Below the pieces are notes generated by a model. It ran no database searches. It was not told the DNA's origin and worked only from the letters and a program-made list of their open reading frames with translations. Position numbers and translations under genes: made by a program. Below, in pieces: positions 1-64,000 of a stretch of DNA of 64,000 nucleotides. Origin of the DNA: Leucobacter sp. Ag1 (lineage in GTDB: Bacteria; Actinomycetota; Actinomycetes; Actinomycetales; Microbacteriaceae); the NCBI RefSeq assembly GCF_000980875.1, contig NZ_LAYO01000109.1, forward strand, positions 1-64,000, in the 5' to 3' direction. Each line of letters opens with the position of its first letter. The stretch's first letter is position 1.

Positions 1-28
1 GGCCCGCACTCCGATCGGAGTGCGGGCC
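1..28. terminator. Palindromic hairpin at window edge
   Basis: A perfect 28-bp palindrome, GGCCCGCACTCCGA followed by its exact complement, begins at the first base. It is GC-rich and can fold to a strong stem, as rho-independent terminators do in this genome. The gene it serves lies outside the window, so its direction cannot be assigned. Confidence 0.5.
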
Positions 29-180
29 CTGCTCGTGCGTCTGCGGTCCCGCTGGGCGGCATGAGGCGCCCGGTGCGGGTGCCAGATTTCGGAGATCCAC
101 CCGATTTCGGAGCGCCAGTGGCAGGCCCGTCCGAATGCCCGCAGATCTCCGCGGCCGTTCAACCGCCCGGAGACGTGAAA

Positions 181-209
181 GGGGCCCGGGATCGACGATC
201 CCGGGCCCC
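181..209 (-). terminator. Terminator of the first cupin gene
   Basis: GGGGCCCGGGATCG pairs with CGATCCCGGGCCCC around a single base. It lies 16 bp past the stop of the cupin gene at 225. On the minus strand the stem is followed by a short T run (TTTCACG). Confidence 0.75.
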
Positions 210-224
210 CTTCGCGGGTGCGCG

Positions 225-692
225 CTACGCAGCCTGCGCGGCGTCCTTGTTGCTCGTGTACTTCGGCGCGAGCGAGAGCGCGCTGAAGCGGAACGGACGA
301 TCGACCCGCACGAAGTCGAGCGGGCAGTGCACCGTGCCGGCCGGGATGTAGACCGAGCCGGAGGTCGTGATGGTGTGCTTCTCGCCGTCGATCTCCATCG
401 TGATCTCAGCGCCGAGATCGCGAGGATCGTCCGGGTTCGAGCCCGTCCAGATCAGGATCTCGTCGTAGTCGTGGGTGTGCGGGTTCACCCAGTGCACCGG
501 CTCCGAGATCTCGTGCACCCAGATGTGGGTCATGTTGATCTGGCTCTCGGGCACCAGCTTGCTGTGCATCAGCCAGAAGCCGTCGCCCAGGTTCTTCGGC
601 TGCTCGAGACCGGCGGCCTCGCCCTCGTTGTCCATCTCGCCGACGATCACCGGCATGTCGCGCACGAAGAGGCGCTCGTACTGATTCCCCAT
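225..692 (-). CDS. Small metal-type cupin protein (paralog A)
   Basis: A 155-residue single-domain cupin, one of three paralogs in this window. Cupin motif 1 is seen as HTHDYDE (H72, H74, E78) and motif 2 as PAGTVH (H122), the usual 3-His/1-Glu metal set. The body around DDPRDLGAE and GSVYIPAGTVHCPL is nearly shared with the copy at 11325. The ATG at 692 was chosen because GGAAGG stands about 8 bp upstream; an in-frame ATG at 713 lies before that site. No signal peptide is visible, so it is probably cytosolic. The gene stands alone with its own terminator. Cupins of this type can be dioxygenases, isomerases, lyases or binding proteins, and the reaction cannot be told from sequence. Confidence 0.85.
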   Translation of the reverse strand: MGNQYERLFVRDMPVIVGEMDNEGEAAGLEQPKNLGDGFWLMHSKLVPESQINMTHIWVHEISEPVHWVNPHTHDYDEILIWTGSNPDDPRDLGAEITMEIDGEKHTITTSGSVYIPAGTVHCPLDFVRVDRPFRFSALSLAPKYTSNKDAAQAA

Positions 693-827
693 GGTTGCTT
701 CCTTCCCGGGCATCCACGCCGATGCCCGTCTTCGACGCTACGGACCCGGCACGGTGCCGGGCAACGCTCTCCGCGAGCCTCTGCTCGCCGGGTCAAATCT
801 CCTGCGCGAACTGGAGAAGCGCCGCGG

Positions 828-1826
828 TCAGCGGCGCGCGAGCAGCGCCGGACGGCGCTGCCATGTGTTCCAGAGCGGCCGGTACCCCATGCGGCACCAG
901 AACGGACCCGAGCGCGGGTTGAGCGCCGCGTAGTCGAGCAGGATCCGGTCGAAGCCCGCCCCCTCCAGGTGCCCGTGCCCGAACTCGACGACGGCCTCGC
1001 CGAGCCCGCCGCCGCGCACTCCGGGCCGCAGAAACATGGCCTGGATGAACGCGATGCTCCCGCCCGGGGCGAGCCGCTCGCGGTGCCGGTCCTTGCCGGT
1101 CTCGATGCTCAGGTACCCCGCGGGGGCGCCGTCCTGCTCGAGGATCCAGGTCCACTCGGGATCCGCGGCGAGGCGCTGGGCGATCCCGTCGCGCAGAATC
1201 CCGGTCGCGCCCGGGCGCGGGGTCACCCCGCCGTGCTGCGCGTCGTGCGCCAGGAGCTCGGTGTCGAGCTCGGCCAGCAGATCCAGGTCGGCCGGCCCCG
1301 CCGGGCGCACCGAGACCCCCGCGGCCCGCAGACGTTCCGCGGCGCCAGCCGCGTCCGCGCCCCGCGCCCCGATCCGGATCCCCTCGACCCCCGTGACCGC
1401 GAAACCCCGGGACAGCATCGGCCGCACCAGCGCCGAATCCCGGCTCGGCAGCCGCAGCGACAGCGACGAGTCCCAGTCGCCGGCGCCGGAATCAGCACCG
1501 GCATCGGCACCGGCGAGCTCCGGGCCGGCCTCCGCGATCCAGTCGTCGAGCAGCTCCCCGACACCCGCTTCATCGCCGTCCCAGCGCAGCTCGAGGGAGG
1601 CGCGGCGTGCCGCACCCCAGATCGCGCCGGGATCGCCCGGCCGCAGGATCTCGACCGTCGACGCGCCCGCCGCCCGGACCGCGCCGCCGTGCTCGGAGAC
1701 GAGCAGCCGCGCGGACGCATCGAACGAACGATCGGGCAGTTGCGGATCGAGCGCCCGGTCCCGCCGATTCATCGCGTCGAGCGCCGCGGTGATGCCCGAA
1801 GTGCCGGTGATTCTGCTGCTGGTCAT
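828..1826 (-). CDS. GNAT-family N-acetyltransferase
   Basis: A 332-residue protein whose C-terminal third (about residues 180-325) looks like a GNAT fold. It has acetyl-CoA-loop-like residues in FLRPGVRGGGLGEAVVEFGH and a C-terminal LDYAALNPRSGPFWCRMGYRPLW segment, where N-x-S/P and the F-x-GF-like ending are typical. The N-terminal half is Ala- and Arg-rich with weaker family signal and may be a degenerate first GNAT repeat. The ATG at 1826 has only a weak GGGGCGG upstream. It has no obvious operon partner; the SnoaL-like gene starts divergently 180 bp away. Substrate unknown. Confidence 0.75.
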   Translation of the reverse strand: MTSSRITGTSGITAALDAMNRRDRALDPQLPDRSFDASARLLVSEHGGAVRAAGASTVEILRPGDPGAIWGAARRASLELRWDGDEAGVGELLDDWIAEAGPELAGADAGADSGAGDWDSSLSLRLPSRDSALVRPMLSRGFAVTGVEGIRIGARGADAAGAAERLRAAGVSVRPAGPADLDLLAELDTELLAHDAQHGGVTPRPGATGILRDGIAQRLAADPEWTWILEQDGAPAGYLSIETGKDRHRERLAPGGSIAFIQAMFLRPGVRGGGLGEAVVEFGHGHLEGAGFDRILLDYAALNPRSGPFWCRMGYRPLWNTWQRRPALLARR

Positions 1827-2005
1827 GCGTCCGCCCCATCGTCCGATTCGCGTTCCGCCTCGAGGCTAGCCCGCACCGGGAGCCCGCCGATTGACTCTGC
1901 CGGTAGAACTGTTGCGCGCATCGGCACGGAACCGGAGGACCCTTGAGCCCGGCCCCCCGGCTGCCCGAGACTCGGAGCACACCCACCGTTCGAAAGGATG
2001 CGGCA

Positions 2006-2404
2006 GTGACCCATCGAGACATCGTCGCCGCGCACTACGCGGCCGGAGCACGCGGCGACCTCGCCGGCATGCTCGCCGACTTCGCCCCCGACATCAGCTG
2101 GACCGAGTCCGCAGGCTTCCCGCTGGCGGGCACCTACGTCGGCCCCGACGAGATCCGCGACCGCGTGCTCGGCCCCATCGCCGCCGAATGGGACGGCTTC
2201 GGCATGCGGGTCGACGAACTCGTCGGCGACGCCGGCACCGTCATAGCCGTCGGGCGCTACGTCGGCACCCACCGCCGCACCGGCCGCCCCCTCGACGCAC
2301 GCACCGTGCACATCTGGCGCCTCGACGGCGACCAGATCACCGGCTTCGAGCAGATCACCGACACGCGCCTCGTCGCGCTCGCCGCCGAGGGGGACGACGC
2401 GTGA
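2006..2404 (+). CDS. SnoaL-like / NTF2-like small protein
   Basis: A 132-residue protein starting at GTG 2006, with GAAAGGA 7 bp upstream; this was preferred over an ATG at 1943 that lacks a ribosome site. The fold is suggested by HRDIVAAHYAAGARGDLAGMLADFAPDISWTE near the N-terminus and a late R-T-H-I-W-R-L-D-G-D strand, the standard pattern of SnoaL/NTF2-like polyketide cyclase or scavenger domains. Its stop overlaps the GTG of the DmpA-like peptidase by 4 bp, so the two are probably co-translated. Members of this fold can be isomerases, dehydratases, hydrolases or non-catalytic, and no specific reaction is evident. Confidence 0.8.
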   Translation: MTHRDIVAAHYAAGARGDLAGMLADFAPDISWTESAGFPLAGTYVGPDEIRDRVLGPIAAEWDGFGMRVDELVGDAGTVIAVGRYVGTHRRTGRPLDARTVHIWRLDGDQITGFEQITDTRLVALAAEGDDA

Positions 2405-3552
2405 CCGGGCAGCAGGGCGATGCATTCGCCGGAACGCCGTCGGGGCGCAAGGCCCGTGATCTCGGTCTGCGGATGGGCGCGCTGCCGAGCGGCCCGCGCA
2501 ACGCGATCACCGACGTCGCGGGCGTCCGGGTCGGCCACACCACCCTCGTCTCGGGCGAGGGCGAGCTCGTGCCCGGTGAGGGGCCCGTGCGCACGGGTGT
2601 CACCGTGATCGTCCCGAACGACGCCCCATGGAAGCAGCCGCTGTATGCGGCACCGCACCGGCTCAACGGCAACGGCGAGATGACGGGCCTCGAGTGGGTG
2701 CGCGAATCGGGCACCCTCACGAGCTACATCGGCCTCACCAACACGCACAGCGTCGGCGTCGTGCGCGACGCGCTCGTCGCGCACGAGGGATCGACCCGTC
2801 CCCCGGGCGAGGACTACTGGTCGCTTCCCGTGGTCGGCGAGACCTGGGACGGCGCGCTCAACGATCTGAACGGGTTCCACGTGCGCCCGGAGCACGTGCG
2901 CGAGGCGATCGCTTCAGCGCACGACGGCCACGTGCCCGAGGGCAGCGTCGGCGGCGGCACCGGCATGATCGCCCACGGGTTCAAGGGCGGCATCGGCACG
3001 GCATCGCGCGTGGTCGCCGAGGCCGACGGCGGCTACACGGTCGGCGTGCTGGTGCAGGCGAACCACGGCCGCCGCGAGCGCCTGAGCATCGACGGGAAGC
3101 TGGTCGGCCCGTCGATCGAGCTGCCCGGCGACGCCGACGGCAGCGCGACGGCGGGCAGCGCGCTGCCCGAGGGGAGCGGATCCATCATCGTGATCGTCGC
3201 CACCGACGCGCCCCTGCTCCCCCACCAGTGCGCCCGCCTCGCGCAGCGCTCCGCGCTCGGCATCGCCCGCGTCGGCGGCGCCGGCGAGAACGGCAGCGGC
3301 GACCTCGCTTTCTGCTTCTCGACCGGCAACTCGGGGATCCCGGCGGGCTTCGATCCCGGCGCACCCATCGAGTACACCGTCTCGGCGGTCGCGAACGATC
3401 GCATCGACCCGCTCTTCTACGCCACCATCGAGGCCACCGAGGAGGCGATCGTCAACGCGATGCTCGCGTCCGACACGATGGTCGGCAAGGGCGGGACCGT
3501 GCGTTACGGGCTGCCCCACGACCAGCTGCTGGGGTTGCTCGGGATCGCGTAG
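2401..3552 (+). CDS. P1-family (DmpA/BapA-type) aminopeptidase
   Basis: A 383-residue protein of the DmpA / beta-peptidyl aminopeptidase family of N-terminal nucleophile hydrolases. It shows the family segments NGNGEMTG, IGLTNTHSVGVV, PVVGETWDG, EGSVGGGTGMIAHGFKGG and GSGSIIVIVATDAPL. By family knowledge the precursor cleaves itself before a serine; here that is G260/S261 in GSGSIIV. The GTG start overlaps the upstream stop by 4 bp. It probably removes N-terminal residues from peptides, amides or beta-peptides in the cytosol. It faces a convergent peptide-type ABC importer, which fits a peptide or amide substrate. A paralog lies at 44906. Confidence 0.9.
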   Translation: MTGQQGDAFAGTPSGRKARDLGLRMGALPSGPRNAITDVAGVRVGHTTLVSGEGELVPGEGPVRTGVTVIVPNDAPWKQPLYAAPHRLNGNGEMTGLEWVRESGTLTSYIGLTNTHSVGVVRDALVAHEGSTRPPGEDYWSLPVVGETWDGALNDLNGFHVRPEHVREAIASAHDGHVPEGSVGGGTGMIAHGFKGGIGTASRVVAEADGGYTVGVLVQANHGRRERLSIDGKLVGPSIELPGDADGSATAGSALPEGSGSIIVIVATDAPLLPHQCARLAQRSALGIARVGGAGENGSGDLAFCFSTGNSGIPAGFDPGAPIEYTVSAVANDRIDPLFYATIEATEEAIVNAMLASDTMVGKGGTVRYGLPHDQLLGLLGIA

Positions 3553-3567
3553 CTCGGCGCAGGCGAA

Positions 3568-3612
3568 CGCGGAAGGGCGGGCCCGAATGAGATCCGGGCC
3601 CGCCCTTCCGCG
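3568..3612. terminator. Bidirectional terminator between convergent genes
   Basis: CGCGGAAGGGCGGGCCCG pairs with CGGGCCCGCCCTTCCGCG around AATGAGATC. It sits between the stop of the peptidase (3552) and the stop of the convergent ABC ATPase (3616), so it can serve both strands. Confidence 0.8.
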
Positions 3613-3615
3613 TGC

Positions 3616-5370
3616 TCAGGCCGCCGACAGGTCGAGCGTGTCGGCGAGCAGCCCCTGCGTGTAGAGATCGCGCGGGTGATCGAGCACGCGATCGACGCGC
3701 CCCTGCTCGACGATCTCGCCCCGGTTGAGCACGGCGACCGAGTCGGCGATGCTGCGCACCACGGCCAGGTTGTGCGTCACGAAGATCATGCTGAGCCCGT
3801 CCTGCAGGAGCCCGCGCAGCAGCTCGACGACCGAGGCCTGCACCGAGACGTCGAGCGCCGAGGTCACCTCGTCGCAGATGAGCACGCTGGGGTCGGCGAG
3901 CAGCGCCCGGGCGATCGCGACGCGCTGCCGCTGCCCGCCCGACAGCTCCGACGGGTACAGCTCGGCCATGCGCGCCGGGATCTCGACCCGCTCCAGCGCC
4001 TCGCCGACGCGGCGGCGCACCTCGGCGCCGCTCGGGCGCTCGAAGTGGCGCAGGGGTGCGGCGAGGCTCGTGCCGACGTCGAGGCGGGGGTTCAGCGAGC
4101 CGTAGGGGTTCTGGAAGATGTACTGCATCCGTCGGCGCGCGGCGGAGCTGCGCTTCGCCGCCGACCGCGCCAGCGATTCGCCGTCGAGCAGCAGTTCGCC
4201 CTCCCACTCGGTGTGCAGGCCGATGAGGCAGCGCGACAGGGTGCTCTTGCCCGAGCCCGATTCGCCGACGATCGCGAGGCATTCCCCGGCCCGCACGTCG
4301 AGGTCGATGCCGTGCAGCACCTCGACGTGGCCGTAGGAGGCGCGGAGATCCGCGACGCGGAGCACCGAGTCGGGGCGATCCTCGAAGTCGCCGACGGGCG
4401 CGACCGAGACGGTGGCCGGCGGGCGCTGCCCGATCTCGACGTGCCGGATGCAGCGCACGAGGCCGTCACCCGAGGGCTCCAGCGGCGGCACCGCCGAGCG
4501 GCAGGCGTCGGTCGCGAACGCGCAGCGCGCCGCGAACACGCAGCCCGTCGGCCGGTCGCCGATGCTGGGCGCGCGCCCGGGGATCGGCACGAGCATGTGC
4601 CGGTCCTGCGTCGACGGTAGCGCCTGCAGCAGCGCGCGGGTGTAGGGGTGCGCCGGGGCCTGCAGCACCGATGCGGTCGAGCCGGTTTCGACGACCTGAC
4701 CGCCGTACATCACAGTCACACGGTCGGCGACCTCGGCGACGACCGCGAGGTCGTGCGTCACGTAGATCGCGGCGATCCGGTACTCGGCGCAGAGCCGCTT
4801 CACCAGCTCGAGCACCTTCATCTGCGTCGACACGTCGAGTCCGGTGGTCGGCTCGTCGAGCACGATCAATCGCGGCTGCGCGACGACCGCCATGGCGATC
4901 GCGATGCGCTGCTGCTGCCCGCCCGACAGCTCGCTCGCGCGCCGCTTCAGGAACGCGTCGTCCGCCGGCAGACCGACGGCCTCGAGCACCTCGCGGATCC
5001 GGGCCATCGACTGCTCCCTCGAGCCGTCGATGGCTTCGAGGAGCTGCGTGCGCAGCCGCATCGAGGGGTTCAGCGCCGTTGCGGGATCCTGCGCGACATA
5101 GCTCACCAGCCCGCGCCGGGCGGCGCGGAGACCGGCGGCGTCGAGCCGCAGCAGATCGGTCCCCTCGATGTCGACGGATCCGGCACGGATCTCGCCGCCC
5201 GAGCGCGCGTACCCGAGCAGCGCGAGCGCGAGCGTGCTCTTGCCCGATCCGGACTCTCCGACGATCCCCATGACCTCGCTCGAACCGAGCTCGAGCGAGA
5301 CGTCCTCGATGATCGTGGTGTCCTTGCCCGTCAGGCCGACCGTGAGACCGGTCACCGTGATTGCGGCCAT
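3616..5370 (-). CDS. Fused dual-ATPase subunit of peptide/opine-type ABC importer
   Basis: A 584-residue fusion of two OppD/OppF-like ATPases. The first domain has Walker A GESGSGKST at about residues 38-46, signature LSGGQQQR and Walker B LIVLDEP. The second has GESGSGKST near residue 370, LSGGQRQR and LICDEV. Between them lies the oligopeptide-transporter C-terminal region with HPYTRALL and cysteines (CVFAARC..C), which is typical of DppD. The ATG at 5370 is two bases after the permease stop and is preceded by GGAAG. It powers uptake with the permeases at 5373 and 6261. The likely binding protein is the one at 11951, which is separated from this set by four genes. Confidence 0.92.
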   Translation of the reverse strand: MAAITVTGLTVGLTGKDTTIIEDVSLELGSSEVMGIVGESGSGKSTLALALLGYARSGGEIRAGSVDIEGTDLLRLDAAGLRAARRGLVSYVAQDPATALNPSMRLRTQLLEAIDGSREQSMARIREVLEAVGLPADDAFLKRRASELSGGQQQRIAIAMAVVAQPRLIVLDEPTTGLDVSTQMKVLELVKRLCAEYRIAAIYVTHDLAVVAEVADRVTVMYGGQVVETGSTASVLQAPAHPYTRALLQALPSTQDRHMLVPIPGRAPSIGDRPTGCVFAARCAFATDACRSAVPPLEPSGDGLVRCIRHVEIGQRPPATVSVAPVGDFEDRPDSVLRVADLRASYGHVEVLHGIDLDVRAGECLAIVGESGSGKSTLSRCLIGLHTEWEGELLLDGESLARSAAKRSSAARRRMQYIFQNPYGSLNPRLDVGTSLAAPLRHFERPSGAEVRRRVGEALERVEIPARMAELYPSELSGGQRQRVAIARALLADPSVLICDEVTSALDVSVQASVVELLRGLLQDGLSMIFVTHNLAVVRSIADSVAVLNRGEIVEQGRVDRVLDHPRDLYTQGLLADTLDLSAA

Positions 5371-5372
5371 GG

Positions 5373-6251
5373 TTACTTCCCTTCCGTGCGGGCGATGACG
5401 CGTGCGCCGCCCTCGGCGATGAGGTTGCCGCCGACCGTGAACAGCACGATCATGACGATCGGCGCGAGCACGGCCCACGGCTGCGTGGCGAGACCGGTGC
5501 GGTTCTCGCTCACCATGAGCCCCCAGTCGGGAGTCGGCGGCTGGATCCCGTATCCGATGAAGCTGATCGAGGCGAGGATGCCGACCGCCCACATGAGACG
5601 GACGCCCAGCTCGACGAGCAGCGGCGAGGTGATGTTCGGCAGCACCTCGCGCACGATCATGCGCCGGCCGGGGATCCCCACCGAACGGGCCCAGAGCACG
5701 AACTCGCGGTCGCAGATGGGGCGAGCGGCGCCGCGGATCACGCGGGCGACGCCGGGGATCAGCGCGAGCACGACGAGCGTGACGAGCAGCCACGGCGACG
5801 GACCGAACACGGACACGAACATGAGCGCCATGAGGATGCCCGGGAACGCCAGCAGCACGTCCATCGCCCGCATCAGGATCGTCTCGGTCCAGCCGGCGTA
5901 GAAGGCGGCCGCGAGCCCGACCGCCGCGCCGACCGCGACGCTGAGCACCGCGCTCAACGGAGCCATCCACGCGAGCGAGACGCCGCCGGCGAGCACGCGC
6001 GACAGCACATCGCGGCCGAGCTGGTCGGAGCCGAGCAGCAGGCCCCCGCCCGGCGGGGCGTACGGCGTCGTGATGGGGTCGGTCGGCGAGTACGGGGCGA
6101 GCAGGCCGCCGAAGCAGGCGAGCAGCGTGGTGAGCACCACGAGGCCGATCCCCCAGCGCACCTGGTTCGAGGCGAGGAACCGCGCGAGCACGCGGGACCG
6201 CGGTCGGGAGTCGGGCGCCGATGCCGGCAGCACGTCGTTCTGCTGAGTCAT
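5373..6251 (-). CDS. DppC-type ABC permease
   Basis: A 292-residue integral membrane permease of the DppC/OppC family: an N-terminal transmembrane helix (about WGIGLVVLTTLLACFGGLLAPY), the LGSDQLGRDVLSR segment typical of this subunit, then further helices with an EAA-type loop around REVLPNITSPLLVELG. An in-frame GTG at 6260 would add three residues; ATG 6251 was preferred, with AGGTGGG just upstream. It forms the channel with the DppB-type permease encoded just upstream. Confidence 0.9.
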   Translation of the reverse strand: MTQQNDVLPASAPDSRPRSRVLARFLASNQVRWGIGLVVLTTLLACFGGLLAPYSPTDPITTPYAPPGGGLLLGSDQLGRDVLSRVLAGGVSLAWMAPLSAVLSVAVGAAVGLAAAFYAGWTETILMRAMDVLLAFPGILMALMFVSVFGPSPWLLVTLVVLALIPGVARVIRGAARPICDREFVLWARSVGIPGRRMIVREVLPNITSPLLVELGVRLMWAVGILASISFIGYGIQPPTPDWGLMVSENRTGLATQPWAVLAPIVMIVLFTVGGNLIAEGGARVIARTEGK

Positions 6252-6260
6252 GGATCCCAC

Positions 6261-7271
6261 CTATTCCTTGCGACGGCCGGCGCCCGCGTCCGAGAGCAGG
6301 TCGGCGATGAAGTTGAAGACGAAGTATGCGGAGGCGATGATCAGCACGACCGCCTGGATCAGCGGCAGGTCCCGGTTGCCCACGGATTCCACGAGCGTGA
6401 GCCCGATGCCCGGGTACGAGAACAGGTACTCGACCACGACGGTGCCGCCGATGAGGAACGCCGCGACGAGCGACGCCGCCGGGATGATCGGCGCGAGCGC
6501 GTTCGGCAGCGCGTGCCGGTACAGGATCCGGCGGGTGCTCAGCCCCTTGAGCTGGGCCGTCTGGATGAACTCGCTGTTCATCACGTCGATGAACGAGACG
6601 CGCACGAGCCGCGACAGGTAGGCGACGCCGCCGATGACGAGCGTCGTCACGGGCAGCACGAGCGCGAGCGGGTGCCACCACGGCATATCGGCGGGCGGGA
6701 TCAGCGAGACCGGCGGGAAGATCCGGAACACGGTCGTGCCGAACAGCGCGATGAGCACCGTGCCGAGCACGAACTCGGGAACCGCGTTGACCACCATCGA
6801 CCCGCCCATGAACAGCTTGTCGAAGACGCGGTCCTTGCGCTGCGCCGCGATGACGCCGATCACGAGCGAGATCGGCAGCATGATGATGAGGGCGAGCGCG
6901 CCGAGCGTCAGCGAGTTGCGCAGCCGGAGCGACAGCGTGTCCGCCACGGGCGCGCCGTTGGTGAGCGAGACACCCCAGTCGCCGCGCAGGATCCCGCCGA
7001 GCCACGTGAGGTACTGCTGCAGCAGCGGCGCATCGAGCCCCAGCTCCTTGCGGAGGGTGGCGAGCCGCTCGGGGGTCGCGTTCACGCCGAGGATCACCTT
7101 GGCGACGTCGCCCGGCATCGCCTGCGTGGCGAAGAAGATGAGCAGCGAGACCAGCAGCAGCGTGATGACGCCCTGCAGGAGCTTGCCGCCCCAGCGCATC
7201 ATCGTGCGCCGCCGTCGGCGTCGCACCGCTCCGCTGCCCCGCTCCCGCGAGAGCGCGATCATCTCGGTCAT
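6261..7271 (-). CDS. DppB-type ABC permease
   Basis: A 336-residue permease of the DppB/OppB family. After a basic N-terminus (RRRRRR near residue 18) comes a first helix (LLQGVITLLLVSLLIFFATQ), the family motif MPGD with LGLDAPLLQQYLTWLGGILRGDWGVS, and an EAA loop at RHALPNALAPIIPAASL. It is the first gene of the 7271-3616 importer operon. GGAAGGAA stands upstream of ATG 7271. It is divergent from the AraC gene at 7535, so the 263-bp gap between them is the likely control region. Confidence 0.9.
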   Translation of the reverse strand: MTEMIALSRERGSGAVRRRRRRTMMRWGGKLLQGVITLLLVSLLIFFATQAMPGDVAKVILGVNATPERLATLRKELGLDAPLLQQYLTWLGGILRGDWGVSLTNGAPVADTLSLRLRNSLTLGALALIIMLPISLVIGVIAAQRKDRVFDKLFMGGSMVVNAVPEFVLGTVLIALFGTTVFRIFPPVSLIPPADMPWWHPLALVLPVTTLVIGGVAYLSRLVRVSFIDVMNSEFIQTAQLKGLSTRRILYRHALPNALAPIIPAASLVAAFLIGGTVVVEYLFSYPGIGLTLVESVGNRDLPLIQAVVLIIASAYFVFNFIADLLSDAGAGRRKE

Positions 7272-7301
7272 GGTGGTGGTTCCTTCCGCATCGCGTGCAG
7301 C

Positions 7302-7374
7302 GATGACGACGGGAACCCCGTTCCTGCGTCATCACAGGGCATCTCGACCGAACGAGACATCTCTTGAATGTCTC
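7302..7374. promoter_or_regulatory. Two inverted repeats in the importer/AraC divergent region
   Basis: The 7272-7534 gap contains GATGACG...CGTCATC (7302-7333, with inner GGAAC/GTTCC) and GAGACAT-CTCTTGA-ATGTCTC (7354-7374), a perfect 7-7-7 inverted repeat. Either could be an operator, with the divergent AraC regulator as a candidate binder; the first could also be a 5' leader hairpin. No clear -35/-10 pair was identified. The rest of the gap shows nothing else. Confidence 0.45.
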
Positions 7375-7534
7375 CATCGTGGGCACCCGCGGCGGGCGGC
7401 ACAATCGCGCCGCGCCCATTCCTGCTCCCGCCGTCAATCTGCATGCTCCGGATGACAAACCGACCCGCCGTACGGGCGGCAAGACTGAAACGGACAGCCG
7501 GTGGACACCGGGCCGATGGAGCGATGGAGGACGC

Positions 7535-8407
7535 ATGCAGACCGCGACGGCGCCGATCTTCCCGGTGCACGACATCGTCCCGCGCGAGGGATCCGCGTGC
7601 GGATCGTTCCTCGTCGTCGAGGACATCGACGACCGCGCAGCGTTCCGCTCGCCGCATCGCCACGCCTTCACCCAGCTGGTGCTCGTCGAGGCCGGGAGCG
7701 GGATCCACCGCATCGATTTCTCGCCCGTGCCGATCCGCGCCGGCGAGGTGCACCTGCTGGCACCCGGGCAGGTGCACGAGTGGTGCGCCGACCCGGGGCT
7801 GCGCTGCACCGCGGTGATGTTCTCGGAGGACGTGCTCGACTCCGTCGGCGCCCTGCCCGATCGGATGCACGAGCTGCTCCTGCTGGGCGCCGCGCCGCTC
7901 GCCCCGTCCGAGGCGGCCGCGGACCGCCTGCGCCGGCTCGTCGATGCGCTGCGCGAGGCCGGATCGCCGGGCGGCACCCGGCACCTGCTCGCGGCGCTGC
8001 TGCACGAGTGCGCCGAGGCGATCCCCCAGGCGGACGCCCCGAGCGCCCGCTCGCCTCTCACCCGCGCGTTCCTGCGGGAGGTGCTGCGCGCACCCGACGC
8101 GAGCCAGACCGTGTCGAGCTGCGCCCGCGCGCTCGGCGTGACCACCGGATACCTGGCCGAGCAGGTCGCCGCCGATACGGGGACGACGCCGGGGCGGATC
8201 CTGCGCACGGCCGTCGCCCGGGAGGCGCAGCGGCTGCTCGGCGGCACCGCGCTCAGCGCGGCGCAGATCTCCTTCCGCCTCGGGTTCACCGAGGCCTCCT
8301 ACTTCTCGCGCTTCTTCCGCCGCGAGGTCGGCTGCACGCCGACCGAGTACCGGGACCTCGGACTCCGCGGCGAGAATCCCCCACGAAAGGACCGACATGC
8401 AAGCTGA
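7535..8407 (+). CDS. AraC-family transcriptional regulator
   Basis: A 290-residue regulator with an N-terminal cupin-like sensor (about residues 25-110; PHRHAFTQLVLVEAGSG and LLAPGQVHEW). The C-terminal AraC double helix-turn-helix (about 195-285) ends in the classic ISFRLGFTEASYFSRFFRREVGCTP-type segment. ATG 7535 follows GGAGG by 4 bp; a longer reading from 7364 lacks a ribosome site. It overlaps the amidohydrolase start by 11 bp, so it is the first gene of the 7535-11780 operon. It probably controls that operon and perhaps the divergent importer. Confidence 0.9.
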   Translation: MQTATAPIFPVHDIVPREGSACGSFLVVEDIDDRAAFRSPHRHAFTQLVLVEAGSGIHRIDFSPVPIRAGEVHLLAPGQVHEWCADPGLRCTAVMFSEDVLDSVGALPDRMHELLLLGAAPLAPSEAAADRLRRLVDALREAGSPGGTRHLLAALLHECAEAIPQADAPSARSPLTRAFLREVLRAPDASQTVSSCARALGVTTGYLAEQVAADTGTTPGRILRTAVAREAQRLLGGTALSAAQISFRLGFTEASYFSRFFRREVGCTPTEYRDLGLRGENPPRKDRHAS

Positions 8408-10049
8408 CCTCCTGTTCGAGCAGGCCACCCTCTTCGACGGCGAGGAGCTGCTGGACGCACCGGTATCGATCGCGGTGGCCGACGGGACCGTCATCGGCAT
8501 CGGCGCCGACCTCTCCCACCTCGTCGGCCCGGCGACCGTGCGCCGCGATCTGGCCGGGGCGTTCGTGATGCCCGGGCTCGTCGACGTGCACAACCACCAC
8601 GCCGTCGCGGGACGCGCGGAGCTGTTCGAGCTCGTCGTGCCCATCGGCGCGAGTCTCGACGAGGTGCTGGCCGCCGTGGCCGAGCAGGCCGCGGCCACCC
8701 CCGCGGACGGGTGGATCGTGGGCGGCCCGTGGGGTACCAACCTCCTGGGCGAACTGAACTCGTCCGCCGCGCTCGCGCGCCTGGACGAGGCAGCGGGCGG
8801 GCGCCCGGTGGTGCTCATCGAGGACAGCCGGCACAACCGCTGGGCCTCGAGCGAGGCGCTGCGCCTCGCGGGGATCCTCGACGGCTCGCACGCGGACGGC
8901 GCGGGCAGCGCGGGCGTGCTGCGGGATCCCGTGACCGGATCCCCCACCGGCGTGCTGCTCGAGGGCGCGGGCCTCCGCGTCGAGTACGCGATGGCGGAGG
9001 CCGGCGGCTTCACCGAGGAGCAGCACCGGGCCGCGTCCGCCCGCGGCGTCGAGATCCTCAACAGCTTCGGCATCACCGCGTTCCAGGACGCGGCCGCCTC
9101 GCTCGACATGCTCCGCGCGCTGCACGGGCTCGACACCGCCGGCGATCTGAACGCCTGGGTCGTGACCTCGATCACCATCAACGACGAGATCTTCGGATTC
9201 ACCCCGATCGGACAGGAGCTCGTCGACCTGGCCGAGCCGTTCCGCAGCGCGCACCACCGCCCCGACTTCGTGAAGGTGTTCCTCGACGGCGTGCCGCCGG
9301 CCCGCACGGCCGCGTTCCTCGAGCCCTACCTGCCCGACGAGGAGCACGGGCACGAGTTCACCGGCGCCATGCTGATCCCGCAGGCCGAGTTCGCCGAACT
9401 GATGACGAGCATCGCCGGGCAGGGCCTCGGGCTCAAGGTGCACTGCGCGGGTGACGCGGCGGCCCGCGCCGTGCTCGACGCGACGCAGGCGCTGCGCGAA
9501 CGCGGCGACACGAGCACCCGCGTGCACATCGCCCACGGCCAGTTCCTCTCGGACGCCGACCTGCCGCGCCTCGCCGAGCTCGACGTCACCGCCGACATGT
9601 CGCCGTTCGTGTGGTTCCCCGGAGTGATCCCCCAGGCGCTCTCCGAGGTGCTGCCCCAGCCCCTCGCCGGGAAGATCCAGCCGAACCGCGCCCTCACCGA
9701 TCTCGGTGCCCGCCTCGCGATGGGTTCCGACTGGCCCGTCAGCCCCACCCCGAACCCCTGGTTCGGGATCCACGGGCTCGTGACCCGCGCCGACCCGTTC
9801 CGCCAGACGCCGGGCACCCTGTGGCCCGAGCAGGCGCTGACCCTGCTCGAGGCGCTCCGCGTCTGCACCTCGCGCGGCGCCGAGGCCATCGGGCTCGGCG
9901 ACGTCACCGGGCGCGTGGCACCGGGATTCTCGGCCGACCTCGTGGTGCTCGACGCCGACCCGTTCGAGCGCGACCCGCTCGAACTGGCCGACACGCAGGT
10001 CGTCGAGACCTGGTTCGAGGGCCGGCTCGTGCACTCGCGTGCGGACTGA
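8397..10049 (+). CDS. YtcJ-like amidohydrolase
   Basis: A 550-residue metal-dependent hydrolase of the amidohydrolase superfamily, YtcJ-like branch. It has an N-terminal beta-sandwich portion, then GLVDVHNHHA (the H-x-H metal pair), a late HCAGDAAAR histidine, HIAHGQF and MGSDWPVSP, whose Asp is the usual catalytic residue. GAAAGGA precedes ATG 8397. It overlaps the AraC gene upstream and the MFS gene downstream by 11 bp each, so all three are co-transcribed. The family acts on cyclic amides, N-acyl amino acids and related C-N bonds; the substrate is unknown. A shorter paralog is at 22719. Confidence 0.88.
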   Translation: MQADLLFEQATLFDGEELLDAPVSIAVADGTVIGIGADLSHLVGPATVRRDLAGAFVMPGLVDVHNHHAVAGRAELFELVVPIGASLDEVLAAVAEQAAATPADGWIVGGPWGTNLLGELNSSAALARLDEAAGGRPVVLIEDSRHNRWASSEALRLAGILDGSHADGAGSAGVLRDPVTGSPTGVLLEGAGLRVEYAMAEAGGFTEEQHRAASARGVEILNSFGITAFQDAAASLDMLRALHGLDTAGDLNAWVVTSITINDEIFGFTPIGQELVDLAEPFRSAHHRPDFVKVFLDGVPPARTAAFLEPYLPDEEHGHEFTGAMLIPQAEFAELMTSIAGQGLGLKVHCAGDAAARAVLDATQALRERGDTSTRVHIAHGQFLSDADLPRLAELDVTADMSPFVWFPGVIPQALSEVLPQPLAGKIQPNRALTDLGARLAMGSDWPVSPTPNPWFGIHGLVTRADPFRQTPGTLWPEQALTLLEALRVCTSRGAEAIGLGDVTGRVAPGFSADLVVLDADPFERDPLELADTQVVETWFEGRLVHSRAD

Positions 10050-11238
10050 CGCGATTCGGCCGAGCGCCGGACTGATCCTGCTGCTCGGGCTGCTGGAGGC
10101 CTTCGGCCCGCTGTCGATGGATCTCTACATGCCCGCGCTGCCCGAGCTCGCGCGCTCGCTCGGCATCGGCGATGCGCTCGCCCAGACCACCATGTCGGTG
10201 TGCATGCTCGGACTCGGACTCGGCCAGCTGATCGCCGGCCCCATGAGCGATCGCTTCGGGCGCCGGCTCCCGCTGCTCATCGGCGTCGCCGCGTTCGCGG
10301 TGTTCTCGGCCGCCTGCGCCGTCGCGCCCTCGGTCGGCTGGCTGCTGCTGTTCCGCGCGCTCCAGGGCGTGAGCGGCGCGGCCGGCATGGTGGTGACGCT
10401 CGCGATCGCGCGCGACATCTTCTCGGGCGCGCGACTCGCGCGCATGCTCTCCTGGCTCGCCCTCGTCGGCGCCGTAGCGCCCGTCGTGGCCCCGATCCTC
10501 GGCGGGCAGCTCAGCCGGTTCCTCGACTGGCGCGGGATCTTCTGGGTGCTCGCCGGCATCGGCGTCCTGCTGCTCGCGTCGGCGCTCCGCTGGCTCCCCG
10601 AATCGCATCCGCGGGAGCTGCGCAGCACGAGCAGCGGGCCTCTCTCGCTGCTGTCCGACGCCCGCGTGCTGCTCGCCCACCCGACCTACCGGGCCGTGCT
10701 CATCATCTCCGCCGTCAGCGGCGCCGCGTTCTTCGCGTACCTCTCGATGTCGAGCTTCGTGCTGCAGAACGGCTTCGGCGTCACCCCCGCGGTATTCGGG
10801 ATCCTGTTCGCCGCCGGGTCGCTCTGCAACGTCGTCGGCTCCCAGACCAACCGCGTGCTGCTCGCCTCGACCAGCCCGGAGCGGCTCTACCTCGTCGGCA
10901 TGGTGCTCGCGTTCCTCGGCAGCGCCGCCGCTGCGGCGAGCGCGCTGCTCGGCCTCGGCTTCGCTCCGTTCGTCGCCGGCCTGGCACTCTACCTCGCATC
11001 GACCGGGTTCACGATGCCGAACGCGAGCGCGATCGGCCTGACCGCGCACGGGGACCGCGCGGGATCGGCGGCGGCGCTGCTCGGCACGTCCTCGCTGTTC
11101 CTGGGCCCGATCGTCGCCCCGCTGGTCTCGCTCTCCGGCGTCACCGCCGCGGTGCTCGGCCTGACGATGCTCGTCGGGTCCGCGCTCATGCTCGCCGTCG
11201 GTCTCGCGACGTTCGGCCGGGCGCCGCGACGGCCCTGA
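10039..11238 (+). CDS. Bcr/CflA-type MFS exporter
   Basis: A 399-residue major facilitator protein with 12 predicted helices. The N-terminus LLGLLEAFGPLSMDLYMPALPELARSL matches the Bcr/CflA drug-resistance subgroup, as does the motif-A-like loop MSDRFGRRLPLL. The GTG start at 10039 overlaps the amidohydrolase by 11 bp. It is presumably an inner-membrane proton antiporter removing a toxic substrate or product of the linked pathway. It is closely similar to the MFS protein at 28436, which also ends a hydrolase operon. Confidence 0.88.
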   Translation: MRTDAIRPSAGLILLLGLLEAFGPLSMDLYMPALPELARSLGIGDALAQTTMSVCMLGLGLGQLIAGPMSDRFGRRLPLLIGVAAFAVFSAACAVAPSVGWLLLFRALQGVSGAAGMVVTLAIARDIFSGARLARMLSWLALVGAVAPVVAPILGGQLSRFLDWRGIFWVLAGIGVLLLASALRWLPESHPRELRSTSSGPLSLLSDARVLLAHPTYRAVLIISAVSGAAFFAYLSMSSFVLQNGFGVTPAVFGILFAAGSLCNVVGSQTNRVLLASTSPERLYLVGMVLAFLGSAAAAASALLGLGFAPFVAGLALYLASTGFTMPNASAIGLTAHGDRAGSAAALLGTSSLFLGPIVAPLVSLSGVTAAVLGLTMLVGSALMLAVGLATFGRAPRRP

Positions 11239-11324
11239 TCCGCCGGACTGCTGTCGTTCGGCCGCTCTTCTGTTTCCCAATTTCACCGCACACCGCACAC
11301 TCACCGCACCGAAGGAGCCGCATC

Positions 11325-11780
11325 ATGGCGAAGTACGATCACCTGTTCGTCAAGGACATGCCGAACTGCATGGACGAGATGGTCATGGACGACGAGGAGC
11401 AGCTGGAATACCCGCTGCCGAACCTGGGCGAGGGGCTGTGGCTGGTGAACAGCGACCTCGTGCCCGGCGCTCAGGCCAACATGACGCACATCTGGATCCA
11501 CCCGTCCGACGAACCGCAGCTGTGGGTCAACCCGCACCAGCACGACTACGACGAGATCCTGATCTGGACGGGCGGCAACCCCGACGATCCGCGCGATCTC
11601 GGCGCCGAACTGTACATGGAGATCGAGGGCGAGCGGCACGTCATCACGACGTCGGGATCCGTCTACATCCCCGCCGGCACGGTGCACTGCCCGCTCGGCT
11701 TCACCCGCATCGACCGCCCGTTCCGCTTCAGCGCGCTCTCGCTCGCGCCGAAGTACCGCGCGCAGGACCACTCGGAGTAG
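11325..11780 (+). CDS. Small metal-type cupin protein (paralog B)
   Basis: A 151-residue cupin close to paralog A. The metal set is H71, H73, E77 (HQHDYDE) and H121 (PAGTVH), and the N-terminus KYDHLFVKDMP matches QYERLFVRDMP. GAAGGAG lies 7 bp before ATG 11325. It follows the MFS gene by 86 bp and is the last gene before a strong terminator, so it is probably part of the AraC-amidohydrolase-MFS operon. Function unknown beyond a likely small-molecule metal cupin. Confidence 0.87.
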   Translation: MAKYDHLFVKDMPNCMDEMVMDDEEQLEYPLPNLGEGLWLVNSDLVPGAQANMTHIWIHPSDEPQLWVNPHQHDYDEILIWTGGNPDDPRDLGAELYMEIEGERHVITTSGSVYIPAGTVHCPLGFTRIDRPFRFSALSLAPKYRAQDHSE

Positions 11781-11804
11781 CGGCCGGCACCGAGCACCGC
11801 AGAA

Positions 11805-11862
11805 TCGACCGGGCCCGAATCGTCCTTTCTCGCTGAAGAAAGAATGCTTCGGGCCCGGTCGA
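11805..11862 (+). terminator. Terminator after cupin B
   Basis: The 15-bp arms TCGACCGGGCCCGAA and TTCGGGCCCGGTCGA are perfect complements. The loop contains a second small stem (CTTTCT...AGAAAG). It starts 24 bp past the cupin stop and lies between convergent genes. Confidence 0.8.
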
Positions 11863-11897
11863 CGTTCGTCCCGGGGCGCAGACGCATGCGCACGCAC

Positions 11898-11933
11898 GAA
11901 GGGGTGGGAGCGATCCTTCGCTCCCGCCCCTTC
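11898..11933 (-). terminator. Terminator of the solute-binding protein gene
   Basis: GAAGGGGTGGGAGCGA and TCGCTCCCGCCCCTTC form a stem with one internal mismatch around TCCT, 17 bp beyond the stop of the minus-strand binding-protein gene at 11951. Confidence 0.75.
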
Positions 11934-11950
11934 GGCGGTGGACGAGCCCG

Positions 11951-13483
11951 CTAGCCGACCGTCACGTTGGTCAGCAGGAACGAGGTGCGCCCGTAGAGGT
12001 CCTTCTCGAGTCCCTTCACGTTGGCACGGTGCACCGTGATGTTCTGGCCGTAGACCGGCACCAGGTATCCGCCCCGCTCGTACTCGATCGTCTGCAGCTG
12101 CTGGATGATCTTGCACTGGGCCGAGGTGTCGGTGGTCTGGTACAGCTCCGCCGCGAGCGAGTTGTACTCGGGATCGTTCATGTGGGTGCCGTTCTCGGAT
12201 CCACCGGGCAGGAAGTGCCCCTTCGCGGTGATCTCGTACGGGCTGGACGTGTAGCTGATGAACAGCGGCCAGTCGAGCCACCGGTCGAGGAACGTGGCCA
12301 CGTCGAGCTTGCGCACCGAGATCTTGATCCCGGCCTTGCCCGCATCATCGGCGACGAGCTGGGCCATCTCCATCATGCCGGGGAACGCGCCGTCGGTGAC
12401 GAGCTCCACCTGGGTGCCCTCGGCGCCGGCCTCCGAGACGAGCTGCTTCGCCTTCGCGAGGTCCTGCGTGCGCTGCGGCAGCTTCGGCGGCTCGCACGAG
12501 GAGTTCTTGCCGATGAAGTCGTTCGCCACCGTCGCGTAGCCGCCGAAGGCGTTCTTCACGATCCGCTCGCGGTCGACCGAGAGCCGGATCGCTTCGCGCA
12601 CCTTCGGGTCGGAGAACGGCTTGTCCTGCATGTTCATCGCGATGAGCGGGTAGCTCGCCGTGTCGCTCACCACGAGCCCGAGGTTCGGATCCCCCTTGAG
12701 CGCGGGGACCTCGGGGAACGGGATGCCCTGCGCGACGTCGATCTGACCGCCGCGGATCGCGTTGGTGACCGCGTTCTGCTCGGTGAAGAACGACAGCGTG
12801 AGGCTGTCGAGCTTCGGCTTCTCGCCCCAGTAGTCCTTGAACTTCGAGAGCTTCGCCTCCTGGCCCGGGGTGAACGAGTCGATGGTCCAGGGGCCGGTGC
12901 CCGCCGGCTTGTCGACCGTGGCGCCGCCGCGGATGCTGCGCATGTTGATGCGCGCCATCGAGAACATCTCGGGGACCAGGCCGAACGGCTTCTTGAGGTT
13001 CAGCTTGAGCGTCGTGCCGTCGACGACCTCGATGCCGGCTGCGTCGACGAAGTCGAGGTTGGTCGCGTACGCCCAGGCCTTCTTCGGGTCGATCATCGCC
13101 TTGATGCTCTCGGCCGCGTCCTCGGCGTTGAAGGTCTCGCCGTTGTGCAGCTTCACGCCCTTCCGGAGCTTGATGGTCCAGACGTCCTTCGCCGCGTTCG
13201 GCTCCATGGACTCGGCGAGAACGTAGACGACCTTGCCCGTGCGGTCGCGGGCGGTGAGCCCCTCGTAGACCTGCTTGAACAGCGCATCGCTCGAGACCGA
13301 GCCCTGCTGCTGGTAGGGGTTGACCTCGTCGCTGGTGCTGCCGACCATGCCGACCCGGATCGAGGTCTGGCCGGAGGCCCCGCCCGATGAGGGGGGCGCG
13401 CAACCGACGAGCGAGAGCGAGAGCGCGACCGCCGCGACTGCGGCGACCCGGGCTCCAGCGCGTGAGCGGAATCGGAAAGTCAT
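11951..13483 (-). CDS. Family 5 extracellular solute-binding lipoprotein
   Basis: A 510-residue peptide/nickel-type substrate-binding protein. A basic start (MTFRFRSRAGAR), a hydrophobic segment and the lipobox LVGC (Cys at about residue 28) show export and lipid anchoring. The mature part carries DPP-family blocks: LYEGLTARD-like, W-T-I-K-L-R-K-G-V-K-L-H-N-G-E-T-F-N-A-E-D and KVREAIRLSVDRERIV. AGGAGG stands 9 bp before ATG 13483. It is not adjacent to a permease; the nearest importer without a binding protein is 3616-7271, so the two probably work together. Confidence 0.9.
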   Translation of the reverse strand: MTFRFRSRAGARVAAVAAVALSLSLVGCAPPSSGGASGQTSIRVGMVGSTSDEVNPYQQQGSVSSDALFKQVYEGLTARDRTGKVVYVLAESMEPNAAKDVWTIKLRKGVKLHNGETFNAEDAAESIKAMIDPKKAWAYATNLDFVDAAGIEVVDGTTLKLNLKKPFGLVPEMFSMARINMRSIRGGATVDKPAGTGPWTIDSFTPGQEAKLSKFKDYWGEKPKLDSLTLSFFTEQNAVTNAIRGGQIDVAQGIPFPEVPALKGDPNLGLVVSDTASYPLIAMNMQDKPFSDPKVREAIRLSVDRERIVKNAFGGYATVANDFIGKNSSCEPPKLPQRTQDLAKAKQLVSEAGAEGTQVELVTDGAFPGMMEMAQLVADDAGKAGIKISVRKLDVATFLDRWLDWPLFISYTSSPYEITAKGHFLPGGSENGTHMNDPEYNSLAAELYQTTDTSAQCKIIQQLQTIEYERGGYLVPVYGQNITVHRANVKGLEKDLYGRTSFLLTNVTVG

Positions 13484-13754
13484 GAGTCCAGTCCTCCTGA
13501 TGCGTATGCGTGGGGTGGTCGGTCCCGCTGCAGTCGCCCTCCCCGATTTCGGGGACCTGCGGCGGTGCGACCGGCTTGCGCGGCGGCCCTCGCCTTCGAG
13601 TTCCGCGCTCCCGGCCTCCGCTCGGTGCGGCGGGTACGGGTGCGCACCCTCATGGTCGAGGGGGGCCGGGCGTGCTGGCAAGGCGGGCCCGGCAGTCTGT
13701 ACGGCTCGGGACAACTCCTCTGCCGGGAACGACAACTGCGGGGCGGAAGCCGGA

Positions 13755-14219
13755 TCAGCGCTCGGATTCGGGCCGGTAGTGACCGTCGCCGCTCACCGCG
13801 ACCGCGAGGAAGCGGAAGGGCCGATCGACCCGGTTGAAGCCGAGCGGGCAATGCTTGGTCCCGGCCGGGATGTACACCGAACCGGAGGTCGTGATGAGGT
13901 GCCGCTCCCCCTCGATGTCGAGGTACACCTCGGCGCCGAGGTCGTGCGGATCCTCCGGATTCGATCCGGTGAACGCCAGCACCTCGTCGTACTCGTGCTC
14001 ATGCTCGTGCACCCAGAAGGTCTCCTCCTGCGTCGGGTGCACCCAGCTCATGGTGATGTACGCCTTCGCCTCGGGGACGTCATCCGCGCGCATGATCGCC
14101 CACGGCCGGCTGAGGTTGGCGGGGAGGGGCCGGCCGGCCGCCTCCGCCTCGTTGGTCATGTCGTCACGGCAGTCCACGAGATCGCGGACGAAGAGGTGCT
14201 CGTACTGGCTCGGTGCCAC
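13755..14219 (-). CDS. Small metal-type cupin protein (paralog C)
   Basis: A 154-residue cupin, the most diverged of the three. Its metal-binding segment is extended to HEHEHEYDE (H73, H75, E79 as the motif, with an extra H71), and motif 2 is PAGTKH (H123). GTG 14219 was chosen over an upstream ATG at 14327 because GAAGGA sits 8 bp before it and homology with copies A and B starts there. It is divergent from the TetR gene at 14430. The 271-bp gap to the binding-protein start holds only a short palindrome CCCCGATTTCGGGG (13541-13554). Confidence 0.85.
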   Translation of the reverse strand: MAPSQYEHLFVRDLVDCRDDMTNEAEAAGRPLPANLSRPWAIMRADDVPEAKAYITMSWVHPTQEETFWVHEHEHEYDEVLAFTGSNPEDPHDLGAEVYLDIEGERHLITTSGSVYIPAGTKHCPLGFNRVDRPFRFLAVAVSGDGHYRPESER

Positions 14220-14389
14220 GGTGTCGATCCTTCGTTCGGGGCGGCCTGCGCCGCTCGTCGGGTTCCGGTCGGCCGTCGGCCGCCGTGCAGCGAGGCTATT
14301 GCGCGGAGCGCGGGACCGGCGAGGCACTGGGACGGGGCAGGATGGGACTTTCCACGGGCGTCGAATCCCCCGATCCGCGCGTTTTTCCG

Positions 14390-14408
14390 TCTACACTGGG
14401 TGACGCAA
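14390..14408 (+). promoter_or_regulatory. Weak match to the shared divergent motif, at the TetR promoter
   Basis: TCTACACTGGGTGACGCAA matches the ends of the motif seen at 35661 (TCTACA-N5-TGAC) with the same spacing but a different centre. TACACT may be the -10 box of the TetR gene. It is the weakest member of the group. Confidence 0.3.
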
Positions 14409-14429
14409 CCGAGCCCCGGAAAGGCCCCC

Positions 14430-15026
14430 ATGCCGAAGATCATCGACCACGACCAGCGCCGCGACGAGATCGTCGACGTCACCTGGCAGCTCATCGTCGA
14501 GGGCGGGATCGAGGCGGCGACCATGCGCGAGATCGCGTCGCGCGCCGGCTTCGCGAACGGAGCGCTGAAGCACTACTTCACGGGCAAGGATCAGATCATC
14601 ACCGGCGCGTACGAGCGCTCGCTGAACAGCCTGGGCGATCGCCTCACGGCCTACGTCGCCGGCAAGCGCGGCATCGAGGCGCTCGAGATGTTCATGCGGT
14701 ACACCCTGCCCGTCGAGCAGGAGGATGCGACCGCCGCCCGGGTGCTGCTGTCGTTCTGGGAGCGCTGCGCGTTCAGCGTCGAGGTGCGCGGCGGCTACGA
14801 CGCCCACCTCGACACCTGGAAGGCGGGATACCTGCGCTATCTCGCCGAGGGCCGCGAGGACGGGGACATCCGATCCTCGACCCCCGACGATCAGCTCGCC
14901 GACGAGATCATCATGATGAACATCGGCGCCACGGTCATCAGGGTCGTGAGCCCCGATCACCTGCACGTGGACGTGCTCGAGCGGCAGGTCACAGACTTCG
15001 TCGCCCGGCTGCGCCGGGCGGACTGA
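14430..15026 (+). CDS. TetR/AcrR-family regulator (BetI-like)
   Basis: A 198-residue repressor-like protein with an N-terminal helix-turn-helix (residues about 10-58; EIVDVTWQLIVEGGIEAATMREIASRAGFANGALKHYFTGKDQII), which closely follows the BetI pattern. The C-terminal half is a typical TetR ligand domain. Start at ATG 14430 (CCCGGAAAG upstream). It is divergent from cupin C and convergent with the phosphotriesterase operon. It is the only TetR protein inside the 14-30 kb catabolic block, so it is a candidate binder of the TCTAC palindromes, but nothing in the sequence proves that. Confidence 0.88.
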   Translation: MPKIIDHDQRRDEIVDVTWQLIVEGGIEAATMREIASRAGFANGALKHYFTGKDQIITGAYERSLNSLGDRLTAYVAGKRGIEALEMFMRYTLPVEQEDATAARVLLSFWERCAFSVEVRGGYDAHLDTWKAGYLRYLAEGREDGDIRSSTPDDQLADEIIMMNIGATVIRVVSPDHLHVDVLERQVTDFVARLRRAD

Positions 15027-15079
15027 GCGGCGCAGGATCGGCCGCCGCGCCGCTGGCCGGCGTGCCGCTGCCGGCGCGC

Positions 15080-16198
15080 CTACCCCGCGGAGCGCGGCGC
15101 GGCGAAGGCGAGCAGCCTCGCCGGGTTGTCGATCATGATCCGATCGAGCGCTTCGGCGCCGACCCCGAACTCGGCGAGCGTTGGCAGGAAGTGCTCGACG
15201 ACGTAACCGTAGCCGTGCCCGCCGTAGCGGCGCAGCTGCACGCGCTGGCAGACGTCGCCGCCGAGCACGAGCCGGTCGCCCCAGCCGTCGGCGACGAGCT
15301 CGGCGAAGCCGCGGGCGACGCCGCGATCGGTGAAGGGGAACAGCGTCCCCCACGGGCTTCCGGTGGTCCCGAGGAAGTCGGCCTCGACCGAGACGCCGCG
15401 CGCCAGCAGGCGGCGGGCGAAGTCCAGGTCGTCGCCGATGGTACCGGCGTGCCCGAACACCACGCGTCGCGGATCGGCGCCCTCCTCCTCGAGCGCATCG
15501 AGCACGCGCAGCCGCTCCTCGCCGAAGCCGCCCATGTGCAGGGTGATCGGCGCACCGGTGAGCGCCGAGGCGCGGCCGGCGGCGCGCACGCTGCGCATCT
15601 CCTGCGGATCGACGGGCGCGCCCTCGGCACCGACCTCCCCGATGATCCCGGAGCGGATCCCGGTGCCGTCCGCGCCGACGACGATGTCGCGCACGATCGC
15701 TGCGACCAGCGCCTCCAGCGGAAGCTCCGAGAACCCCGCGGGGTGCAGGTCCTTCTGGTACCAACCGGCGCCCATCACGAGGTGCAGTCCGGACGCGCGA
15801 CTGAGCCGCGCGAGCGCTCGCGCATCCCGCCCGATCCCGGGCGTCGTGACCTCCACCATCGTGCCGCCGCCCTGCGCGACGAAGTCGCCGACCTCGTCGA
15901 GCACGGTCGCGAAGTCGCCGATCAGGTCGTTGTCGGTGTTCGGACGACCGCGGCGCACCGCGGCGAGGTTCCCGAGCCCGAGCGGCTCCTGCGCGTCGTC
16001 GTCCCACTCGCCCGGACGCGGGTTCGGGCTGTGCGCGGGCCTGCGGATGTCGAGGAAGAGGTGCTCGTGCATGAGCGTCGTCCCGAGCGCCTCGGGCCGC
16101 ACGGGTCCGAGCACGGTCTGCACGAGGCCTTCGAGGTTCGGGATCTCGAGGCCGTCGAGGTCCGGGATCGGTGCTGCGGCGTTCGCCTTCGCGGTCAT
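15080..16198 (-). CDS. Phosphotriesterase-family metal hydrolase (lactonase-like)
   Basis: A 372-residue TIM-barrel hydrolase of the phosphotriesterase family with a complete binuclear metal site: H44 and H46 (LMHEHLF), bridging E188 (IIGEVG, Glu as in PHP rather than carboxylated Lys), H221 (TLHMGG), H250 (FGHAG) and D315 (LGGDVCQR). Relatives are lactonases, arylesterases or unknown; true phosphotriesterase activity is unlikely to be its native role. ATG 16198 overlaps the stop of the paralogous pseudo-enzyme by 4 bp. It is the last gene of the 18392-15080 operon. Confidence 0.9.
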   Translation of the reverse strand: MTAKANAAAPIPDLDGLEIPNLEGLVQTVLGPVRPEALGTTLMHEHLFLDIRRPAHSPNPRPGEWDDDAQEPLGLGNLAAVRRGRPNTDNDLIGDFATVLDEVGDFVAQGGGTMVEVTTPGIGRDARALARLSRASGLHLVMGAGWYQKDLHPAGFSELPLEALVAAIVRDIVVGADGTGIRSGIIGEVGAEGAPVDPQEMRSVRAAGRASALTGAPITLHMGGFGEERLRVLDALEEEGADPRRVVFGHAGTIGDDLDFARRLLARGVSVEADFLGTTGSPWGTLFPFTDRGVARGFAELVADGWGDRLVLGGDVCQRVQLRRYGGHGYGYVVEHFLPTLAEFGVGAEALDRIMIDNPARLLAFAAPRSAG

Positions 16199-17415
16199 CG
16201 GGTCTCCTCCGGAGCGGTTCGGGCGAGGATCCTCGCAGCGTTCGCGCCGCCGACCGCGCGCTGCAGGGCCGGATCTGCGCCGAGCATGCCGAGGTAGGGC
16301 AGGAACTGCTCGACGGTGAACTCGAGCCCGTTCCCGCCGAACGCGGTGAGGCGGTGCCGGTTGCGGATCCCGCAGCTGAGCAGGATCCGCTCCTGGGCAC
16401 CGTGCTCGGCGGCACGCAGGATCACGAGCGCGATGTCGTGATCCGACACGACGGTGCGCACGTTCGGGATCCGTCCCAGGTCGTCGAAGCAGAGCGCGGT
16501 CCCGCGATCCAGCAGGGCGTCGAAGCGGGTCCCGTCGATGCCGATCCGACCGGCGACGGCGGTCGCGACGCCGGTCAGCAGCACGCGGTGCCGGGGCAGT
16601 CCGGCGGAGTCGACCGCGGTGAGCGCCCGGTCGAGGGCCGGCACGGCGTCGGAGTCGGAATCCGCTGCCGCTGGGCCGGAGGGCGTCCCCGGGCCCGACA
16701 GGTCGAGCACGAGCGCTGCCCCGGCCCGCCGGGCGGCATCGGCGGCCGCCCGGATCAGGGCGGAGCGCCGATCCGCCGCACGACGGCCGGTGCCGTCGAT
16801 GCCGCCGTCCGCGTCCACGTCGCGGACCGGGATCGCCCCGACGATTCCGGCGGGGTGAGCGGGCGCGCTCAGCTCCGCGAGGATCCGGAGCCCCACGCTC
16901 TCGGGATCCTCGGGTGCGGTGCGCGCTCCGCCCGAGCAGCCGTCGGCGGATCGTCCTGCGGCGCCCCGTACGATCTCGATGCCCGACGCGGCGCTCACCC
17001 GGGCGAGGGCGTCGCCCGTGCCAGCTGCTTCCCGCTCGTCGAGCGAGACGAGCAGGCGGATCCCGCCGCCGTCCGGCGACCGCGGTTTCGATGCCGCGGG
17101 GGCCCCGGGAAGCGCGGGTGCCGCCGGTGCGGCGGCCGCGCGGAACCGGAGCAGCGCGGCGGTCGCCTCGGGCTCCCCGATGGTGCGGTCCTCGAGGTTC
17201 TCGGCTCCCAAGAGGAGGCGTCCGAGCACGTCGATGGTGACGGGGGCTCGCAGGAACTCCGCGTCGCTCGCGGGGATCCCCGCGTTGCCGCGCGCCGGCA
17301 CCGGCGCGCGAAGGAGGGACTCGGCGGCGAGCACGACGCCGACGTCGCCGGCGGGAACCGGTCCCCGGACCGCGGTGATCGCGGAGGCGGGCCCGGGCCC
17401 GGGAACCGATGCCAT
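16195..17415 (-). CDS. Degenerate phosphotriesterase-fold protein (probable pseudo-enzyme)
   Basis: A 406-residue Ala-rich protein that aligns over its whole length with the intact enzyme encoded just downstream (VRGPVPAGDVGVVLAAESLL versus VLGPVRPEALGTTLMHEHLF; EFTVEQFLPYLGMLGADP versus GYVVEHFLPTLAEFGVGA). Every expected metal ligand is replaced: H-x-H becomes A31-x-S33, the bridging Glu becomes A194, the two His become D238 and about G282, and the Asp becomes G349. The frame is open and the starts and overlaps are normal, so it is not simply a decayed gene. The ATG at 17415 is two bases after the methyltransferase stop. A structural partner or regulator of the active paralog is plausible inference. 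Confidence 0.75.
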   Translation of the reverse strand: MASVPGPGPASAITAVRGPVPAGDVGVVLAAESLLRAPVPARGNAGIPASDAEFLRAPVTIDVLGRLLLGAENLEDRTIGEPEATAALLRFRAAAAPAAPALPGAPAASKPRSPDGGGIRLLVSLDEREAAGTGDALARVSAASGIEIVRGAAGRSADGCSGGARTAPEDPESVGLRILAELSAPAHPAGIVGAIPVRDVDADGGIDGTGRRAADRRSALIRAAADAARRAGAALVLDLSGPGTPSGPAAADSDSDAVPALDRALTAVDSAGLPRHRVLLTGVATAVAGRIGIDGTRFDALLDRGTALCFDDLGRIPNVRTVVSDHDIALVILRAAEHGAQERILLSCGIRNRHRLTAFGGNGLEFTVEQFLPYLGMLGADPALQRAVGGANAARILARTAPEETR

Positions 17416-17417
17416 GC

Positions 17418-18392
17418 TCAGACCGCCGTCGCGACCAGCACGCGGGGGCTGCCGGGCAGCGCGACGAGGCGCTCCGACTTCCATCCGGTCTCGGCGAGCC
17501 AGGCCTCGACCTGCTCGACGGGGTAGACGACCGTGCCGTCGATGTTGAAGTACTCGCCGGCGTGCAGCGCGTCGATCGGGCGCTGGGTCTCGTCAGCATC
17601 GAGGAAGAAGTCGAGCAGCATGAGGGTGGCGCCGGGAGCCGCAGCACCGCGAGAGGCGGCCAGGATCGCGCGGTTCTGCGCCTCGTCGAAGCGGTGCAGC
17701 ACATGGGTGAGCAGCACGAGGTCGTGGTCGCCTCCGGGCTGCACGGTCTCGGTCGGCGCCTCCTCGATCGAGATGCGGCCGAGGAATCCGGCCTCGGTCG
17801 CGGCGTCGGTGATCGAATCGGCGAAGCCGGGCGCGTACACGTAGCGGGTGGTGAGCTCGGGGTTCCGCTGCATCGCGGCGAACGAGAATCCGGCCGCGAG
17901 GCCGCCGAAGTCGAGGGCGCTGCGGAAGCCCGAGAAGTCGAACGCCTCGCCGAACTGCTCGGCGTGCAGCGCGTTGTAGGTCATGACGCCCGCGAGGAAG
18001 TCGGTCCAGCCCGCCTCGTCGAGGTCGAGCGTTCCCGCTTCGTCGGTGTCGACCGTGCGGTCGTAGCCCAGCCACTGCCGGTAGCTGATGTCGTTCAGGA
18101 AGGCGAGGAAGGGGCCGAGGTCGATCTCCCCGGTGCCGGCGAGGTACTTCGCGGAGTCCTCGGCGAGCGAGTACTCCCCCGAGGCGCGGTTCAGCAGGCC
18201 GAGTCCGTTCATGGCGTCGGCGAGCGTGCGGACCTGGCGCTCGGAGTGCCCGGTCGCGGTCGCGAGGGCGGCGAGATCCTTGGGGCCGTCGGCGAGCGCC
18301 GAGAACAGACCGATCCGGCTGGCGGCGGTCAGCTGCTTCGCGCCCATGAAGCCGATCGCGATGTCGATGATGCGTGCTGGTGAGGCGGTCAT
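17418..18392 (-). CDS. O-methyltransferase-like protein with altered SAM motif
   Basis: A 324-residue protein built like plant/actinobacterial class I O-methyltransferases: an N-terminal winged-helix dimerization region (residues about 10-85, AASRIGLFSALADGPKDLAALA) and a C-terminal Rossmann region with LLTHVLHRFDEAQNRAIL, the usual HVLHDW-type segment. Motif I, normally DxGxGxG, reads DFGGLAAG (161-168), and the acidic residue expected after the next strand is not evident. GAAGGA precedes ATG 18392. First gene of an operon with the two phosphotriesterase-fold proteins. It may still bind SAM, or may have been recruited to another role. Confidence 0.75.
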   Translation of the reverse strand: MTASPARIIDIAIGFMGAKQLTAASRIGLFSALADGPKDLAALATATGHSERQVRTLADAMNGLGLLNRASGEYSLAEDSAKYLAGTGEIDLGPFLAFLNDISYRQWLGYDRTVDTDEAGTLDLDEAGWTDFLAGVMTYNALHAEQFGEAFDFSGFRSALDFGGLAAGFSFAAMQRNPELTTRYVYAPGFADSITDAATEAGFLGRISIEEAPTETVQPGGDHDLVLLTHVLHRFDEAQNRAILAASRGAAAPGATLMLLDFFLDADETQRPIDALHAGEYFNIDGTVVYPVEQVEAWLAETGWKSERLVALPGSPRVLVATAV

Positions 18393-18469
18393 TGGGTGTC
18401 ATCCTTCACAGTTCGTGCCGCCCCGAATCGTTGGGGACGACGGTGTCCGGCCGGTGGCCTGCGCGAAAC

Positions 18470-18505
18470 TCTACAAGCGTAGACAAAAGATGTCCAGCGC
18501 TTGTA
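18470..18505. promoter_or_regulatory. Shared divergent-promoter motif, copy 1
   Basis: TCTAC-AAGC-GTAGA (18470-18483) is a perfect 5-4-5 palindrome continuing as GACAA. A second half, CGCTTGTA (18498-18505), is the inverse of TACAAGCG within the first site. It lies in the 226-bp gap between the methyltransferase-like gene (minus) and the hydrolase (plus). The segment is AT-rich against its surroundings. Related sites are at 21144, 24173 and 35661. Confidence 0.6.
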
Positions 18506-18618
18506 TCCTGTTTTTCCACCCTTGGCGAAAAACTTGTTCGCCGGGGCCGCCCTCCTCCGGGCGCCGCACGATCCACCCGCACGATCCATCCGCACCCTTC
18601 ACCGCCGAAAGGTCCCCC

Positions 18619-19356
18619 ATGGTCCTCGCCACCCGTTCCTTCCCCGCCGAGCCCGGCACCGGATCCGCGCAGCCGCTCCCCCCGGTCGCCCTGCTGCACG
18701 GCTTCGCCGCGAGCGGCGACTCGGACTTCGTCGCGACCGGGTGGCCAGAAGCCCTCGCCGCAGCCGGACGCTCGTCGATCGTGATCGACCTGCCCGGACA
18801 CGGATCGAGCCCCGCGATCGCGGGCCCCGAGGACGCCCGAACCTCGGCCGTGATCGCCGCGATCCTGGAGGCCATCGCCCTGGCCGAACCCGAGGGCCCG
18901 GTCGACGTCATCGGCTACTCCCTCGGCGGGCGCCTCGCCTGGGAGCTGCCCGAGGCGTCGCCCCGCATCCGCCGGCTCGCGCTCGGCGGCGTGAGCCCGA
19001 TGGAGCCGTTCGCAGCGGTGGATCCGGCCGAGCTCGGCCGGGCGCTCGCGGGCGTCGCACCCGAGAACCCGCTGGTCGGCATGATGGCCGCCATGATCTC
19101 GGCACCCGGGGCCGATACCGCGTCGCTCGCGACGCTCATCCCGGGCCTCGCCTCCGAGCCGTTCGCCCCGCAGGCGAGCGCGCCCCGGGTGCCGACCCTG
19201 CTCGTCGCGGGCGAGCAGGACCCGATGAGCCAGGGCGTCGAAACGCTGCTGGACGCGCTGCCCGACGGGCGACTCGTCCGCGTGCCCGGCGACCACCGCG
19301 GCGCGCTCGACAGCCCCGAGTTCCGCGCGTCCGCGATCGAGTTCCTGGCGGGCTGA
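18619..19356 (+). CDS. Alpha/beta-hydrolase (MenH-like)
   Basis: A 245-residue alpha/beta hydrolase. The triad is visible as S101 in GYSLGG, an Asp in VAGEQDPM and a His in VPGDHRGAL. LLHGFAASGDSD near residue 26 supplies the oxyanion HG. DLPGHGSS and GYSLGGRLA resemble MenH / 3-oxoadipate lactonase-type enzymes. ATG 18619 follows AAAGG. It is divergent from the methyltransferase-phosphotriesterase operon over a TCTAC palindrome. An ester, thioester or C-C bond substrate is possible. Confidence 0.85.
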   Translation: MVLATRSFPAEPGTGSAQPLPPVALLHGFAASGDSDFVATGWPEALAAAGRSSIVIDLPGHGSSPAIAGPEDARTSAVIAAILEAIALAEPEGPVDVIGYSLGGRLAWELPEASPRIRRLALGGVSPMEPFAAVDPAELGRALAGVAPENPLVGMMAAMISAPGADTASLATLIPGLASEPFAPQASAPRVPTLLVAGEQDPMSQGVETLLDALPDGRLVRVPGDHRGALDSPEFRASAIEFLAG

Positions 19357-19384
19357 GACCCCGCCGGGGTCGTATCGTGGTCGT

Positions 19385-20056
19385 ATGCACCACGACGCCC
19401 TCATCACGCACGTCGTCGCCGCTTCTCGAGCCGCGGACGGGGCCGCGATCGCGCGGGCCTGGATCGCGAGCCTCGCGTCCAGGGATATGCGGCGACGCAG
19501 CGTCTGGCCGCGGTACGTGTTCCTCCGGCACCTCCCGGAACACGCGTTCGCACCGTCGCGAGTGTTCAACGCGACCCGGTGCGCGGTCTGCGGCCTGCGC
19601 GCCGAGGCGGACCTCGTCACGCCCGCCGAGCTCGACGACGATGCGTTCTGGTTCCGCCCTCTGAACGTCCCCTGGGCCGCTGCCGCGGTCGAGCACGTCT
19701 CGGGCGCCGACGACCCGGCGGACGTCGATCGGGGCCGCGCCGTCCTGGACGCGCTGGCCGCGCGCGTACGAGCGCTTCCGCCGAGCGCGCAGCTCACCGA
19801 ACTCGAGAAGAGCATCACGGGCGCACTGCCGTCGAACAAGCTCGAGCGCACCGTGCTGCTCGAGGCGCTCGGCACCGCGGGGATCCTTCGGGTCGGCGAG
19901 CACCCGAGCTACGCCGAGGAGTTCATCGCGTACGACGATGCGCAATCCCGTATGCCTGCCGAGCGCAACAAGCAGGAGTGGGCCTATCCGCTCCGGTTCT
20001 GGACCGGCGGCGACGGCATCTCGGAGAGCGCGCTCGAACAACTGCGCTCCTCGTGA
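19385..20056 (+). CDS. Hypothetical protein with CxxC
   Basis: A 223-residue protein that I do not recognise. It has no signal peptide or membrane segment. One CxxC occurs at about residue 66 (NATRCAVCGL), and residues 85-100 are rich in W and F (AFWFRPLNVPWAA). The C-terminal part reads YAEEFIAYDDAQSRMPAERNKQEWAYPLRFWTGGDG, which looks like an ordered domain. The start ATG at 19385 is 28 bp after the hydrolase stop, so the two could be co-transcribed. It converges on the aldo/keto reductase-like gene. Confidence 0.65.
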   Translation: MHHDALITHVVAASRAADGAAIARAWIASLASRDMRRRSVWPRYVFLRHLPEHAFAPSRVFNATRCAVCGLRAEADLVTPAELDDDAFWFRPLNVPWAAAAVEHVSGADDPADVDRGRAVLDALAARVRALPPSAQLTELEKSITGALPSNKLERTVLLEALGTAGILRVGEHPSYAEEFIAYDDAQSRMPAERNKQEWAYPLRFWTGGDGISESALEQLRSS

Positions 20057-20090
20057 GAGCGGCGCGACCCGCGGTCGGCGCGCTTCGGGA

Positions 20091-21083
20091 TCAGGCGGGC
20101 GCCCACACCCCGTCGGCGCGCACCTCGCGGTCCAGCCAGAGCTCGGCGACCGACTCGCGGATCGCGTCCGCACCGACCGCGTCGAGCAGCGAGATCGCTC
20201 CGAGGTTGTCGTCGAACTGCCGCACGCTCGATGCCCCGAAGAGCACGTTGGCGGTCGCCGGATTCGCGAGGCAGAACGCGAGTCCGAGCTGCGCGGGCGT
20301 CGCCCCGAACGATCGCGCGATCTCGGCGACCCGTGGGTAGGCCGCCACGATGCGCGCACGGATCCCGCCGACATCGGCGCCGATCTTGCGATTCGGCGAC
20401 AGCTTCCCGACCAGGATCCCGCCCTCGAACGCGTCGGACGCCTGCAGCGCGAGCGTCCCCTCGCGGAACCATCGGCCGTAGAACTCGCCCTCGGCCATGC
20501 TGCGGCGGGCGATGCCGTACTTCAGTTGCGCGAACGAGGGCGGAGTGAGCCCCTCCGCGGCCGCGGTATCGAGCGCGAGCTGCAGCGACTCGGCCGGCCA
20601 GTTGTTCACACCCCAGCTCGCGAAGCTGCCCCGGTCGATCTCGGCCTGCACGTCGCGCACCACCTGGGCGATGTCGATGTCGCTCATGAAGTCGCCGACG
20701 ACGACGGTGTCGAAGGATCCGACCTCGGCGCCGCCGCGCGCGATGCGCTCGAGCGACTCATCCATCTGCCCCGCGAACCCGGTCGCCGGGTACTCCCAGA
20801 GCCAGAGCTTGCCGCACAGCCGGTAGTCGGAGCGCGCGAGGCCGAGCTCGTGCAGCGCCTCGCCGAACAGCAGATCGGTGCGCGAGGCCTCGGCGTGCGG
20901 ACCCATGTTGTAGTACGCGACATCGAAGAAGGCCGAGCCGACTTCGACGGCGCGGGCGATCAGCGCACGTCGCTCCGCGGCCTCCATCCGGTCCCAGATG
21001 TTCCACGAGCCGAGCGCGAACACGGGCGCCTCGGGGCCGCCGGGACCCAACCGTCGGATCGGAACCTCACCGCTGAACTTCAC
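20091..21083 (-). CDS. Aldo/keto reductase-like protein (copy 1)
   Basis: A 330-residue TIM-barrel protein of the aldo/keto reductase superfamily. D54, Y58 (FFDVAYYN) and K92 (CGKLWL) match the catalytic tetrad, but the His normally placed after strand 4 is replaced by G130-D131 in DTVVVGDFM. Cofactor-side motifs are present in WGVNNW and LFGASSVRQ. GTG 21083 has GAGGAGG 6 bp upstream. It is divergent from the SDR gene and paralogous to the protein at 25421. Confidence 0.85.
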   Translation of the reverse strand: MKFSGEVPIRRLGPGGPEAPVFALGSWNIWDRMEAAERRALIARAVEVGSAFFDVAYYNMGPHAEASRTDLLFGEALHELGLARSDYRLCGKLWLWEYPATGFAGQMDESLERIARGGAEVGSFDTVVVGDFMSDIDIAQVVRDVQAEIDRGSFASWGVNNWPAESLQLALDTAAAEGLTPPSFAQLKYGIARRSMAEGEFYGRWFREGTLALQASDAFEGGILVGKLSPNRKIGADVGGIRARIVAAYPRVAEIARSFGATPAQLGLAFCLANPATANVLFGASSVRQFDDNLGAISLLDAVGADAIRESVAELWLDREVRADGVWAPA

Positions 21084-21143
21084 AACCGCCTCCTCGCAGC
21101 CCCGGGTCCGGCGTTTCGCGTGCGCGAGCCTTCCCCTTTATTT

Positions 21144-21161
21144 TCTACAATCGTATAATAA
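21144..21161. promoter_or_regulatory. Shared divergent-promoter motif, copy 2
   Basis: TCTAC-AATC-GTATA, inside an AT-rich island (TTTATTTTCTAC...TAATAAAG), lies in the 148-bp gap between the divergent aldo/keto reductase-like and SDR genes. It matches the motif at 18470 less well in its right half. It also contains ATCGTATA, half of the palindrome seen upstream of the hpa genes. Confidence 0.5.
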
Positions 21162-21231
21162 AGACTGCGCGGATTCCAGATCGGAGTCCCGAAGGGCCGG
21201 ACCCGCGGCCCGCACCGACGAAGGAGTCACC

Positions 21232-21972
21232 GTGACCACACCCCGAACCGTGCTCATCACCGGCGGCGCCGGCGGAATCGGCCAGGGCATCGCCCGCGCC
21301 TTCCTCACCGAGGGCGAGCGCGTGATCCTCGCCGACCGCGACCCCGACACCGTCGCATCGGCCGCGGACGCGCTCGGCGCCGACGCGTTGACGCTCGACA
21401 TCACCGACCCCGCCGCGGTCGCCGCGGCGTTCGCATCGCTCGCCGCCGCCGGCACCGCGGTCGATGTGCTCGTGAACAACGCCGGGATCCTCTCGGTGCA
21501 CGGCGCCGTCACCGAACTCGCGCCCGAGGCGTACCGTTCGATCCTCGAGGTCAACGTGATCGGCACCTTCGCCGTCACTCAGGCGTTCGCGCACCACCGC
21601 ATCGCGGCGGGCGGCGGCGGATCCGTCGTCAACATCTCGTCCATCGGCGGTCGCCAGCCCACCCCCGGCATGGGCGCCTACGAATCCAGCAAGGCCGCCG
21701 TCGACTCGGTGACCCGCTGGGCCGCGATCGAGCTCGCCGCGCACGGGATCCGCGTCAACGCCGTCGCCCCCGGGCCCGTGCTCACCCCCATGCTCGAGAT
21801 GGGCATGCCCGAGGGATCCCCCGCGCGGCAGGCGTGGGCGAGCCGGATCCCGCTCGGCGACCTCGCGAAGGTCACCGATATCGCCCCGGCCGTCGTGTTC
21901 CTCGCCGGATCCGGCGCCGCGCACATCACGGGCGTCAGCCTCGCGGTCGACGGCGGGCAGCTGCTCACCTGA
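21232..21972 (+). CDS. Short-chain dehydrogenase/reductase
   Basis: A 246-residue classical SDR. It has the TGGAGGIGQG nucleotide-binding motif at residue about 10, an Asp at the end of strand 2 (ADRD, favouring NAD), NNAG at about residue 83, a catalytic Ser in NISSIGG, Y-x3-K in YESSKAA, and the C-terminal VDGGQLLT. GTG 21232 is set by AAGGAG 5 bp upstream. It probably oxidizes or reduces an alcohol/ketone intermediate. It is followed by a long hairpin and a gene-free stretch. Confidence 0.92.
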   Translation: MTTPRTVLITGGAGGIGQGIARAFLTEGERVILADRDPDTVASAADALGADALTLDITDPAAVAAAFASLAAAGTAVDVLVNNAGILSVHGAVTELAPEAYRSILEVNVIGTFAVTQAFAHHRIAAGGGGSVVNISSIGGRQPTPGMGAYESSKAAVDSVTRWAAIELAAHGIRVNAVAPGPVLTPMLEMGMPEGSPARQAWASRIPLGDLAKVTDIAPAVVFLAGSGAAHITGVSLAVDGGQLLT

Positions 21973-22050
21973 GCCGCGCGCTTGCGCCCTGCGCCCTGGG
22001 CCCTGTGCCCGGCGCCCTGTGCCCTGTGCCCGGCGCCCTTGTGCTCTTGC

Positions 22051-22115
22051 GAAGGAGATTCGGCGCCGGAAGGACGATTCCGTTCAATTCGTCCTTCCGA
22101 CGCCGAATCTCCTTC
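22051..22115. repeat. Long inverted repeat (27-bp arms) after the SDR gene
   Basis: The arms GAAGGAGATTCGGCGCCGGA(AGGACGA) and their complement at 22089-22115 pair with one mismatch around an 11-nt loop. The stretch just before it (about 21985-22043) is a low-complexity run of GCCCTG/TGCCCGGCGCC units. It could end SDR transcription, but the arms are much longer than the other terminators here and no T tract follows. Confidence 0.7.
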
Positions 22116-22223
22116 CGAGGTCGGACAACCTCCGCCTCCGGTGCGGAGCCGCGGGCCTGCGGGACTGCTGGACCACGGCCACAGCACCACCGGCCCCGCG
22201 ATTCCCAGCGCTGGACCCCTGCT

Positions 22224-22552
22224 CGACGACTGGACGGCGAGTCGCACACCATTTCAGCGTCCACTCGTCGACACGGCGTCCAGTCGTCGACAGGACACCG
22301 CTCGTCGGCTCGGTGTCCGATCGTCGGCTCAGTGTCCGATCGTCAGCAAGGCACCCATTCGCCTGTTCAGCGTCCGGTCACCAGCTCAGCGTCTCCTCCT
22401 CGAACAGCGGGCATCCACCGAGGCGAACCGAGGCGTCCCGATCCGTCGAAACAGTCCAGCCCGCTCCCTGCCCTGCACCAGTGGACCCCATCCCGACGAC
22501 TGGACGGCGAGTCGCGCACCAATTCAGCGTCCACTCGTCGACAAGGCATCCA
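22224..22552. repeat. 59-bp imperfect direct repeat, two copies 270 bp apart
   Basis: Copy 1 is at 22224-22282 and copy 2 at 22494-22552, with 55 of 59 positions identical by eye. Each begins CGACGACTGGACGGCGAGTC, which itself contains the inverted pair CGACT/AGTCG, and runs into GTCCACTCGTCGACA. Each copy is the left end of one block of the 19-bp tandem array. Confidence 0.75.
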
Positions 22553-22661
22553 CTCGTCAGCAAGAGGTCCGGTCGTCGATTCAACGTCCGACCGAGAGCA
22601 CGGCGTCCGACCGGCGCCCCAACGCACGACCGTCGCCCCAACGCACGAACGGCACCCGGCA
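22259..22661. repeat. Degenerate 19-bp tandem repeat, two blocks
   Basis: GTCC-type unit starts fall at 22259, 22278, 22296, 22315, 22334, 22353, 22372, 22391, and again at 22529, 22548, 22567, 22586, 22605, 22624, 22643. The spacing is 19 bp almost throughout. Typical units are GTCCACTCGTCGACAAGGC, ATCCACTCGTCAGCAAGAG and GTCCGGTCGTCGATTCAAC. Between the blocks the spacing drifts to 22 bp. A 19-bp period is not a multiple of three, which argues against coding. There is no gene in 21973-22718. Confidence 0.75.
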
Positions 22662-22718
22662 CCCCCGGCGCCCGGACACCCCGGACACCCAGCACCCCGG
22701 GAACGCCGTCCGCACCCC

Positions 22719-24119
22719 TCAGCTCTCGCGTTCGAAGACCACGTTCCCGTCGAGCACCGTCAGATCGATCTCGACGCCGGGCAGGCCCGCCGCGCCGACC
22801 GCGAACGGGTCCTGCGCGAGCACGACGAGGTCGGCGACCTTGCCCGCCTCGACGGTCCCCTTCCAGTCGGCCGCGCGATCCTGCTGCGCCGGCACTGCGG
22901 TGTGCGCCCGCAGCAGGCCGTGCAGCCGGGCCGCCGCCGCGGCGGGATCGGCCGGGGCACCGCCGCGCAGGATCCAGGCTTCGGCGGCCGCGACGGTCTC
23001 GCGCCAGTCGGGGGCGAGGATCGGCGCGTCGGAGGAGAGCACGAGCACGCCCGCATCGAGCGCCACGGCATAGGGCCAGGGGGCGACGTCCGCGCCCAGC
23101 ACGCCGGCCATCCAGTCGGCGGTGGTGACGGCGATGCCCGGCTGCGAGTTGAACCACATGCCGAGCTCCGCGATCCGCGCGACCTGCTCGGGCGTCGCGA
23201 GGTCGCCGTGGATCACGTAGTGGCCCAGGTCGCGGGGGTGCGGCGCGCCCGGCTCGTCGGCAGCCGAGGCGACCGCGTCGAGCACGACCTCGATCGTGCG
23301 GTCGCCGGTGGCGTGCACGCCGACCTGGAGGCCCGCCCGATGCCCGGCGCGCACCATCTCGCGCAGCGCTTCTGTCTGCACCTCGAGGGTCTCGCCCTCG
23401 ACGAGCAGGCCGCCGTGGGTGCCGTCGTCGTAGGGGCGCGAACTCCACGCCTGTTTCGAGAGCGGGATCAGGTCGCCGAAGATCTTGATGCCGGCGATGC
23501 GCAGCCACTCGGGATCGCTGCCGCCCTGCGCGTCGACGAGCTCGGCGATGCCGGCCGTGACGACGTCGAGCCGGCTGGGCCCGTCGAGTATCCCGTACAG
23601 CCCGAGCAGGGTCACCCGCTGCCGCAGCTCCCCCGCCTCGGCGAGTTCGCGGTAGACGTCGAGCACCTCTCCGGCGAAGCAGCCGGTCTCGCCGTCGTCC
23701 TCGCCGGGGCCGATGCCCGGCTCGGTGAGGCTCGTGACCCCGAAGCGCGACAGCAGTTCGCCGGCGCGCAGGATCGCGGCGCGGCGGGCCGCCCGGTCGC
23801 CGGTGAGCACTCCTTCGATCTGCGCTCCGTCGGCGTGCCCGCCGAAGAAGGTGTGCGGCCAGCGCGCCCCGAGCCAGGTGGCGTGCAGGTGGGAGTCGTT
23901 GATGCCGGGGAGCACGGCGCGTCCGTCGAGTTCGATCACCCGGGTGGCCGCTCCGATCAGGGGCGCGACGTCGTCGCGGGTGCCGACGGCGAGGATCCGG
24001 CCGCCGGCGACCGCGACCGCGTCCGCGCGACTGCCCGCCGCGTCCATGACCAGCACGGGTCCGCCCTGCAGCACCAGCTCGGCGTGCTCCGCCGATGCGC
24101 TCGCACCGATTCCTGTCAT
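22719..24119 (-). CDS. YtcJ-like amidohydrolase (copy 2)
   Basis: A 466-residue amidohydrolase-superfamily protein. NDSHLHA supplies the H-x-H metal pair after the LPGI strand, HATGDRT and VIHGDL the later histidines, and LSSDAPI the catalytic Asp. The C-terminal VADLVVLAQDPFAV is the usual end of the beta-sandwich. It is shorter than the paralog at 8397 (550 residues). GAGGGAG precedes ATG 24119. It is divergent from the alcohol dehydrogenase operon across a TCTAC site. Its 3' end abuts the repeat-rich gap. Substrate unknown; probably an amide or cyclic amide. Confidence 0.88.
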   Translation of the reverse strand: MTGIGASASAEHAELVLQGGPVLVMDAAGSRADAVAVAGGRILAVGTRDDVAPLIGAATRVIELDGRAVLPGINDSHLHATWLGARWPHTFFGGHADGAQIEGVLTGDRAARRAAILRAGELLSRFGVTSLTEPGIGPGEDDGETGCFAGEVLDVYRELAEAGELRQRVTLLGLYGILDGPSRLDVVTAGIAELVDAQGGSDPEWLRIAGIKIFGDLIPLSKQAWSSRPYDDGTHGGLLVEGETLEVQTEALREMVRAGHRAGLQVGVHATGDRTIEVVLDAVASAADEPGAPHPRDLGHYVIHGDLATPEQVARIAELGMWFNSQPGIAVTTADWMAGVLGADVAPWPYAVALDAGVLVLSSDAPILAPDWRETVAAAEAWILRGGAPADPAAAAARLHGLLRAHTAVPAQQDRAADWKGTVEAGKVADLVVLAQDPFAVGAAGLPGVEIDLTVLDGNVVFERES

Positions 24120-24172
24120 TGCTCTCCCTCGAGAACGGGCGGGGCCCGGTTCGGATCGAGGGGCTTCCCGTT

Positions 24173-24190
24173 TTGGTCAACGTATGTAGA
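24173..24190. promoter_or_regulatory. Shared divergent-promoter motif, copy 3
   Basis: Read on the minus strand this is TCTAC-ATAC-GTTGA followed by CCAA. It lies in the 135-bp gap between the divergent amidohydrolase (24119) and alcohol dehydrogenase (24255) genes. Only two positions of the 14-bp core differ from the 35661 site or break the symmetry. Confidence 0.6.
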
Positions 24191-24254
24191 ATAAAACCAC
24201 ATTCTCGGCAGCAGAGCAACGACGCCGGCCGAGCCCACCGGAACGGAGCCTTCG

Positions 24255-25394
24255 ATGACGATCCCCACCTCCACCCGCGCCGCCGTGCTCGTCGAGCACG
24301 GCGCCCCTCTCGAGCTGCAGGACCTCCCGCTGCCCGAGACGGTCGAGCCCGGCGCCGCCCTCGTGCGCATCACCTGCACCACGCTCTGCGGCACCGACAT
24401 CGAGATCTGGGAGGGCCGCATGACCTTCCCCGGCATGCTGCCGATGGTGCTCGGCCACGAGATGGTCGGCGAGGTGATCGCCGTGGGCGACGGCACTGTG
24501 GACGCGCTCGGCGCACCCATCGAGGTCGGCGACCGCATCGGCTGGTCGGAGTCCGTCTGCGGCGAGTGCTTCGGCTGCACCGTGCTGCGCCAGCCGGTCG
24601 CCTGCTCGAAGCGCGGTTACGGGTTCCTGCAGCGCTCCGATGTGCCGCCCTACGCGACCGCCGGCCTCTCCGAGTACGCCTACGTCACGCCGGGTGCGCA
24701 GAAGCTGCGCCTGCCCGAGGAGGTCAAGGACACGTGGGCCTCGGCCGCCGGTTGCGCGGCGAAGACCGTGCTGCGGGCGTTCGACCGAGCGGGCGGCGTG
24801 CGGCCGGGATCCCGGGTCGTGGTGCAGGGCTCCGGTGCGCTCGGCCTGTTCGCGACCGCCGTCGCGAGCATCTCGGGCGCGGCCCAGGTCATCACCGTCG
24901 GAGCCCCCGCCTCCCGGCTCGCGCTCGCAGAGCGATTCGGCGCCACCCACACCGTCGACATCGCCGGAGGGTCGGAGGCGACCATCGCCCGGGTGCAGGA
25001 CCTGACGGGCGGCCGGGGCGCCGACCTGATCCTCGACTTCGCCGGCGCCCCCTCGATCGGCCCGGAGGCCATCGCGATGGCCGCGCAGCGCGGTGTGTTC
25101 GCCGTCGTCGGTTCCACGGGCCCCACCGGAGACCCCTTCCCCATCTCGGCGATCATGGGCAAGGAGCTCACGGTCGTCGGATCGCTCAACGGCGACGTCT
25201 CCGATTATTTCCGCTCGATCGAGTTCTTCCGCGCCTTCGCCGACCGCTTCCCCTGGGACGAACTGTTCTCGGAGCCGTGCGGTCTCGCCGAGGCGTCCGA
25301 GCGGATCGCGAACATGCACGCGCTCGGCGAGGTCAAGGCCGTGATCGATCCGCGCATCACCGAACGCACCGCCGAGCAGTCGGCCGCGCGCTAG
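24255..25394 (+). CDS. Zinc-type medium-chain alcohol dehydrogenase
   Basis: A 379-residue MDR-family dehydrogenase. The catalytic zinc site is seen as TLCGTD (Cys) and GHEMVGEV (His-Glu). The structural zinc lobe is CGECFGCTVLRQPVAC (four Cys). The NAD-binding GSGALGLFA motif is at about residue 195. GGAG stands 6 bp before ATG 24255. It heads a tight operon with the second aldo/keto reductase-like protein, two HSL-type esterases and an MFS exporter. A secondary alcohol or polyol-like substrate is typical, but not predictable here. Confidence 0.92.
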   Translation: MTIPTSTRAAVLVEHGAPLELQDLPLPETVEPGAALVRITCTTLCGTDIEIWEGRMTFPGMLPMVLGHEMVGEVIAVGDGTVDALGAPIEVGDRIGWSESVCGECFGCTVLRQPVACSKRGYGFLQRSDVPPYATAGLSEYAYVTPGAQKLRLPEEVKDTWASAAGCAAKTVLRAFDRAGGVRPGSRVVVQGSGALGLFATAVASISGAAQVITVGAPASRLALAERFGATHTVDIAGGSEATIARVQDLTGGRGADLILDFAGAPSIGPEAIAMAAQRGVFAVVGSTGPTGDPFPISAIMGKELTVVGSLNGDVSDYFRSIEFFRAFADRFPWDELFSEPCGLAEASERIANMHALGEVKAVIDPRITERTAEQSAAR

Positions 25395-25420
25395 ACCGAG
25401 CACCCGTCAGAGAGGACACC

Positions 25421-26389
25421 ATGACTTCCGTATCCCCCGTCCCCCGCCGCCGCATCGGCACGAGCGAACTCGAGACCTCGGTCTTCGCGCTCGGCTCGTG
25501 GCACGTCTACGACCGCATGCACTTCGAGGACACCGTCGCCCTGCTGCGCACCGCGATCGACCGGGGCATCACCCTGTTCGACGTCGGCGTCTATGCGACC
25601 CCCGGGTTCCCGCCGGCGTTCACCGACGTGCTCTTCTCCGCCGCGATCCGCGCCGCGGGCGTCGCCCGCGACGAGTACCTGCTCTCCGAGAAGCTCTGGC
25701 TCGAGGGGTGGGACGCGGCGACCGGGTTCCGGGCGCAGCTCGAGGCCGCACTGTTCCGCGTCGACAGCCCGAACGCCGACCTCGTGATCCTCGGCGATCT
25801 GCGCCGCGACGATCTCGAACTGCGCGACATCGTGCTCAACCTGGCCTCGCTGCGCGACGCCGGCCTGATCCGCGCCTGGGGCGTGAACAACTGGTCGGCG
25901 GGCAACGTGCAGCGCCTCATCGACATCGCCTCCGAGGAGGACGTCGAGGGTCCCGCCATCGCGCAGCTCAAGTACAGCGTCTCGCGCCGCTCGATCCCCG
26001 ACGGGGCGCCGTTCGCGAAGCTCTGGGAGCAGGGGCTCTCGATGCAGGCGTCCGACGTGATGGAGGGCGGCTATCTCGCGGGCAAGATCACGACCGACCG
26101 CGAGGTCGGGCGCGATCCGGGCGGGATCCGGCAGCGGATCATCGACGACGTCCCCGGGTTCGTCGCCCTCGCCGAGGAGCTCGGAGCGACCCCGGCGCAG
26201 CTCGCCATCGCGTTCACCCTGACCCACCCCGCGACCGCCACGACCCTGTTCGGGGCGTCGAGCGTCGCACAGCTCGAGGCGAACCTCGGCAGCCTCGAAC
26301 TGCTCGGCCGCATCGGCGCCGAGACGATCCGCGAGCGTGTCACCCCGTTCTGGGCCGACCGCGACGTCGTCGATCCGGAAGGACCGTGA
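25421..26389 (+). CDS. Aldo/keto reductase-like protein (copy 2)
   Basis: A 322-residue paralog of the protein at 20091. The shared features are ALGSWxxxDRM, D54/Y58 (LFDVGVY), K91 (SEKLWLEG), WGVNNWSAGN and LFGASSVAQ. The tetrad His position again reads G125-D126 (LVILGDL), so the change is conserved between copies. The start ATG at 25421 is 26 bp after the dehydrogenase stop, with AGAGGA upstream. The next gene starts two bases after its stop. The reaction is probably redox or isomerization of a carbonyl intermediate; the missing His makes standard reductase activity uncertain. Confidence 0.87.
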   Translation: MTSVSPVPRRRIGTSELETSVFALGSWHVYDRMHFEDTVALLRTAIDRGITLFDVGVYATPGFPPAFTDVLFSAAIRAAGVARDEYLLSEKLWLEGWDAATGFRAQLEAALFRVDSPNADLVILGDLRRDDLELRDIVLNLASLRDAGLIRAWGVNNWSAGNVQRLIDIASEEDVEGPAIAQLKYSVSRRSIPDGAPFAKLWEQGLSMQASDVMEGGYLAGKITTDREVGRDPGGIRQRIIDDVPGFVALAEELGATPAQLAIAFTLTHPATATTLFGASSVAQLEANLGSLELLGRIGAETIRERVTPFWADRDVVDPEGP

Positions 26390-26391
26390 GC

Positions 26392-27435
26392 ATGACCGTG
26401 CCCGCAGCACCAGCAGCACCGGTGGCGCACGGTGCCCCCGGCGTCGCTCCCGTCCCCTTCGCAGCCGAACTGCAGCCGCTCGTCGATGCGATGGCCGCGA
26501 ACCCGATGCCGCCGCTGACCGAGGAGAACCTGCGCGACGGAGGAACCGCCTTCGGGCCGGGCTTCCCCGACGGTGCGGGCGCGGTCGCCGGCCGCGCCGT
26601 CTCGGCCGAGGAGCTCGTGATCCCCGGCCCCGAGGGCTCCCCGGATCTCGAGATCACCGTGTTCCGCCCGACCGTGCCGTCGGCCGGGCCGCTGCCGATC
26701 CTGGTCAACTTCCACGGCGGCGGCATGATCGTCGGGCATCGCAGCTGGGAGCACGGCCGTCTCGTCGACCTCGTCGAGACGCACGGCGCGATCGGCGTGA
26801 ACGTCGAGTACCGGCTCGCGCCGGAGCACCCGTTCCCCGCCGGTGTCGAGGACAACTACGCGGCGACGGTCTGGGTCGCCGAGCGCGCCGCCGAGCTCGG
26901 CGGCGATCCGGATCGCCTGATCGTGATGGGCGGCAGCGCCGGGGGCGGCTTCGCGGCCGCCGTCGCGCTGCTCGCCCGCGAGCGCCGGGGTCCGGCCATC
27001 GCCGGTCAGCTGCTGCTCTGCCCCATGCTCGACAACACCAACCGCACCGTCTCGTCGCTGCAGTACGACGGGATCGGCACCTGGACCCGCGACGCGAACC
27101 TGCTCGCGTGGCGGCTCGTGCTCGGCGAGGAGCTCGCCTACTCGAACGCCGCACCGGCCGCCGCTGCGCCCAGTCGCGAGACCGATCTCTCGGGCCTTCC
27201 GCCCGCGTTCATCGAGGTCGGATCGGCCGAGATGTTCCGCGACGAGGACACCGCGTTCGCAAGCCGGATCTGGGCCGCGGGCGGCGAGGCCGAACTGCAC
27301 GTCTGGTCGGGCGGGTTCCACGGCTTCGACGTGTACGCGCCCGACAGCGAGCTCACCCGCGCGGCGCTCGCCGCTCGGGACTCCTGGCTCGCGCGCGTGC
27401 TCGGCGCCGCCGGTTCCGACGGGGCCGTCTCGTGA
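26392..27435 (+). CDS. HSL-family alpha/beta hydrolase (esterase 1)
   Basis: A 347-residue hormone-sensitive-lipase-type esterase with oxyanion motif HGGG at 108-111, YRLAPEHPFPAG, nucleophile S182 in GGSAGGG, and late acid and His in EMFRDED and GGFHGFD. The Pro/Ala-rich N-terminus (MTVPAAPAAP) is probably a disordered leader. The ATG at 26392 is two bases after the preceding stop, with GGAAGGA upstream. It overlaps the next esterase by 4 bp. It probably hydrolyses small carboxylic esters or lactones in the cytosol. Confidence 0.92.
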   Translation: MTVPAAPAAPVAHGAPGVAPVPFAAELQPLVDAMAANPMPPLTEENLRDGGTAFGPGFPDGAGAVAGRAVSAEELVIPGPEGSPDLEITVFRPTVPSAGPLPILVNFHGGGMIVGHRSWEHGRLVDLVETHGAIGVNVEYRLAPEHPFPAGVEDNYAATVWVAERAAELGGDPDRLIVMGGSAGGGFAAAVALLARERRGPAIAGQLLLCPMLDNTNRTVSSLQYDGIGTWTRDANLLAWRLVLGEELAYSNAAPAAAAPSRETDLSGLPPAFIEVGSAEMFRDEDTAFASRIWAAGGEAELHVWSGGFHGFDVYAPDSELTRAALAARDSWLARVLGAAGSDGAVS

Positions 27436-28439
27436 GCGGCGCGCCCTACCGCGCGACGCCGCCGGATCCGCGCCCGGTGCCCGTGCCCTACGACCCCGCG
27501 CTCGAACCCGGCCTCGCGTTCTTCCTCGACCTCGTCGAGCGGATCCCGCTCCGCGCGCACACGATCCTGGAGAACCGCGCGCACTTCGCGACCATCATTC
27601 CGCCGATGGAGGCGCAGGTCGAGGGTCGCGCCGTGACAAGTGAGGACCGGTCGATCCCCGGTCCCGAGGGGGCGCCCGAGGTCGAGATCACCATCGTTCG
27701 TCCCGCCGGCGCGTTCGACGGGCCCCGCCCGATCGTGCTCGGGATCCACGGAGGCGGCTACGTGCTCGGCACCCGCTTCTTCGAGACGTCCGAGCTCGTC
27801 GACCTCGCCGAGCGCTACGGCGCGATCGGCGTCGGCGTCGAGTACCGGCTCGCGCCGGAGCACCCCGCTCCAGCCCAGGCCGAGGACTGCTTCGCGGCGC
27901 TCGCCTGGATCGTCGCGCACGCGGCCGAGCTCGGCGGCGATCCCGCGCGGATCGTCGTGACCGGCGCATCGGCCGGGGGCGGGCTCGCCGCGGCCGTTTC
28001 GCTCATGGCTCGGGATCGCGGCATCTCGCTCGCCGGCCAGCTGGTCGGTGCACCCATGATCGACGACCGCAACGACACGGTCTCGGCCTGGCAGTACGAC
28101 GGCATCGGCGCGTGGGACCGCAACAACAACGACACCGGCTGGGACGCGATGCTCGGCGCCGATCGCGGCACCGAGCACGTGCACCCGTACCGGGCGCCCG
28201 CGCGCGCGACCGATCTGTCGAGGTTGGCGCCAGCCTTCATCGAGGTCGGCGCCGCCGAGGTGTTCCGCGACGAGGCCGTGTCCTATGCGAGCCGCATCTG
28301 GGCGGCCGGCGGCAGCGCCGAGCTGCACGTCTGGGCGGGCGGGTACCACGGCTTCAGCGGGTTCTCGCCCGACGCCGTCGTCTCGCAGGCCGCCGATGCG
28401 GCGCGCGACAGCTGGTGGCGCCGGGTGCTCGCACCGTGA
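27432..28439 (+). CDS. HSL-family alpha/beta hydrolase (esterase 2)
   Basis: A 335-residue paralog of the preceding gene. It has HGGG at 106-109, VEYRLAPEHPAPAQAEDCFAAL, S180 in GASAGGG, AEVFRDE and GGYHGFS for the acid and His. Identical stretches with esterase 1 (AAELGGDP, SRIWAAGG) indicate a tandem duplication. The GTG start at 27432 lies in the 4-bp GTGA overlap, and its own stop overlaps the MFS start in the same way. Two adjacent esterases suggest two ester or lactone steps, or different specificities for one substrate class. Confidence 0.92.
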   Translation: MSGAPYRATPPDPRPVPVPYDPALEPGLAFFLDLVERIPLRAHTILENRAHFATIIPPMEAQVEGRAVTSEDRSIPGPEGAPEVEITIVRPAGAFDGPRPIVLGIHGGGYVLGTRFFETSELVDLAERYGAIGVGVEYRLAPEHPAPAQAEDCFAALAWIVAHAAELGGDPARIVVTGASAGGGLAAAVSLMARDRGISLAGQLVGAPMIDDRNDTVSAWQYDGIGAWDRNNNDTGWDAMLGADRGTEHVHPYRAPARATDLSRLAPAFIEVGAAEVFRDEAVSYASRIWAAGGSAELHVWAGGYHGFSGFSPDAVVSQAADAARDSWWRRVLAP

Positions 28440-29689
28440 GCGCGACGACCGCGGCCGCCCCGCGAGCCGGAGTGAAGCGGCCGATGGGCCTCCTGCGCCT
28501 CACCCTCGTGCTCGGGGCGCTGGAGGCCTTCGGGCCGCTGTCGATGGACGTGTACATGCCGCAGCTGCCGCAGCTCGCCGCTCAGCTGCAGACCTCCGAC
28601 GCGCTCGCGCAGGCGACCATGTCGGTGTGCATGATCGGGCTCGGACTCGGGCAGCTCGTCGCGGGCCCGCTCTCGGACCGCTTCGGGCGCAAGCGCCCGC
28701 TCGCCATCGGCGTCGCCTGCTTCGCCCTGCTGTCGGCGCTCTGCGCGATCGCGCCCAGTATCGAGCTGCTGCTCGTCGCGCGGTTCCTCCAGGGGCTCGC
28801 CGGCTCGGCGGGGGCCGTGATCAGCCTCGCGGTCGCCCGCGACCTGTTCCAGGGGGTCGCGCTCTCGCGCATGCTCTCGATGCTCGCGATCGTCACCGCG
28901 AGCACCCCGATCGTCGCGCCCGTGCTCGGCGGACAGCTCGCCCGGTTCATGGACTGGCGCGGCATCTTCTTCGTGCTCGGCGGGATCGGCGTCGCCCTGC
29001 TCGCGGTCGCCGCCTTCGGGCTCCGCGAGACGCTCCCGCCCGAGCGCCGGCACTCGGGCGGGAGCGTCGGGGGCACGGCCTCCCACATGTCGGAGGTGCT
29101 GCGCGACCCGCTCTTCACCGCGATCCTCGCGGCGTCCTGCCTCGGCGGGCTGTCGTTCTTCTCGTACCTGTCGATGTCGAGCTTCGTGCTGCAGGACGAG
29201 TTCGGGATCACCCCGCAGATCTTCAGCCTACTGTTCGCCGTGAATGCGCTCGCGAACCTGGCCGGGTCCCAGATCAGCCGGCTGCTCGTCGGCCGGCTCG
29301 GTCCCACCCGCGTGTACCTCACCGGGCAGATCGGCACCGGCCTCGTGGGCGCGGCGCTCCTCGCGGCGACGCTTCTCGGGCTGCCCGCACCCGTGTATCT
29401 CGTGCTGCTGGCGCTGTTCCTCTGCTCGATTGGGCTCGGCGGCCCCAACGGCACCACGCTCGCGCTCAGCGGCCACGGCCGCCACGCGGGCACGGCTTCG
29501 GCGCTGCTCGGCACCTCGATGTTCACGGTCGGCGCGCTGCTCGTCCCGGTCGTCTCGGCGCTGTTCGGCACCTCGGCCCTCACGATGGCCGCGACCGTGC
29601 TCGCGGGTTCCGGCACCGCCGCCCTCATCGGTGCGCTCTTCGTGCGCCGGCTGGCACCCGCGGAGTTCGGCAGGCCCGTGCGCGGCTGA
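28436..29689 (+). CDS. Bcr/CflA-type MFS exporter (copy 2)
   Basis: A 417-residue major facilitator protein with the LVLGALEAFGPLSMDVYMPQLPQLAAQL start and the loop LSDRFGRKRPLA; it is very close to the copy at 10039, including MSMSSFVLQ-type helices (YLSMSSFVLQDEFGITP). GTG 28436 overlaps the esterase stop by 4 bp. It is the last gene of the 24255-29689 operon and is followed by a terminator. Probable export of pathway substrate or product. Confidence 0.88.
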   Translation: MSATTAAAPRAGVKRPMGLLRLTLVLGALEAFGPLSMDVYMPQLPQLAAQLQTSDALAQATMSVCMIGLGLGQLVAGPLSDRFGRKRPLAIGVACFALLSALCAIAPSIELLLVARFLQGLAGSAGAVISLAVARDLFQGVALSRMLSMLAIVTASTPIVAPVLGGQLARFMDWRGIFFVLGGIGVALLAVAAFGLRETLPPERRHSGGSVGGTASHMSEVLRDPLFTAILAASCLGGLSFFSYLSMSSFVLQDEFGITPQIFSLLFAVNALANLAGSQISRLLVGRLGPTRVYLTGQIGTGLVGAALLAATLLGLPAPVYLVLLALFLCSIGLGGPNGTTLALSGHGRHAGTASALLGTSMFTVGALLVPVVSALFGTSALTMAATVLAGSGTAALIGALFVRRLAPAEFGRPVRG

Positions 29690-29723
29690 GGCCGACGGGA
29701 TCGACCCGGCGGTGCTGAGCCGG

Positions 29724-29755
29724 AGGGGCGGGCGACGGCGACGTCGCCCGCCCCT
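29724..29755. terminator. Terminator after the MFS operon
   Basis: AGGGGCGGGCGAC pairs with GTCGCCCGCCCCT around GGCGAC. It lies between the convergent MFS and MepB-like genes and can serve both. Confidence 0.75.
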
Positions 29756-29775
29756 GTGCCGTCCGCTCGCCGGGC

Positions 29776-30216
29776 TCAGTACTCGTCGAAGGCGGGCGCC
29801 TGGGCGCGCTGCGTCGCCGTCGCGCTCGGGTTCAGCCCCCCGCACCAGCCCGGGTACACGCGGAAACCGCGCTTGCCCGGGCGGGGGCCGGCGGTGATCC
29901 CGAGCGCGGAGAGGTGCTCGGCGGTGAAGCGGAACGCGCCGCGGCGGCCCGCCTGCTCGACGAGCACGATCAGTCCGGCACCGACCGCGTCGGCGGCGAA
30001 GGGCGCAGTCCCGCCGGTCCCGTCCCGGCGCCAGAACGCCAGGAACGCGCCGGGCTTGGTGGGCGTGGTCCGCGCGGTGCGCAGGTGCCAGGTCCCGCCG
30101 TCGATCTCGACGACGCCCGACTCGTAGTCGCTGTTCTGTTCCTCGGGCCGCACCGCACCGACCGATTCGGGCCGTCCGACGGCGACGGCGTACTCGGCGA
30201 AGGCACGGAACTCCAT
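29776..30216 (-). CDS. MepB-family protein
   Basis: A 146-residue protein of the MepB family, named after a protein of the Staphylococcus mepRAB locus. Family features seen are PEEQNSDYESGVVEI near the N-terminus, RTARTTPTKPGAFLAFWRRD and the C-terminal GKRGFRVYPGW. There is no signal or membrane segment. ATG 30216 was chosen as the first Met with the family N-terminus. It is 37 bp from the ABC operon on the same strand and could be read through from it. Biochemical function is unknown for the family. Confidence 0.75.
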   Translation of the reverse strand: MEFRAFAEYAVAVGRPESVGAVRPEEQNSDYESGVVEIDGGTWHLRTARTTPTKPGAFLAFWRRDGTGGTAPFAADAVGAGLIVLVEQAGRRGAFRFTAEHLSALGITAGPRPGKRGFRVYPGWCGGLNPSATATQRAQAPAFDEY

Positions 30217-30253
30217 GCGATCCACGCTAGCGCGCCCGGCGCCCCACCGGACC

Positions 30254-31090
30254 CTACGACGCGACGGCGTCCTCGCGGAGCGCGAGCCACTCCCCGCGAC
30301 GCTCGGCCTGGAGCACCGGATCGGCGACGGGCGACGCCGCCAGCAGTCGCCTGCTGTACGGGTGCTGCGGGTCCCGGGTGACCTGCTCGCCGTCACCGAT
30401 CTCGACCAGGTTGCCGCGGTACGTCACGGCGACGCGGTGGCAGATGCGGCGCACGACGCCGAGGTCGTGCGACACGAAGAGGTACGAGACCCCGGTCTCG
30501 CGCTGCAGGTCGATGAGCAGGTCGAGCACGGTCGCCTGGGTCGTGAGGTCGAGCGCGCTGACGGGCTCGTCGCAGATGATCAGCCGGGGCCGGCGCACGA
30601 GGGCGCGGGCGATCGCGATGCGCTGCCGCTGGCCGCCCGAGAACTCGCTCGGATAGCGGTCGACCACGTTCGCAGGCAGGTTGACGCGCTCGAGCATCTC
30701 GCCGACGGTCCGCAGCGCCTCCGCCCGGGTGGCTCCGGCCGCCGAGAGCGGTTCGGAGAGGATCTCGCCCACCGTCATCATGGGGTTCAGCGAGCCGTAG
30801 GGATCCTGGAACACCACCTGGATGTCGGAGGCGAGCTCGCGCCGCCCGCGCCCCTTGAGGTGCGTGATGTCGCGGCCGTCGAACTCGATGCGCCCACCGG
30901 CGACCGGCACGAGGCCCAGGATCGCCTTGCCGAGCGTCGACTTGCCCGAACCGGACTCGCCGACGAGGCCGACGCACTCGCCCGGGCCGACCTCGAGCGA
31001 GACCTCGTGCAGCACCCGGTTCGGGCGCCGCTTCGAGCCGTACTCGACGATCACGTTCTCGGCCCGCAGCAGCGGGGTCGTTGCGGTCAT
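30254..31090 (-). CDS. DppF-type ABC ATPase
   Basis: A 278-residue ATPase with Walker A GESGSGKST (about 45-53), Q-loop VVFQDPYGSLNP, signature FSGGQRQR, Walker B LIICDEP and the switch His in FVSHDLG. The C-terminus has HPYSRRLL, as in peptide-importer ATPases. ATG 31090 overlaps the stop of the fused permease-ATPase by 4 bp. It is the last subunit of the second importer (35526-30254). Confidence 0.93.
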   Translation of the reverse strand: MTATTPLLRAENVIVEYGSKRRPNRVLHEVSLEVGPGECVGLVGESGSGKSTLGKAILGLVPVAGGRIEFDGRDITHLKGRGRRELASDIQVVFQDPYGSLNPMMTVGEILSEPLSAAGATRAEALRTVGEMLERVNLPANVVDRYPSEFSGGQRQRIAIARALVRRPRLIICDEPVSALDLTTQATVLDLLIDLQRETGVSYLFVSHDLGVVRRICHRVAVTYRGNLVEIGDGEQVTRDPQHPYSRRLLAASPVADPVLQAERRGEWLALREDAVAS

Positions 31091-32970
31091 GCTCCGGCCT
31101 CCTCGGTCTTCACGCGCGCGGCGAGCGCGGCTCCGCCTCCCGGAGCCCCGGCGCTCGCGAGCGCGGCTTCACGGTCGAGCTCGACACGGCTGGCCGCCCC
31201 GTCGAGCGATGCGGCGATGAGCTCGCGGGTGTAGGGGTTCTCCGCGTCGGCGAAGATCGGTCCGACGTCGTCGATCTCGACGATCGATCCGGAGCGCATC
31301 ACGACGACGCGGTCGCAGATATCGGCGACGACGCCGAAGTTGTGGGTGACGATCACGAGCGCCATCTGGTACTCCTGCTGCAGTTCGCGCAGCAGTTCGA
31401 GCACCTCGGCCTGCACGGTCACGTCGAGCGCCGTGGTCGGTTCGTCGGCGACGAGCACGGACGGCTTGCCCGCGATCGCACCGGCGATGAGCACGCGCTG
31501 CGCCATGCCGCCCGACAGCTCGTGCGGGTACGACTTCATCACGCGGACCGGATCGACGATCCCGACCCGTTCGAGCATCGCGAACGCGCGCTCGCGGGCT
31601 TCGGCGCGACTCATGCCGTGCACCGCGCGCAGCGGCTCGGTGAGCTGCGCGCCGATCGTGTACGAGGGATCGAGGTTCGTCATGGGCTCCTGCGGGATGT
31701 ACCCGATCTCGGAGCCGAGCAGGCGGGCGCGGTCCTTGCGCGACAGCGTGGTCACGTCCTCGCCGCCGATCCAGATCGCGTCGGCCGTGTAGTAGCCGGA
31801 CTTCGGCAGCAGGTCGAGCATCGAGAACACGGTCTGGGACTTGCCCGATCCGGATTCGCCGACGATGCCGAGCACCTCGCCCGGGGCGACGTCGAGGGTG
31901 ATGCCGTGCACCACCTCGACCTCGCCCGCCGCGGTCTCGTAGTTCACCCGCAGGTTCTCGAGCCGCACAGCCGAGTCGACGGCGGCGACCGAGATGGATC
32001 CGGTCGTGGTGGACTTCGGCGCGGCGCGGTTCGCGGCGTTCGCCGCCTCGACCGCGCGGCGCTGCTTGCGCGACAGCACCGGCTGCTTCGAGTTGATCAC
32101 GTCGCCGAGGGTCGACCCGAGCACCGCGAACGCGGCGATCGCGACGCCGAGCGCGATGGACGGCCAGAGCAGCAGGAGCGGCGCGGTGCGCATCACCTGG
32201 AAGCCCTCGTTCATCGCGGCGCCCCAGCCGGGGGTCGTGCCGCCGCCGATGCCGAGGAACTGCAGGCCGGCCTGCATGCCCATCGCCATACCGGCGGTGA
32301 GCGCCGACTGGATCACGATCGGTGCGATCACCTGGCGGATCACGTGGCGCGACATGATGCGCAGGTCGGTGAGGCCCGCGACCCGCGCAGCGTCGACGTA
32401 CATCTCGCCGCGCACGGCGAGCACGGTGGAGCGCGTGAGGCGGAAGTAGCCGGGGGCCATGAACACGCCGACGGTGACCATGAGGATCGTGAGGTCGTTG
32501 CCCGTGTTCGCGCCGACGATCAGCAGGATGATCATGCCGGGCACCGACTGCAGCGCGTCGCTGATCCAGGTGCCGATGCGATCGGTCGCGCCGCCGAAGT
32601 AGCCGGCGGCGAGGCCCGAGGGGACGCCCAGCACGAGCGACGTCAGGATCGAGACGAACGCGCCCCACAGCGTGATCTGGGTGCCCCAGATGAGGCGGCT
32701 CAGCACGTCGCGGCCGGTGTTGTCGCCGCCGAGCGGGTGCGCCCAGGTCGGCAGGGCCCGCGCCTGCGACAGGATCACCTCGTTGGGATCATGCGGCGAG
32801 ATCCACGGAGCGAGGATCGCGACGAGCAGGATGAGCGCGAGGACCGCGAGCGAGACGAGGCCGGCGGGGCGGCGGAGCAGCCGCACGAAGACGGATCCGC
32901 GGTCGCCGCCGCGGGTGTCGACCGCGTCGACCGTCGTCGCGTCGAGGATGGGGCCTGCGGAAGTGGTCAT
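31087..32970 (-). CDS. Fused DppC-type permease and DppD-type ATPase
   Basis: A 627-residue fusion. Residues about 1-295 form a DppC-like permease with helices starting at LVSLAVLALILLVAILAPW, then HPLGGDNTGRDVLSRLIWG and an EAA loop at RHVIRQVIAPIVIQ. A linker of about 50 residues (RKQRRAVEAANAANRAAPK) leads to an ATPase from about 340 with GESGSGKSQT near 375, ELSGGMAQR and VLVADEP. One open frame spans both parts. These are normally two proteins. ATGA overlaps on both sides show tight coupling with the DppB-type and DppF-type subunits. Confidence 0.92.
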   Translation of the reverse strand: MTTSAGPILDATTVDAVDTRGGDRGSVFVRLLRRPAGLVSLAVLALILLVAILAPWISPHDPNEVILSQARALPTWAHPLGGDNTGRDVLSRLIWGTQITLWGAFVSILTSLVLGVPSGLAAGYFGGATDRIGTWISDALQSVPGMIILLIVGANTGNDLTILMVTVGVFMAPGYFRLTRSTVLAVRGEMYVDAARVAGLTDLRIMSRHVIRQVIAPIVIQSALTAGMAMGMQAGLQFLGIGGGTTPGWGAAMNEGFQVMRTAPLLLLWPSIALGVAIAAFAVLGSTLGDVINSKQPVLSRKQRRAVEAANAANRAAPKSTTTGSISVAAVDSAVRLENLRVNYETAAGEVEVVHGITLDVAPGEVLGIVGESGSGKSQTVFSMLDLLPKSGYYTADAIWIGGEDVTTLSRKDRARLLGSEIGYIPQEPMTNLDPSYTIGAQLTEPLRAVHGMSRAEARERAFAMLERVGIVDPVRVMKSYPHELSGGMAQRVLIAGAIAGKPSVLVADEPTTALDVTVQAEVLELLRELQQEYQMALVIVTHNFGVVADICDRVVVMRSGSIVEIDDVGPIFADAENPYTRELIAASLDGAASRVELDREAALASAGAPGGGAALAARVKTEEAGA

Positions 32971-33908
32971 TTCACACGCACCTTGGGGTTGATCCAGCCG
33001 AGCACGATGTCGAGCAGGAGGTTGACGATGACGACGAAGACGACGGTGAGCACCGTCACCCCGAGCAGGGTCGGGATGTCGCCGTTCTGCGAGGCCGACT
33101 GGGTCAGCTCGCCGAGGCCCTTGATGCCGAAGATCTGCTCGACGATGATCGCGCCCGAGAGCAGCCCGACGAACATGAGCGCGAGGACGGTGAGCGAGGC
33201 CGGCGCCGAGTTGCGCAGCAGGTGCAGGGCGACGCGCCAGAACGGGAGCCCCCGGCTGCGCAGGGTGCGGGCGTAGTCCTGCGAGTCCGCGTGGATGATG
33301 CCGTTGCGCAGCTGCTCGGCGATCATGACGATCGCGCCGAGCGCGAGCGAGACGGCGGGCAGGGTGATGGATCGGAGCCAGCCCTGCAGCGATTCCGACG
33401 GCGAGACGTAGCCGATGGCCGGGAACCACTTGAGCTGCACCGCGAAGAGCATGACGAGCGCGACCGCGACCCAGAAGCCGGGCAGCGCGAACAGGATCAC
33501 GGAGCCCGCCTTGACGGCCTTGTCGATCCAGCTGTGGGATCGCAGGCCCGCGGCGGTGCCGAGCACCGCGCCGAGCACGGCCGAGAGGGCGACCGAGGCG
33601 ATCACCAGCGACAGGGTGATCGGGAACCGGATCCCGAGGGTCTTGCCGATCGGCAGGCCGTTCTTCCAGGAGGTGCCGAAGTCGCCCTGGAACAGGTGGA
33701 CGAGCCACTCCTGGTACTGCACCAGGATCGGGCGGTCGGCTCCGATCTTCGCGGTGAGCGCCTGCACCGCGTCCGGGGTCGCGTTGCTGCCGAGCAGCCC
33801 GAGCGCCGGGTTCGGGATCGCGGCGTGCGCGAGGAAGAAGGTGCCGCTCGCGACCACGAACAGCAGCACGACTCCGAAGAGGAGTCGTTTGAGCACGAAG
33901 GGGATCAT
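32967..33908 (-). CDS. DppB-type ABC permease (second importer)
   Basis: A 313-residue permease. It has an N-terminal helix (LLFGVVLLFVVASGTFFLAHA), IGADRPILVQYQEWLVHLFQGDFGTSWKNG as in DppB, several further helices and an EAA loop at LHLLRNSAPASLTVLAL. ATG 33908 is preceded by GGGAGACCC, a weak ribosome site. The gene follows the binding-protein gene after an 85-bp gap containing a hairpin, which may set its expression below that of the binding protein. Confidence 0.92.
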   Translation of the reverse strand: MIPFVLKRLLFGVVLLFVVASGTFFLAHAAIPNPALGLLGSNATPDAVQALTAKIGADRPILVQYQEWLVHLFQGDFGTSWKNGLPIGKTLGIRFPITLSLVIASVALSAVLGAVLGTAAGLRSHSWIDKAVKAGSVILFALPGFWVAVALVMLFAVQLKWFPAIGYVSPSESLQGWLRSITLPAVSLALGAIVMIAEQLRNGIIHADSQDYARTLRSRGLPFWRVALHLLRNSAPASLTVLALMFVGLLSGAIIVEQIFGIKGLGELTQSASQNGDIPTLLGVTVLTVVFVVIVNLLLDIVLGWINPKVRVK

Positions 33909-33953
33909 CGGGTCTCCCGGGTCGAACGATGAGAAGAGATGGGGAAGCGGGGT

Positions 33954-33989
33954 CGCGGGTCGGGACCGCCGAGGCGGCCCCGACCCGCG
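33954..33989 (-). terminator. Intra-operon hairpin between binding protein and permease genes
   Basis: CGCGGGTCGGG and CCCGACCCGCG form 11-bp arms, with an inner CCGCC/GGCGG stem. It starts 4 bp beyond the binding-protein stop. Such hairpins often stabilize the upstream message or cause partial termination; which applies here is inference. Confidence 0.6.
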
Positions 33990-33993
33990 GGGG

Positions 33994-35526
33994 TCACTTG
34001 GTCGAGATCTGCCGGAGCGTCGGGAACATGAGGCCGATGACCGGCTTCACGGTGAATTCCTTCGTGCTCACGTAGGTGTTCTCGTTCTGGCCCCAGACCG
34101 CGTTGTAGGCCTGGTCGGTGACGAGCTCGTTGAGCTTCTCGATCTCGGTGTTCTGCGCGTCGCCGGGGGCGGCCGCGAAGACCTTGTCGAGCTGCGCCTG
34201 CACGCCGTCGAGGGTGTCGATGCCCGGGTTCGGGTTGTACCACTGCGGCTTGGCGATCTGGCGCTCGACGGTCGCGACCGGGTTCGAGTCCATCGCGATC
34301 ACCGCGATGTACATCGGGTACTTGCCGGCCTTGCCCATGTAGCTCATGAAGTCGGTCGCGTCCCACTTCACCTTGATGCCGAGCTGCTTGAAGGTCTGCT
34401 CGGTGATCGCCTGGTAGGGCTGGAACGGCGGGGCCATCGGCATGCTGATCTCGAAGCCGTTCGGGTAGCCGGCCTCGGCGAGCAGCTGCTTCGCCTTCGC
34501 GATGTCGTACTTGTAGCGGTCGTTGAGCGACTTCACGTAGCCCGTCTGGTCGACCGGGAAGAACTGGTTGGTGACGTAGCCCTGTCCCTGCGCGATGGAG
34601 GTGTGCATCGCCTGCGTGTCGAAGGCGTAGTTGAGCGCCTGGCGCACCTTCAGCTTGCCGATCGGCGAACCCATGGCGCCCGAGCGGTCGGCGAACTGCA
34701 GGCCGGCCCACATCGAGAGGCCCTTGGCGACGTTCCAGTCGTTCTTCTTCGCGGCATCGCTGCCGGTCTTATCGGTGTAGATGAGGTTCAGCTGGCCGGC
34801 CTCCATCGCGTTGAGCATGGCGGTGCCGTCGCTCAGCGGAGTGATCTTCAGCGGGTCGAACGGGAACTGCTTCGCGTCCCAGTGGTCCTTCACCTTGTCG
34901 AAGTCGTACTCGCTGCCCGGGGTGCTGTTCTCCCCCAGCGTGTAGGGACCGGAACCGACGGGCTTCTCGGAGAGCTTGCCGCCGGAGATCGCCTTCGGCG
35001 AAGCGAGGTAGCTGCGCCCGAGGCCCATGAGGTACAGCATCGTGTCGTCGCGCTTCTTCATGTGGAAGACGATCGTGTGGTCGTCGGTCTTCTCGATCGA
35101 CTCGACGTTCGTGTAGGCCTCCTGCGAGGTCGGCCCCTTCTGCAGGTGCTCGAGGCCCGTCACGGCGGCCGCCGCGTCGAGCTTGGTGCCGTCCGAGAAC
35201 TTCGCGTCGGTGCGGATGTCGAAGGTGACGGTCTTGAAATCGGACGACACCTCCCACTTCTTGGCGATGCCCGGCTGCGGCTCGCCCTTCTCGTTGGTGG
35301 TCAGGAGCGCGTCGTAGACCGCGGACAGATAGGGACCGTCGAAGCCGAGGTCCGCGCTCGCGGGATCCCAGTTGGTGACGTCCAGGAAGTTGCCGATGCT
35401 GAGCGGCACGCTCGCACCGGCCGCGGCACCGTTGCCGCCGTCGCCGGAGCCGTCGGACGAGCAGCCGGTGAGCGCGAGCGCGACGGCTGCGAGCGCCGCG
35501 ACGCCCGTCAGAGTTTTCTTCATCAT
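33994..35526 (-). CDS. Family 5 extracellular solute-binding lipoprotein (second importer)
   Basis: A 510-residue binding protein. MMKKTLTGVAALAAVALALTGC gives a signal peptide with lipobox LTGC, followed by a flexible SSDGSGDGGNGAAAG stretch. The core shows DPP-family blocks: VTFDIRTDAKFSDGTKLDA, KVRQALNYAFDTQAM and FAAAPGDAQNTEIEKLNELV. ATG 35526 and ATG 35523 are adjacent; the first was taken, with AGAGAAG upstream. It is the first gene of the 35526-30254 importer and divergent from the homoprotocatechuate operon. Confidence 0.93.
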   Translation of the reverse strand: MMKKTLTGVAALAAVALALTGCSSDGSGDGGNGAAAGASVPLSIGNFLDVTNWDPASADLGFDGPYLSAVYDALLTTNEKGEPQPGIAKKWEVSSDFKTVTFDIRTDAKFSDGTKLDAAAAVTGLEHLQKGPTSQEAYTNVESIEKTDDHTIVFHMKKRDDTMLYLMGLGRSYLASPKAISGGKLSEKPVGSGPYTLGENSTPGSEYDFDKVKDHWDAKQFPFDPLKITPLSDGTAMLNAMEAGQLNLIYTDKTGSDAAKKNDWNVAKGLSMWAGLQFADRSGAMGSPIGKLKVRQALNYAFDTQAMHTSIAQGQGYVTNQFFPVDQTGYVKSLNDRYKYDIAKAKQLLAEAGYPNGFEISMPMAPPFQPYQAITEQTFKQLGIKVKWDATDFMSYMGKAGKYPMYIAVIAMDSNPVATVERQIAKPQWYNPNPGIDTLDGVQAQLDKVFAAAPGDAQNTEIEKLNELVTDQAYNAVWGQNENTYVSTKEFTVKPVIGLMFPTLRQISTK

Positions 35527-35660
35527 GTCTACTTCTCTCGGTATTCGGACATGCGGGTAGGTATGGGGTGAGGCTCCGCCTGCGTATCCACCTCGCCTGT
35601 CCGGAACTCGAGGTTCCCCGGCTGCGATGGACGCCACGTCGGTGTGCCGTCGCGTTTCAT

Positions 35661-35677
35661 TCTACAAACGTTGACAA
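35661..35677. promoter_or_regulatory. Shared divergent-promoter motif, copy 4
   Basis: TCTAC-AAAC-GTTGA followed by CAA lies 134 bp upstream of the minus-strand binding-protein start. It matches 18470 at 15 of 17 positions (TCTACAAGCGTAGACAA versus TCTACAAACGTTGACAA). Confidence 0.6.
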
Positions 35678-35758
35678 AAACCACAAGCGGTCGCGAGATC
35701 AATTTTCGGCAACGGTTCGAACGGTCGAAAATCCGACTCGCTGGCCCCGGCCGGGCTG

Positions 35759-35772
35759 GATCGTATACGATC
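35759..35772. promoter_or_regulatory. Palindromic operator, probable GntR site 1
   Basis: GATCGTATACGATC is a perfect 14-bp palindrome 28 bp before the hydratase start. Its centre TATACG could serve as the -10 box, so a bound repressor would block transcription. GTATAC-centred palindromes are common for GntR/FCD regulators, and a GntR gene lies within the operon. Confidence 0.7.
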
Positions 35773-35800
35773 TGATCGACCCCGACGAAGTGGAGGCTCA

Positions 35801-36586
35801 ATGCTCACCCCCGAAGAGATCGAGACGATCGCAGACGAACTCGTGCGCGCGGATCGCGAACGCACCATCGTGCCGAAGCTCACCACGCGCTACCCCGGCA
35901 TGACCATCGAGGACTCCTACGCGATCCAGAAGATCTGGACCGACCGCCGCATCGCCGCGGGCCGACGCCTCGTCGGCCACAAGATCGGCCTCACCTCCAA
36001 GGTCATGCAGCTCGCGACCGGCATCACCGAACCCGACTACGGCGTGATCCTCGACGACATGGTCATCGAGTCCGGATCCGTCGTCGAGTTCGACCGATTC
36101 TCGAACGTGCGCATCGAGGTCGAGCTCGCCTTCGTGCTCGCGAAGCCGCTCGTCGGCCCGAACATCACCATCTTCGACGTGCTCGACGCGACCGCCTACG
36201 TGGTGCCCGCGCTCGAGATCCTCAACGCGCACATCGAGCTCGAGGGCCGCACCATCGTCGACACGATCAGCGACAACGCCTCCACCGGCGCGATCGTGCT
36301 CGGCGGCCGCCCCGTCCCCGTCGGCGAGCTCGACCTGCGCTGGATCTCGGCTCTGCTCTACCGCAACGAGACCATCGAGGACTCGGGCGTCGCCGGTGCC
36401 GTGCTCGGCCACCCCGCCATGGGGATCGCCTGGCTCGCGAACAAGCTCGCGCAGCACGGGCAGTCGCTCGAGGCCGGCGAGATCGTGCTCGCCGGATCCT
36501 TCACGAAGCCCATGTGGGTGGAGCGCGGCGACACCGTGCACGCCGAGTACCAGGGACTGGGGTCGGTGACATGCCGGTTCCTCTGA
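35801..36586 (+). CDS. hpaH: 2-oxo-hept-4-ene-1,7-dioate hydratase (HpaH/HpcG-like)
   Basis: A 261-residue protein of the fumarylacetoacetase fold, HpaH branch. Metal ligands are visible as E106 and E108 (RIEVELAF) and E139 (PALEIL). LVGHKIGLTSKVMQ, DYGVILDDM and KPMWVERGDTVHAEYQGLGSV are the family blocks. It hydrates the open-chain dienoate before aldol cleavage in the homoprotocatechuate pathway. GTGGAGG precedes ATG 35801. It is the first gene of the hpa operon, downstream of the GATCGTATACGATC site, and its end overlaps the aldolase gene by 16 bp. Confidence 0.9.
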   Translation: MLTPEEIETIADELVRADRERTIVPKLTTRYPGMTIEDSYAIQKIWTDRRIAAGRRLVGHKIGLTSKVMQLATGITEPDYGVILDDMVIESGSVVEFDRFSNVRIEVELAFVLAKPLVGPNITIFDVLDATAYVVPALEILNAHIELEGRTIVDTISDNASTGAIVLGGRPVPVGELDLRWISALLYRNETIEDSGVAGAVLGHPAMGIAWLANKLAQHGQSLEAGEIVLAGSFTKPMWVERGDTVHAEYQGLGSVTCRFL

Positions 36587-37380
36587 CCCTCCCCCCGACG
36601 TTCCGGGACCGCCTCGCCGAGGCCGACGGGCGCGCGCTCATCGGCCTCTGGACCTGCGCCGGCAGCCCCGTCACCGCCGAGATCGTCGCGGGCTCCGGCT
36701 GCGACTGGGTGCTCCTCGACGCCGAGCACTCCCCCAACGGCCTCGAATCGGTGCTCGCCCAGCTGCACGCCATGTCGGCCTACCCGGCGACCCCGCTCGT
36801 GCGCCCGCCGTTCGGCGACACCGTGCTCATCAAGCAGTTCCTCGACCTCGGCGCGCAGAACCTCCTGATCCCGATGGTCGACTCCGCCGAGCAGGCCGAG
36901 CAGATCGTGCGCGCCGCGCGCTACCCGCTCGGCGGGGTCCGCGGCGTCGGATCGGCGCTCGCGCGTTCGGCACGCTGGAACCGGGTCGACGGCTACCTCG
37001 GCCGTGCGAGCGAGACCATCAGCCTCACCGTGCAGATCGAATCCGCCGCGGCGGTGCAGGACGTCGAGCGCATTGCGGCCGTCGACGGCGTCGACGCGCT
37101 CTTCGTCGGCCCGTCCGACCTCGCCGCGTCGATGGGCCACCTCGGCCAGCAGAGCCACCCCGAGGTCGTCGACGCCGTGCTGCGCTCCATCGAAGCGGGC
37201 CGCGCCGCGGGCACGCCCGTCGGCGTCAACGCGTTCGTCCCCGCCGACGCGGAGCGCTACATCGCGGCGGGCGCGAGCTTCGTCGCGGTCGGCGCCGATG
37301 TCGCGATCCTCGCGCGGCAGACCGAGGCGCTCGTCGATCGTTTCGCGGGTGTCGCCGGCGGCGAGCGCTCGAGCTACTGA
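36571..37380 (+). CDS. hpaI: HpcH/HpaI-family aldolase
   Basis: A 269-residue class II pyruvate aldolase. D50 and H53 (LLDAEHSPN) and R78 (PLVRPPF) match the catalytic set of HpaI, and QIESAAA with LFVGPSDLAASMG gives the metal-binding Glu and Asp. It splits 4-hydroxy-2-oxo-heptane-1,7-dioate to pyruvate and succinate semialdehyde. ATG 36571 lies inside the end of hpaH, indicating coupling; the ribosome site GGGGTCGG is weak. It is followed by a 230-bp gap with repeats and a second operator. Confidence 0.9.
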   Translation: MPVPLTLPPTFRDRLAEADGRALIGLWTCAGSPVTAEIVAGSGCDWVLLDAEHSPNGLESVLAQLHAMSAYPATPLVRPPFGDTVLIKQFLDLGAQNLLIPMVDSAEQAEQIVRAARYPLGGVRGVGSALARSARWNRVDGYLGRASETISLTVQIESAAAVQDVERIAAVDGVDALFVGPSDLAASMGHLGQQSHPEVVDAVLRSIEAGRAAGTPVGVNAFVPADAERYIAAGASFVAVGADVAILARQTEALVDRFAGVAGGERSSY

Positions 37381-37410
37381 GCTCCGGTGGCTGCCCGAGG
37401 AACGAGCCTC

Positions 37411-37538
37411 CGTCATCCTGCGCGAGGGACGAGTCGCAGGATCCATCCGAGATTCTGCGACTCGCAGGCTCGCGCAGAATGACGGGGATCCCAGGCTCGC
37501 GCAGAATGACGAGGTCTGCGGGCTCGCGCAGAATGACG
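37411..37538. repeat. REP-like palindrome plus 27-bp tandem repeat
   Basis: CGTCATCCTGCGCGAGGGAC begins an imperfect inverted repeat closing with GCTCGCGCAGAATGACG. The right half, GGCTCGCGCAGAATGACG, then recurs at 37494 and 37521, a 27-bp tandem period. Related palindromes are at 41296 and 47814. It lies in the hpaI-to-fusion-gene gap and may act in mRNA stability or termination. Confidence 0.75.
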
Positions 37539-37568
37539 GCAGCACCCGCCCCTTCCCGAAGCCCGCAA

Positions 37569-37582
37569 GATCGTATATGATT
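37569..37582. promoter_or_regulatory. Palindromic operator, probable GntR site 2
   Basis: GATCGTATATGATT differs from the 35759 palindrome at two positions. It lies 28 bp before the start of the fusion gene, the same distance as site 1 from hpaH. TATATG may be a -10 box, so the second half of the hpa operon probably has its own promoter under the same control. Confidence 0.65.
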
Positions 37583-37610
37583 TGAGATACAACGAAGTGA
37601 GCGAGACACC

Positions 37611-39107
37611 ATGACCTACGGAATCGACACCCCCGGCAAGATCATCGCCGTGCACCTCAACTACCCGTCGAGGATCGCGCAGCGCGGTCGCACGCCCGCG
37701 TTCCCCTCCTACTTCTTCAAGCCGGCCTCGTCGCTCGCCCCCACGGGCGGCACCATCGAGCGCCCCGCCGGCACCGAGCTGCTCGCCTTCGAGGGCGAGA
37801 TCGCCCTCGTCATCGGCGAGCCCGCCCGCTGGGTCTCCCCCGAGGACGGCTGGAAGCACGTCGCGCAGATCACCGCGGCGAACGACTTCGGGCTCTATGA
37901 CCTCCGCGCCGCCGACAAGGGTTCGAACGTGCGCAACAAGGGCGGCGACGGGTTCACCCCGATCGGCCCGGCCGCGATCCCGACCGCCGGCATCGACCAG
38001 GACTCCTGGCGCGTGCGCACCTGGGTCAACGGCGCGCTCGTGCAGGACGACACGAGCGACACGCTCAAGTTCCCCTTCGGCCAGCTCGTCGCCGACCTGT
38101 CGCAGCACATGACCCTCGAGACCGGCGACGTGATCCTCACGGGTACGCCCGCCGGCTCCTCCGTCGTGGTCCCCGGCGACGTCGTCGAGGTCGAGGTCGA
38201 TGCGCCGAACGCGCCCGGAGCTCCCACCACCGGCCGCCTCGTCACGACCGTCACCCAGGGCACCACCGCGTTCGGCGACTTCGGCAACCGTCCGAAGATC
38301 GACGACCTGCAGCGCGTCGAGGCCTGGGGCGACGAGGCCGCGCACGCGGCGGCCGTCGCGGCCGGCCGCGCGACCCCGCTCGACGGCCCCTCGGCGGGTC
38401 CCCTGACCGACGAGATCCGCGCGCAGCTCGACGGCGTTGCCGTCGCCACGGTCTCGGCGGCCCTGCGCAAGCGCGGCTACGTCGACATCTTCATCGACGG
38501 CGTGCACCCGAACCACGAGGGCGACCGGATCCTCGGAACCGCCAAGACCCTCCGCTTCATCCCGTTCCGCCCCGACCTGTTCAAGGAATTCGGCGGCGGC
38601 TTCAACGCCCAGAAGCGCGCCTTCGACACGGTCGAGGCCGGCGAGGTGCTCGTGGTCGAAGCCCGTGGGATCCCGAGCACCGGGACGGTCGGCGACGTGC
38701 TCGCGCTGCGCGCTCAGGTGCGCGGCGCCGCCGGCATCGTGACCGACGGCGGCGTGCGCGACTTCGCCGCCGTGCAGGAGTTCGACATCCCCGTCTTCTC
38801 GCAGGGCGCCCATCCGAGCGTGCTCGGCCGACGCCACGTGCCGTGGGAGGTCGACGTCACCGTCGCCTGCGGCGGTGCCGCGGTGCAGCCCGGCGACATC
38901 ATCATGGGCGACCGCGACGGCGTCATCGTGATCCCGCCGTTCCTGCTCGCCGAGGTCGCGGCCGAGGCCGCAGCGCAGGAGGAGGCCGACGCGTGGGTCG
39001 CCGAGCAGGTCGCCGCCGGCGCGCCCGTCGATGGACTGTTCCCCATGAACGCCGAGTGGCGGGCGAAGTACGACGCCTCGCGCTCCGCGAACGGGACCGG
39101 GGCCTGA
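37611..39107 (+). CDS. Fusion of fumarylacetoacetase-fold and RraA-like domains
   Basis: A 498-residue two-domain protein. Residues about 10-215 form a fumarylacetoacetase-type domain (FEGEIALVIG for the metal Glu pair, ANDFGLYDLRAADKG, DVILTGTPAGSS), as in HpaG isomerase/decarboxylases. Residues about 265-470 form an RraA / 4-hydroxy-4-methyl-2-oxoglutarate aldolase-like domain with GIVTDGGVRDFAAVQEFDIP and PGDIIMGDRDGV. HpaG proteins are usually two fumarylacetoacetase-type repeats, so the RraA half is unusual. Position in the operon suggests decarboxylation of the carboxymethyl-muconate intermediate by the first domain; the role of the RraA half is open. ATG 37611 is preceded by GAGCGAGA. 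Confidence 0.85.
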   Translation: MTYGIDTPGKIIAVHLNYPSRIAQRGRTPAFPSYFFKPASSLAPTGGTIERPAGTELLAFEGEIALVIGEPARWVSPEDGWKHVAQITAANDFGLYDLRAADKGSNVRNKGGDGFTPIGPAAIPTAGIDQDSWRVRTWVNGALVQDDTSDTLKFPFGQLVADLSQHMTLETGDVILTGTPAGSSVVVPGDVVEVEVDAPNAPGAPTTGRLVTTVTQGTTAFGDFGNRPKIDDLQRVEAWGDEAAHAAAVAAGRATPLDGPSAGPLTDEIRAQLDGVAVATVSAALRKRGYVDIFIDGVHPNHEGDRILGTAKTLRFIPFRPDLFKEFGGGFNAQKRAFDTVEAGEVLVVEARGIPSTGTVGDVLALRAQVRGAAGIVTDGGVRDFAAVQEFDIPVFSQGAHPSVLGRRHVPWEVDVTVACGGAAVQPGDIIMGDRDGVIVIPPFLLAEVAAEAAAQEEADAWVAEQVAAGAPVDGLFPMNAEWRAKYDASRSANGTGA

Positions 39108-39108
39108 C

Positions 39109-39783
39109 ATGGCCGTCGTCCCCAAGAGCGAGCACGCGTACCGCCTGATCCGCGAGCGCATCGAGAGCGGGCAGTACGTGCCCGGCTACCGCCTGGTGCT
39201 CTCGCCCATCGCGACCGAGCTCGGCATGTCGGTGGTGCCCGTGCGCGAGGCGATCCGCCGCCTCGAGGCCGAGGGCTTCGTCACGTTCGAGGCGAACGTC
39301 GGCGCGCAGGTCTCCCTCATCAAGGAGACCGAGTACCTGCACACGATGCAGACGCTCGCGCTCGTCGAGGGATCCGCGACCGCGCTGGCCGCGCCCACCG
39401 TCTCGGCCGATCAGATCGCCCGGGCGCGCAGGATCAATGCGCAGATGCGCGAGACCCTGACCCGCTTCGACCCGCAGGCGTTCACCGATCTCAACCTCGA
39501 ACTCCACTCCGTGCTGTTCGAGAGCTGCCCGAACCCGCACATCCTCGACCTCGTGCACCGCGGCTGGAACCGCATGAAGGTGCTGCGGAACTCGTCGTTC
39601 AGCTTCGTCCCCGACCGCGCAGCGGCATCGGTCGACGAGCACGAACGGCTGCTCGACCTCATCGAGGACGGGGCGTCGCCGCTCGAGATCGAGCTCGCCG
39701 CTCGCAATCACCGACTCGCCACGCTCGACGCAGTGCTGGCGCACCAGGACCAACTCACCCATCAGAGGAGGAAGACCGCATGA
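39109..39783 (+). CDS. GntR-family regulator (FCD subgroup)
   Basis: A 224-residue regulator with an N-terminal winged helix (about 8-72; AYRLIRERIESGQYVPGYRL and MSVVPVREAIRRLEAEGFV). Its C-terminal FCD ligand domain has metal-type residues in LELHSVLFE, DEHERLLDLI and NHRLATLDAV. It starts one base after the fusion gene and overlaps hpaE by 4 bp. It probably represses the hpa operon through the palindromes at 35759 and 37569, and a pathway intermediate would be the usual inducer. Confidence 0.9.
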   Translation: MAVVPKSEHAYRLIRERIESGQYVPGYRLVLSPIATELGMSVVPVREAIRRLEAEGFVTFEANVGAQVSLIKETEYLHTMQTLALVEGSATALAAPTVSADQIARARRINAQMRETLTRFDPQAFTDLNLELHSVLFESCPNPHILDLVHRGWNRMKVLRNSSFSFVPDRAAASVDEHERLLDLIEDGASPLEIELAARNHRLATLDAVLAHQDQLTHQRRKTA

Positions 39784-41276
39784 CCCACCAGAAGCCCGAG
39801 GGGCTCCCCGAGAAGATCCAGCTCTTCATCGACGGCGAGTTCGTCGACGCCCAGGACGGCGCGACGTTCGACGTCATCGAGCCCGTGTCGAACGAGGTCT
39901 ACATCACCGCCGCCTCGGCGGGCAAGGCCGACGTCGACCGCGCCGTCGCCGCGGCGAAGCGCGCTTTCGACGAGGGCCCCTGGCCCAAGATGCTCCCCCG
40001 AGAGCGCTCGCGGATCCTGCACCGGGTGGCCGACATCGTCGAGTCCCGCGACGAGCAGCTCGCGCTCCTCGAGAGCTGGGACTCGGGCCTCCCGATCACC
40101 CAGGCGAAGGGCCAGGCCCGTCGCGCGGCCGAGAACTTCCGGTTCTTCGCCGACCTCATCGTCGCCGAGCACGACAACGTCACCAAGGTGCCGGGTCGCC
40201 AGATCAACTACGTGAACCGCAAGCCCAAGGGCGTCGCAGGCCTCATCACGCCCTGGAACGTCCCGTTCATGCAGGAGTCGTGGAAGCTCGCTCCGGCCAT
40301 CGCGACCGGCAACACGGTCGTGCTGAAGCCGGCCAGCTACACCCCGCTCTCGGCCGCGCTGTGGCCCGAGATCTTCCGCGAGGCCGGCGTGCCCGAGGGC
40401 GTCTTCAACCTGATCCTCGGCTCCGGCGGCGTCGCGGGCGACGCGCTCGTCAAGCACCCTGACGTCCCGCTGATCTCCTTCACCGGCGACAGCTCGACCG
40501 GCGCGATGATCTCGACCAACGCGGCGCCGTTCCTCAAGGGCCTGTCCCTCGAGCTCGGCGGCAAGAGCCCCTCGGTCGTCTTCGCCGACGCCGACCTCGA
40601 GGAGGCGCTCGACGCCACCGTGTTCAGCGTGTTCAGCTTGAACGGCGAGCGCTGCACCGCCGGCAGCCGCGTGCTCGTCGAGCGCTCGATCTACGACGAC
40701 TTCGTCGCCCGCTACTCCGAGCGCGCGAAGAACATCGTGATCGGCCTGCCCTCCGACCCGGCCACCGAGGTCGGCGCGCTCGTGCACCCGTCGCACTTCG
40801 AGAAGGTCATGAGCTACGTCGAGATCGGCAAGAGCGAGGGCCGCCTCGTCGCCGGCGGCGGACGCCCCGAGGGCTTCCCCGAGGGCAACTACGTCGCCCC
40901 GACCGTGTTCGCCGATGTGAAGCCCGACGCCCGGATCTTCCAGGAGGAGATCTTCGGCCCCGTCGTCGCGATCACCCCGTTCGACACGGACGAGGAGGCG
41001 CTGGAGCTCGCCAACGACACCAAGTACGGCCTCGCGGCCTACGTCTGGACCTCGAACCTGAAGCGCGCGCACAACTTCGCGCACGGCATCGAGTCGGGCA
41101 TGGTGTGGCTGAACTCGAACAACGTGCGCGACCTGCGCACACCGTTCGGCGGCGTCAAGGCCTCGGGCCTCGGCCGCGAGGGCGGCTACCGCTCGGTGGA
41201 CTTCTACACCACCGCGCAGTCGATCCAGATCACCCTCAACGAGGCCCACTCACCCCGCTTCGGCGCGGGCAAGTAA
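39780..41276 (+). CDS. hpaE: 5-carboxymethyl-2-hydroxymuconate semialdehyde dehydrogenase
   Basis: A 498-residue aldehyde dehydrogenase. GLITPWNVPFMQ, the catalytic Glu in LELGGKSP (about residue 259), the Cys in NGERCTAGSR (about 292) and EEIFGPVVAI are all present. The operon places it as HpaE, which oxidizes the ring-fission semialdehyde. ATG 39780 overlaps the GntR stop by 4 bp, with AGAGGAGGAAG upstream. A REP-like palindrome follows before hpaD. Confidence 0.92.
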   Translation: MTHQKPEGLPEKIQLFIDGEFVDAQDGATFDVIEPVSNEVYITAASAGKADVDRAVAAAKRAFDEGPWPKMLPRERSRILHRVADIVESRDEQLALLESWDSGLPITQAKGQARRAAENFRFFADLIVAEHDNVTKVPGRQINYVNRKPKGVAGLITPWNVPFMQESWKLAPAIATGNTVVLKPASYTPLSAALWPEIFREAGVPEGVFNLILGSGGVAGDALVKHPDVPLISFTGDSSTGAMISTNAAPFLKGLSLELGGKSPSVVFADADLEEALDATVFSVFSLNGERCTAGSRVLVERSIYDDFVARYSERAKNIVIGLPSDPATEVGALVHPSHFEKVMSYVEIGKSEGRLVAGGGRPEGFPEGNYVAPTVFADVKPDARIFQEEIFGPVVAITPFDTDEEALELANDTKYGLAAYVWTSNLKRAHNFAHGIESGMVWLNSNNVRDLRTPFGGVKASGLGREGGYRSVDFYTTAQSIQITLNEAHSPRFGAGK

Positions 41277-41295
41277 TCCGATCCCATCCCCCGCC

Positions 41296-41371
41296 CTCGT
41301 CATCCTGCGCGAGGAACGAGTCGCAGGATCCGTCGGGATCCTGCGACTCCTCCGTCGCTCAGGATGACGAG
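41296..41371. repeat. REP-like palindrome (copy 2)
   Basis: CTCGTCATCCTGCGCGAGGA at the left mirrors CTCAGGATGACGAG at the right, with inner GAGTCGCAGGATCC / GGATCCTGCGACTC. Its left half shares GTCATCCTGCGCGAGG-RACGAGTCGCAGGATCC with the repeat at 37411. It occupies most of the 115-bp hpaE-hpaD gap. Confidence 0.75.
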
Positions 41372-41391
41372 AACCACGCAAGGAAGCGAAC

Positions 41392-42534
41392 ATGGCAAAA
41401 CTCAACGAAGAAGACAAGCAGTCCGCGGGCTTCTGGGTCACCAAGGAGGCCCCCATCGTGGCGGCCAACCCGATCCCCACCGCCACGTCCGAAGCACCGG
41501 ACATCCTGCGCTGCGCCTACATGGAGCTCATCGTCACCGACCTCGCCGCGTCGCGCGAGTTCTACGTCGACGTGCTCGGCCTCTACGTCACCACCGAGGA
41601 CGACGAGGCGATCTACCTCCGCTCGACCGAGGAGTTCATCCACCACAACCTGGTGCTGCGCAAGGGCCCGGTCGCGGCGGTCGCCGCGTTCTCGTACCGC
41701 GTGCGCACCCCCGAGGACCTCGACAAGGCCGTCGCCTTCTACGAGGAGCTCGGCTGCGAGGTCCGGCGCAACCCCGACGGCTTCGTGAAGGGCATCGGCG
41801 ACTCGGTCCGTGTCGTCGACCCGCTGGGCTTCCCCTACGAGTTCTTCTACCAGACCGAGCACACCGAGCGGATGTCGTGGCGCTACGACCTGCACATCCC
41901 CGGTGAGCTCGTGCGCCTCGACCACTTCAACCAGGTCACGCCCGACGTGCCGCGCGCCGTCGGGTTCATGCAGAACCTCGGCTTCCGCGTAACCGAGGAC
42001 ATCCAGGACAACGAGGGCACCGTCTACGCCGCGTGGATGCGCCGCAAGCCGACCGTGCACGACACCGCGATGACGGGCGGCGACGGCCCCCGCATGCACC
42101 ACGTCTGCTTCGCGACGCACGAGAAGCACAACATCCTCGCGATCTGCGACAAGCTCGGCGCCCTGCGCAAGTCGGACAGCATCGAGCGCGGCCCGGGCCG
42201 CCACGGCGTCTCGAACGCGTTCTACCTGTACCTGCGCGATCCCGACGGCCACCGCGTCGAGGTCTACACCCAGGACTACTACACGGGCGATCCCGACAAC
42301 CCGGTCGTCACCTGGGACGTGCACGACAACCAGCGCCGCGACTGGTGGGGCAACCCGGTCGTGCCCTCGTGGTACACGGACGCCTCGCTCGTGCTCGACC
42401 TCGACGGCAACCCGCAGCCCGTCGTCGCGCGCACCGACGACAGCGAGATGGCCGTGACCATCGGCGCCGACGGGTTCTCGTACACCCGCGACGACGAGGG
42501 CGAGAAGGGCTTCAAGCTCGGCAACACGCTGTAG
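41392..42534 (+). CDS. hpaD: 3,4-dihydroxyphenylacetate 2,3-dioxygenase
   Basis: A 380-residue two-domain extradiol dioxygenase of the vicinal-oxygen-chelate type, as in the Brevibacterium and Arthrobacter homoprotocatechuate enzymes. The metal triad is H178 (RLDHFN), H236 or H237 (RMHHVCF) and E290 (HRVEVYTQD). It opens the ring of homoprotocatechuate; family members use Fe or Mn and the metal cannot be told here. AAGGAAG stands 5 bp before ATG 41392. It is the last gene of the operon, before a strong terminator. Confidence 0.94.
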   Translation: MAKLNEEDKQSAGFWVTKEAPIVAANPIPTATSEAPDILRCAYMELIVTDLAASREFYVDVLGLYVTTEDDEAIYLRSTEEFIHHNLVLRKGPVAAVAAFSYRVRTPEDLDKAVAFYEELGCEVRRNPDGFVKGIGDSVRVVDPLGFPYEFFYQTEHTERMSWRYDLHIPGELVRLDHFNQVTPDVPRAVGFMQNLGFRVTEDIQDNEGTVYAAWMRRKPTVHDTAMTGGDGPRMHHVCFATHEKHNILAICDKLGALRKSDSIERGPGRHGVSNAFYLYLRDPDGHRVEVYTQDYYTGDPDNPVVTWDVHDNQRRDWWGNPVVPSWYTDASLVLDLDGNPQPVVARTDDSEMAVTIGADGFSYTRDDEGEKGFKLGNTL

Positions 42535-42542
42535 GCCCGGCG

Positions 42543-42590
42543 CACGCGGAAGGGGCCGGGACGCAGATGCGTCCCGGCCCCTTCCGCGTG
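42543..42590. terminator. Bidirectional terminator after hpaD
   Basis: CACGCGGAAGGGGCCGGGAC(GC) pairs perfectly over 22 bp around AGAT, starting 9 bp past the hpaD stop. The next gene is convergent, so both ends are served. Confidence 0.85.
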
Positions 42591-42624
42591 CTCGCGCGAA
42601 CTGCGCGAGCGACGACCGACGGCC

Positions 42625-43248
42625 TCAGTCCGCGACGTATCCGGGACGCCGCTCGGGCGGGATCCCCAGCGCGAGCTCGGCGTAGCTCCGCACCGCCTCC
42701 CGGCACTCCTCGCGCGGCGTCAGGTCGCCGATGAGCGGGTAGAGGTCGTAGGCGTCCTCGAGCGCGACGAGGTTGCGGGCGATGGTCCCCGGGGGCGAGG
42801 CGAGCTCGAACTCCCCGACGCCCGCGCCGATCTCGACGAGGGTGCGGTAGAGCATCACCTGGCGCTCGTTGAGGGCGCGGTGCTCGGCGATGTACTTGGA
42901 GTGCTCGGCGAGGATCGCCACGCTCTCGTACACCTGGCGCAGCTCGTCGCTGATGGTGTCGGGCACACCGGCCTCGATCATGGCGTAGATGCGCTCGGTC
43001 GCGGTGAGCGGCAGGTCGAGCACGCGTCTGCGCTGCTCGACGAACTCCTCGCGAGCGCCCGCGACCGCGGTCATCTGCAGTTCGTCGAGCGTCGAGAAGT
43101 AGTGCAGCACGTTGGCCGGGCTCATCTCGGCCTCGGCCGCGACCGCCCGCACGTTGATCGCGCGACGCGGCCGCGACCGCGCGACGCGCCAGAACGCGCG
43201 GATGATCTCATCCCGTCGTTCATGGCGTCGTCGCGCGGTCGCATTCAC
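42625..43248 (-). CDS. TetR/AcrR-family regulator
   Basis: A 207-residue regulator with an N-terminal helix-turn-helix (about 12-58; INVRAVAAEAEMSPANVLHYFSTLDEL) and a TetR-type ligand domain including YESVAILAEHSKYIAEHRALNERQ. GTG 43248 is the only start that keeps the whole helix-turn-helix region; there is no good ribosome site before it. It begins 9 bp after the permease stop on the same strand, so it is probably co-transcribed with that permease and may regulate it together with the divergent DmpA-like gene. Confidence 0.85.
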   Translation of the reverse strand: MNATARRRHERRDEIIRAFWRVARSRPRRAINVRAVAAEAEMSPANVLHYFSTLDELQMTAVAGAREEFVEQRRRVLDLPLTATERIYAMIEAGVPDTISDELRQVYESVAILAEHSKYIAEHRALNERQVMLYRTLVEIGAGVGEFELASPPGTIARNLVALEDAYDLYPLIGDLTPREECREAVRSYAELALGIPPERRPGYVAD

Positions 43249-43257
43249 AGGCCCAGC

Positions 43258-44790
43258 CTATTGCTCGGAGCGGGCCCCGATGGAATCGCGCTCACCTGCG
43301 GACTCCGCGACCTCGTCGACCGGCACGACGCGCACCGACTCGGTGAGCCCGGCGTAGTAGTCGGGCTTGCGGGCCTTCAGCACGAGCGCGACGATGATCC
43401 CGCCGATGAAGAGGATGGGGGTGGGCAGCAGGAGGATCTGGTTGATCGGCCCTTCGAGGCTCGTGACCACGTCGAAGTTCGTGGCGATCAGGATGAAGCC
43501 GACGACGAGCCCGATCGCCCCGAGGATCGGCGCGACGGTCACGCGCCAGACGCTGTGCCCGCGGCGGTCCTTCACGAAGTACCAGACGACGGCGATGGCG
43601 GTCACCGCCTGAGCGAACACGAGTCCCTGCACGCCGGTCGCGTAGGTCCAGAGCGCGAGGCCGAGGAACGGGTCGGCGTTCAGCACGATGGCGATGAGCA
43701 CGCCGAGCGCCGAGAAGGCGCTCAGGGTCAGGCTCGCCACGGCGGGCGACTGTGTGCTGCGGCTGGTGCGGCCGAGCACGCGCGGCAGCAGCCCCTCGCG
43801 ACCGAGCGAGAACAGGTAGCGGGTGCAGGCGTTGTGGAACGACAGCACGCAGGCGAAGAAGCTCGTGACGATGAGGATCTTCATGACGAACGCCGCCCAC
43901 GCCCCGGCCAGGTCACCGGTGCCCTCGATCACCATCGTCTCGAACGCGTCGCTGCGCGCCATCTCGACGACGCCGTTCGCCCCGAATGCGACGGTGAGGA
44001 TCCAGAAGGTGAAGGCGTAGAAGACGCCGAGGAACGCGACCGCGATGATGGTGGCGCGCGGCACGGTGCGCTCCGGCTGCTTCGCCTCCTCGGCGTAGAT
44101 GGCGGTGCTCTCGAACCCGAGATAGGCGCCGAAGCCCATCACGAACAGCGCGCCCGCGCCGGTGGCGAAGAACACGTTCTTCGGTTCGAACGAGGCGAGG
44201 CTCCACGGCTCGGGGCCGCCGTTCGCCATGGCGGCGAAGGCGAGCACGAGCAGGATCGCGACCTCGAGCGTGAGCAGCACCGCGAGCACCTTCGCCCCGA
44301 CGTCGATCTTGCGGTAGCCGAGGAACGCGACGATCGCGACGGCGATGAGCGACCAGACGCCCCAGGGCAGGTCGATGTGCAGCAGCTCCTTGAATGTGAA
44401 CTGCGCGAAGAAGCCGATGAACCCGTAGAACGAGATCACGAGCGAGATGTAGGCGAAGACCGTGACGGAGGAGACGCCGAGACCGAACGGCTTGCCGAGC
44501 CCGCGCGAGACGTAGGCGTAGAAGGCGCCCGCGTTGCGCACGCTCTTCGACATGGCGGTGAAGCCCAGCGCGAAGAAGATGAGCACGACCGCGCAGAAGA
44601 GGATCGCACCGGGTGCGCCGATGCCGCCCATGCGGAACGAGGTGATCGCGCCGCTGGCGATCACGGTGAGGGGCGCGGCCGCCGAGATCACGAAGAACAC
44701 GATGTCCCACGTGCCGAGGCGGCCGGTCGCGAGACGCCCGCCCGACCCCGCCTCCGGGGCCTGCGACGAGTGCGATGTTGAGGCGGTCAT
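43258..44790 (-). CDS. APC-superfamily amino acid/amine permease
   Basis: A 510-residue permease with about 12 helices. The start of helix 1 is GTWDIVFFVISAAAPLTVIASG, and RNAGAFYAYVSRGLGKPFGLG and GFESTAIYAEEAKQPERTVPRA are typical of amino acid permeases of the AAT/APA type. AAGGAG lies 8 bp before ATG 44790. It is divergent from the DmpA-like peptidase at 44906 and paralogous to the permease at 46265. It probably imports an amino acid, amine or small peptide-derived compound. Confidence 0.9.
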   Translation of the reverse strand: MTASTSHSSQAPEAGSGGRLATGRLGTWDIVFFVISAAAPLTVIASGAITSFRMGGIGAPGAILFCAVVLIFFALGFTAMSKSVRNAGAFYAYVSRGLGKPFGLGVSSVTVFAYISLVISFYGFIGFFAQFTFKELLHIDLPWGVWSLIAVAIVAFLGYRKIDVGAKVLAVLLTLEVAILLVLAFAAMANGGPEPWSLASFEPKNVFFATGAGALFVMGFGAYLGFESTAIYAEEAKQPERTVPRATIIAVAFLGVFYAFTFWILTVAFGANGVVEMARSDAFETMVIEGTGDLAGAWAAFVMKILIVTSFFACVLSFHNACTRYLFSLGREGLLPRVLGRTSRSTQSPAVASLTLSAFSALGVLIAIVLNADPFLGLALWTYATGVQGLVFAQAVTAIAVVWYFVKDRRGHSVWRVTVAPILGAIGLVVGFILIATNFDVVTSLEGPINQILLLPTPILFIGGIIVALVLKARKPDYYAGLTESVRVVPVDEVAESAGERDSIGARSEQ

Positions 44791-44832
44791 GAGGGCGACT
44801 CCTTTGTCCGATGCTGCGAGATCCGCGAGTTG

Positions 44833-44887
44833 CTGAACGTTGATCAGAACTTTTCCGATTCGTGAATCCTTTGGGTAGTGTAAACAC
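44833..44887. promoter_or_regulatory. Control region between permease and DmpA-like gene
   Basis: The 115-bp divergent gap contains three small palindromes: CTGAACGTTGATCAG (44833-44847), GATTC-GT-GAATC (44857-44868) and GTGT-AA-ACAC (44878-44887). It is more AT-rich than its surroundings. Promoter boxes were not assigned with confidence. Confidence 0.45.
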
Positions 44888-44905
44888 AAACGAGAGGATT
44901 GAACA

Positions 44906-46063
44906 ATGTTTGAAGACTCGCTCAGCGCTGACGAGCAAGCCGGCATCGCGATCCGCGCACGGGACCTGGGTGTCCCGTTCGACGGCGAACCCGGCCGATG
45001 GAACGCGATCACCGACGTTCCCGGCCTCGAGGTCGGCTTCAGCACGATCGTGTCCGACGGACCGGCGCCCGCCCGCACCGGGGTGACGGCGATCCTCCCC
45101 CGCGGGCGCGAGCACGCGGGCCTCCCCTGCGCGGCGGGTGTCGCGGTGCTCAACGGCAACGGCGAGCTCACCGGCCGCAGCTGGATCGAGGAGTCCGGTC
45201 AGTTCCAGACCCCGATCGGGATCACCAACTCGCACTCCGTCGGTGCCGTGCACTCCGGGATCGATCGCTGGATGGCCGAGCACCACCCGAGCAGCGCCGC
45301 GGCGTGGATGCTCCCCGTCGTCGGCGAGACCTGGGACGGCTACCTCAACTCGATCAACGCCGAGCATGTGCGCCCCGAGCACGCGACGGCGGCGCTCGAC
45401 GCGGCGAGCGGCGGCCCGGTCGCCGAGGGCAACGTCGGCGGCGGGACGGGCATGAACTGCTACGGCTTCAAGGGCGGCACCGGCACCTCCTCGCGCGTGG
45501 TGCGGATCGGCGATCGGCGCTGGACGGTCGGCGTGCTGCTGCAGGCGAACTTCGGCAGCCGCTCGGAGCTCCGCATTGCAGGCCGCCCGCTCGGCCGGGA
45601 CTCGCAGGCGCCGAACCCGATGGAGACGAGCGGCTGGTTCGAGCGCGAGGCCGGTCCCGGCGCCCGCGCGGTCGCCGGCGCGGGCAGCGTCATCGCGATC
45701 GTCGCGACCGACGCCCCGCTCCTCCCGGACCAGTGCGCGGCGCTCGCGCGCCGGGTCCCGCTCGGTCTCGCGCGCACCGGCACCACGGGCAGCCACTTCT
45801 CGGGCGACATCTTCCTCGCGTTCTCGACGGCGAACGCGGGGGCCCTCGGCTCGCGCATGAGCACCGCCGGGCCCGACGTCGAAGAGCTCTCGCACCTCGC
45901 CTGGGGGCGGATCGACCCCTTCTACGCGGCCGTCGTCGAGGCGACCGAGGAGGCCGTGCTCAACGCGCTGGCGGCCGCCGAGGACACCGTCGGGCGAGAC
46001 GGGCACGAGAGCTTCGCCCTGCCCCACGACGAGGTGCGCGCGGCGTTCGCGGCGAGCGCCTGA
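44906..46063 (+). CDS. P1-family (DmpA/BapA-type) aminopeptidase (copy 2)
   Basis: A 385-residue paralog of the peptidase at 2401. It keeps VLNGNGELTGRSW, IGITNSHSVGAVH, PVVGETWDGYLN, EGNVGGGTGMNCYGFKGG and AGSVIAIVATDAPLL. The predicted self-cleavage pair is G260/S261, the same numbering as copy 1. AGAGGA precedes ATG 44906. Flanked on both sides by APC permeases, it may process imported peptides or amino acid amides, or free an amino acid that the permeases handle. Confidence 0.9.
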   Translation: MFEDSLSADEQAGIAIRARDLGVPFDGEPGRWNAITDVPGLEVGFSTIVSDGPAPARTGVTAILPRGREHAGLPCAAGVAVLNGNGELTGRSWIEESGQFQTPIGITNSHSVGAVHSGIDRWMAEHHPSSAAAWMLPVVGETWDGYLNSINAEHVRPEHATAALDAASGGPVAEGNVGGGTGMNCYGFKGGTGTSSRVVRIGDRRWTVGVLLQANFGSRSELRIAGRPLGRDSQAPNPMETSGWFEREAGPGARAVAGAGSVIAIVATDAPLLPDQCAALARRVPLGLARTGTTGSHFSGDIFLAFSTANAGALGSRMSTAGPDVEELSHLAWGRIDPFYAAVVEATEEAVLNALAAAEDTVGRDGHESFALPHDEVRAAFAASA

Positions 46064-46136
46064 GCCGCCCCGGCCGCCCCGCGGAGCACCGTCAGACGGC
46101 CGGGAACCGGATTACTTGAAGCTGAGCGCTTTCGGA

Positions 46137-46167
46137 CATGGCCTGTGCGCGCAGCGACCAGGCCATG
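46137..46167. promoter_or_regulatory. Inverted repeat upstream of the second permease
   Basis: CATGGCCTG and CAGGCCATG are perfect 9-bp arms around a 13-nt spacer, 97 bp before the permease start at 46265. TAGACT at about 46184 could be a -10 box. Operator or leader structure; nothing else is seen in this 201-bp gap. Confidence 0.4.
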
Positions 46168-46264
46168 CCTTCGCGCCCTTCCTAGACTCGGGGGCACTCG
46201 AACCTCATCGGCGACGACGCCGGCGCGCGACGAAGACGCTGCGCGCGGGAAGGATGACCTGCTC

Positions 46265-47800
46265 ATGACCGCTTCAACCACCGACGCCCCGGCGACGCAC
46301 GATCCGGGGCTCAGCCGCCGGACGCTCGGCGTCCCATCGATCACGCTGATGATCATCGCCGCGTCCGCACCGCTCACCGTGGTCGCGGGCGGCGTCACCA
46401 CCTCCTTCGCGGTGACCGGCTCCCTCGGCGTCCCGCTCGGCTTCGTCGTGATCGCAGTGATCCTCACCGTGTTCGCGGTCGGCTACACCGCCATGGGCCG
46501 CTACATCACCAACGCGGGCGCGTTCTACGCCTACATCTCGCAGGGCCTCGGCCGCCCGATCGGCGTCGGCGCCTCGCTCATCGCGCTCGTCTCGTACAAC
46601 GCGATGCAGATCGGCGTGTACGGACTCTTCGGATTCCAGCTCTCGATGTTCCTCGAGGCCAAGTTCGGCTTCTCGTCGCCCTGGTGGCTGTGGATCCTGC
46701 TCTGCATCGTGGTCGTCGGCGTGCTCGGCGTGAACCGCATCGACTTCTCGGCGAAGGTGCTCGGCGTGCTCGTCGCCCTCGAGTTCCTGGTCGTGATCGT
46801 GTTCGACGTCGTCTCGCTCGCCGTCGCGCCCGAGGGCGTCACTGCGACCACGCTGAACCCGGCGGAGCTCTTCGGCCCCTCGCTCGGCATCGTGCTCGTC
46901 TTCGGCGTAGCCGCGTTCATGGGCTTCGAGGGCGCCGCGATCTACGGCGAGGAGGCGAAGGACCCGAAGCGCACCGTGCCGCGGGCGACCTACGCCGCCG
47001 TCGCGATCATCGGTCTCTTCTACGCGTTCAGCGCGTGGGCGTTCTCGGTCGGCATCGGCCCGTCGAACATCGTCGCGAAGTCGCAGGAGTCGGGCCCCGA
47101 CCTGATGTTCGTGTTCATGAACAGCCACGTCAGCGTGATCTTCGTCGACATCATGAACATCCTGTTCCTCACGAGCCTCTTCGCCTCGCTGCAGTCGTTC
47201 CACAACGCGGTCGCCCGCTACTTCTTCTCGCTCGGCCGCGAGGGCGTGCTGCCCACCTGGTTCGCGGGAACCTCGAAGCACGGCGCTCCCTGGGCCGGCT
47301 CGGTCGCGCAGACCGTCATCGCACTCGTCGTCACGATCGGCTTCATCTTCTCGGGCGAGGTGTTCGGCGGCGCCGCGGCGCTCGGCGAGCAGAGCTTCCT
47401 CTACCCGGTGCTCACCATGTTCACCTGGCTCACCAACACGGGCGCCATGGGCCTCGTGCTCCTCATGGCGGTCATCGCGGCCGCGGTCATCGGCTTCTTC
47501 CGCAGGGATCGCCGCGGGCTCGGCGCGTGGACGACGGTCGTGGCGCCGCTCGTCTCGGGCCTCCTGCTCGCCTGGGTGTTCGTCATGATCATCGCGAACT
47601 TCCACGTGCAGCTCGGGCAGAAGGAGCCCACGTTCGGCACCTACGTCCTGCCGATCATCGTGGTCCTGGCCGGCATCGTCGGCGTCGCCTGGGGCCTGTC
47701 CCTGCGGCGCCGCAAGCCCGAGATCTACCGCCAGATCGGCCACGGCACCGAGCCGGGTGCCTACGGCACCGAGCTCATCGGCGTCGTCGACGAGCGCTGA
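46265..47800 (+). CDS. APC-superfamily amino acid/amine permease (copy 2)
   Basis: A 511-residue permease with about 12 helices: LGVPSITLMIIAASAPLTVVAGG as helix 1, TNAGAFYAYISQGLGRPIGVG, and AAFMGFEGAAIYGEEAKDPKRTVPRATY, which matches the 43258 protein. ATG 46265 is preceded by GGAAGGA at a slightly long spacing. It is followed by a REP-like hairpin and then a TetR gene. Substrate probably an amino acid or amine. Confidence 0.9.
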   Translation: MTASTTDAPATHDPGLSRRTLGVPSITLMIIAASAPLTVVAGGVTTSFAVTGSLGVPLGFVVIAVILTVFAVGYTAMGRYITNAGAFYAYISQGLGRPIGVGASLIALVSYNAMQIGVYGLFGFQLSMFLEAKFGFSSPWWLWILLCIVVVGVLGVNRIDFSAKVLGVLVALEFLVVIVFDVVSLAVAPEGVTATTLNPAELFGPSLGIVLVFGVAAFMGFEGAAIYGEEAKDPKRTVPRATYAAVAIIGLFYAFSAWAFSVGIGPSNIVAKSQESGPDLMFVFMNSHVSVIFVDIMNILFLTSLFASLQSFHNAVARYFFSLGREGVLPTWFAGTSKHGAPWAGSVAQTVIALVVTIGFIFSGEVFGGAAALGEQSFLYPVLTMFTWLTNTGAMGLVLLMAVIAAAVIGFFRRDRRGLGAWTTVVAPLVSGLLLAWVFVMIIANFHVQLGQKEPTFGTYVLPIIVVLAGIVGVAWGLSLRRRKPEIYRQIGHGTEPGAYGTELIGVVDER

Positions 47801-47813
47801 GCTCCGCGCCCCT

Positions 47814-47875
47814 CGTCGTCCTGCTCGAGGGACGGGTCGCAGGACCCTGCGACTCGTCCCTCGAGCAGGACGACG
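47814..47875. repeat. REP-like palindrome (copy 3), near-perfect 30-bp arms
   Basis: CGTCGTCCTGCTCGAGGGAC(GGGTCGCAGG) pairs with its complement at 47846-47875 with one mismatch around AC. It belongs to the same family as 37411 and 41296, with compensating changes in both arms (GTCGTCCTGCTCGAGG). It begins 14 bp after the permease stop and may also terminate transcription. Confidence 0.75.
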
Positions 47876-47900
47876 TCGTGCCACCGCTACGCTCGAACGC

Positions 47901-48440
47901 ATGAACGACGCCTCCGGCCGCACCGCCCTGCTGCACGCCACCATCGTGGTGGTCGCCTCGGGCGGCCTGCGCGCGCTCACCTATCGCGCCGTCGCGGCCG
48001 AGGCGGGGGTGTCGCACGGCCTGGTCCGGCACCACTTCGGCAGCCGCGATCAACTCATCGCCGAGGCCATGGAGTTCGCGATCGACGAGAGCCTGCGTGG
48101 CTCGAACATGCTCGAGAGCGGGCTCACCGTCGACGCGTTCGCCGCCGGCATCGAGTCGCTGGCCGACCGCGACAGCGAGATCCAGTCGTTCCAGTACGAG
48201 CTCCTGCTCGAGTCGCGCAGGCGCCCCGAGCTTCGCTCGCTCGCGGAACGCCACTACGGCGCCTACCACGACGCGATCACGCGCCAGCTGGCGCGGCTCG
48301 GCGTCGAGGATCCCGAGCTCGCCGAACTGATCTGGTTCGCGCTCGACGGCATCGTCTTCAAGCAGCTGGTGCTGCCCGAGAACGCCGGTGCGGCGCTGAG
48401 CCGGATCCGCGCGCTGATCGCCGACGCAGCGCAGCGCTGA
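47901..48440 (+). CDS. TetR/AcrR-family regulator
   Basis: A 179-residue regulator. Its helix-turn-helix is at about 10-55 (LRALTYRAVAAEAGVSHGLVRHHFGSRDQLIAEAM), with a short all-helical ligand domain (SEIQSFQYELLLESRRRPELRSLAERHY). ATG 47901 follows the REP-like palindrome with only a poor ribosome site. It stands 150 bp before the ornithine cyclodeaminase-family gene, whose promoter holds a perfect 20-bp palindrome; this TetR protein is the natural candidate to bind it. Confidence 0.87.
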   Translation: MNDASGRTALLHATIVVVASGGLRALTYRAVAAEAGVSHGLVRHHFGSRDQLIAEAMEFAIDESLRGSNMLESGLTVDAFAAGIESLADRDSEIQSFQYELLLESRRRPELRSLAERHYGAYHDAITRQLARLGVEDPELAELIWFALDGIVFKQLVLPENAGAALSRIRALIADAAQR

Positions 48441-48489
48441 GCCGCAGCCGGATCCCGCGGATTCCCAGCCCGAATCCGCACGCGCACCC

Positions 48490-48518
48490 TTGACTATCCA
48501 ATTGGATAGTCTTAGGCT
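48490..48518 (+). promoter_or_regulatory. Promoter with perfect 20-bp palindromic operator
   Basis: TTGACT (48490-48495) and TAGGCT (48513-48518) are separated by 17 bp and fit a sigma-70-type promoter. GACTATCCAATTGGATAGTC (48492-48511) is a perfect palindrome covering the end of the -35 box and almost all of the spacer, so a bound repressor would exclude RNA polymerase. It lies 72 bp before the GTG start at 48590. Confidence 0.75.
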
Positions 48519-48589
48519 GAAGCGCCTCCGTCGCCGCTCGGGCACCGCCCGGCGGGACATCGAGACCAGACCCGAAGGGACACACCGCC

Positions 48590-49720
48590 GTGCCGAACAC
48601 CGCCATCGAATTCCTCTACCTGTCGGAACCCGACATGATCGCCGCCGGCGTGACCGACATGGCCGCGTGCGTCGACACCATGAGCGAGATGCTCGTCGAG
48701 TTCAAGCGCGGCGACTACCGCATGGCCGGCGTCGAGAACGACCTGCACGGCGCCCAGATCTACTTCCCCAAGGAGTCGCCCTTCGCGGGGATGCCCCTCG
48801 ACGGCCCCGACCGCCGGTTCATGGCGATGCCCGCATACCTCGGCGGCAGCTTCCAGATGGCCGGCTGCAAGTGGTACGGCTCCAACACCGAGAACCGCAA
48901 GCTCGGCCTCCCCCGCTCGATCCTCATGTTCACCCTCAACGACAAGGACACGGGCGCCCCGCTCGCGCACATGTCGGCGAACCTCCTCAGCGCCTACCGC
49001 ACCGGCGCGATCCCGGGCATCGGCGCCCGTCACCTCGCCCGCGAGGACGCGCACGTCGTCGGTATCGCGGGTCCCGGCCCGATGAACCGCACCTCGCTCG
49101 AGGCGCTCATCGCGGTCCGTCCGGGCATCGACACCATCCGGGTGTTCGGTCGCAGCCAGGGCAGCATCGACGCCTACATCGCCTGGGCGCAGCAGCAGTT
49201 CCCGCAGATCACCTCGGCCGAGCAGGTCGATTCGCTGCGCGGCGCAGTCGAGGGCTGCGACATCGTCAGCATCGCGATCCCCAGCCCCTCCGGCACCGAG
49301 AACTACCCCACCGTCGAAGAGGCCTGGGTCAAGCCGGGCGCGCTCGTGCTCTGCTCGGCGCACCTCGGCGTCGAGGAGTCGCTCGTGCGCAAGGCCCGGC
49401 ACGTCGCCGACGCGAGGAGCATCTACCAGGCCTGGGCCTCCGAGATCCCGGGCAACGCCCACGACGTCGTCGGCATCTGGGGCATGCACCTCGTCGACCG
49501 CGTGCGCGACGGACGCATGACCCCCGAGCAGTTCGAGGACCTCGGCGAGATCATCGACGGCGATACCCCGGGCCGCACGAACGACGACGAGATCTTCATC
49601 TACTCGGTCGGCGGCATGCCGGTCGAGGACGTCGCCTGGGCCACCCGCGTGTACCGCAACGCGGTCGAGCGCGGCATCGGGACGAAGCTGAAGCTCTGGG
49701 ACGAGCCCGCGCTCGCCTGA
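48590..49720 (+). CDS. Ornithine cyclodeaminase / mu-crystallin family protein
   Basis: A 376-residue protein of the ornithine cyclodeaminase family. KWYGSNTENRKLGLPRSILMFTLND and ANLLSAYRTGAIPGIGARHL are the substrate-side blocks, and GIAGPGPMNRTSLEA is the NAD-binding glycine motif. Relatives act on ornithine, lysine, alanine, or imino acids made by oxidases. GTG 48590 has GAAGGGA upstream. It is 52 bp from the amine-oxidase-like gene, with which it probably forms an operon: the oxidase would make an imine and this enzyme could reduce or deaminate it. That pairing is inference. Confidence 0.88.
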   Translation: MPNTAIEFLYLSEPDMIAAGVTDMAACVDTMSEMLVEFKRGDYRMAGVENDLHGAQIYFPKESPFAGMPLDGPDRRFMAMPAYLGGSFQMAGCKWYGSNTENRKLGLPRSILMFTLNDKDTGAPLAHMSANLLSAYRTGAIPGIGARHLAREDAHVVGIAGPGPMNRTSLEALIAVRPGIDTIRVFGRSQGSIDAYIAWAQQQFPQITSAEQVDSLRGAVEGCDIVSIAIPSPSGTENYPTVEEAWVKPGALVLCSAHLGVEESLVRKARHVADARSIYQAWASEIPGNAHDVVGIWGMHLVDRVRDGRMTPEQFEDLGEIIDGDTPGRTNDDEIFIYSVGGMPVEDVAWATRVYRNAVERGIGTKLKLWDEPALA

Positions 49721-49772
49721 GCCCGGCCGGACGAACCGAACAACGACACGAGCAGCGGAGAAGAAGGAACGA

Positions 49773-50954
49773 ATGGACCTGCAGAAGACCAACGTCGTCG
49801 TCATCGGCGCGGGCACGGTGGGCTCGATGGCCCTGTGGCAGCTGAGCAAGCGCGAGGGCGTCGACGTCGTCGGCATCGAGCAGTACGGGCGCGTGCACTC
49901 GCACGGCTCCTACGCCGGTGAATCGCGCGTGTTCCGCACCGCGGTGCACGAGGGCGGCACCTACGTGAGCATGATCCAGCGCTCGCGCGACCTGTGGCGC
50001 GAGCTCGAACGCGAGTCGGGTCGCAGCATCTACCTCGAGGCGGGCTGCCTGAGCATCGCTCCCGAGGGCTTCCCCGATCTCGTCACCGCGCTGGGCACGG
50101 TGCAGGAGTTCGGGATACCGCACCGCACCCTCACGACCGAGGAGCTGCGTCGCGAATACCCCCAGCACCTCGTGCAGGACGGCGACATCGGCCTGCTCGA
50201 CGCGCACGGCGGCGGGCTCCGCCCCGAGGTCGCCGTGATGAGCGCCCTCGACATCGCCGAGCGGAACGGCGCGCGCCTGTTCTTCAACACCGCGGTGCTC
50301 GGGATCGAGGAACGCGCGGACAGCGTGGTCGTGCGCACCACTCAGGGATCCTGGCTGGCCGACACCGTCGTGGTGGCGTCCGGATCGTGGTCGGGGCGCC
50401 TCTCGCCCGAGCTGCACGATCTGCTGCGCCTGCAGGTGCTGGGGCTCACCTGGTTCATGCCGCGCGACCCCGATGCGTTCGTGCCCGAGCGGTTCCCGGC
50501 GTTCCTGCGCGATTCGGGCCCGGTGCACTTCTTCGGCGCTCCGAGCTTCGACGGCTACGCGTTCAAGGCGTGCACGAACCCCGAGTGGCCCGTGTTCCGC
50601 GACCCCTCCGAGGTGCCGACGTCGCACACCCGCGAGGAGCTCATCAAGATCGGGCAGCGGGCCGCCGAACTGTTCGACGGGATCAACCCCGAGCCGGTGC
50701 GCCAGAGCGTGCACCACTGCGCCTACACGCCCGATCGCCTGCCGGTCGTCGACGTGAACGCGAGCGGACGCGTGGTGACGATCGCCGGCCTGTCGGGCCA
50801 CGGCTTCAAGTTCTCGCCGCGCCTCGGCGAGTTCGCGGCCGCGCTCGCGACCGGTTCGTCGCCGGCCGACGCGGGTATCGATCCGCGCTTCGCGCTCGCG
50901 TCGCACCTGGAGCGGCTCGCGGTGCTCGGCGCCTACACGGGCGGCGGGCACTAG
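49773..50954 (+). CDS. Sarcosine / N-methyltryptophan oxidase-like flavoenzyme
   Basis: A 393-residue FAD-dependent amine oxidase of the monomeric sarcosine oxidase type. The N-terminal GAGTVGS dinucleotide motif, SHGSYAGESRVFRTA and the C-terminal GLSGHGFKFSPRLGE are diagnostic. The Cys in VHHCAYTPDRLP (about residue 315) sits where the family attaches FAD covalently. GAAGAAGGAACGA precedes ATG 49773. It probably oxidizes an N-methyl or secondary amino acid, giving hydrogen peroxide. It converges on ung. Confidence 0.88.
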   Translation: MDLQKTNVVVIGAGTVGSMALWQLSKREGVDVVGIEQYGRVHSHGSYAGESRVFRTAVHEGGTYVSMIQRSRDLWRELERESGRSIYLEAGCLSIAPEGFPDLVTALGTVQEFGIPHRTLTTEELRREYPQHLVQDGDIGLLDAHGGGLRPEVAVMSALDIAERNGARLFFNTAVLGIEERADSVVVRTTQGSWLADTVVVASGSWSGRLSPELHDLLRLQVLGLTWFMPRDPDAFVPERFPAFLRDSGPVHFFGAPSFDGYAFKACTNPEWPVFRDPSEVPTSHTREELIKIGQRAAELFDGINPEPVRQSVHHCAYTPDRLPVVDVNASGRVVTIAGLSGHGFKFSPRLGEFAAALATGSSPADAGIDPRFALASHLERLAVLGAYTGGGH

Positions 50955-50967
50955 CGAGCGCGCCGGC

Positions 50968-51675
50968 TCAGCCGGCGGCCGGATCCACCCGCCAGTCGAC
51001 GGGCGCGGCGCCCTGCGCTTCGAGCGCCGCGTTCGCCCGGCTGAACGGCTTCGAGCCGAAGAAGCCGCGCGACGCCGACAGCGGCGACGGGTGCGGGCTC
51101 TCGATCCGCGGCACGTCGCCGAGCATCGGGCCGAGAGAGCGCGCATCGTTGCCCCAGAGGATCGCGACGAGCGGACCGCCGCGGGCGACGAGCGCGCGGA
51201 TCGCATGCTCGGTGAAGGCCTCCCACCCCTTGCCGCGGTGCGACGCCGGGGTACCGGCGCGCACGGTCAGCACCCGGTTCAGCAGCATGACCCCGTGGTC
51301 GGCCCAGGCCGAGAGGTCGCCGTGGGGCGCGGGCTCGATACCGAGGTCCTCGCGCATCTCCTTGTAGATGTTCTGCAGGCTGCGCGGGATCGGCCGGACG
51401 TCGGGCGCCGTCGCGAAGGAGAGCCCGATCGGGTGCCCGGGCGTCGGGTAGGGGTCCTGCCCGACGATGAGCACGCGCACGTCGGCGAGCGGCCGCTGGA
51501 AGGCCGACAGGATCCGGTCGCCCGCGGGCAGCACCTGCTGCCCGTCCGAGCGCTCCGCGTTGAGGAACCGTCCGAGCTCCGCGAGGCGGTCGCCCATCGG
51601 TTCGAGGGCCTCGGCCCAGTCGCGCGCCAGGTAACCGTTGTCGGCGAGCTCCGCGAGGTTCATGGCCATGTTCAT
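50968..51675 (-). CDS. ung: Uracil-DNA glycosylase (family 1)
   Basis: A 235-residue family 1 glycosylase. [16 protein letters not shown] contains the catalytic Asp motif, LLNRVLTV and WGNDA the uracil-binding parts, and [18 protein letters not shown] the minor-groove loop. It removes uracil from DNA. In-frame ATGs at 51675, 51669 and 51663 are all possible; the first overlaps the SDR stop by 4 bp and the second is best spaced from GGAGG. Cotranscribed with the upstream SDR gene. Confidence 0.95.
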
Positions 51676-52469
51676 GCCTCCGCCTTCGGCACCAGCGGCC
51701 CGCGGTGGGTGTGGAACACGCTCGACTGCGCGACCGGCCGGATCACGATGAGGTCCTGGTTGACGTGCGGCGGCTGCTCGAACGCGCCGACGAGCACCCG
51801 CGCGACGTCCTCGGGCGCGAGCGGGATGACGTCCTCGTAGGGCTTCGCCGCGGCCGCGGCGTCGCCGCGCAGGCGGTTGAGGGTGAACTCCTCGGTGTGC
51901 ACGAGTCCGGGCGCCAGCTCCATCACGCGGATCGGCTCGCCCGCGAGTTCGAGCCGCAGCACCTCGGTGACGGCGTGCGCCGCGTACTTGGCGGCGTTGT
52001 ATCCGCCGCCGCCCGGGTAGGCGGCGTGCCCCGCGGTCGAGGTGAGGTTGAGGATCGATGCCCAGCCCGCGCCGTCGGCATCGAGGCCGGCTCGGGCACC
52101 GTCGCGCAGCACGGGCAGCAGCGCGGCCGTGACGGTGCGCAGACCGATCACGTTGACCTCGAACATGCGCCGCCAGTCCTCGTTCAGCGCGCGCTCGACG
52201 GACTCGGTGCCGAGCGCGCCGCCCGCGTTGTTCACCAGCCCGGTCGCGCCACCCGTCTCAGCCACCTCGGCGGCCATGCGGGCGACCTGCGCCTCGTCGG
52301 TGACATCGCACACGATCGGGTGCGCCCCGGTCTCGGCGGCGAGCGCACGCAGGCGGTCCTCGCGCCGCGCGACCGCGACCGTCTGCCAGCCGAGCTCGGC
52401 GAACCGCCGCACGGTCGCGGCTCCGATCCCCGAGCTCGCGCCCGTCACCACTACGCGCCGCTCCGCCAT
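51672..52469 (-). CDS. Short-chain dehydrogenase/reductase
   Basis: A 265-residue [13 protein letters not shown] at residue about 9, ARRED after strand 2 (Arg-Arg suggests NADP), [13 protein letters not shown], a Ser in LNLTSTAG and Y-x3-K in YNAAKYA are all seen. PGLVHTEEF is the usual nucleotide-side loop. ATG 52469 has GGGAGG upstream (GAGGGAGGCCGGC). Substrate unknown. It is cotranscribed with ung and divergent from metY. Confidence 0.92.
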
Positions 52470-52608
52470 GCCGGCCTCCCTCGTGTTCGGCCGCTGCCGG
52501 CCCGCTGTGCAGCCTATCGCGCCTGTTACGCCCGGTGTCCGGGAGGCTTCCCTCCTGCGGCGCCGACTCCGTACGCTCTCCCCAACCGATCCAAAAGGGG
52601 AGCCTCTC

Positions 52609-53937
52609 ATGACCGATTCCGCCGCCTGGCATTTCGAGACCAAGCAGGTCCACTCGGGCGCGCAGCCCGATCCGACCACCAACTCGCGGGCCGTGCCGAT
52701 CTACCAGACGACGTCGTACGTCTTCGACAGCACCGACCACGCGAAGAACCTCTTCGCGCTGGCCGAGTTCGGCAACATCTACACCCGGATCATGAACCCC
52801 ACGCAGGCCGTCGTCGAGGAGCGCCTCGCGGCGCTCGAGGGCGGCACCGGCGCATTGCTGCTCGCCAGCGGTCAGGCGGCGGCGACCTTCGCGATCCTCA
52901 ACATCGCGCAGGCCGGCGATCACTTCGTCTCGTCGAGCTCGATCTACGGCGGCACCTACAACCTCTTCAAGTACACGCTGGCGAAGCTCGGCGTCGAGGT
53001 CACCTTCGTCGAGAACCAGGACGATCCGGCCGAGTGGCAGCGCGCGGTGCGCCCGAACACGAAGGCGTTCTTCGCCGAGACGATCGGCAACCCGAAGATC
53101 AACATCCTCGACATCCGTACCGTCGCCGACATCGCGCACGAGAACGGCGTCCCGCTGATCGTCGACAACACGATCGCGACCCCGTACCTGATCCGCCCGT
53201 TCGAGCACGGCGCCGACCTCGTGATCCACTCGGCGACGAAGTTCCTGGGCGGCCACGGCACCACGCTCGGCGGCATCATCGTCGACGGCGGCACGTTCAA
53301 GTGGTCGGAGAACGTCGAGCGCTTCCCGGGGCTCACCGAGCCGGATCCCTCGTACCACGGCGCCTCGTACACCGCAGCGGTGGGCGACGGCCTCGCCTAC
53401 ATCATCAAGGCGCGCGTGCAGCTGCTGCGCGACCTCGGCTCGGCGATCGCGCCGAACAGCGCGTGGCTGCTGATCCAGGGCATCGAGACCCTGTCGCTGC
53501 GCATCGAGCGCCACGTGCAGAACACGCAGGAGATCGCGGAGTGGCTGGAGAACCACCCCGACGTGGCGAGCGTCAACTACGCGGGTCTGCCGACGAGCCC
53601 CTGGTACGCGGCGGCGAACCGCTACGCACCCAAGGGCGTCGGCGCGGTGCTCTCGTTCGAGCTGAAGGGCGGCGTCGACGCGGGCAAGGCCCTCGTCGAG
53701 AACGTCGAGCTGTTCAGCCACCTCGCGAACATCGGCGACGTCCGCAGCCTGATCATCCACCCGGCGTCGACGACGCACTCGCAGCTCACGCCCGAGCAGC
53801 AGCTCACGGCGGGCGTCACGCCGGGCCTCGTCCGACTGTCGGTCGGCATCGAGAACGTCGACGACCTCAAGGCCGACCTCGAGGCCGGCTTCGCCGCGGC
53901 CCGCGCCGCGGTCTCGGAGGCGCGCGCGACCGCGTAA
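52609..53937 (+). CDS. metY: O-acetylhomoserine sulfhydrylase
   Basis: A 442-residue PLP enzyme of the Cys/Met metabolism family, MetY branch. Seen are FETKQVHSGAQPDPTTNSRAVPIYQTTSYVF at the start, DNTIATPYLIRPFEHGAD and the PLP lysine K211 in HSATKFLGGHG; the length of about 440 fits MetY rather than the shorter MetB. It makes homocysteine from O-acetylhomoserine and sulfide, and MetX at 59680 supplies the substrate. AAAAGGGGAG precedes ATG 52609. A strong terminator follows. Confidence 0.94.
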   Translation: MTDSAAWHFETKQVHSGAQPDPTTNSRAVPIYQTTSYVFDSTDHAKNLFALAEFGNIYTRIMNPTQAVVEERLAALEGGTGALLLASGQAAATFAILNIAQAGDHFVSSSSIYGGTYNLFKYTLAKLGVEVTFVENQDDPAEWQRAVRPNTKAFFAETIGNPKINILDIRTVADIAHENGVPLIVDNTIATPYLIRPFEHGADLVIHSATKFLGGHGTTLGGIIVDGGTFKWSENVERFPGLTEPDPSYHGASYTAAVGDGLAYIIKARVQLLRDLGSAIAPNSAWLLIQGIETLSLRIERHVQNTQEIAEWLENHPDVASVNYAGLPTSPWYAAANRYAPKGVGAVLSFELKGGVDAGKALVENVELFSHLANIGDVRSLIIHPASTTHSQLTPEQQLTAGVTPGLVRLSVGIENVDDLKADLEAGFAAARAAVSEARATA

Positions 53938-53950
53938 CCGGTCTCGGTCC

Positions 53951-54004
53951 CAGATGGGCCCGGGTCGCTCTCGAATCGAGAGCGACCCGGGCCCATCTGC
54001 TTTT
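53951..54004 (+). terminator. Rho-independent terminator after metY
   Basis: CAGATGGGCCCGGGTCGCTC(TCGA) pairs over 24 bp with its complement and is followed by CTTTT. It begins 13 bp after the metY stop. Confidence 0.9.
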
Positions 54005-54074
54005 CCGGATGATTCGCCACCGAAATAGATGACGGGCGACACCTAATTTCGTGCGATATTCACAATTCGGTCAC

Positions 54075-54097
54075 GAATACTAATACCCTGAGTATTC
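54075..54097. promoter_or_regulatory. Inverted repeat in the AT-rich leader of the lipoprotein operon
   Basis: GAATACT and AGTATTC are perfect 7-bp arms around a 9-nt spacer. They lie in the 54005-54215 gap, in an AT-rich stretch (54035-54115), 119 bp before the lipoprotein start. TACTAATA may contain a -10 box. Likely operator or promoter; the binder is unknown. Confidence 0.45.
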
Positions 54098-54215
54098 GGC
54101 ACCGAATTTCGGCCTTTCCGCATCATTCACCGTGATACTTTTGCGCGATGATCGCCCGCCGTTCCCGGCAGCCGGTCCCCCTTCCGACATGACGCACCCC
54201 AGGAACGAGGCCGCC

Positions 54216-55241
54216 ATGACCCGCGCCACCATCGCCATCGCCGCCGCACTCGCGGCGACCCTCGCGCTCGCCGGCTGCTCCGGCGACGGCAAGAAGAAGA
54301 ACGAGCCGGAGGAGGGTCCGCTCGCCAAGTACCTGTCGGCGCTCTACGACGAGTCGGCCTGGACCGAGGACCGCATGGAGGCGGACCACAAGAAGATGGA
54401 GAAGGTCATCGCCGAGTGCATGACCAAGGAAGGCTTCGAGTACAAGCCGGCTCCTTACCAGGGCGGCACGGTGTTCAACCCCGAGGACGACGAGGGCCCG
54501 CAGATGGGCACGATGGAGTTCGCCAAGCAGTACGGCTACGGGATCATCGATTCCCCCTGGCAGCAGAGCATCGACGAGCAGAACCAGGACCAGCCGCCGG
54601 CCGACCCGAACCAGAAGTACCTCGAGTCGCTGAGCGAGTCCGAGCAGATGGCCTATTCCGAGACGCTCTACGGCCCGCAGCCCACCGCCGAAGAGATGGC
54701 CGCGATGGAGGAGGGGGACGGCGCCGAGCCGGTTCCGTACGACTGGAAGAAGGCCGGCTGCCAGGGCAAGGCCCAGCACGAGGTGCAGGGCGAGCAGAGC
54801 TACGAGGCCGCGAGCAAGGATCCGGCGTACACCGAGCTGCTCAAGTCCGTCGATGAATTCTGGCAGAAGCAGTACGAGAACAATGACGCGCTCGACGCGC
54901 TCGATCGCAAGTGGGCCGATTGCATGAGCAAGGCCGGCTTCTCGGACGCCGCGAAGCGGAACGACGCCCAGTCGAAGCTCAACGACGAGTGGAACGAGGC
55001 CATGTCCCAGGGCCAGCCCGCCGACGACAGCGGCGAGTGGAAAGAGCCCAGCAAGGCCGAGAAGAAGAAGTTCCAGGAGCGCGAGATCGAGGTCGCTGTC
55101 GCCGACATCACCTGCGCCGAGAAGATGCAGTACGACGACAAGGCCGCCGCGCTGAACCTGAAGGCCGAGCAGAAGTTCGTCGACGAGCACGAGAAGCAGC
55201 TCAAGGCGCTCGTCGCCCAGTACGGCGTGAAGAAGAAGTAG
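54216..55241 (+). CDS. Lipoprotein, acidic/Lys-rich, unknown function
   Basis: A 341-residue predicted lipoprotein. MTRATIAIAAALAATLALAGC is a clear signal with lipobox LAGC, followed by the charged SGDGKKKNEPEE. The mature part is rich in E, K, D and Q with helical stretches and several Cys (IAECMTKEGF, KAGCQGKA, WADCMSKAGF, ITCAEKM); WADCMSKAGF-type segments recur in actinobacterial surface lipoproteins. ATG 54216 follows GAGG by 5 bp. It is the first gene of an operon with an adaptor and a MacB-type ABC pair. I do not recognise a specific function; a periplasmic or wall-associated sensor or partner of the transporter is inference. Confidence 0.8.
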   Translation: MTRATIAIAAALAATLALAGCSGDGKKKNEPEEGPLAKYLSALYDESAWTEDRMEADHKKMEKVIAECMTKEGFEYKPAPYQGGTVFNPEDDEGPQMGTMEFAKQYGYGIIDSPWQQSIDEQNQDQPPADPNQKYLESLSESEQMAYSETLYGPQPTAEEMAAMEEGDGAEPVPYDWKKAGCQGKAQHEVQGEQSYEAASKDPAYTELLKSVDEFWQKQYENNDALDALDRKWADCMSKAGFSDAAKRNDAQSKLNDEWNEAMSQGQPADDSGEWKEPSKAEKKKFQEREIEVAVADITCAEKMQYDDKAAALNLKAEQKFVDEHEKQLKALVAQYGVKKK

Positions 55242-55243
55242 TC

Positions 55244-56857
55244 GTGCGGAGTCGGAAGCAGAGGAATTCAGCGGAACAGCACGAAGAGGTCGGCGGGAGC
55301 GACGAGTTCTCGCGGGTGCTCGCGGGCGAGCCCGAGGAGCCAGGTGCCGCCGGTGCCGCCGACGCGGATTCACCGGGTGCTGATGCCGCAACGGCAGACG
55401 GCACCGACGCCGCGCGTCCCGGCCGCCTGCGCCGCTGGTTCTCGGGCCCGTGGACGGGGTCCCGGCTCGTCGCGCTCATCGCGGGCGTGGCCGTGCTCTC
55501 GCTCCTCGCGGGCGTCGTACTCATGCAGTTCATCGTGTCCCCGGCGGAGCTCGCCGCACGCGCCGCTCCGCCGAAGGCCGGCCCGGTCACCGCTCCGATC
55601 GAGGAGCGCAAGATCGAGAACACCGTCGTGAGCCGCGGCGAGGTGACCTACGCCGACGCCGTCGACGCGCAGATCGACGCGGCCGGCCTCTCCGAGCGCG
55701 CCGTCGTGACCGGGCAGGTCCCCCAGTCGGGCAAGATCCTCAAGGCCGGCGACATCGCCCTCGAGATCGCGGGACGCCCGGTCATCGTGCTCGCCGGGGA
55801 GCTCCCCGCGTACCGCAGCATGAGCATCGGCCAGCGCGGACCCGACGTGCTCCAGCTCAAGCAGGCGCTGACCGCGCTCGGCCTGTCGGCGGGCGACACC
55901 TCGAACAACGTCTTCGAGGGCGACACCTCGAACGCGATCGGAGCGCTCTACGAGCGGCTCGGCTACCCCGCACCCGTCGCACCCGACAGCGCGCAGGGAG
56001 CGACCGACGCGGAGTCGGGCGTCCGCAACGCGGAGCTCGCGCTCACCCAGGCCCAGGTCACCCTGTCGCAGGCGATCGAGGCCAAGTCGAAGGACGTGCG
56101 CGCGGAGCAGGCCGGGGTCGATTCCGCCGCCGCCGAGCTCGAGAAGGCGCGCGAAGCGCTCGTGAAGGCGCAGGAGGCGGCGATGCCGACCATGCCCTCG
56201 GCCGAGGTGCTGTTCCTCAGCAGCCTGCCCCGGCGCGTCGACGAGGTCCGGGTGAAGCGCGGCGACGTGCTCCAGGGCACCGCGATGACGGTGTCCGGCG
56301 CGACGCTCACGGTCACGGGCACCGTCGCGAAGCAGGACGCCGAGCTGCTCTCGAAGGGTCTCCCGGCCACGTTCGCCCCGGCGGGCGGTGCCGAGCTGAA
56401 GGCCACCGTGACCCGGATCGACAAGCCCGGCACGAAGACCGAGGGCTCGGGTCAGAACGGTTCCGCGTCCGCCGATGCCGGATCCGGCGGCGGGGACAGC
56501 AGCGGCTCGGGCGGCGAAGCCCCGAAGTCGAGCGACCGCTACACCGTGTTCCTCGACCCCGGCAAGCTCACCTCCGAGCAGATCGAGCAGCTGCGCGGCA
56601 CCAACGTACGGCTCAAGATCCCGGTGGCGTCCACCAAGGGCGAGGTGCTCAGCGTCCCCATCGCGGCGCTGTCGACGGGCTCCGGCGGCGAGAACCGGGT
56701 CGAGCTCCTCGTCTCGTCGAAGCAGAACGGCAAGGATCGCACCGACGAGACCGCCACCGTGACGGTGAAGGCCGGACTCGCGGCCGACGGCTACGTCGAG
56801 ATCAGCTCCTCGGATCCCCGGATCAAGGCGGGCGCCAAGGTCGTGGTCGGCCGGTGA
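55244..56857 (+). CDS. Membrane-fusion-type adaptor with peptidoglycan-binding domain
   Basis: A 537-residue protein. A long disordered acidic/Ala-rich N-terminus (1-60) precedes one transmembrane helix (about 74-98). Then come an HlyD/MacA-like beta region, a peptidoglycan-binding type 1 domain (SIGQRGPDVLQLKQALTALG, about 185-235), a coiled coil (about 262-312; ELEKAREALVKAQEAA) and a barrel region interrupted by a Gly/Ser linker. GTG 55244 is two bases after the lipoprotein stop. It presumably links the ABC pair to the cell wall. Confidence 0.85.
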   Translation: MRSRKQRNSAEQHEEVGGSDEFSRVLAGEPEEPGAAGAADADSPGADAATADGTDAARPGRLRRWFSGPWTGSRLVALIAGVAVLSLLAGVVLMQFIVSPAELAARAAPPKAGPVTAPIEERKIENTVVSRGEVTYADAVDAQIDAAGLSERAVVTGQVPQSGKILKAGDIALEIAGRPVIVLAGELPAYRSMSIGQRGPDVLQLKQALTALGLSAGDTSNNVFEGDTSNAIGALYERLGYPAPVAPDSAQGATDAESGVRNAELALTQAQVTLSQAIEAKSKDVRAEQAGVDSAAAELEKAREALVKAQEAAMPTMPSAEVLFLSSLPRRVDEVRVKRGDVLQGTAMTVSGATLTVTGTVAKQDAELLSKGLPATFAPAGGAELKATVTRIDKPGTKTEGSGQNGSASADAGSGGGDSSGSGGEAPKSSDRYTVFLDPGKLTSEQIEQLRGTNVRLKIPVASTKGEVLSVPIAALSTGSGGENRVELLVSSKQNGKDRTDETATVTVKAGLAADGYVEISSSDPRIKAGAKVVVGR

Positions 56858-57648
56858 TCCTCGAGAGCGCGGAGGATCGGCGCGTCCGCTCGCGCGCCCG
56901 GTCCCGCGCGGCGAAGCGCGCCCGCGAGCAGCGGCGCACCGAGCGGCCGACGACGGTCGGCGATCCCGATTTCGCGGGCCCCATCGTGGAGCTCGCCGAC
57001 GTCACCCGACTCTTCCCCGGGCCGCCCGCGGTGCAGGCGCTGCGCGGGGTCGATCTCGTGCTCGAGCGCGGCGACTTCCTCGCGATCGTCGGCCCCTCGG
57101 GCTCCGGCAAATCCACGATGCTCAACACCCTCGGCCTGCTCGACCGGCCGAGCAGCGGCGCTTTCCGCTTCGAGGGCATCGACACCTCGGAGCTCACCGA
57201 GGACGAGCGCGCGGCGCTCCGCGGGCGGGCGCTGGGCTTCGTCTTCCAGTCGTTCCACCTCATGCCCACGCGCAGCGTCCTCGAGAACGTGATGCTGGCC
57301 ACCGTCTACGCCGGCGTGGATCCGAACGACCGCGAACGGCTCGCGCGCGAGGCGCTCGATCGGGTCGGCCTCGCCCACCGGGTCGGGTTCTCCCCCGCGA
57401 CCCTGTCCGGCGGCGAACGGCAGCGTGTCGCCGTCGCACGGGCCGTGAGCACCTCGCCCCGTCTGCTGCTCGCGGACGAGCCGACCGGCAACCTCGACCG
57501 GGAGAACTCCGAGGCCGTGCTGCGGCTCTTCTCGGAGCTCGGCGCCGACGGTCTGACGATCGTCATGATCACGCACGACTCAGCGGTCGCGGATGCGGCC
57601 CGTCGCCGCGTCCGCATCAGCGACGGCCGTCTCTCGGAGCTCGCGTGA
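56854..57648 (+). CDS. MacB/LolD-type ABC ATPase
   Basis: A 264-residue ATPase. After an Arg-rich N-terminal extension of about 40 residues it has Walker A GPSGSGKST, the X-loop-rich FVFQSFHLMPTRSVLENV typical of the MacB/LolD group, signature LSGGERQR, Walker B LLLADEPTGNLD and the switch His in MITHD. GTG 56854 overlaps the adaptor stop by 4 bp. It works with the FtsX-type permease that follows, probably as a mechanotransmission or export ATPase. Confidence 0.93.
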   Translation: MILESAEDRRVRSRARSRAAKRAREQRRTERPTTVGDPDFAGPIVELADVTRLFPGPPAVQALRGVDLVLERGDFLAIVGPSGSGKSTMLNTLGLLDRPSSGAFRFEGIDTSELTEDERAALRGRALGFVFQSFHLMPTRSVLENVMLATVYAGVDPNDRERLAREALDRVGLAHRVGFSPATLSGGERQRVAVARAVSTSPRLLLADEPTGNLDRENSEAVLRLFSELGADGLTIVMITHDSAVADAARRRVRISDGRLSELA

Positions 57649-58952
57649 GCCCCCGCGCGGCCCGCGACGGGCGCACCGGGCGCGAGGGGCGACGCCCGCG
57701 ACGGTTCGGCATCGCCCGACGCCCCGCGGGCTGGGCGCACACCGGACTGCACTGGCGCGACCTCGCGCACGAATCGCTCGAGGGCATCGGATCGCGGCCG
57801 TCCCGGCTCGCGATCACGCTGATCGGAACGGTGCTCGGCATCGCTTCGCTCATCGTCACCATCGGCCTCTCCCAGACCGCCGCGGGCCAGATCTCGCAGC
57901 AGTTCGACTCCGTCGCGGCGACCCGGGTGACGGTCGAGCCCGGCACCGCGAAGGCCGCGGGCGGCAAGGAGCGCGCCCAGAGCCGGATTCCCTGGGACGC
58001 CGCCGATCGCGTGAGCGGCCTCGCGGGCGTCGAAGCCGCCTCGGTCTATGCGAAGCTGCCGAACACCCCGACCGTCGAGGCCGTCGAGGTCCACGACCCC
58101 GCCGAAGCCTCGCAGGCGCCGCCGCCGGTCATCGCCGCGTCCGGCGACTACATCGACGTCGTGCAGGGGCACATCCGCACGGGCCGGTTCTTTGACTCTG
58201 GCCACGACGAGCGCGGCGATCGGGTCGCCGTCCTCGGTTCGAAGGCCGCGAAGCAGCTCGGCGTGAACCGCGTGAGCGGTCAACCGGCGATCTTCATCGA
58301 CGGCCGCGCCTACACGGTGATCGGGATCATGGATCGCGTCGGCGCCCGCGAGGCCACGCTCGACTCCGTCATCGTGCCCGCGCGCACGGCGCGAGCCGCG
58401 CTCGGGCTCACCGCCCCCGAGAGCCTCGATATCCGGATCGCCGTCGGGGCGGGACCCGTGGTCGCCCGGCAGGCGCCGATCGCGCTCGATCCGAACGCTC
58501 CCAAGACCTTCAAGGTGGCGGCGCCGCAGTCCGGCAGCGATCTGCAGGGCAGCGTCGAGTCCGACATCAACGTCATCTTCGTCATCATCGGCGGCGTGGC
58601 GCTGCTGGGCGGCGGCGTGGGCATCGCCAACGTGACCCTGCTCTCCGTCTCGGAGCGGCGCGGCGAGATCGGCCTCCGGCGCGCGCTCGGCGCTCGCACC
58701 CGGGACATCGCGCGGCAGTTCATCCTCGAGTCGCTCACCACGGGCGTGCTGGGCGGGCTCATCGGCGTCGCGATCGGGCTCTTCGCGATGCTCGGTGTCT
58801 GCCTCGTGCAGGAGTGGACTCCGACGATCGCGCCCTGGGCGGCTCCCGTCGGCGTGCTCCTGGGAGCGCTCGTCGGTCTCGCCGCAGGGGCCTACCCGGC
58901 GCTCAAGGCCGCCCGGATCGAACCGGTGGACGCCCTGCGCGACGCCCGCTGA
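57645..58952 (+). CDS. MacB/FtsX-type ABC permease
   Basis: A 435-residue permease with the MacB topology. An N-terminal helix (LAITLIGTVLGIASLIVTIGL, about 52-72) is followed by a large extracytoplasmic domain (about 75-310) and three C-terminal helices (VIFVIIGGVALLGGGVGIANV, TTGVLGGLIGVAIGLFAMLG, VGVLLGALVGLAAGAYPALKA). RRGEIGLRRALGARTRDIARQF is the coupling segment of the family. GTG 57645 is in the GTGA overlap. It is the last gene of the operon and ends 3 bp from the convergent AlkD-like gene. Confidence 0.92.
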   Translation: MSPRAARDGRTGREGRRPRRFGIARRPAGWAHTGLHWRDLAHESLEGIGSRPSRLAITLIGTVLGIASLIVTIGLSQTAAGQISQQFDSVAATRVTVEPGTAKAAGGKERAQSRIPWDAADRVSGLAGVEAASVYAKLPNTPTVEAVEVHDPAEASQAPPPVIAASGDYIDVVQGHIRTGRFFDSGHDERGDRVAVLGSKAAKQLGVNRVSGQPAIFIDGRAYTVIGIMDRVGAREATLDSVIVPARTARAALGLTAPESLDIRIAVGAGPVVARQAPIALDPNAPKTFKVAAPQSGSDLQGSVESDINVIFVIIGGVALLGGGVGIANVTLLSVSERRGEIGLRRALGARTRDIARQFILESLTTGVLGGLIGVAIGLFAMLGVCLVQEWTPTIAPWAAPVGVLLGALVGLAAGAYPALKAARIEPVDALRDAR

Positions 58953-58955
58953 GCG

Positions 58956-59627
58956 TCAGCTCTCGTTCCGTCGCACGATCTCGGGCACCCAGATCGGCAC
59001 GTAGGGCGAGACGCATCCGGGCGACGTGGGATAGTCCTCGAGCACGCCGAGGCGCTCGCCGATGTCGAGCACTCGCGCACGCCGGCTCGCGTCCCGGATC
59101 CCGATCTCGCCGAGGCAGGAGTTCATCGCCCACTGCAGGCGGTCGGGCGCATCGCGCATCTCGGCTTCGATCGTGTCGAGCAGCCCGTCGAGATCGAGGC
59201 CTTCGGGCTGCTTCGCCACGCGCTCGGTCGTCAGCGCCCATCCGGCGCTCGCGACCACCGGGTCGGGATCCGCGATCCAGCGCTGCCGCAGCGGCTCGGC
59301 GCTCGGGCTCTTCTTGACCAGGTAGGCCACCAGCCAGTCGTGCGCCTTCGGCGATCCGGCCTCGCGCAGCATGGCGTCGTAGCCTTCGGCGTCGCGATCC
59401 TTGGGACGCAGCATGAGGATCGCGACGAGCTGGGCCGCGACGTCCCCGGACGACCACAGCTCGGCCGCCGCGGCTTCGTCACGGCCCGCGGCCTTCGCGA
59501 CCGCGCGCAGCTTCGTGAGGTTCACCCCGTGCGAGTCTCCGTGCCGCTCGTTCACGGCCCGGACCCTGGGGTCCTCCAGAGCGGCGAGCTGCTCGCGCAC
59601 GGTGATCGCGGTGTTCGTCTCGGTCAT
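58956..59627 (-). CDS. DNA alkylation repair (AlkD-like) HEAT-repeat protein
   Basis: A 223-residue all-helical protein that fits the DNA alkylation repair family. HGVNLTKLRAVAKAAG is the N-terminal block, DVAAQLVAILMLRP, KAHDWLVAYLVKKSP and DPVVASAGWALTTE are HEAT-like helices, and WAMNSCLGEIGI with CVSPYVPIW closes the domain. Not all members are active glycosylases. ATG 59627 is divergent from metX; only 52 bp separate the two starts, so their promoters must overlap or be very short. Confidence 0.78.
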   Translation of the reverse strand: MTETNTAITVREQLAALEDPRVRAVNERHGDSHGVNLTKLRAVAKAAGRDEAAAAELWSSGDVAAQLVAILMLRPKDRDAEGYDAMLREAGSPKAHDWLVAYLVKKSPSAEPLRQRWIADPDPVVASAGWALTTERVAKQPEGLDLDGLLDTIEAEMRDAPDRLQWAMNSCLGEIGIRDASRRARVLDIGERLGVLEDYPTSPGCVSPYVPIWVPEIVRRNES

Positions 59628-59679
59628 GCCGCCCAGCGTACGCGTAACATTCGCTCGCGCGCCCGGGAAGCCGGGCAGG

Positions 59680-60894
59680 ATGGAGGACATGGACTGGCAG
59701 ACGCCCGAGGACTCGTTTCCGACGGACTTCATCACCGACGCGCAGCTGCGCGCCCTCATCGGACGCCCGCCGATCTCGGGAGCCTGGCGCGACGGCGACC
59801 CCGTCGGCTCCCGGAAGTTCCTGCCGATCGGCGATTTCGTCACGGAGGCCGGCGATACGCTGCCCGGCGCCCGCATCGCCTACGAGACTTTCGGGGAGCT
59901 CACCCCCGCGCGCGACAACGCGATCCTCGTCTTCCACGCGCTCACGGGCGACAGCCACCTCGCCGGTCCCGCGGGTCCGGGGCACCCGACCGACGGCTGG
60001 TGGGCCGAGATCGTCGGGCCGGGCAAGGCGCTCGACACCGACCGCTACTGCGTCATCGCCCCGAACGTGCTCGGCGGCTGCCAGGGATCGACCGGACCCG
60101 CATCGCTCGACCCGAGCGGACGCGAGTGGGGCGGCCGGTTCCCCTACCTCACGATCCGGGACCAGGTGAACGCCGCGGCACGCTTCGTCGACGAGCTCGG
60201 CATCGCGCGCTTCCGGGCGGTCATCGGCGGATCGGTCGGCGGCATGCACGCGCTGGAGTGGCAACTGAGCCACCCGGATCGCGCCGACCGCCTCGCGGTG
60301 ATCGCCGCCCCGCCGGTGACCACCGCCGACCAGATCGGCCTGAACCTCGTGCAGCTGGAGGCCATCCGCTCGGATCCCGCCTTCCGCGGCGGCAACTACT
60401 ACGACGCGCCCGACGGGGTCGGCCCGCACCACGGCCTCGCCACGGCTCGGCGGCTCGCGCTGCTCAACTACCGCAGCAACACCGAGCTCGACGAGCGCTT
60501 CGGGCGCGCCTGGCAGTCGGCGGTCAGCCCGCTCGGCGGCGGCGGCCGCTTCGCGGTCGAGTCCTACCTCGATTTCCACGGCAACAAGTTCACCCGCCGC
60601 TTCGACGCCGGCAGCTACGTGGCCCTCGTGCAAGCCATGAACTCGCACGACGTCGGCCGCGGGCGCGGTGGCGTCGCCGCTGCGCTGCAGCGGCTCGAGC
60701 TCCCCACTCTCGTGCTCGGGATCCCCAGCGACCGGCTGTTCACGATCGACGGCCAGGACCTCATCGCGGAGCACGCCCCGGGCAGCCTCGACGGCGACCG
60801 CGCGACCCGCATCGACTCCCCGTTCGGGCACGACGCGTTCCTGATCGAGTTCGGGCTCGTCGGCGCTCAGCTCGAGCGGCTGCTCGCCGCCTGA
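59680..60894 (+). CDS. metX: Homoserine O-acetyltransferase
   Basis: A 404-residue alpha/beta-hydrolase-fold acyltransferase. FHALTGDSH, NVLGGCQGSTGP, the nucleophile Ser in IGGSVGGMHALEW and the His in SPFGHDAFL are diagnostic of MetX. It makes the O-acetylhomoserine used by MetY at 52609. ATG 59680 and ATG 59689 are both possible: the second has GGAGG only 3 bp away, so the first was used. Divergent from the AlkD-like gene. Confidence 0.93.
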   Translation: MEDMDWQTPEDSFPTDFITDAQLRALIGRPPISGAWRDGDPVGSRKFLPIGDFVTEAGDTLPGARIAYETFGELTPARDNAILVFHALTGDSHLAGPAGPGHPTDGWWAEIVGPGKALDTDRYCVIAPNVLGGCQGSTGPASLDPSGREWGGRFPYLTIRDQVNAAARFVDELGIARFRAVIGGSVGGMHALEWQLSHPDRADRLAVIAAPPVTTADQIGLNLVQLEAIRSDPAFRGGNYYDAPDGVGPHHGLATARRLALLNYRSNTELDERFGRAWQSAVSPLGGGGRFAVESYLDFHGNKFTRRFDAGSYVALVQAMNSHDVGRGRGGVAAALQRLELPTLVLGIPSDRLFTIDGQDLIAEHAPGSLDGDRATRIDSPFGHDAFLIEFGLVGAQLERLLAA

Positions 60895-61010
60895 ACCGCC
60901 GTCCATCGGCGGCCGCCCCCTCGGCCGGGTGCGGGAGCGGCGCTCAGCACGCTCCCACCTCGCCCGCCTAGGCTTCCTGAGTCGGTCCCACAGGGAGAGA
61001 AAGAGGAGAG

Positions 61011-61604
61011 ATGCGTCGTTCTGCGCGCACGTCCCGTGCCAAGGTGGCTGCGACGCTCGCGGTCCCCCTGTGCCTCGTCGGCTGCGCGGCGGCCCAGGCC
61101 CCGTCGCACTCCGTCAGTCCCCCGCTGCGGGCCGAGAACGGATCGGGCATCTTCGACGAGCAGGCGGCGACCGAGCACCGGGTCACCGGCCTCACCATCA
61201 CGAAGCCCGAGAGCCTCAAACTGCTGAGCGAGCACGGCGTGACGGTCAGCGGCAGGATCACGATCAGCTCGAGCGAGATCACCGCGGCGACGGTCGACGC
61301 CCGGCTCGCCGACGGTCCCGAGCTGACCTTCTCGCTCACCGAGGCCGTGGTGCTCCGTCGCGCGGGCGACGAGGATCCCGTCACCGTCTCGGGCAGCCTC
61401 GCCATCGCGGGTCAGAATCCGGTGGGCACCAACGTCTCGGTCACGCCGCACCTGGTCGGCGAGGGGCACGATCGGCTCGACCTGTCGATCGAGATCCCGA
61501 AGACCCTGCCCCCCGCGCTCCAGCTGATGCTCGGCTCGACCAGCAGCATCGACGCGTCCGTCCAGCTGTCGACGGAGCACGAGGTTCAGTCGGCGAACCG
61601 CTGA
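61011..61604 (+). CDS. Putative lipoprotein, unknown function
   Basis: A 197-residue protein with a basic N-terminus (MRRSARTSRAK), a hydrophobic stretch and the lipobox LVGC at about residue 25. The mature part is beta-rich with many alternating polar/hydrophobic segments (GVTVSGRITISSSEITAATVDARL, DPVTVSGSLAIAGQ). I do not recognise the family. AGAGGAGAG precedes ATG 61011. Its last 19 bp overlap the end of the convergent CorC-like gene. Confidence 0.75.
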   Translation: MRRSARTSRAKVAATLAVPLCLVGCAAAQAPSHSVSPPLRAENGSGIFDEQAATEHRVTGLTITKPESLKLLSEHGVTVSGRITISSSEITAATVDARLADGPELTFSLTEAVVLRRAGDEDPVTVSGSLAIAGQNPVGTNVSVTPHLVGEGHDRLDLSIEIPKTLPPALQLMLGSTSSIDASVQLSTEHEVQSANR

Positions 61605-62635
61605 CGCCTCGTGGCGTCGTGCACCTCTCCGACCAGCTCCTCGATCACGTCCTCCAGGAACACGATGCCCAGGATCAGGCCGTCCCGATCCCGAATCTGA
61701 GCGAGGTGCACGCCGCGCGCCTGCATGCGCGCGAGCACGTCCTCGAGCTCCGCTTCGGGGTGCATGGTGAGCAGCTCGCGGATCCGCTTCGGCGGGATCG
61801 GCTCCGCGATGCGGTCGGCCCCGAGTCGCAGCAGATCCTTGATGTGCACGTAGCCCACCAGCGCATCGTCGGCGTCCCGCATCGGGTAGCGCGAGAAGCC
61901 GTGCTTCGTGACCGCGGCCTCGACGTCCTCGGTCGTCGCGCCGATCGGCAGTGAGACGAGCCGGTCGAGCGGCACCAGGATGTCCTTCGCCTGCTTCGTC
62001 GTGAACTCGAAGGCGGCGGAGAGCGCCCCGCTGCGGTCCTCGAGGACTCCCTCTCGGGTCGAGTGGCTGACGATGTTCGCGACCTCCTCGAGCGTGAAGG
62101 TGCTGTTGGACTCGTTCTTCGGCTCGACCTTGAAAAGGCGCAGCACCCCGTTCGCGGTCGCGTTCAAGCCGGCGATCACGAAGCGCAGGATCCGCGAGAT
62201 CCAGACGAGCGGCGGCGCGAGCAGCAGCACGGCCTGGTCGGGCATCGAGAAGGCCGCGTTCTTCGGGATCATTTCGCCGAAGACGACGTGCAGGTAGGAC
62301 ACCACGAGCAGGGTGATGACGAACGCCGCGACGGAGACGACCTCGGTCGAGAGGCCGGTCCAGCTCAGCGGCCCCGACAGCAGGTGGTGGATCGAGGGTT
62401 CCGAGACGTTCAGGATCAGCAGCGAGCAGACGGTGATGCCGAGCTGGCTCGTCGCGAGCATCAGCGTGGCGTGCTCCATCGCGTAGAGCGCGGTCTTCGC
62501 CCGCTTCGAGCCGGCCTCGGCCTTCGGTTCGATCTGCGATCGTCGGGCCGAGATGACCGCGAACTCCGCCGCGACGAAGAAGGCGTTGGCGATGAGCAGC
62601 AGCACCAGCCAGAGGATTCCGAGCCAGTCGTTCAT
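61586..62635 (-). CDS. CNNM/CorC-type membrane protein with CBS pair (short)
   Basis: A 349-residue protein. An N-terminal CNNM-type transmembrane region (about 1-185; LLLIANAFFVAAEFAVISARRSQIE and VSYLHVVFGEMIPKNAAFS) is followed by two CBS domains (about 205-325; DILVPLDRLVSLPIG, GFSRYPMRDADDALVGYVHIKDLL, GIVFLEDVIEELVGEV). It lacks the C-terminal CorC_HlyC domain found in its neighbour. ATG 62635 overlaps the upstream stop by 4 bp. Such proteins act in ion (often magnesium) homeostasis; the ion is not determinable here. Confidence 0.9.
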   Translation of the reverse strand: MNDWLGILWLVLLLIANAFFVAAEFAVISARRSQIEPKAEAGSKRAKTALYAMEHATLMLATSQLGITVCSLLILNVSEPSIHHLLSGPLSWTGLSTEVVSVAAFVITLLVVSYLHVVFGEMIPKNAAFSMPDQAVLLLAPPLVWISRILRFVIAGLNATANGVLRLFKVEPKNESNSTFTLEEVANIVSHSTREGVLEDRSGALSAAFEFTTKQAKDILVPLDRLVSLPIGATTEDVEAAVTKHGFSRYPMRDADDALVGYVHIKDLLRLGADRIAEPIPPKRIRELLTMHPEAELEDVLARMQARGVHLAQIRDRDGLILGIVFLEDVIEELVGEVHDATRRQRFAD

Positions 62636-63975
62636 GCGCGGGCCTCCCCCTCGTCGGTCGCGGATCCGGTGTCGGTCACCGGCGCGGGCGCGAAGTACCG
62701 CAGGCGCGCGATGCGACGCCCCTCCATGCGCTCCACCCGCAGGCGGCCGCCCTCGGGCAGCAGCACCTCGTCGCCGACCACGGGGATCCGCTCGAGCTGC
62801 TGCAGCACGTAGCCGGCGACGGTGTCGTAGCTGTCGTGCTCGGGGATCTCGATCCCGGTGCGATCGCGGACCTCGTCCGGCCGCAGGTCGGCCGGGAAGG
62901 TGAGCTCCGTCGCGGTACCGACCACGCCGGCCTGCGCTCGATCGTGCTCGTCGGCGACCTCGCCGACGAGCTCCTCCACCAGGTCCTCGAGGGTGACGAT
63001 GCCGGCGGTCCCGCCGTACTCGTCGACGACGAGGGCGAGCTGGTAGCCGGAACCGCGCAGTTCGCCGAGGAGCTGGTCGAGCCGCATGGTCTCGGGGACG
63101 CGCATGGCCTCCTCGGCCAGCGCCGCCGCTGGCACCTCGCCGCGCTTCTCGCGCGGCACCGAGACCGCCTGCTTGACGTGGACGACGCCGACGACGTCGT
63201 CGCGGTCGCCGTCGATCACGGGGAACCGGGAGAATCCGGTGCGGCCCGCGAGCTCGAGCACGGCCTGCGCCGGTTCGAGGCGCTGCACGCTCTCGACCTT
63301 GAGCCGCGGGGTCATCACATCGGCCGCGGTGAGCTCCGAGAAGCGCAGTGTGCGGTCGAGCAGCGTCGCGGTGTCGGCCTCGAGCAGGCCGGCGCTCGCC
63401 GAGTGGCGCACGAGCGAGGACAGCTCCTCGGCCGTGCGGGCGCCCGAGAGCTCCTCCTTCGGCTCGATCCCCATGGATCGCAGCACGCCGTTCGCGCTGC
63501 CGTTCAGCACGAGGACGGCGGGCTTGAACACCGCGGTGAACGCGGCCTGCATGGGGACGACGAAGCGCGCGGTACCCAGGGGCTTCGCCAGGGCGAAGTT
63601 CTTGGGCACGAGCTCGCCGACCACCATCGAGAAGAGCGTCGCGAGGGCGACCGCGAGCGGCGCGCTGATCGCGCGGCGCAGCGACTCGGGGACTCCGAGC
63701 GCGCCGATGGGTCCGTCGAGCCAGGCGCTGAGCACCGGCTCGAGCAGGAAGCCGGCGAGCAGCGTCGTGAGCGTGATGCCGAGCTGCGCGCTGGAGAGGT
63801 GCGTCGAGGTGTGCCGGAGGGCGTTGATCACCCGGTCGAGCCCGCGCTCGCCGGAGTCGCGGCGCCGCTCGAGTTCGTGGCGATCGAGCGCGACGAGCGA
63901 GAATTCGGCCGCGACGAACACGCCGGTTCCGAAGGTCAGCAGTATGCCGAGTGCAAAAGCGATGGCGTCGTTCAT
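62632..63975 (-). CDS. CNNM/CorC-HlyC-type membrane protein with CBS pair (full length)
   Basis: A 447-residue paralog of the preceding entry with the full domain order: CNNM membrane part (about 1-190; [38 protein letters not shown]), CBS pair (about 215-340; [33 protein letters not shown]) and a C-terminal CorC_HlyC domain (about 350-435; [39 protein letters not shown]). ATG 63975 is near the window end, so its upstream control is not visible. First of a two-gene operon with the short paralog; the two may form a heteromer. Confidence 0.92.
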
Positions 63976-64000
63976 CGACGGCCTCGCACGGGGTTCCGCG

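Follow-up and report, generated by a model that had tools for sequence, protein, structure and literature searches.

A palindromic motif shared by four divergent promoters in Leucobacter sp. Ag1 and a TetR-family protein as its probable regulator

In the 64,000-nucleotide stretch of Leucobacter sp. Ag1 DNA analyzed here (the window), one palindromic motif is shared by four gaps between divergent genes beyond what chance would produce. We consider it probable, at roughly 84%, that a TetR-family protein, the product of 14430..15026 on the plus strand, uses these sites as its operators and would act as a ligand-released repressor of a catabolic module. Since one switch is common to four gene pairs and lies beside the same TetR gene in many other soil bacteria, one repressor very probably controls both uptake and breakdown of a compound, and comparative evidence supports the proposal of the initial annotation that one motif and one regulator, with this TetR as the candidate, connect these genes. 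An anonymous TetR, the neighboring gene of which does not reveal its targets, is hereby given a predicted operator and a predicted regulon of about 17 genes, and the conserved regulon delimits a catabolic module common to Leucobacter, Microbacterium, Amycolatopsis, Streptomyces, and Devosia-type bacteria. The inducer of TetR would point to the module's compound, and a biosensor for that compound could be made from TetR and its operator.

The motif has the core type TCTAC-R-N2-Y-GTAGA and a consensus of about 20 bp (TAGTCTACAATTGTAGACTA). The type first described, TCTAC-N4-GTWGA, is matched exactly at 18470..18483 (TCTACAAGCGTAGA) and 35661..35674 (TCTACAAACGTTGA), and reading both 17-mers of the longer versions, TCTACAAGCGTAGACAA and TCTACAAACGTTGACAA, gives the reported agreement of 15/17. 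The site at 21144..21157 (TCTACAATCGTATA) is present with one mismatch to that type, and the one previously placed at 24173 on the minus strand is in fact at 24177..24190 of that strand (TCTACATACGTTGA). All four lie in divergent gaps, as had been noted: omt/abh, akr1/sdr, amh/adh, and sbp/hpaH. A scan of the window with at most one mismatch gives 9 strand matches (five places); shuffled sequences average 0.90, and a count of 9 is reached in 0 of 100 shuffles. Across the whole genome (3.54 Mb), exact TCWACN4GTWGA is confined to three places, which all fall in promoter gaps of the window rather than in coding DNA, while the reversed control pattern occurs once. With up to two mismatches, TCTACAWNCGTWGA is found at 27 places in the genome compared with 20 for its reversed control, so the relaxed pattern alone is nonspecific; an independent matrix scores the four window sites at 25.7 to 33.7 bits and the other 23 places at 12.9 or less. 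Built only from 91 distinct sites of non-Leucobacter genera and cross-validated, the matrix (whose flank constraint may partly come from AT-rich promoters) leaves the rest of the window at 14 bits or less, the expected count above 15 bits being 0.000 per 64 kb. A profile scan of the genome returns three matches (E, 0.4 to 1.3), all in the window, and the arms are 99 to 100% conserved compared with 48 to 63% for the gaps.

The first gap separates omt, an O-methyltransferase-like gene (17418..18392, minus strand; PF08100, PF00891; PDB relatives MTHB methyltransferase/DSYB, E 3e-19), from the alpha/beta hydrolase gene abh (18619..19356, plus; PF00561, E 3.3e-18). Its predicted operator at 18470 (25.7 bits) overlaps a -10 element of omt (TAGAGT, minus) and a -35 element of abh (TAGACA, plus), the two promoter-like sites found in 14000-33999, and a site is present in 13/13 Leucobacter omt|abh gaps. 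About 45 bp away lies a degenerate second predicted operator (18515..18528, 13.7 bits), of which most other Leucobacter loci keep an intact, TCTACTARCATAGA-like counterpart. The gene omt probably forms an operon with pte2 (16195..17418, minus; no Pfam match) in the middle and pte, encoding a phosphotriesterase-family lactonase-like protein (15080..16198, minus; PF02126, E 5.4e-59), at the end. In the second gap, between the aldo-keto reductase gene akr1 (20091..21083, minus; PF00248, E 4.7e-20; nearest PDB entry AKR6D1 8hw0, E 5e-27) and the short-chain dehydrogenase gene sdr (21232..21972, plus; PF13561, E 6.7e-59), the right arm of the predicted operator (33.7 bits) reads TATAAT, a -10-like element of sdr. 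Sites are found in 12 of 13 Leucobacter akr1|sdr gaps and in 43/43 other divergent pairs; the exception, L068, carries a two-mismatch site of 28.0 bits.

The third predicted operator (26.1 bits) lies between the amidohydrolase gene amh (22719..24119, minus; PF07969, E 2.3e-42) and adh, which encodes a zinc alcohol dehydrogenase and is the first gene of a probable operon adh-akr2-hsl1-hsl2-mfs (24255..29689, plus; genes overlapping or closely spaced). One arm runs on as TAGAAT, -10-like for adh, and the site is shared by 10/10 Leucobacter amh|adh gaps and 3/4 others. The remaining genes of this operon encode a second aldo-keto reductase similar to akr1 (akr2, 25421-26389, plus; an akr1-like match occupies its position in relatives L068 and L193), two alpha/beta hydrolases of the Abhydrolase_3 type (hsl1 and hsl2, plus), and a Bcr/CflA exporter (mfs, plus). 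The fourth predicted operator, at 35661 (27.0 bits), has a minus-strand arm that runs on as TAGAAT, -10-like for sbp, the first gene of a probable operon sbp-oppB-oppDC-oppF (30254..35526, minus; PF00496, E 2.3e-60, and PF00528) for an oligopeptide/nickel-type ABC importer that also matches Opp/Nik NCBIfam models. Of the 23 Leucobacter regions chosen as the third exact site, 22 are located upstream of sbp, L166 being the exception, and L177, chosen without a site, is degenerate at 13.1 bits. Conservation in orthologous gaps, by which the initial annotation had proposed to judge the sites, is thus found.

Upstream of tetR itself, the weak fifth match reported at 14390..14403 (plus, TCTACACTGGGTGA) is there, with one mismatch to TCTACN4GTWGA and two to a perfect palindrome. 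This half-degenerate site scores 6.1 bits, weak taken alone, and its putative role as an autoregulatory operator draws its support only from the first half-site kept in relatives: the TCTAC half-site is found upstream of tetR in 16/16 Leucobacter loci, and a site within one mismatch in 0/16. In other genera, a site within one mismatch precedes tetR in 16/57 loci, and CCTACACTGGTAGA stands 23 to 61 bp upstream of the gene in 16 Nonomuraea, Spongiactinospora, Actinocrispum, and Amycolatopsis loci; no site was seen near tetR in Microbacterium, Streptomyces, or Devosia-type loci.

TetR and the sites co-occur across genomes. Similarity to the TetR protein was the sole criterion for fetching 79 loci, in which we observe 239 sites within one mismatch (3.4 expected; reversed pattern, 9), none of which falls inside genes recognized as homologues of window genes. 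Sites are present in 74 of these loci; the other five are L071, L075, L077, L106, and L126, three of which are contigs measuring 4.5 to 10.2 kb. Among 54 Leucobacter genomes, clustered sites (at least two exact sites inside 30 kb of a single contig) are carried by 24 of the 25 with a TetR orthologue at least 70% identical and by 1 of the 29 without, counts for which Fisher p values overstate independence since the genomes are related. In the reverse test with 299 genomes of the family, akr1 (E ≤ 1e-75) occurs in nine, all of which have TetR (E ≤ 1e-39; 11/299 overall), and each of the 11 loci picked by akr1, the window included, has a site in the gap preceding akr1, nine within one mismatch and two by matrix (L204, 26.2 bits; L199, 25.6 bits). 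Outside Leucobacter, nearby sites are frequent without being present everywhere: one lies at most 400 bp upstream of sbp in 25/40 cases, omt in 29/58, abh in 6/43, adh in 4/26, and tetR in 16/57. Seven more exact sites occur in other Leucobacter genomes apart from any recognized cluster gene (L181-L183, L186-L188, L194).

A single case, an Embleya replicon, fits this pattern from the other side. It has homologues of omt, akr1, sdr, adh, amh, and hpa; this copy of the cluster has no sites, and a search confined to the 5.7-Mb plasmid found no such TetR nearby. Several loci depart from the pattern. In Leucobacter cx-328 (G067, L071/L178), a 70%-identical TetR adjoins hpa genes where the module is absent, and the 20.6 kb around it contain no site within one mismatch; a 30.5-bit site on another contig is shared with cx-42. 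Saccharopolyspora oryzae (L106) has the TetR type and lacks the site. Clustered sites without a TetR orthologue occur in G069, a MAG with 8% contamination.

The predicted repressor has TetR_N and TetR_C_6 domains (PF00440, E 1.1e-12, 47.9 bits against a cut-off of 24; PF13977, E 6e-9). Its AlphaFold model (pLDDT 89.7) places helices at residues 32-39 and 45-48, and Foldseek returns TetR-family structures of all-helical fold as best matches. Within the recognition-helix region (residues 40-50, GFANGALKHYF), A42-K47 (ANGALK) is invariant in 80/80 TetR sequences. The motif follows this helix type: among 28 matches to paralogues with an HGA[IL] helix, one alone has a site no farther than 3 kb away, and that site is the omt|abh operator of an adjacent orthologue, and in L179 a 32%-identical paralogue with NGALK stands beside two exact sites. 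Because many sites are more distant, just 41 of 91 NGALK-type matches show one inside 3 kb; for three NGALK homologues of 34 to 38% identity (L228, L230, L231), a stretch of about 3 kb contains no site.

McbR of Corynebacterium glutamicum, with the operator TAGAC-N6-GTCTA, offers a likeness as a TetR-family palindrome with two 5-bp arms and a short spacer, whereas arms, spacer, and pathway differ here. The catabolic TetR-family regulators KstR and BetI repress catabolic or uptake genes through palindromic operators, yet our TetR falls far below the NCBIfam equivalog cut-offs (60.3 against 118 bits for BetI, 39.3 against 280 for KstR). The nearest solved structure is 2NX4 (RHA06780 of Rhodococcus RHA1; full-length E 1e-33; Foldseek E 5e-11, TM 0.83), a protein which, searched by name in the literature, appeared as an example in a fold drawing, with no operator or function found. 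The Tn10 TetR/tetA paradigm shares with the case proposed here a TetR-family helix-turn-helix protein and palindromic operators of about 15 to 20 bp between divergent promoters, where a single bound dimer can block both directions. PMC3511530 gives a rule that TetR-family regulators have a divergent target gene within 200 bp. No such gene lies within 200 bp of tetR here; the upstream neighbor is a binding-protein gene about 700 bp away (longest ORF start, 13735). The gaps with predicted operators lie 3 to 21 kb from tetR, and the rule would therefore fail to single out these targets.

In the mechanism we propose, a TetR dimer would bind the palindrome of about 20 bp in each divergent gap, over or beside the core promoter, and therefore block transcription to either side simultaneously. 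As long as no inducer is present, the silenced genes would be omt-pte2-pte, abh, akr1, sdr, amh, adh-akr2-hsl1-hsl2-mfs, and sbp-oppB-oppDC-oppF, and tetR itself would probably be damped through the weak 14390 site. The inducer may be a substrate or early intermediate imported by the Opp-type system, which would bind the C-terminal domain and release the protein.

The gap list of the initial annotation implied that the regulon takes in the hpa ring-cleavage operon through the 35661 site, which we regard as unlikely. That site is about 126 bp upstream of hpaH and is carried by most Leucobacter sbp|hpaH gaps examined, but it goes with the sbp promoter rather than hpaH: in L161 and L170 it remains with sbp where hpaH does not adjoin, and the hpaH promoters of L069, L071, and L179 have ATCGTATACGAT and no TCTAC site within 140 bp. 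Elsewhere, HpaR/GntR-type regulators control 4-hydroxyphenylacetate meta-cleavage genes, a likeness in local control that concerns the hpa neighbor and not the TCTAC sites. Within the hpa gene run lies gntR of the FCD subfamily (39109..39783, plus; PF00392, E 1.3e-14; PF07729, E 5.2e-21), its predicted regulator, and a separate palindrome upstream of hpaH, GATCGTATACGATC (35759..35772), is its predicted operator. This is the sole exact copy in the genome, with one mismatch at C74:10721 and two at six more places. Exact ATCGTATACGAT precedes hpaH in 20 of 23 distinct loci and hpaG in L069 and L071, and a second GntR-type site with two mismatches precedes hpaG in the window (37569..37582). Because the fourth site follows sbp and hpa has its own GntR-type palindrome, the TetR regulon probably leaves out the hpa genes wholly or for the most part, and these would mainly be controlled by GntR acting at ATCGTATACGAT; inclusion of the uptake system and most catabolic enzymes stands on comparative grounds.

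It is improbable that TetR acts at these sites as an activator or dual regulator instead. A few TetR-family proteins do activate, for example AtrA, but the majority of tested members repress (PMC3511530), and the overlap of the 18470 site with -10 and -35 elements is the position expected of a repressor. We find it very unlikely that another regulator linked to the cluster, such as the hpa GntR, binds the sites with TetR as a bystander. GntR homologues do occur in some loci (L069, L071, L079, L133 at 26%, and L249), and linkage alone cannot separate members of a cluster that co-occurs as a whole. However, in the comparison made for the GntR family, a homologue is present in only 4 of 79 loci against sites in 74, Embleya has GntR with neither a nearby TetR nor sites, L071 has GntR without sites, GntR has a predicted palindrome of its own, and the helix type of TetR paralogues tracks the motif; GntR is thus not a likely binder of the TCTAC sites. 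Least credible of all is that the motif reflects a conserved promoter architecture, with -10 elements (TAGAAT/TATAAT) placed back to back in the AT-rich islands of a GC-rich genome, since, despite two sigma-70-like promoters overlapping the 18470 site and arms running into TANNNT on at least one side in 149/239 sites (a count without a null), the rest of the 3.54 Mb has no exact match, clustered sites accompany TetR and are absent in TetR-less Embleya, and the conservation of both arms includes bases outside a -10.

Returning to TetR as the regulator, a wider and tentative reading, to which we give less than even odds, is that a catabolic module not described before has this clade as its dedicated switch, and that the module has spread with its operator set between Actinobacteria and Alphaproteobacteria. 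Under a possible recognition code, ANGALK would read TCTAC-N4-GTAGA and sister paralogues with AHSAF would read TCTCC-N4-GTAGA, and GntR may have taken over the module where TetR was lost, as in Embleya. The module so understood comprises Opp-type import, an O-methyltransferase-like protein, a hydrolase, reductases/dehydrogenases, and an amidohydrolase, to which Leucobacter adds the phosphotriesterase-like lactonase.

The initial annotation had placed TCTAC-N4-GTWGA-type palindromes in four divergent gaps, and we recover all four in the window: at 18470 between omt and abh, at 21144 between akr1 and sdr (one mismatch to the type pattern), at 35661 between sbp and hpaH, and in the amh/adh gap, where the site listed at 24173 is real and lies four bases away, at 24177-24190 on the minus strand. 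With up to one mismatch the window contains 9 strand-matches, versus a mean of 0.90 in shuffled sequences. Consistent with the proposed confinement to promoters, exact TCWACN4GTWGA occurs at three places in the 3,536,703 bases of the genome, all in divergent gaps of the window, while the reversed control occurs at one place. Relaxing to TCTACAWNCGTWGA with up to two mismatches gives 27 places versus 20 for the reversed control, and thus the loose pattern by itself is not specific. Among these 27 places, a matrix derived from other genera gives the four sites of the window 25.7 to 33.7 bits and none of the remaining 23 more than 12.9. The genome-wide counts represent pattern searches and a profile search, not a full matrix scan; the profile search of the whole genome, with a threshold of E≤10, returned three matches with E values between 0.4 and 1.3. 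Each lies in the window, and the 24177 site is not among them.

The matrix was built from 91 distinct 20-mers from outside Leucobacter (consensus TAGTCTACAATTGTAGACTA). We observe constraint also at positions outside the search pattern, namely at an inner purine/pyrimidine pair and at the outer bases; AT-rich promoter DNA may be a partial source of the outer-base signal. Across the window the matrix ranks 21144 first (33.7 bits), followed by 35661 (27.0 bits), 24177 (26.1 bits), and 18470 (25.7 bits), with an expectation per 64 kb of 0.000 matches above 15 bits and 0.17 above 10 bits. Fifth is 18515 (13.7 bits), which is a putative remnant of a second predicted operator in the omt/abh gap; most other Leucobacter keep this second site intact, approximately 45 bp away from the first one. 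Next in the ranking are 14351 (11.5 bits) and then 14390 (6.1 bits), both before tetR.

The weak fifth match at 14390 has an unremarkable score of its own, yet it is related to an element found before tetR in relatives. CCTACACTGGTAGA lies 23 to 61 bp before tetR in 16 loci of Nonomuraea, Spongiactinospora, Actinocrispum, and Amycolatopsis, and the homologous element before Leucobacter tetR is mostly TCTACAnTGGAGGA, reading TCTACACTGGGTGA in the window. Because of these homologous elements, 14390 is probably a real but half-degenerate putative operator. The Microbacterium, Streptomyces, and Devosia-type loci, which have tetR after oppF, showed no such element before tetR. As a tetR operator, 14351 was rejected, as the aligned part of a near-identical Leucobacter locus (L058) does not keep the match.

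To follow the sites across genomes, loci (L numbers) were fetched from named genomes by TetR similarity alone, the best 80 of 109 candidates yielding 79 loci, so that their gap counts are unbiased with respect to sites. The nearest named relative is Leucobacter sp. OLIS6, with a TetR 97% identical. The 79 loci span Leucobacter, Rothia, Nonomuraea, Spongiactinospora, Amycolatopsis, Saccharopolyspora, Streptomyces, and Microbacterium among the actinobacteria, and Devosia, Maritalea, and Cucumibacter among the alphaproteobacteria. Allowing one mismatch to TCTAC-N4-GTAGA, they hold 239 sites (44 exact), whereas Markov sequences predict 3.4 and the reversed pattern gives 9; 74 of the 79 loci have at least one, and none of the 239 falls inside a gene recognized as a homologue with the 25 window proteins as queries. 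The akr2 query was shifted by one base from its reading frame, which makes akr2 labels in the locus comparisons unreliable, and the counts behind our conclusions are independent of them.

Conservation in orthologous gaps, on which the proposed regulon depended, is evident for all three pairs counted. A site is present in the akr1/sdr gap of 12 of 13 Leucobacter loci and of 43 of 43 other divergent pairs; the figures are 13/13 and 1/1 for omt/abh, and 10/10 and 3/4 for amh/adh. The akr1/sdr miss (L068) has a weaker match of 28.0 bits in that gap; the amh/adh miss (L134) has nothing in the gap, its matches of 21.9 and 19.1 bits being upstream of sbp. In genera other than Leucobacter, the 400 bp upstream of sdr contain a site in 42/45 cases, with 28/30 for amh, 44/59 for akr1, 25/40 for sbp, 29/58 for omt, 16/57 for tetR, 6/43 for abh, and 4/26 for adh, differences that partly reflect gene order, because operon-internal genes need no site. 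Over all loci, no upstream sites were found for oppF (0/61), pte (0/14), hsl1 (0/11), mfs (0/6), or hpaE (0/28), and hsl2 has one in 1 of 3.

Within Leucobacter, the site arms are 99 to 100% identical and the remainder of the gaps 48 to 63%, the sbp/hpaH figure being biased because the sbp regions (L155 to L176 and L180) were picked for having a site, L177 excepted. This comparison used 12, 12, 9, and 18 relatives for the four gaps, leaving out L161, L169, L170, L172, and L180 for sbp/hpaH and near-identical L058 for the other three. In Leucobacter salsicius (L166), an extra exact site near 3361, between amidohydrolase-like and SDR-like genes, possibly marks an additional predicted regulon member.

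The sites also track the TetR encoded at 14430-15026. At least two exact sites that share a contig and lie within 30 kb of each other are found in 24 of the 25 Leucobacter genomes with a TetR orthologue (≥70% identity; 54 genomes in total) versus 1 of the 29 without, and in a sample of 299 family genomes all 9 with akr1 at E≤1e-75 hold TetR at E≤1e-39, itself present in only 11; the Fisher tables on both co-occurrences ignore phylogeny. The lone orthologue-free genome with clustered sites is a contaminated MAG. When loci were instead picked by akr1 (11 loci, the window included and two from a class-wide sample), every one had a site in the akr1 upstream gap, nine within one mismatch and two by matrix (L204, 26.2 bits; L199, 25.6 bits). 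In addition, the recognition-helix region ANGALK (residues 42 to 47), within the helix-turn-helix predicted by a structure model, is invariant in 80/80 sequences.

Paralogues with other helices differ in the sites near them. Of 28 matches to the HGA[IL] type, one has a site within 3 kb, and that sole site (L248) is the predicted omt/abh operator of an adjacent orthologue; the 28 count three genes twice (L061/L223, L065/L221, L068/L226) and take in four loci with just 1.5 kb of flank. For the NGALK type, 41 of 91 have a site within this distance, and many others have sites farther away. HSAF paralogues have TCTCC-N4-GTAGA, a one-base variant of TCTAC-N4-GTAGA, nearby in 4 of 6 distinct cases, double-seen genes being counted once (L066:6395, the same as L220:3440; L067:6330, the same as L227:3641; L213:3637; and L214:3663). 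This suggests a readable helix-to-operator code among the predicted paralogous regulators. A distant NGALK paralogue (L179; 32% identical) adjoins two exact TCTAC-N4-GTAGA sites, at 6080 and 6125, together with a second SBP and an esterase-like gene, possibly a duplicated regulon. Three other distant NGALK paralogues (34 to 38% identity) have no site in about 3 kb. Among plasmids searched in annotated collections, the useful records were Embleya and Paenarthrobacter aurescens pTC2. On the latter, a conjugative plasmid, a 28.9-bit site (L250:7927) lies approximately 60 bp upstream of a gene for a 38%-identical TetR, between that gene and a divergently oriented one for a copper amine oxidase.

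Embleya NBC_00888 carries homologues of omt, akr1, sdr, adh, amh, and hpa together within 31 kb. The stretch contains no TetR of this type, the matches listed for the 5.7-Mb plasmid with E≤1e-25 include none either, and no site in the cluster exceeds 9 bits, making this TetR-less, site-less cluster a telling negative for the TetR-site linkage. Two-mismatch GntR-type palindromes occur there (L249) at 5963 before hpaG, at 11419 just before abh, and at 24357 before amh; takeover of the cluster by GntR is possible, the numbers being too small to judge. The clear exception is Leucobacter cx-328, where TetR is kept beside hpa genes, a place with neither module nor sites. A 30.5-bit site elsewhere in cx-328 (L181:4007) recurs in cx-42 (L187:3216) within surroundings 60% identical. 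This common site, TCTACGTGTGTAGA, lies outside the module and is possibly an extra predicted target, present also in module-less cx-328.

The initial annotation had tied the uptake system and most catabolic enzymes to one regulator, with TetR as a candidate. Comparative evidence supports this for import and upper catabolism; hpa ring cleavage is probably not, or not mainly, included, and a GntR regulator is predicted for it. At 35759-35772, within the gap at 35527-35800, lies another palindrome, GATCGTATACGATC, which has no other exact copy in the genome. Weaker copies lie at 37569-37582 upstream of hpaG (two mismatches) and at 10721-10734 of contig C74 (one mismatch), and two-mismatch matches occur at five genome places besides 37569. 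Among 23 distinct loci, with L071 and L178 counted once as one genome, 20 have an exact ATCGTATACGAT upstream of hpaH, two have it with one mismatch, and L172 lacks it. At loci where hpaH and the TCTAC site are apart (L069, L071, L179), ATCGTATACGAT is still upstream of hpaH, with no TCTAC site within 140 bp; in L161 and L170, the TCTAC site stays with sbp though hpaH is not adjacent. The hpa gene run itself encodes a GntR/FCD regulator at 39109, and HpaH, HpaE, and HpaD score above NCBIfam cutoffs, with the HpaI match below its own. We predict that ATCGTATACGAT-type palindromes mark a GntR regulon of the hpa operon. The simplest reading is thus of two adjacent predicted regulons, TetR for import and upper catabolism and GntR for ring cleavage. 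The C74 copy (L255) sits where an MFS transporter gene begins.

The geometry of the predicted operators fits a two-sided repressor. The 18470 site overlaps the omt promoter at its -10 and the abh promoter at its -35; a promoter scan found just these two sigma-70-like promoters in 14000-33999 (0.4 expected) and none in 35300-38000. By eye, the arms run into -10-like hexamers at 21144 (TATAAT), 24177 (TAGAAT), and 35661 (TAGAAT, minus strand). Across the loci, 149 of the 239 sites have a -10-like continuation on at least one arm, a descriptive count with no null computed. TetR acting as a repressor on these sites would block polymerase on both sides of each divergent gap, and a ligand would release it, as in the TetR family. 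For 2NX4, the nearest structure, no ligand or operator was found, the literature on it yielding only a drawing of the fold, and substrate guesses from PDB relatives were not convincing. Judging by the Opp-type importer, the reductases and hydrolases, and the methyltransferase-like protein, the substrate may be a complex natural product, and the adjacent hpa operon weakly suggests an aromatic one.

Repeated palindromes are a familiar feature of TetR regulons. What is unusual here is that one anonymous TetR can be assigned a predicted 20-bp operator and about 17 predicted target genes, with a record spanning two phyla. Our literature search, with most subscription journals outside its scope, found nothing relevant on this regulator, operator, or module; the available part of PMC6868719 uses matching terms in other contexts, without “operator” or “regulon.” The 200-bp neighbor rule (PMC3511530) would miss these predicted targets, which do not adjoin tetR.

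Other features were noted along the way. Upstream of tetR, 6261-13735 is a second Opp-type transporter region (SBP_bac_5, 11954-13735; permease, 6264-7271) with no one-mismatch TCTAC site. Between sdr and amh, 22000-22700 shows by eye many short imperfect repeats and no convincing gene. Elsewhere in the genome, the palindrome TGTACAARCGT[TA]CA recurs on contigs C44 (9404/9429), C66 (45111/45145), C56 (6183), C86 (14258), and C93 (6472), those on C44 and C66 being close pairs on opposite strands, and is a putative mark of a different regulon.
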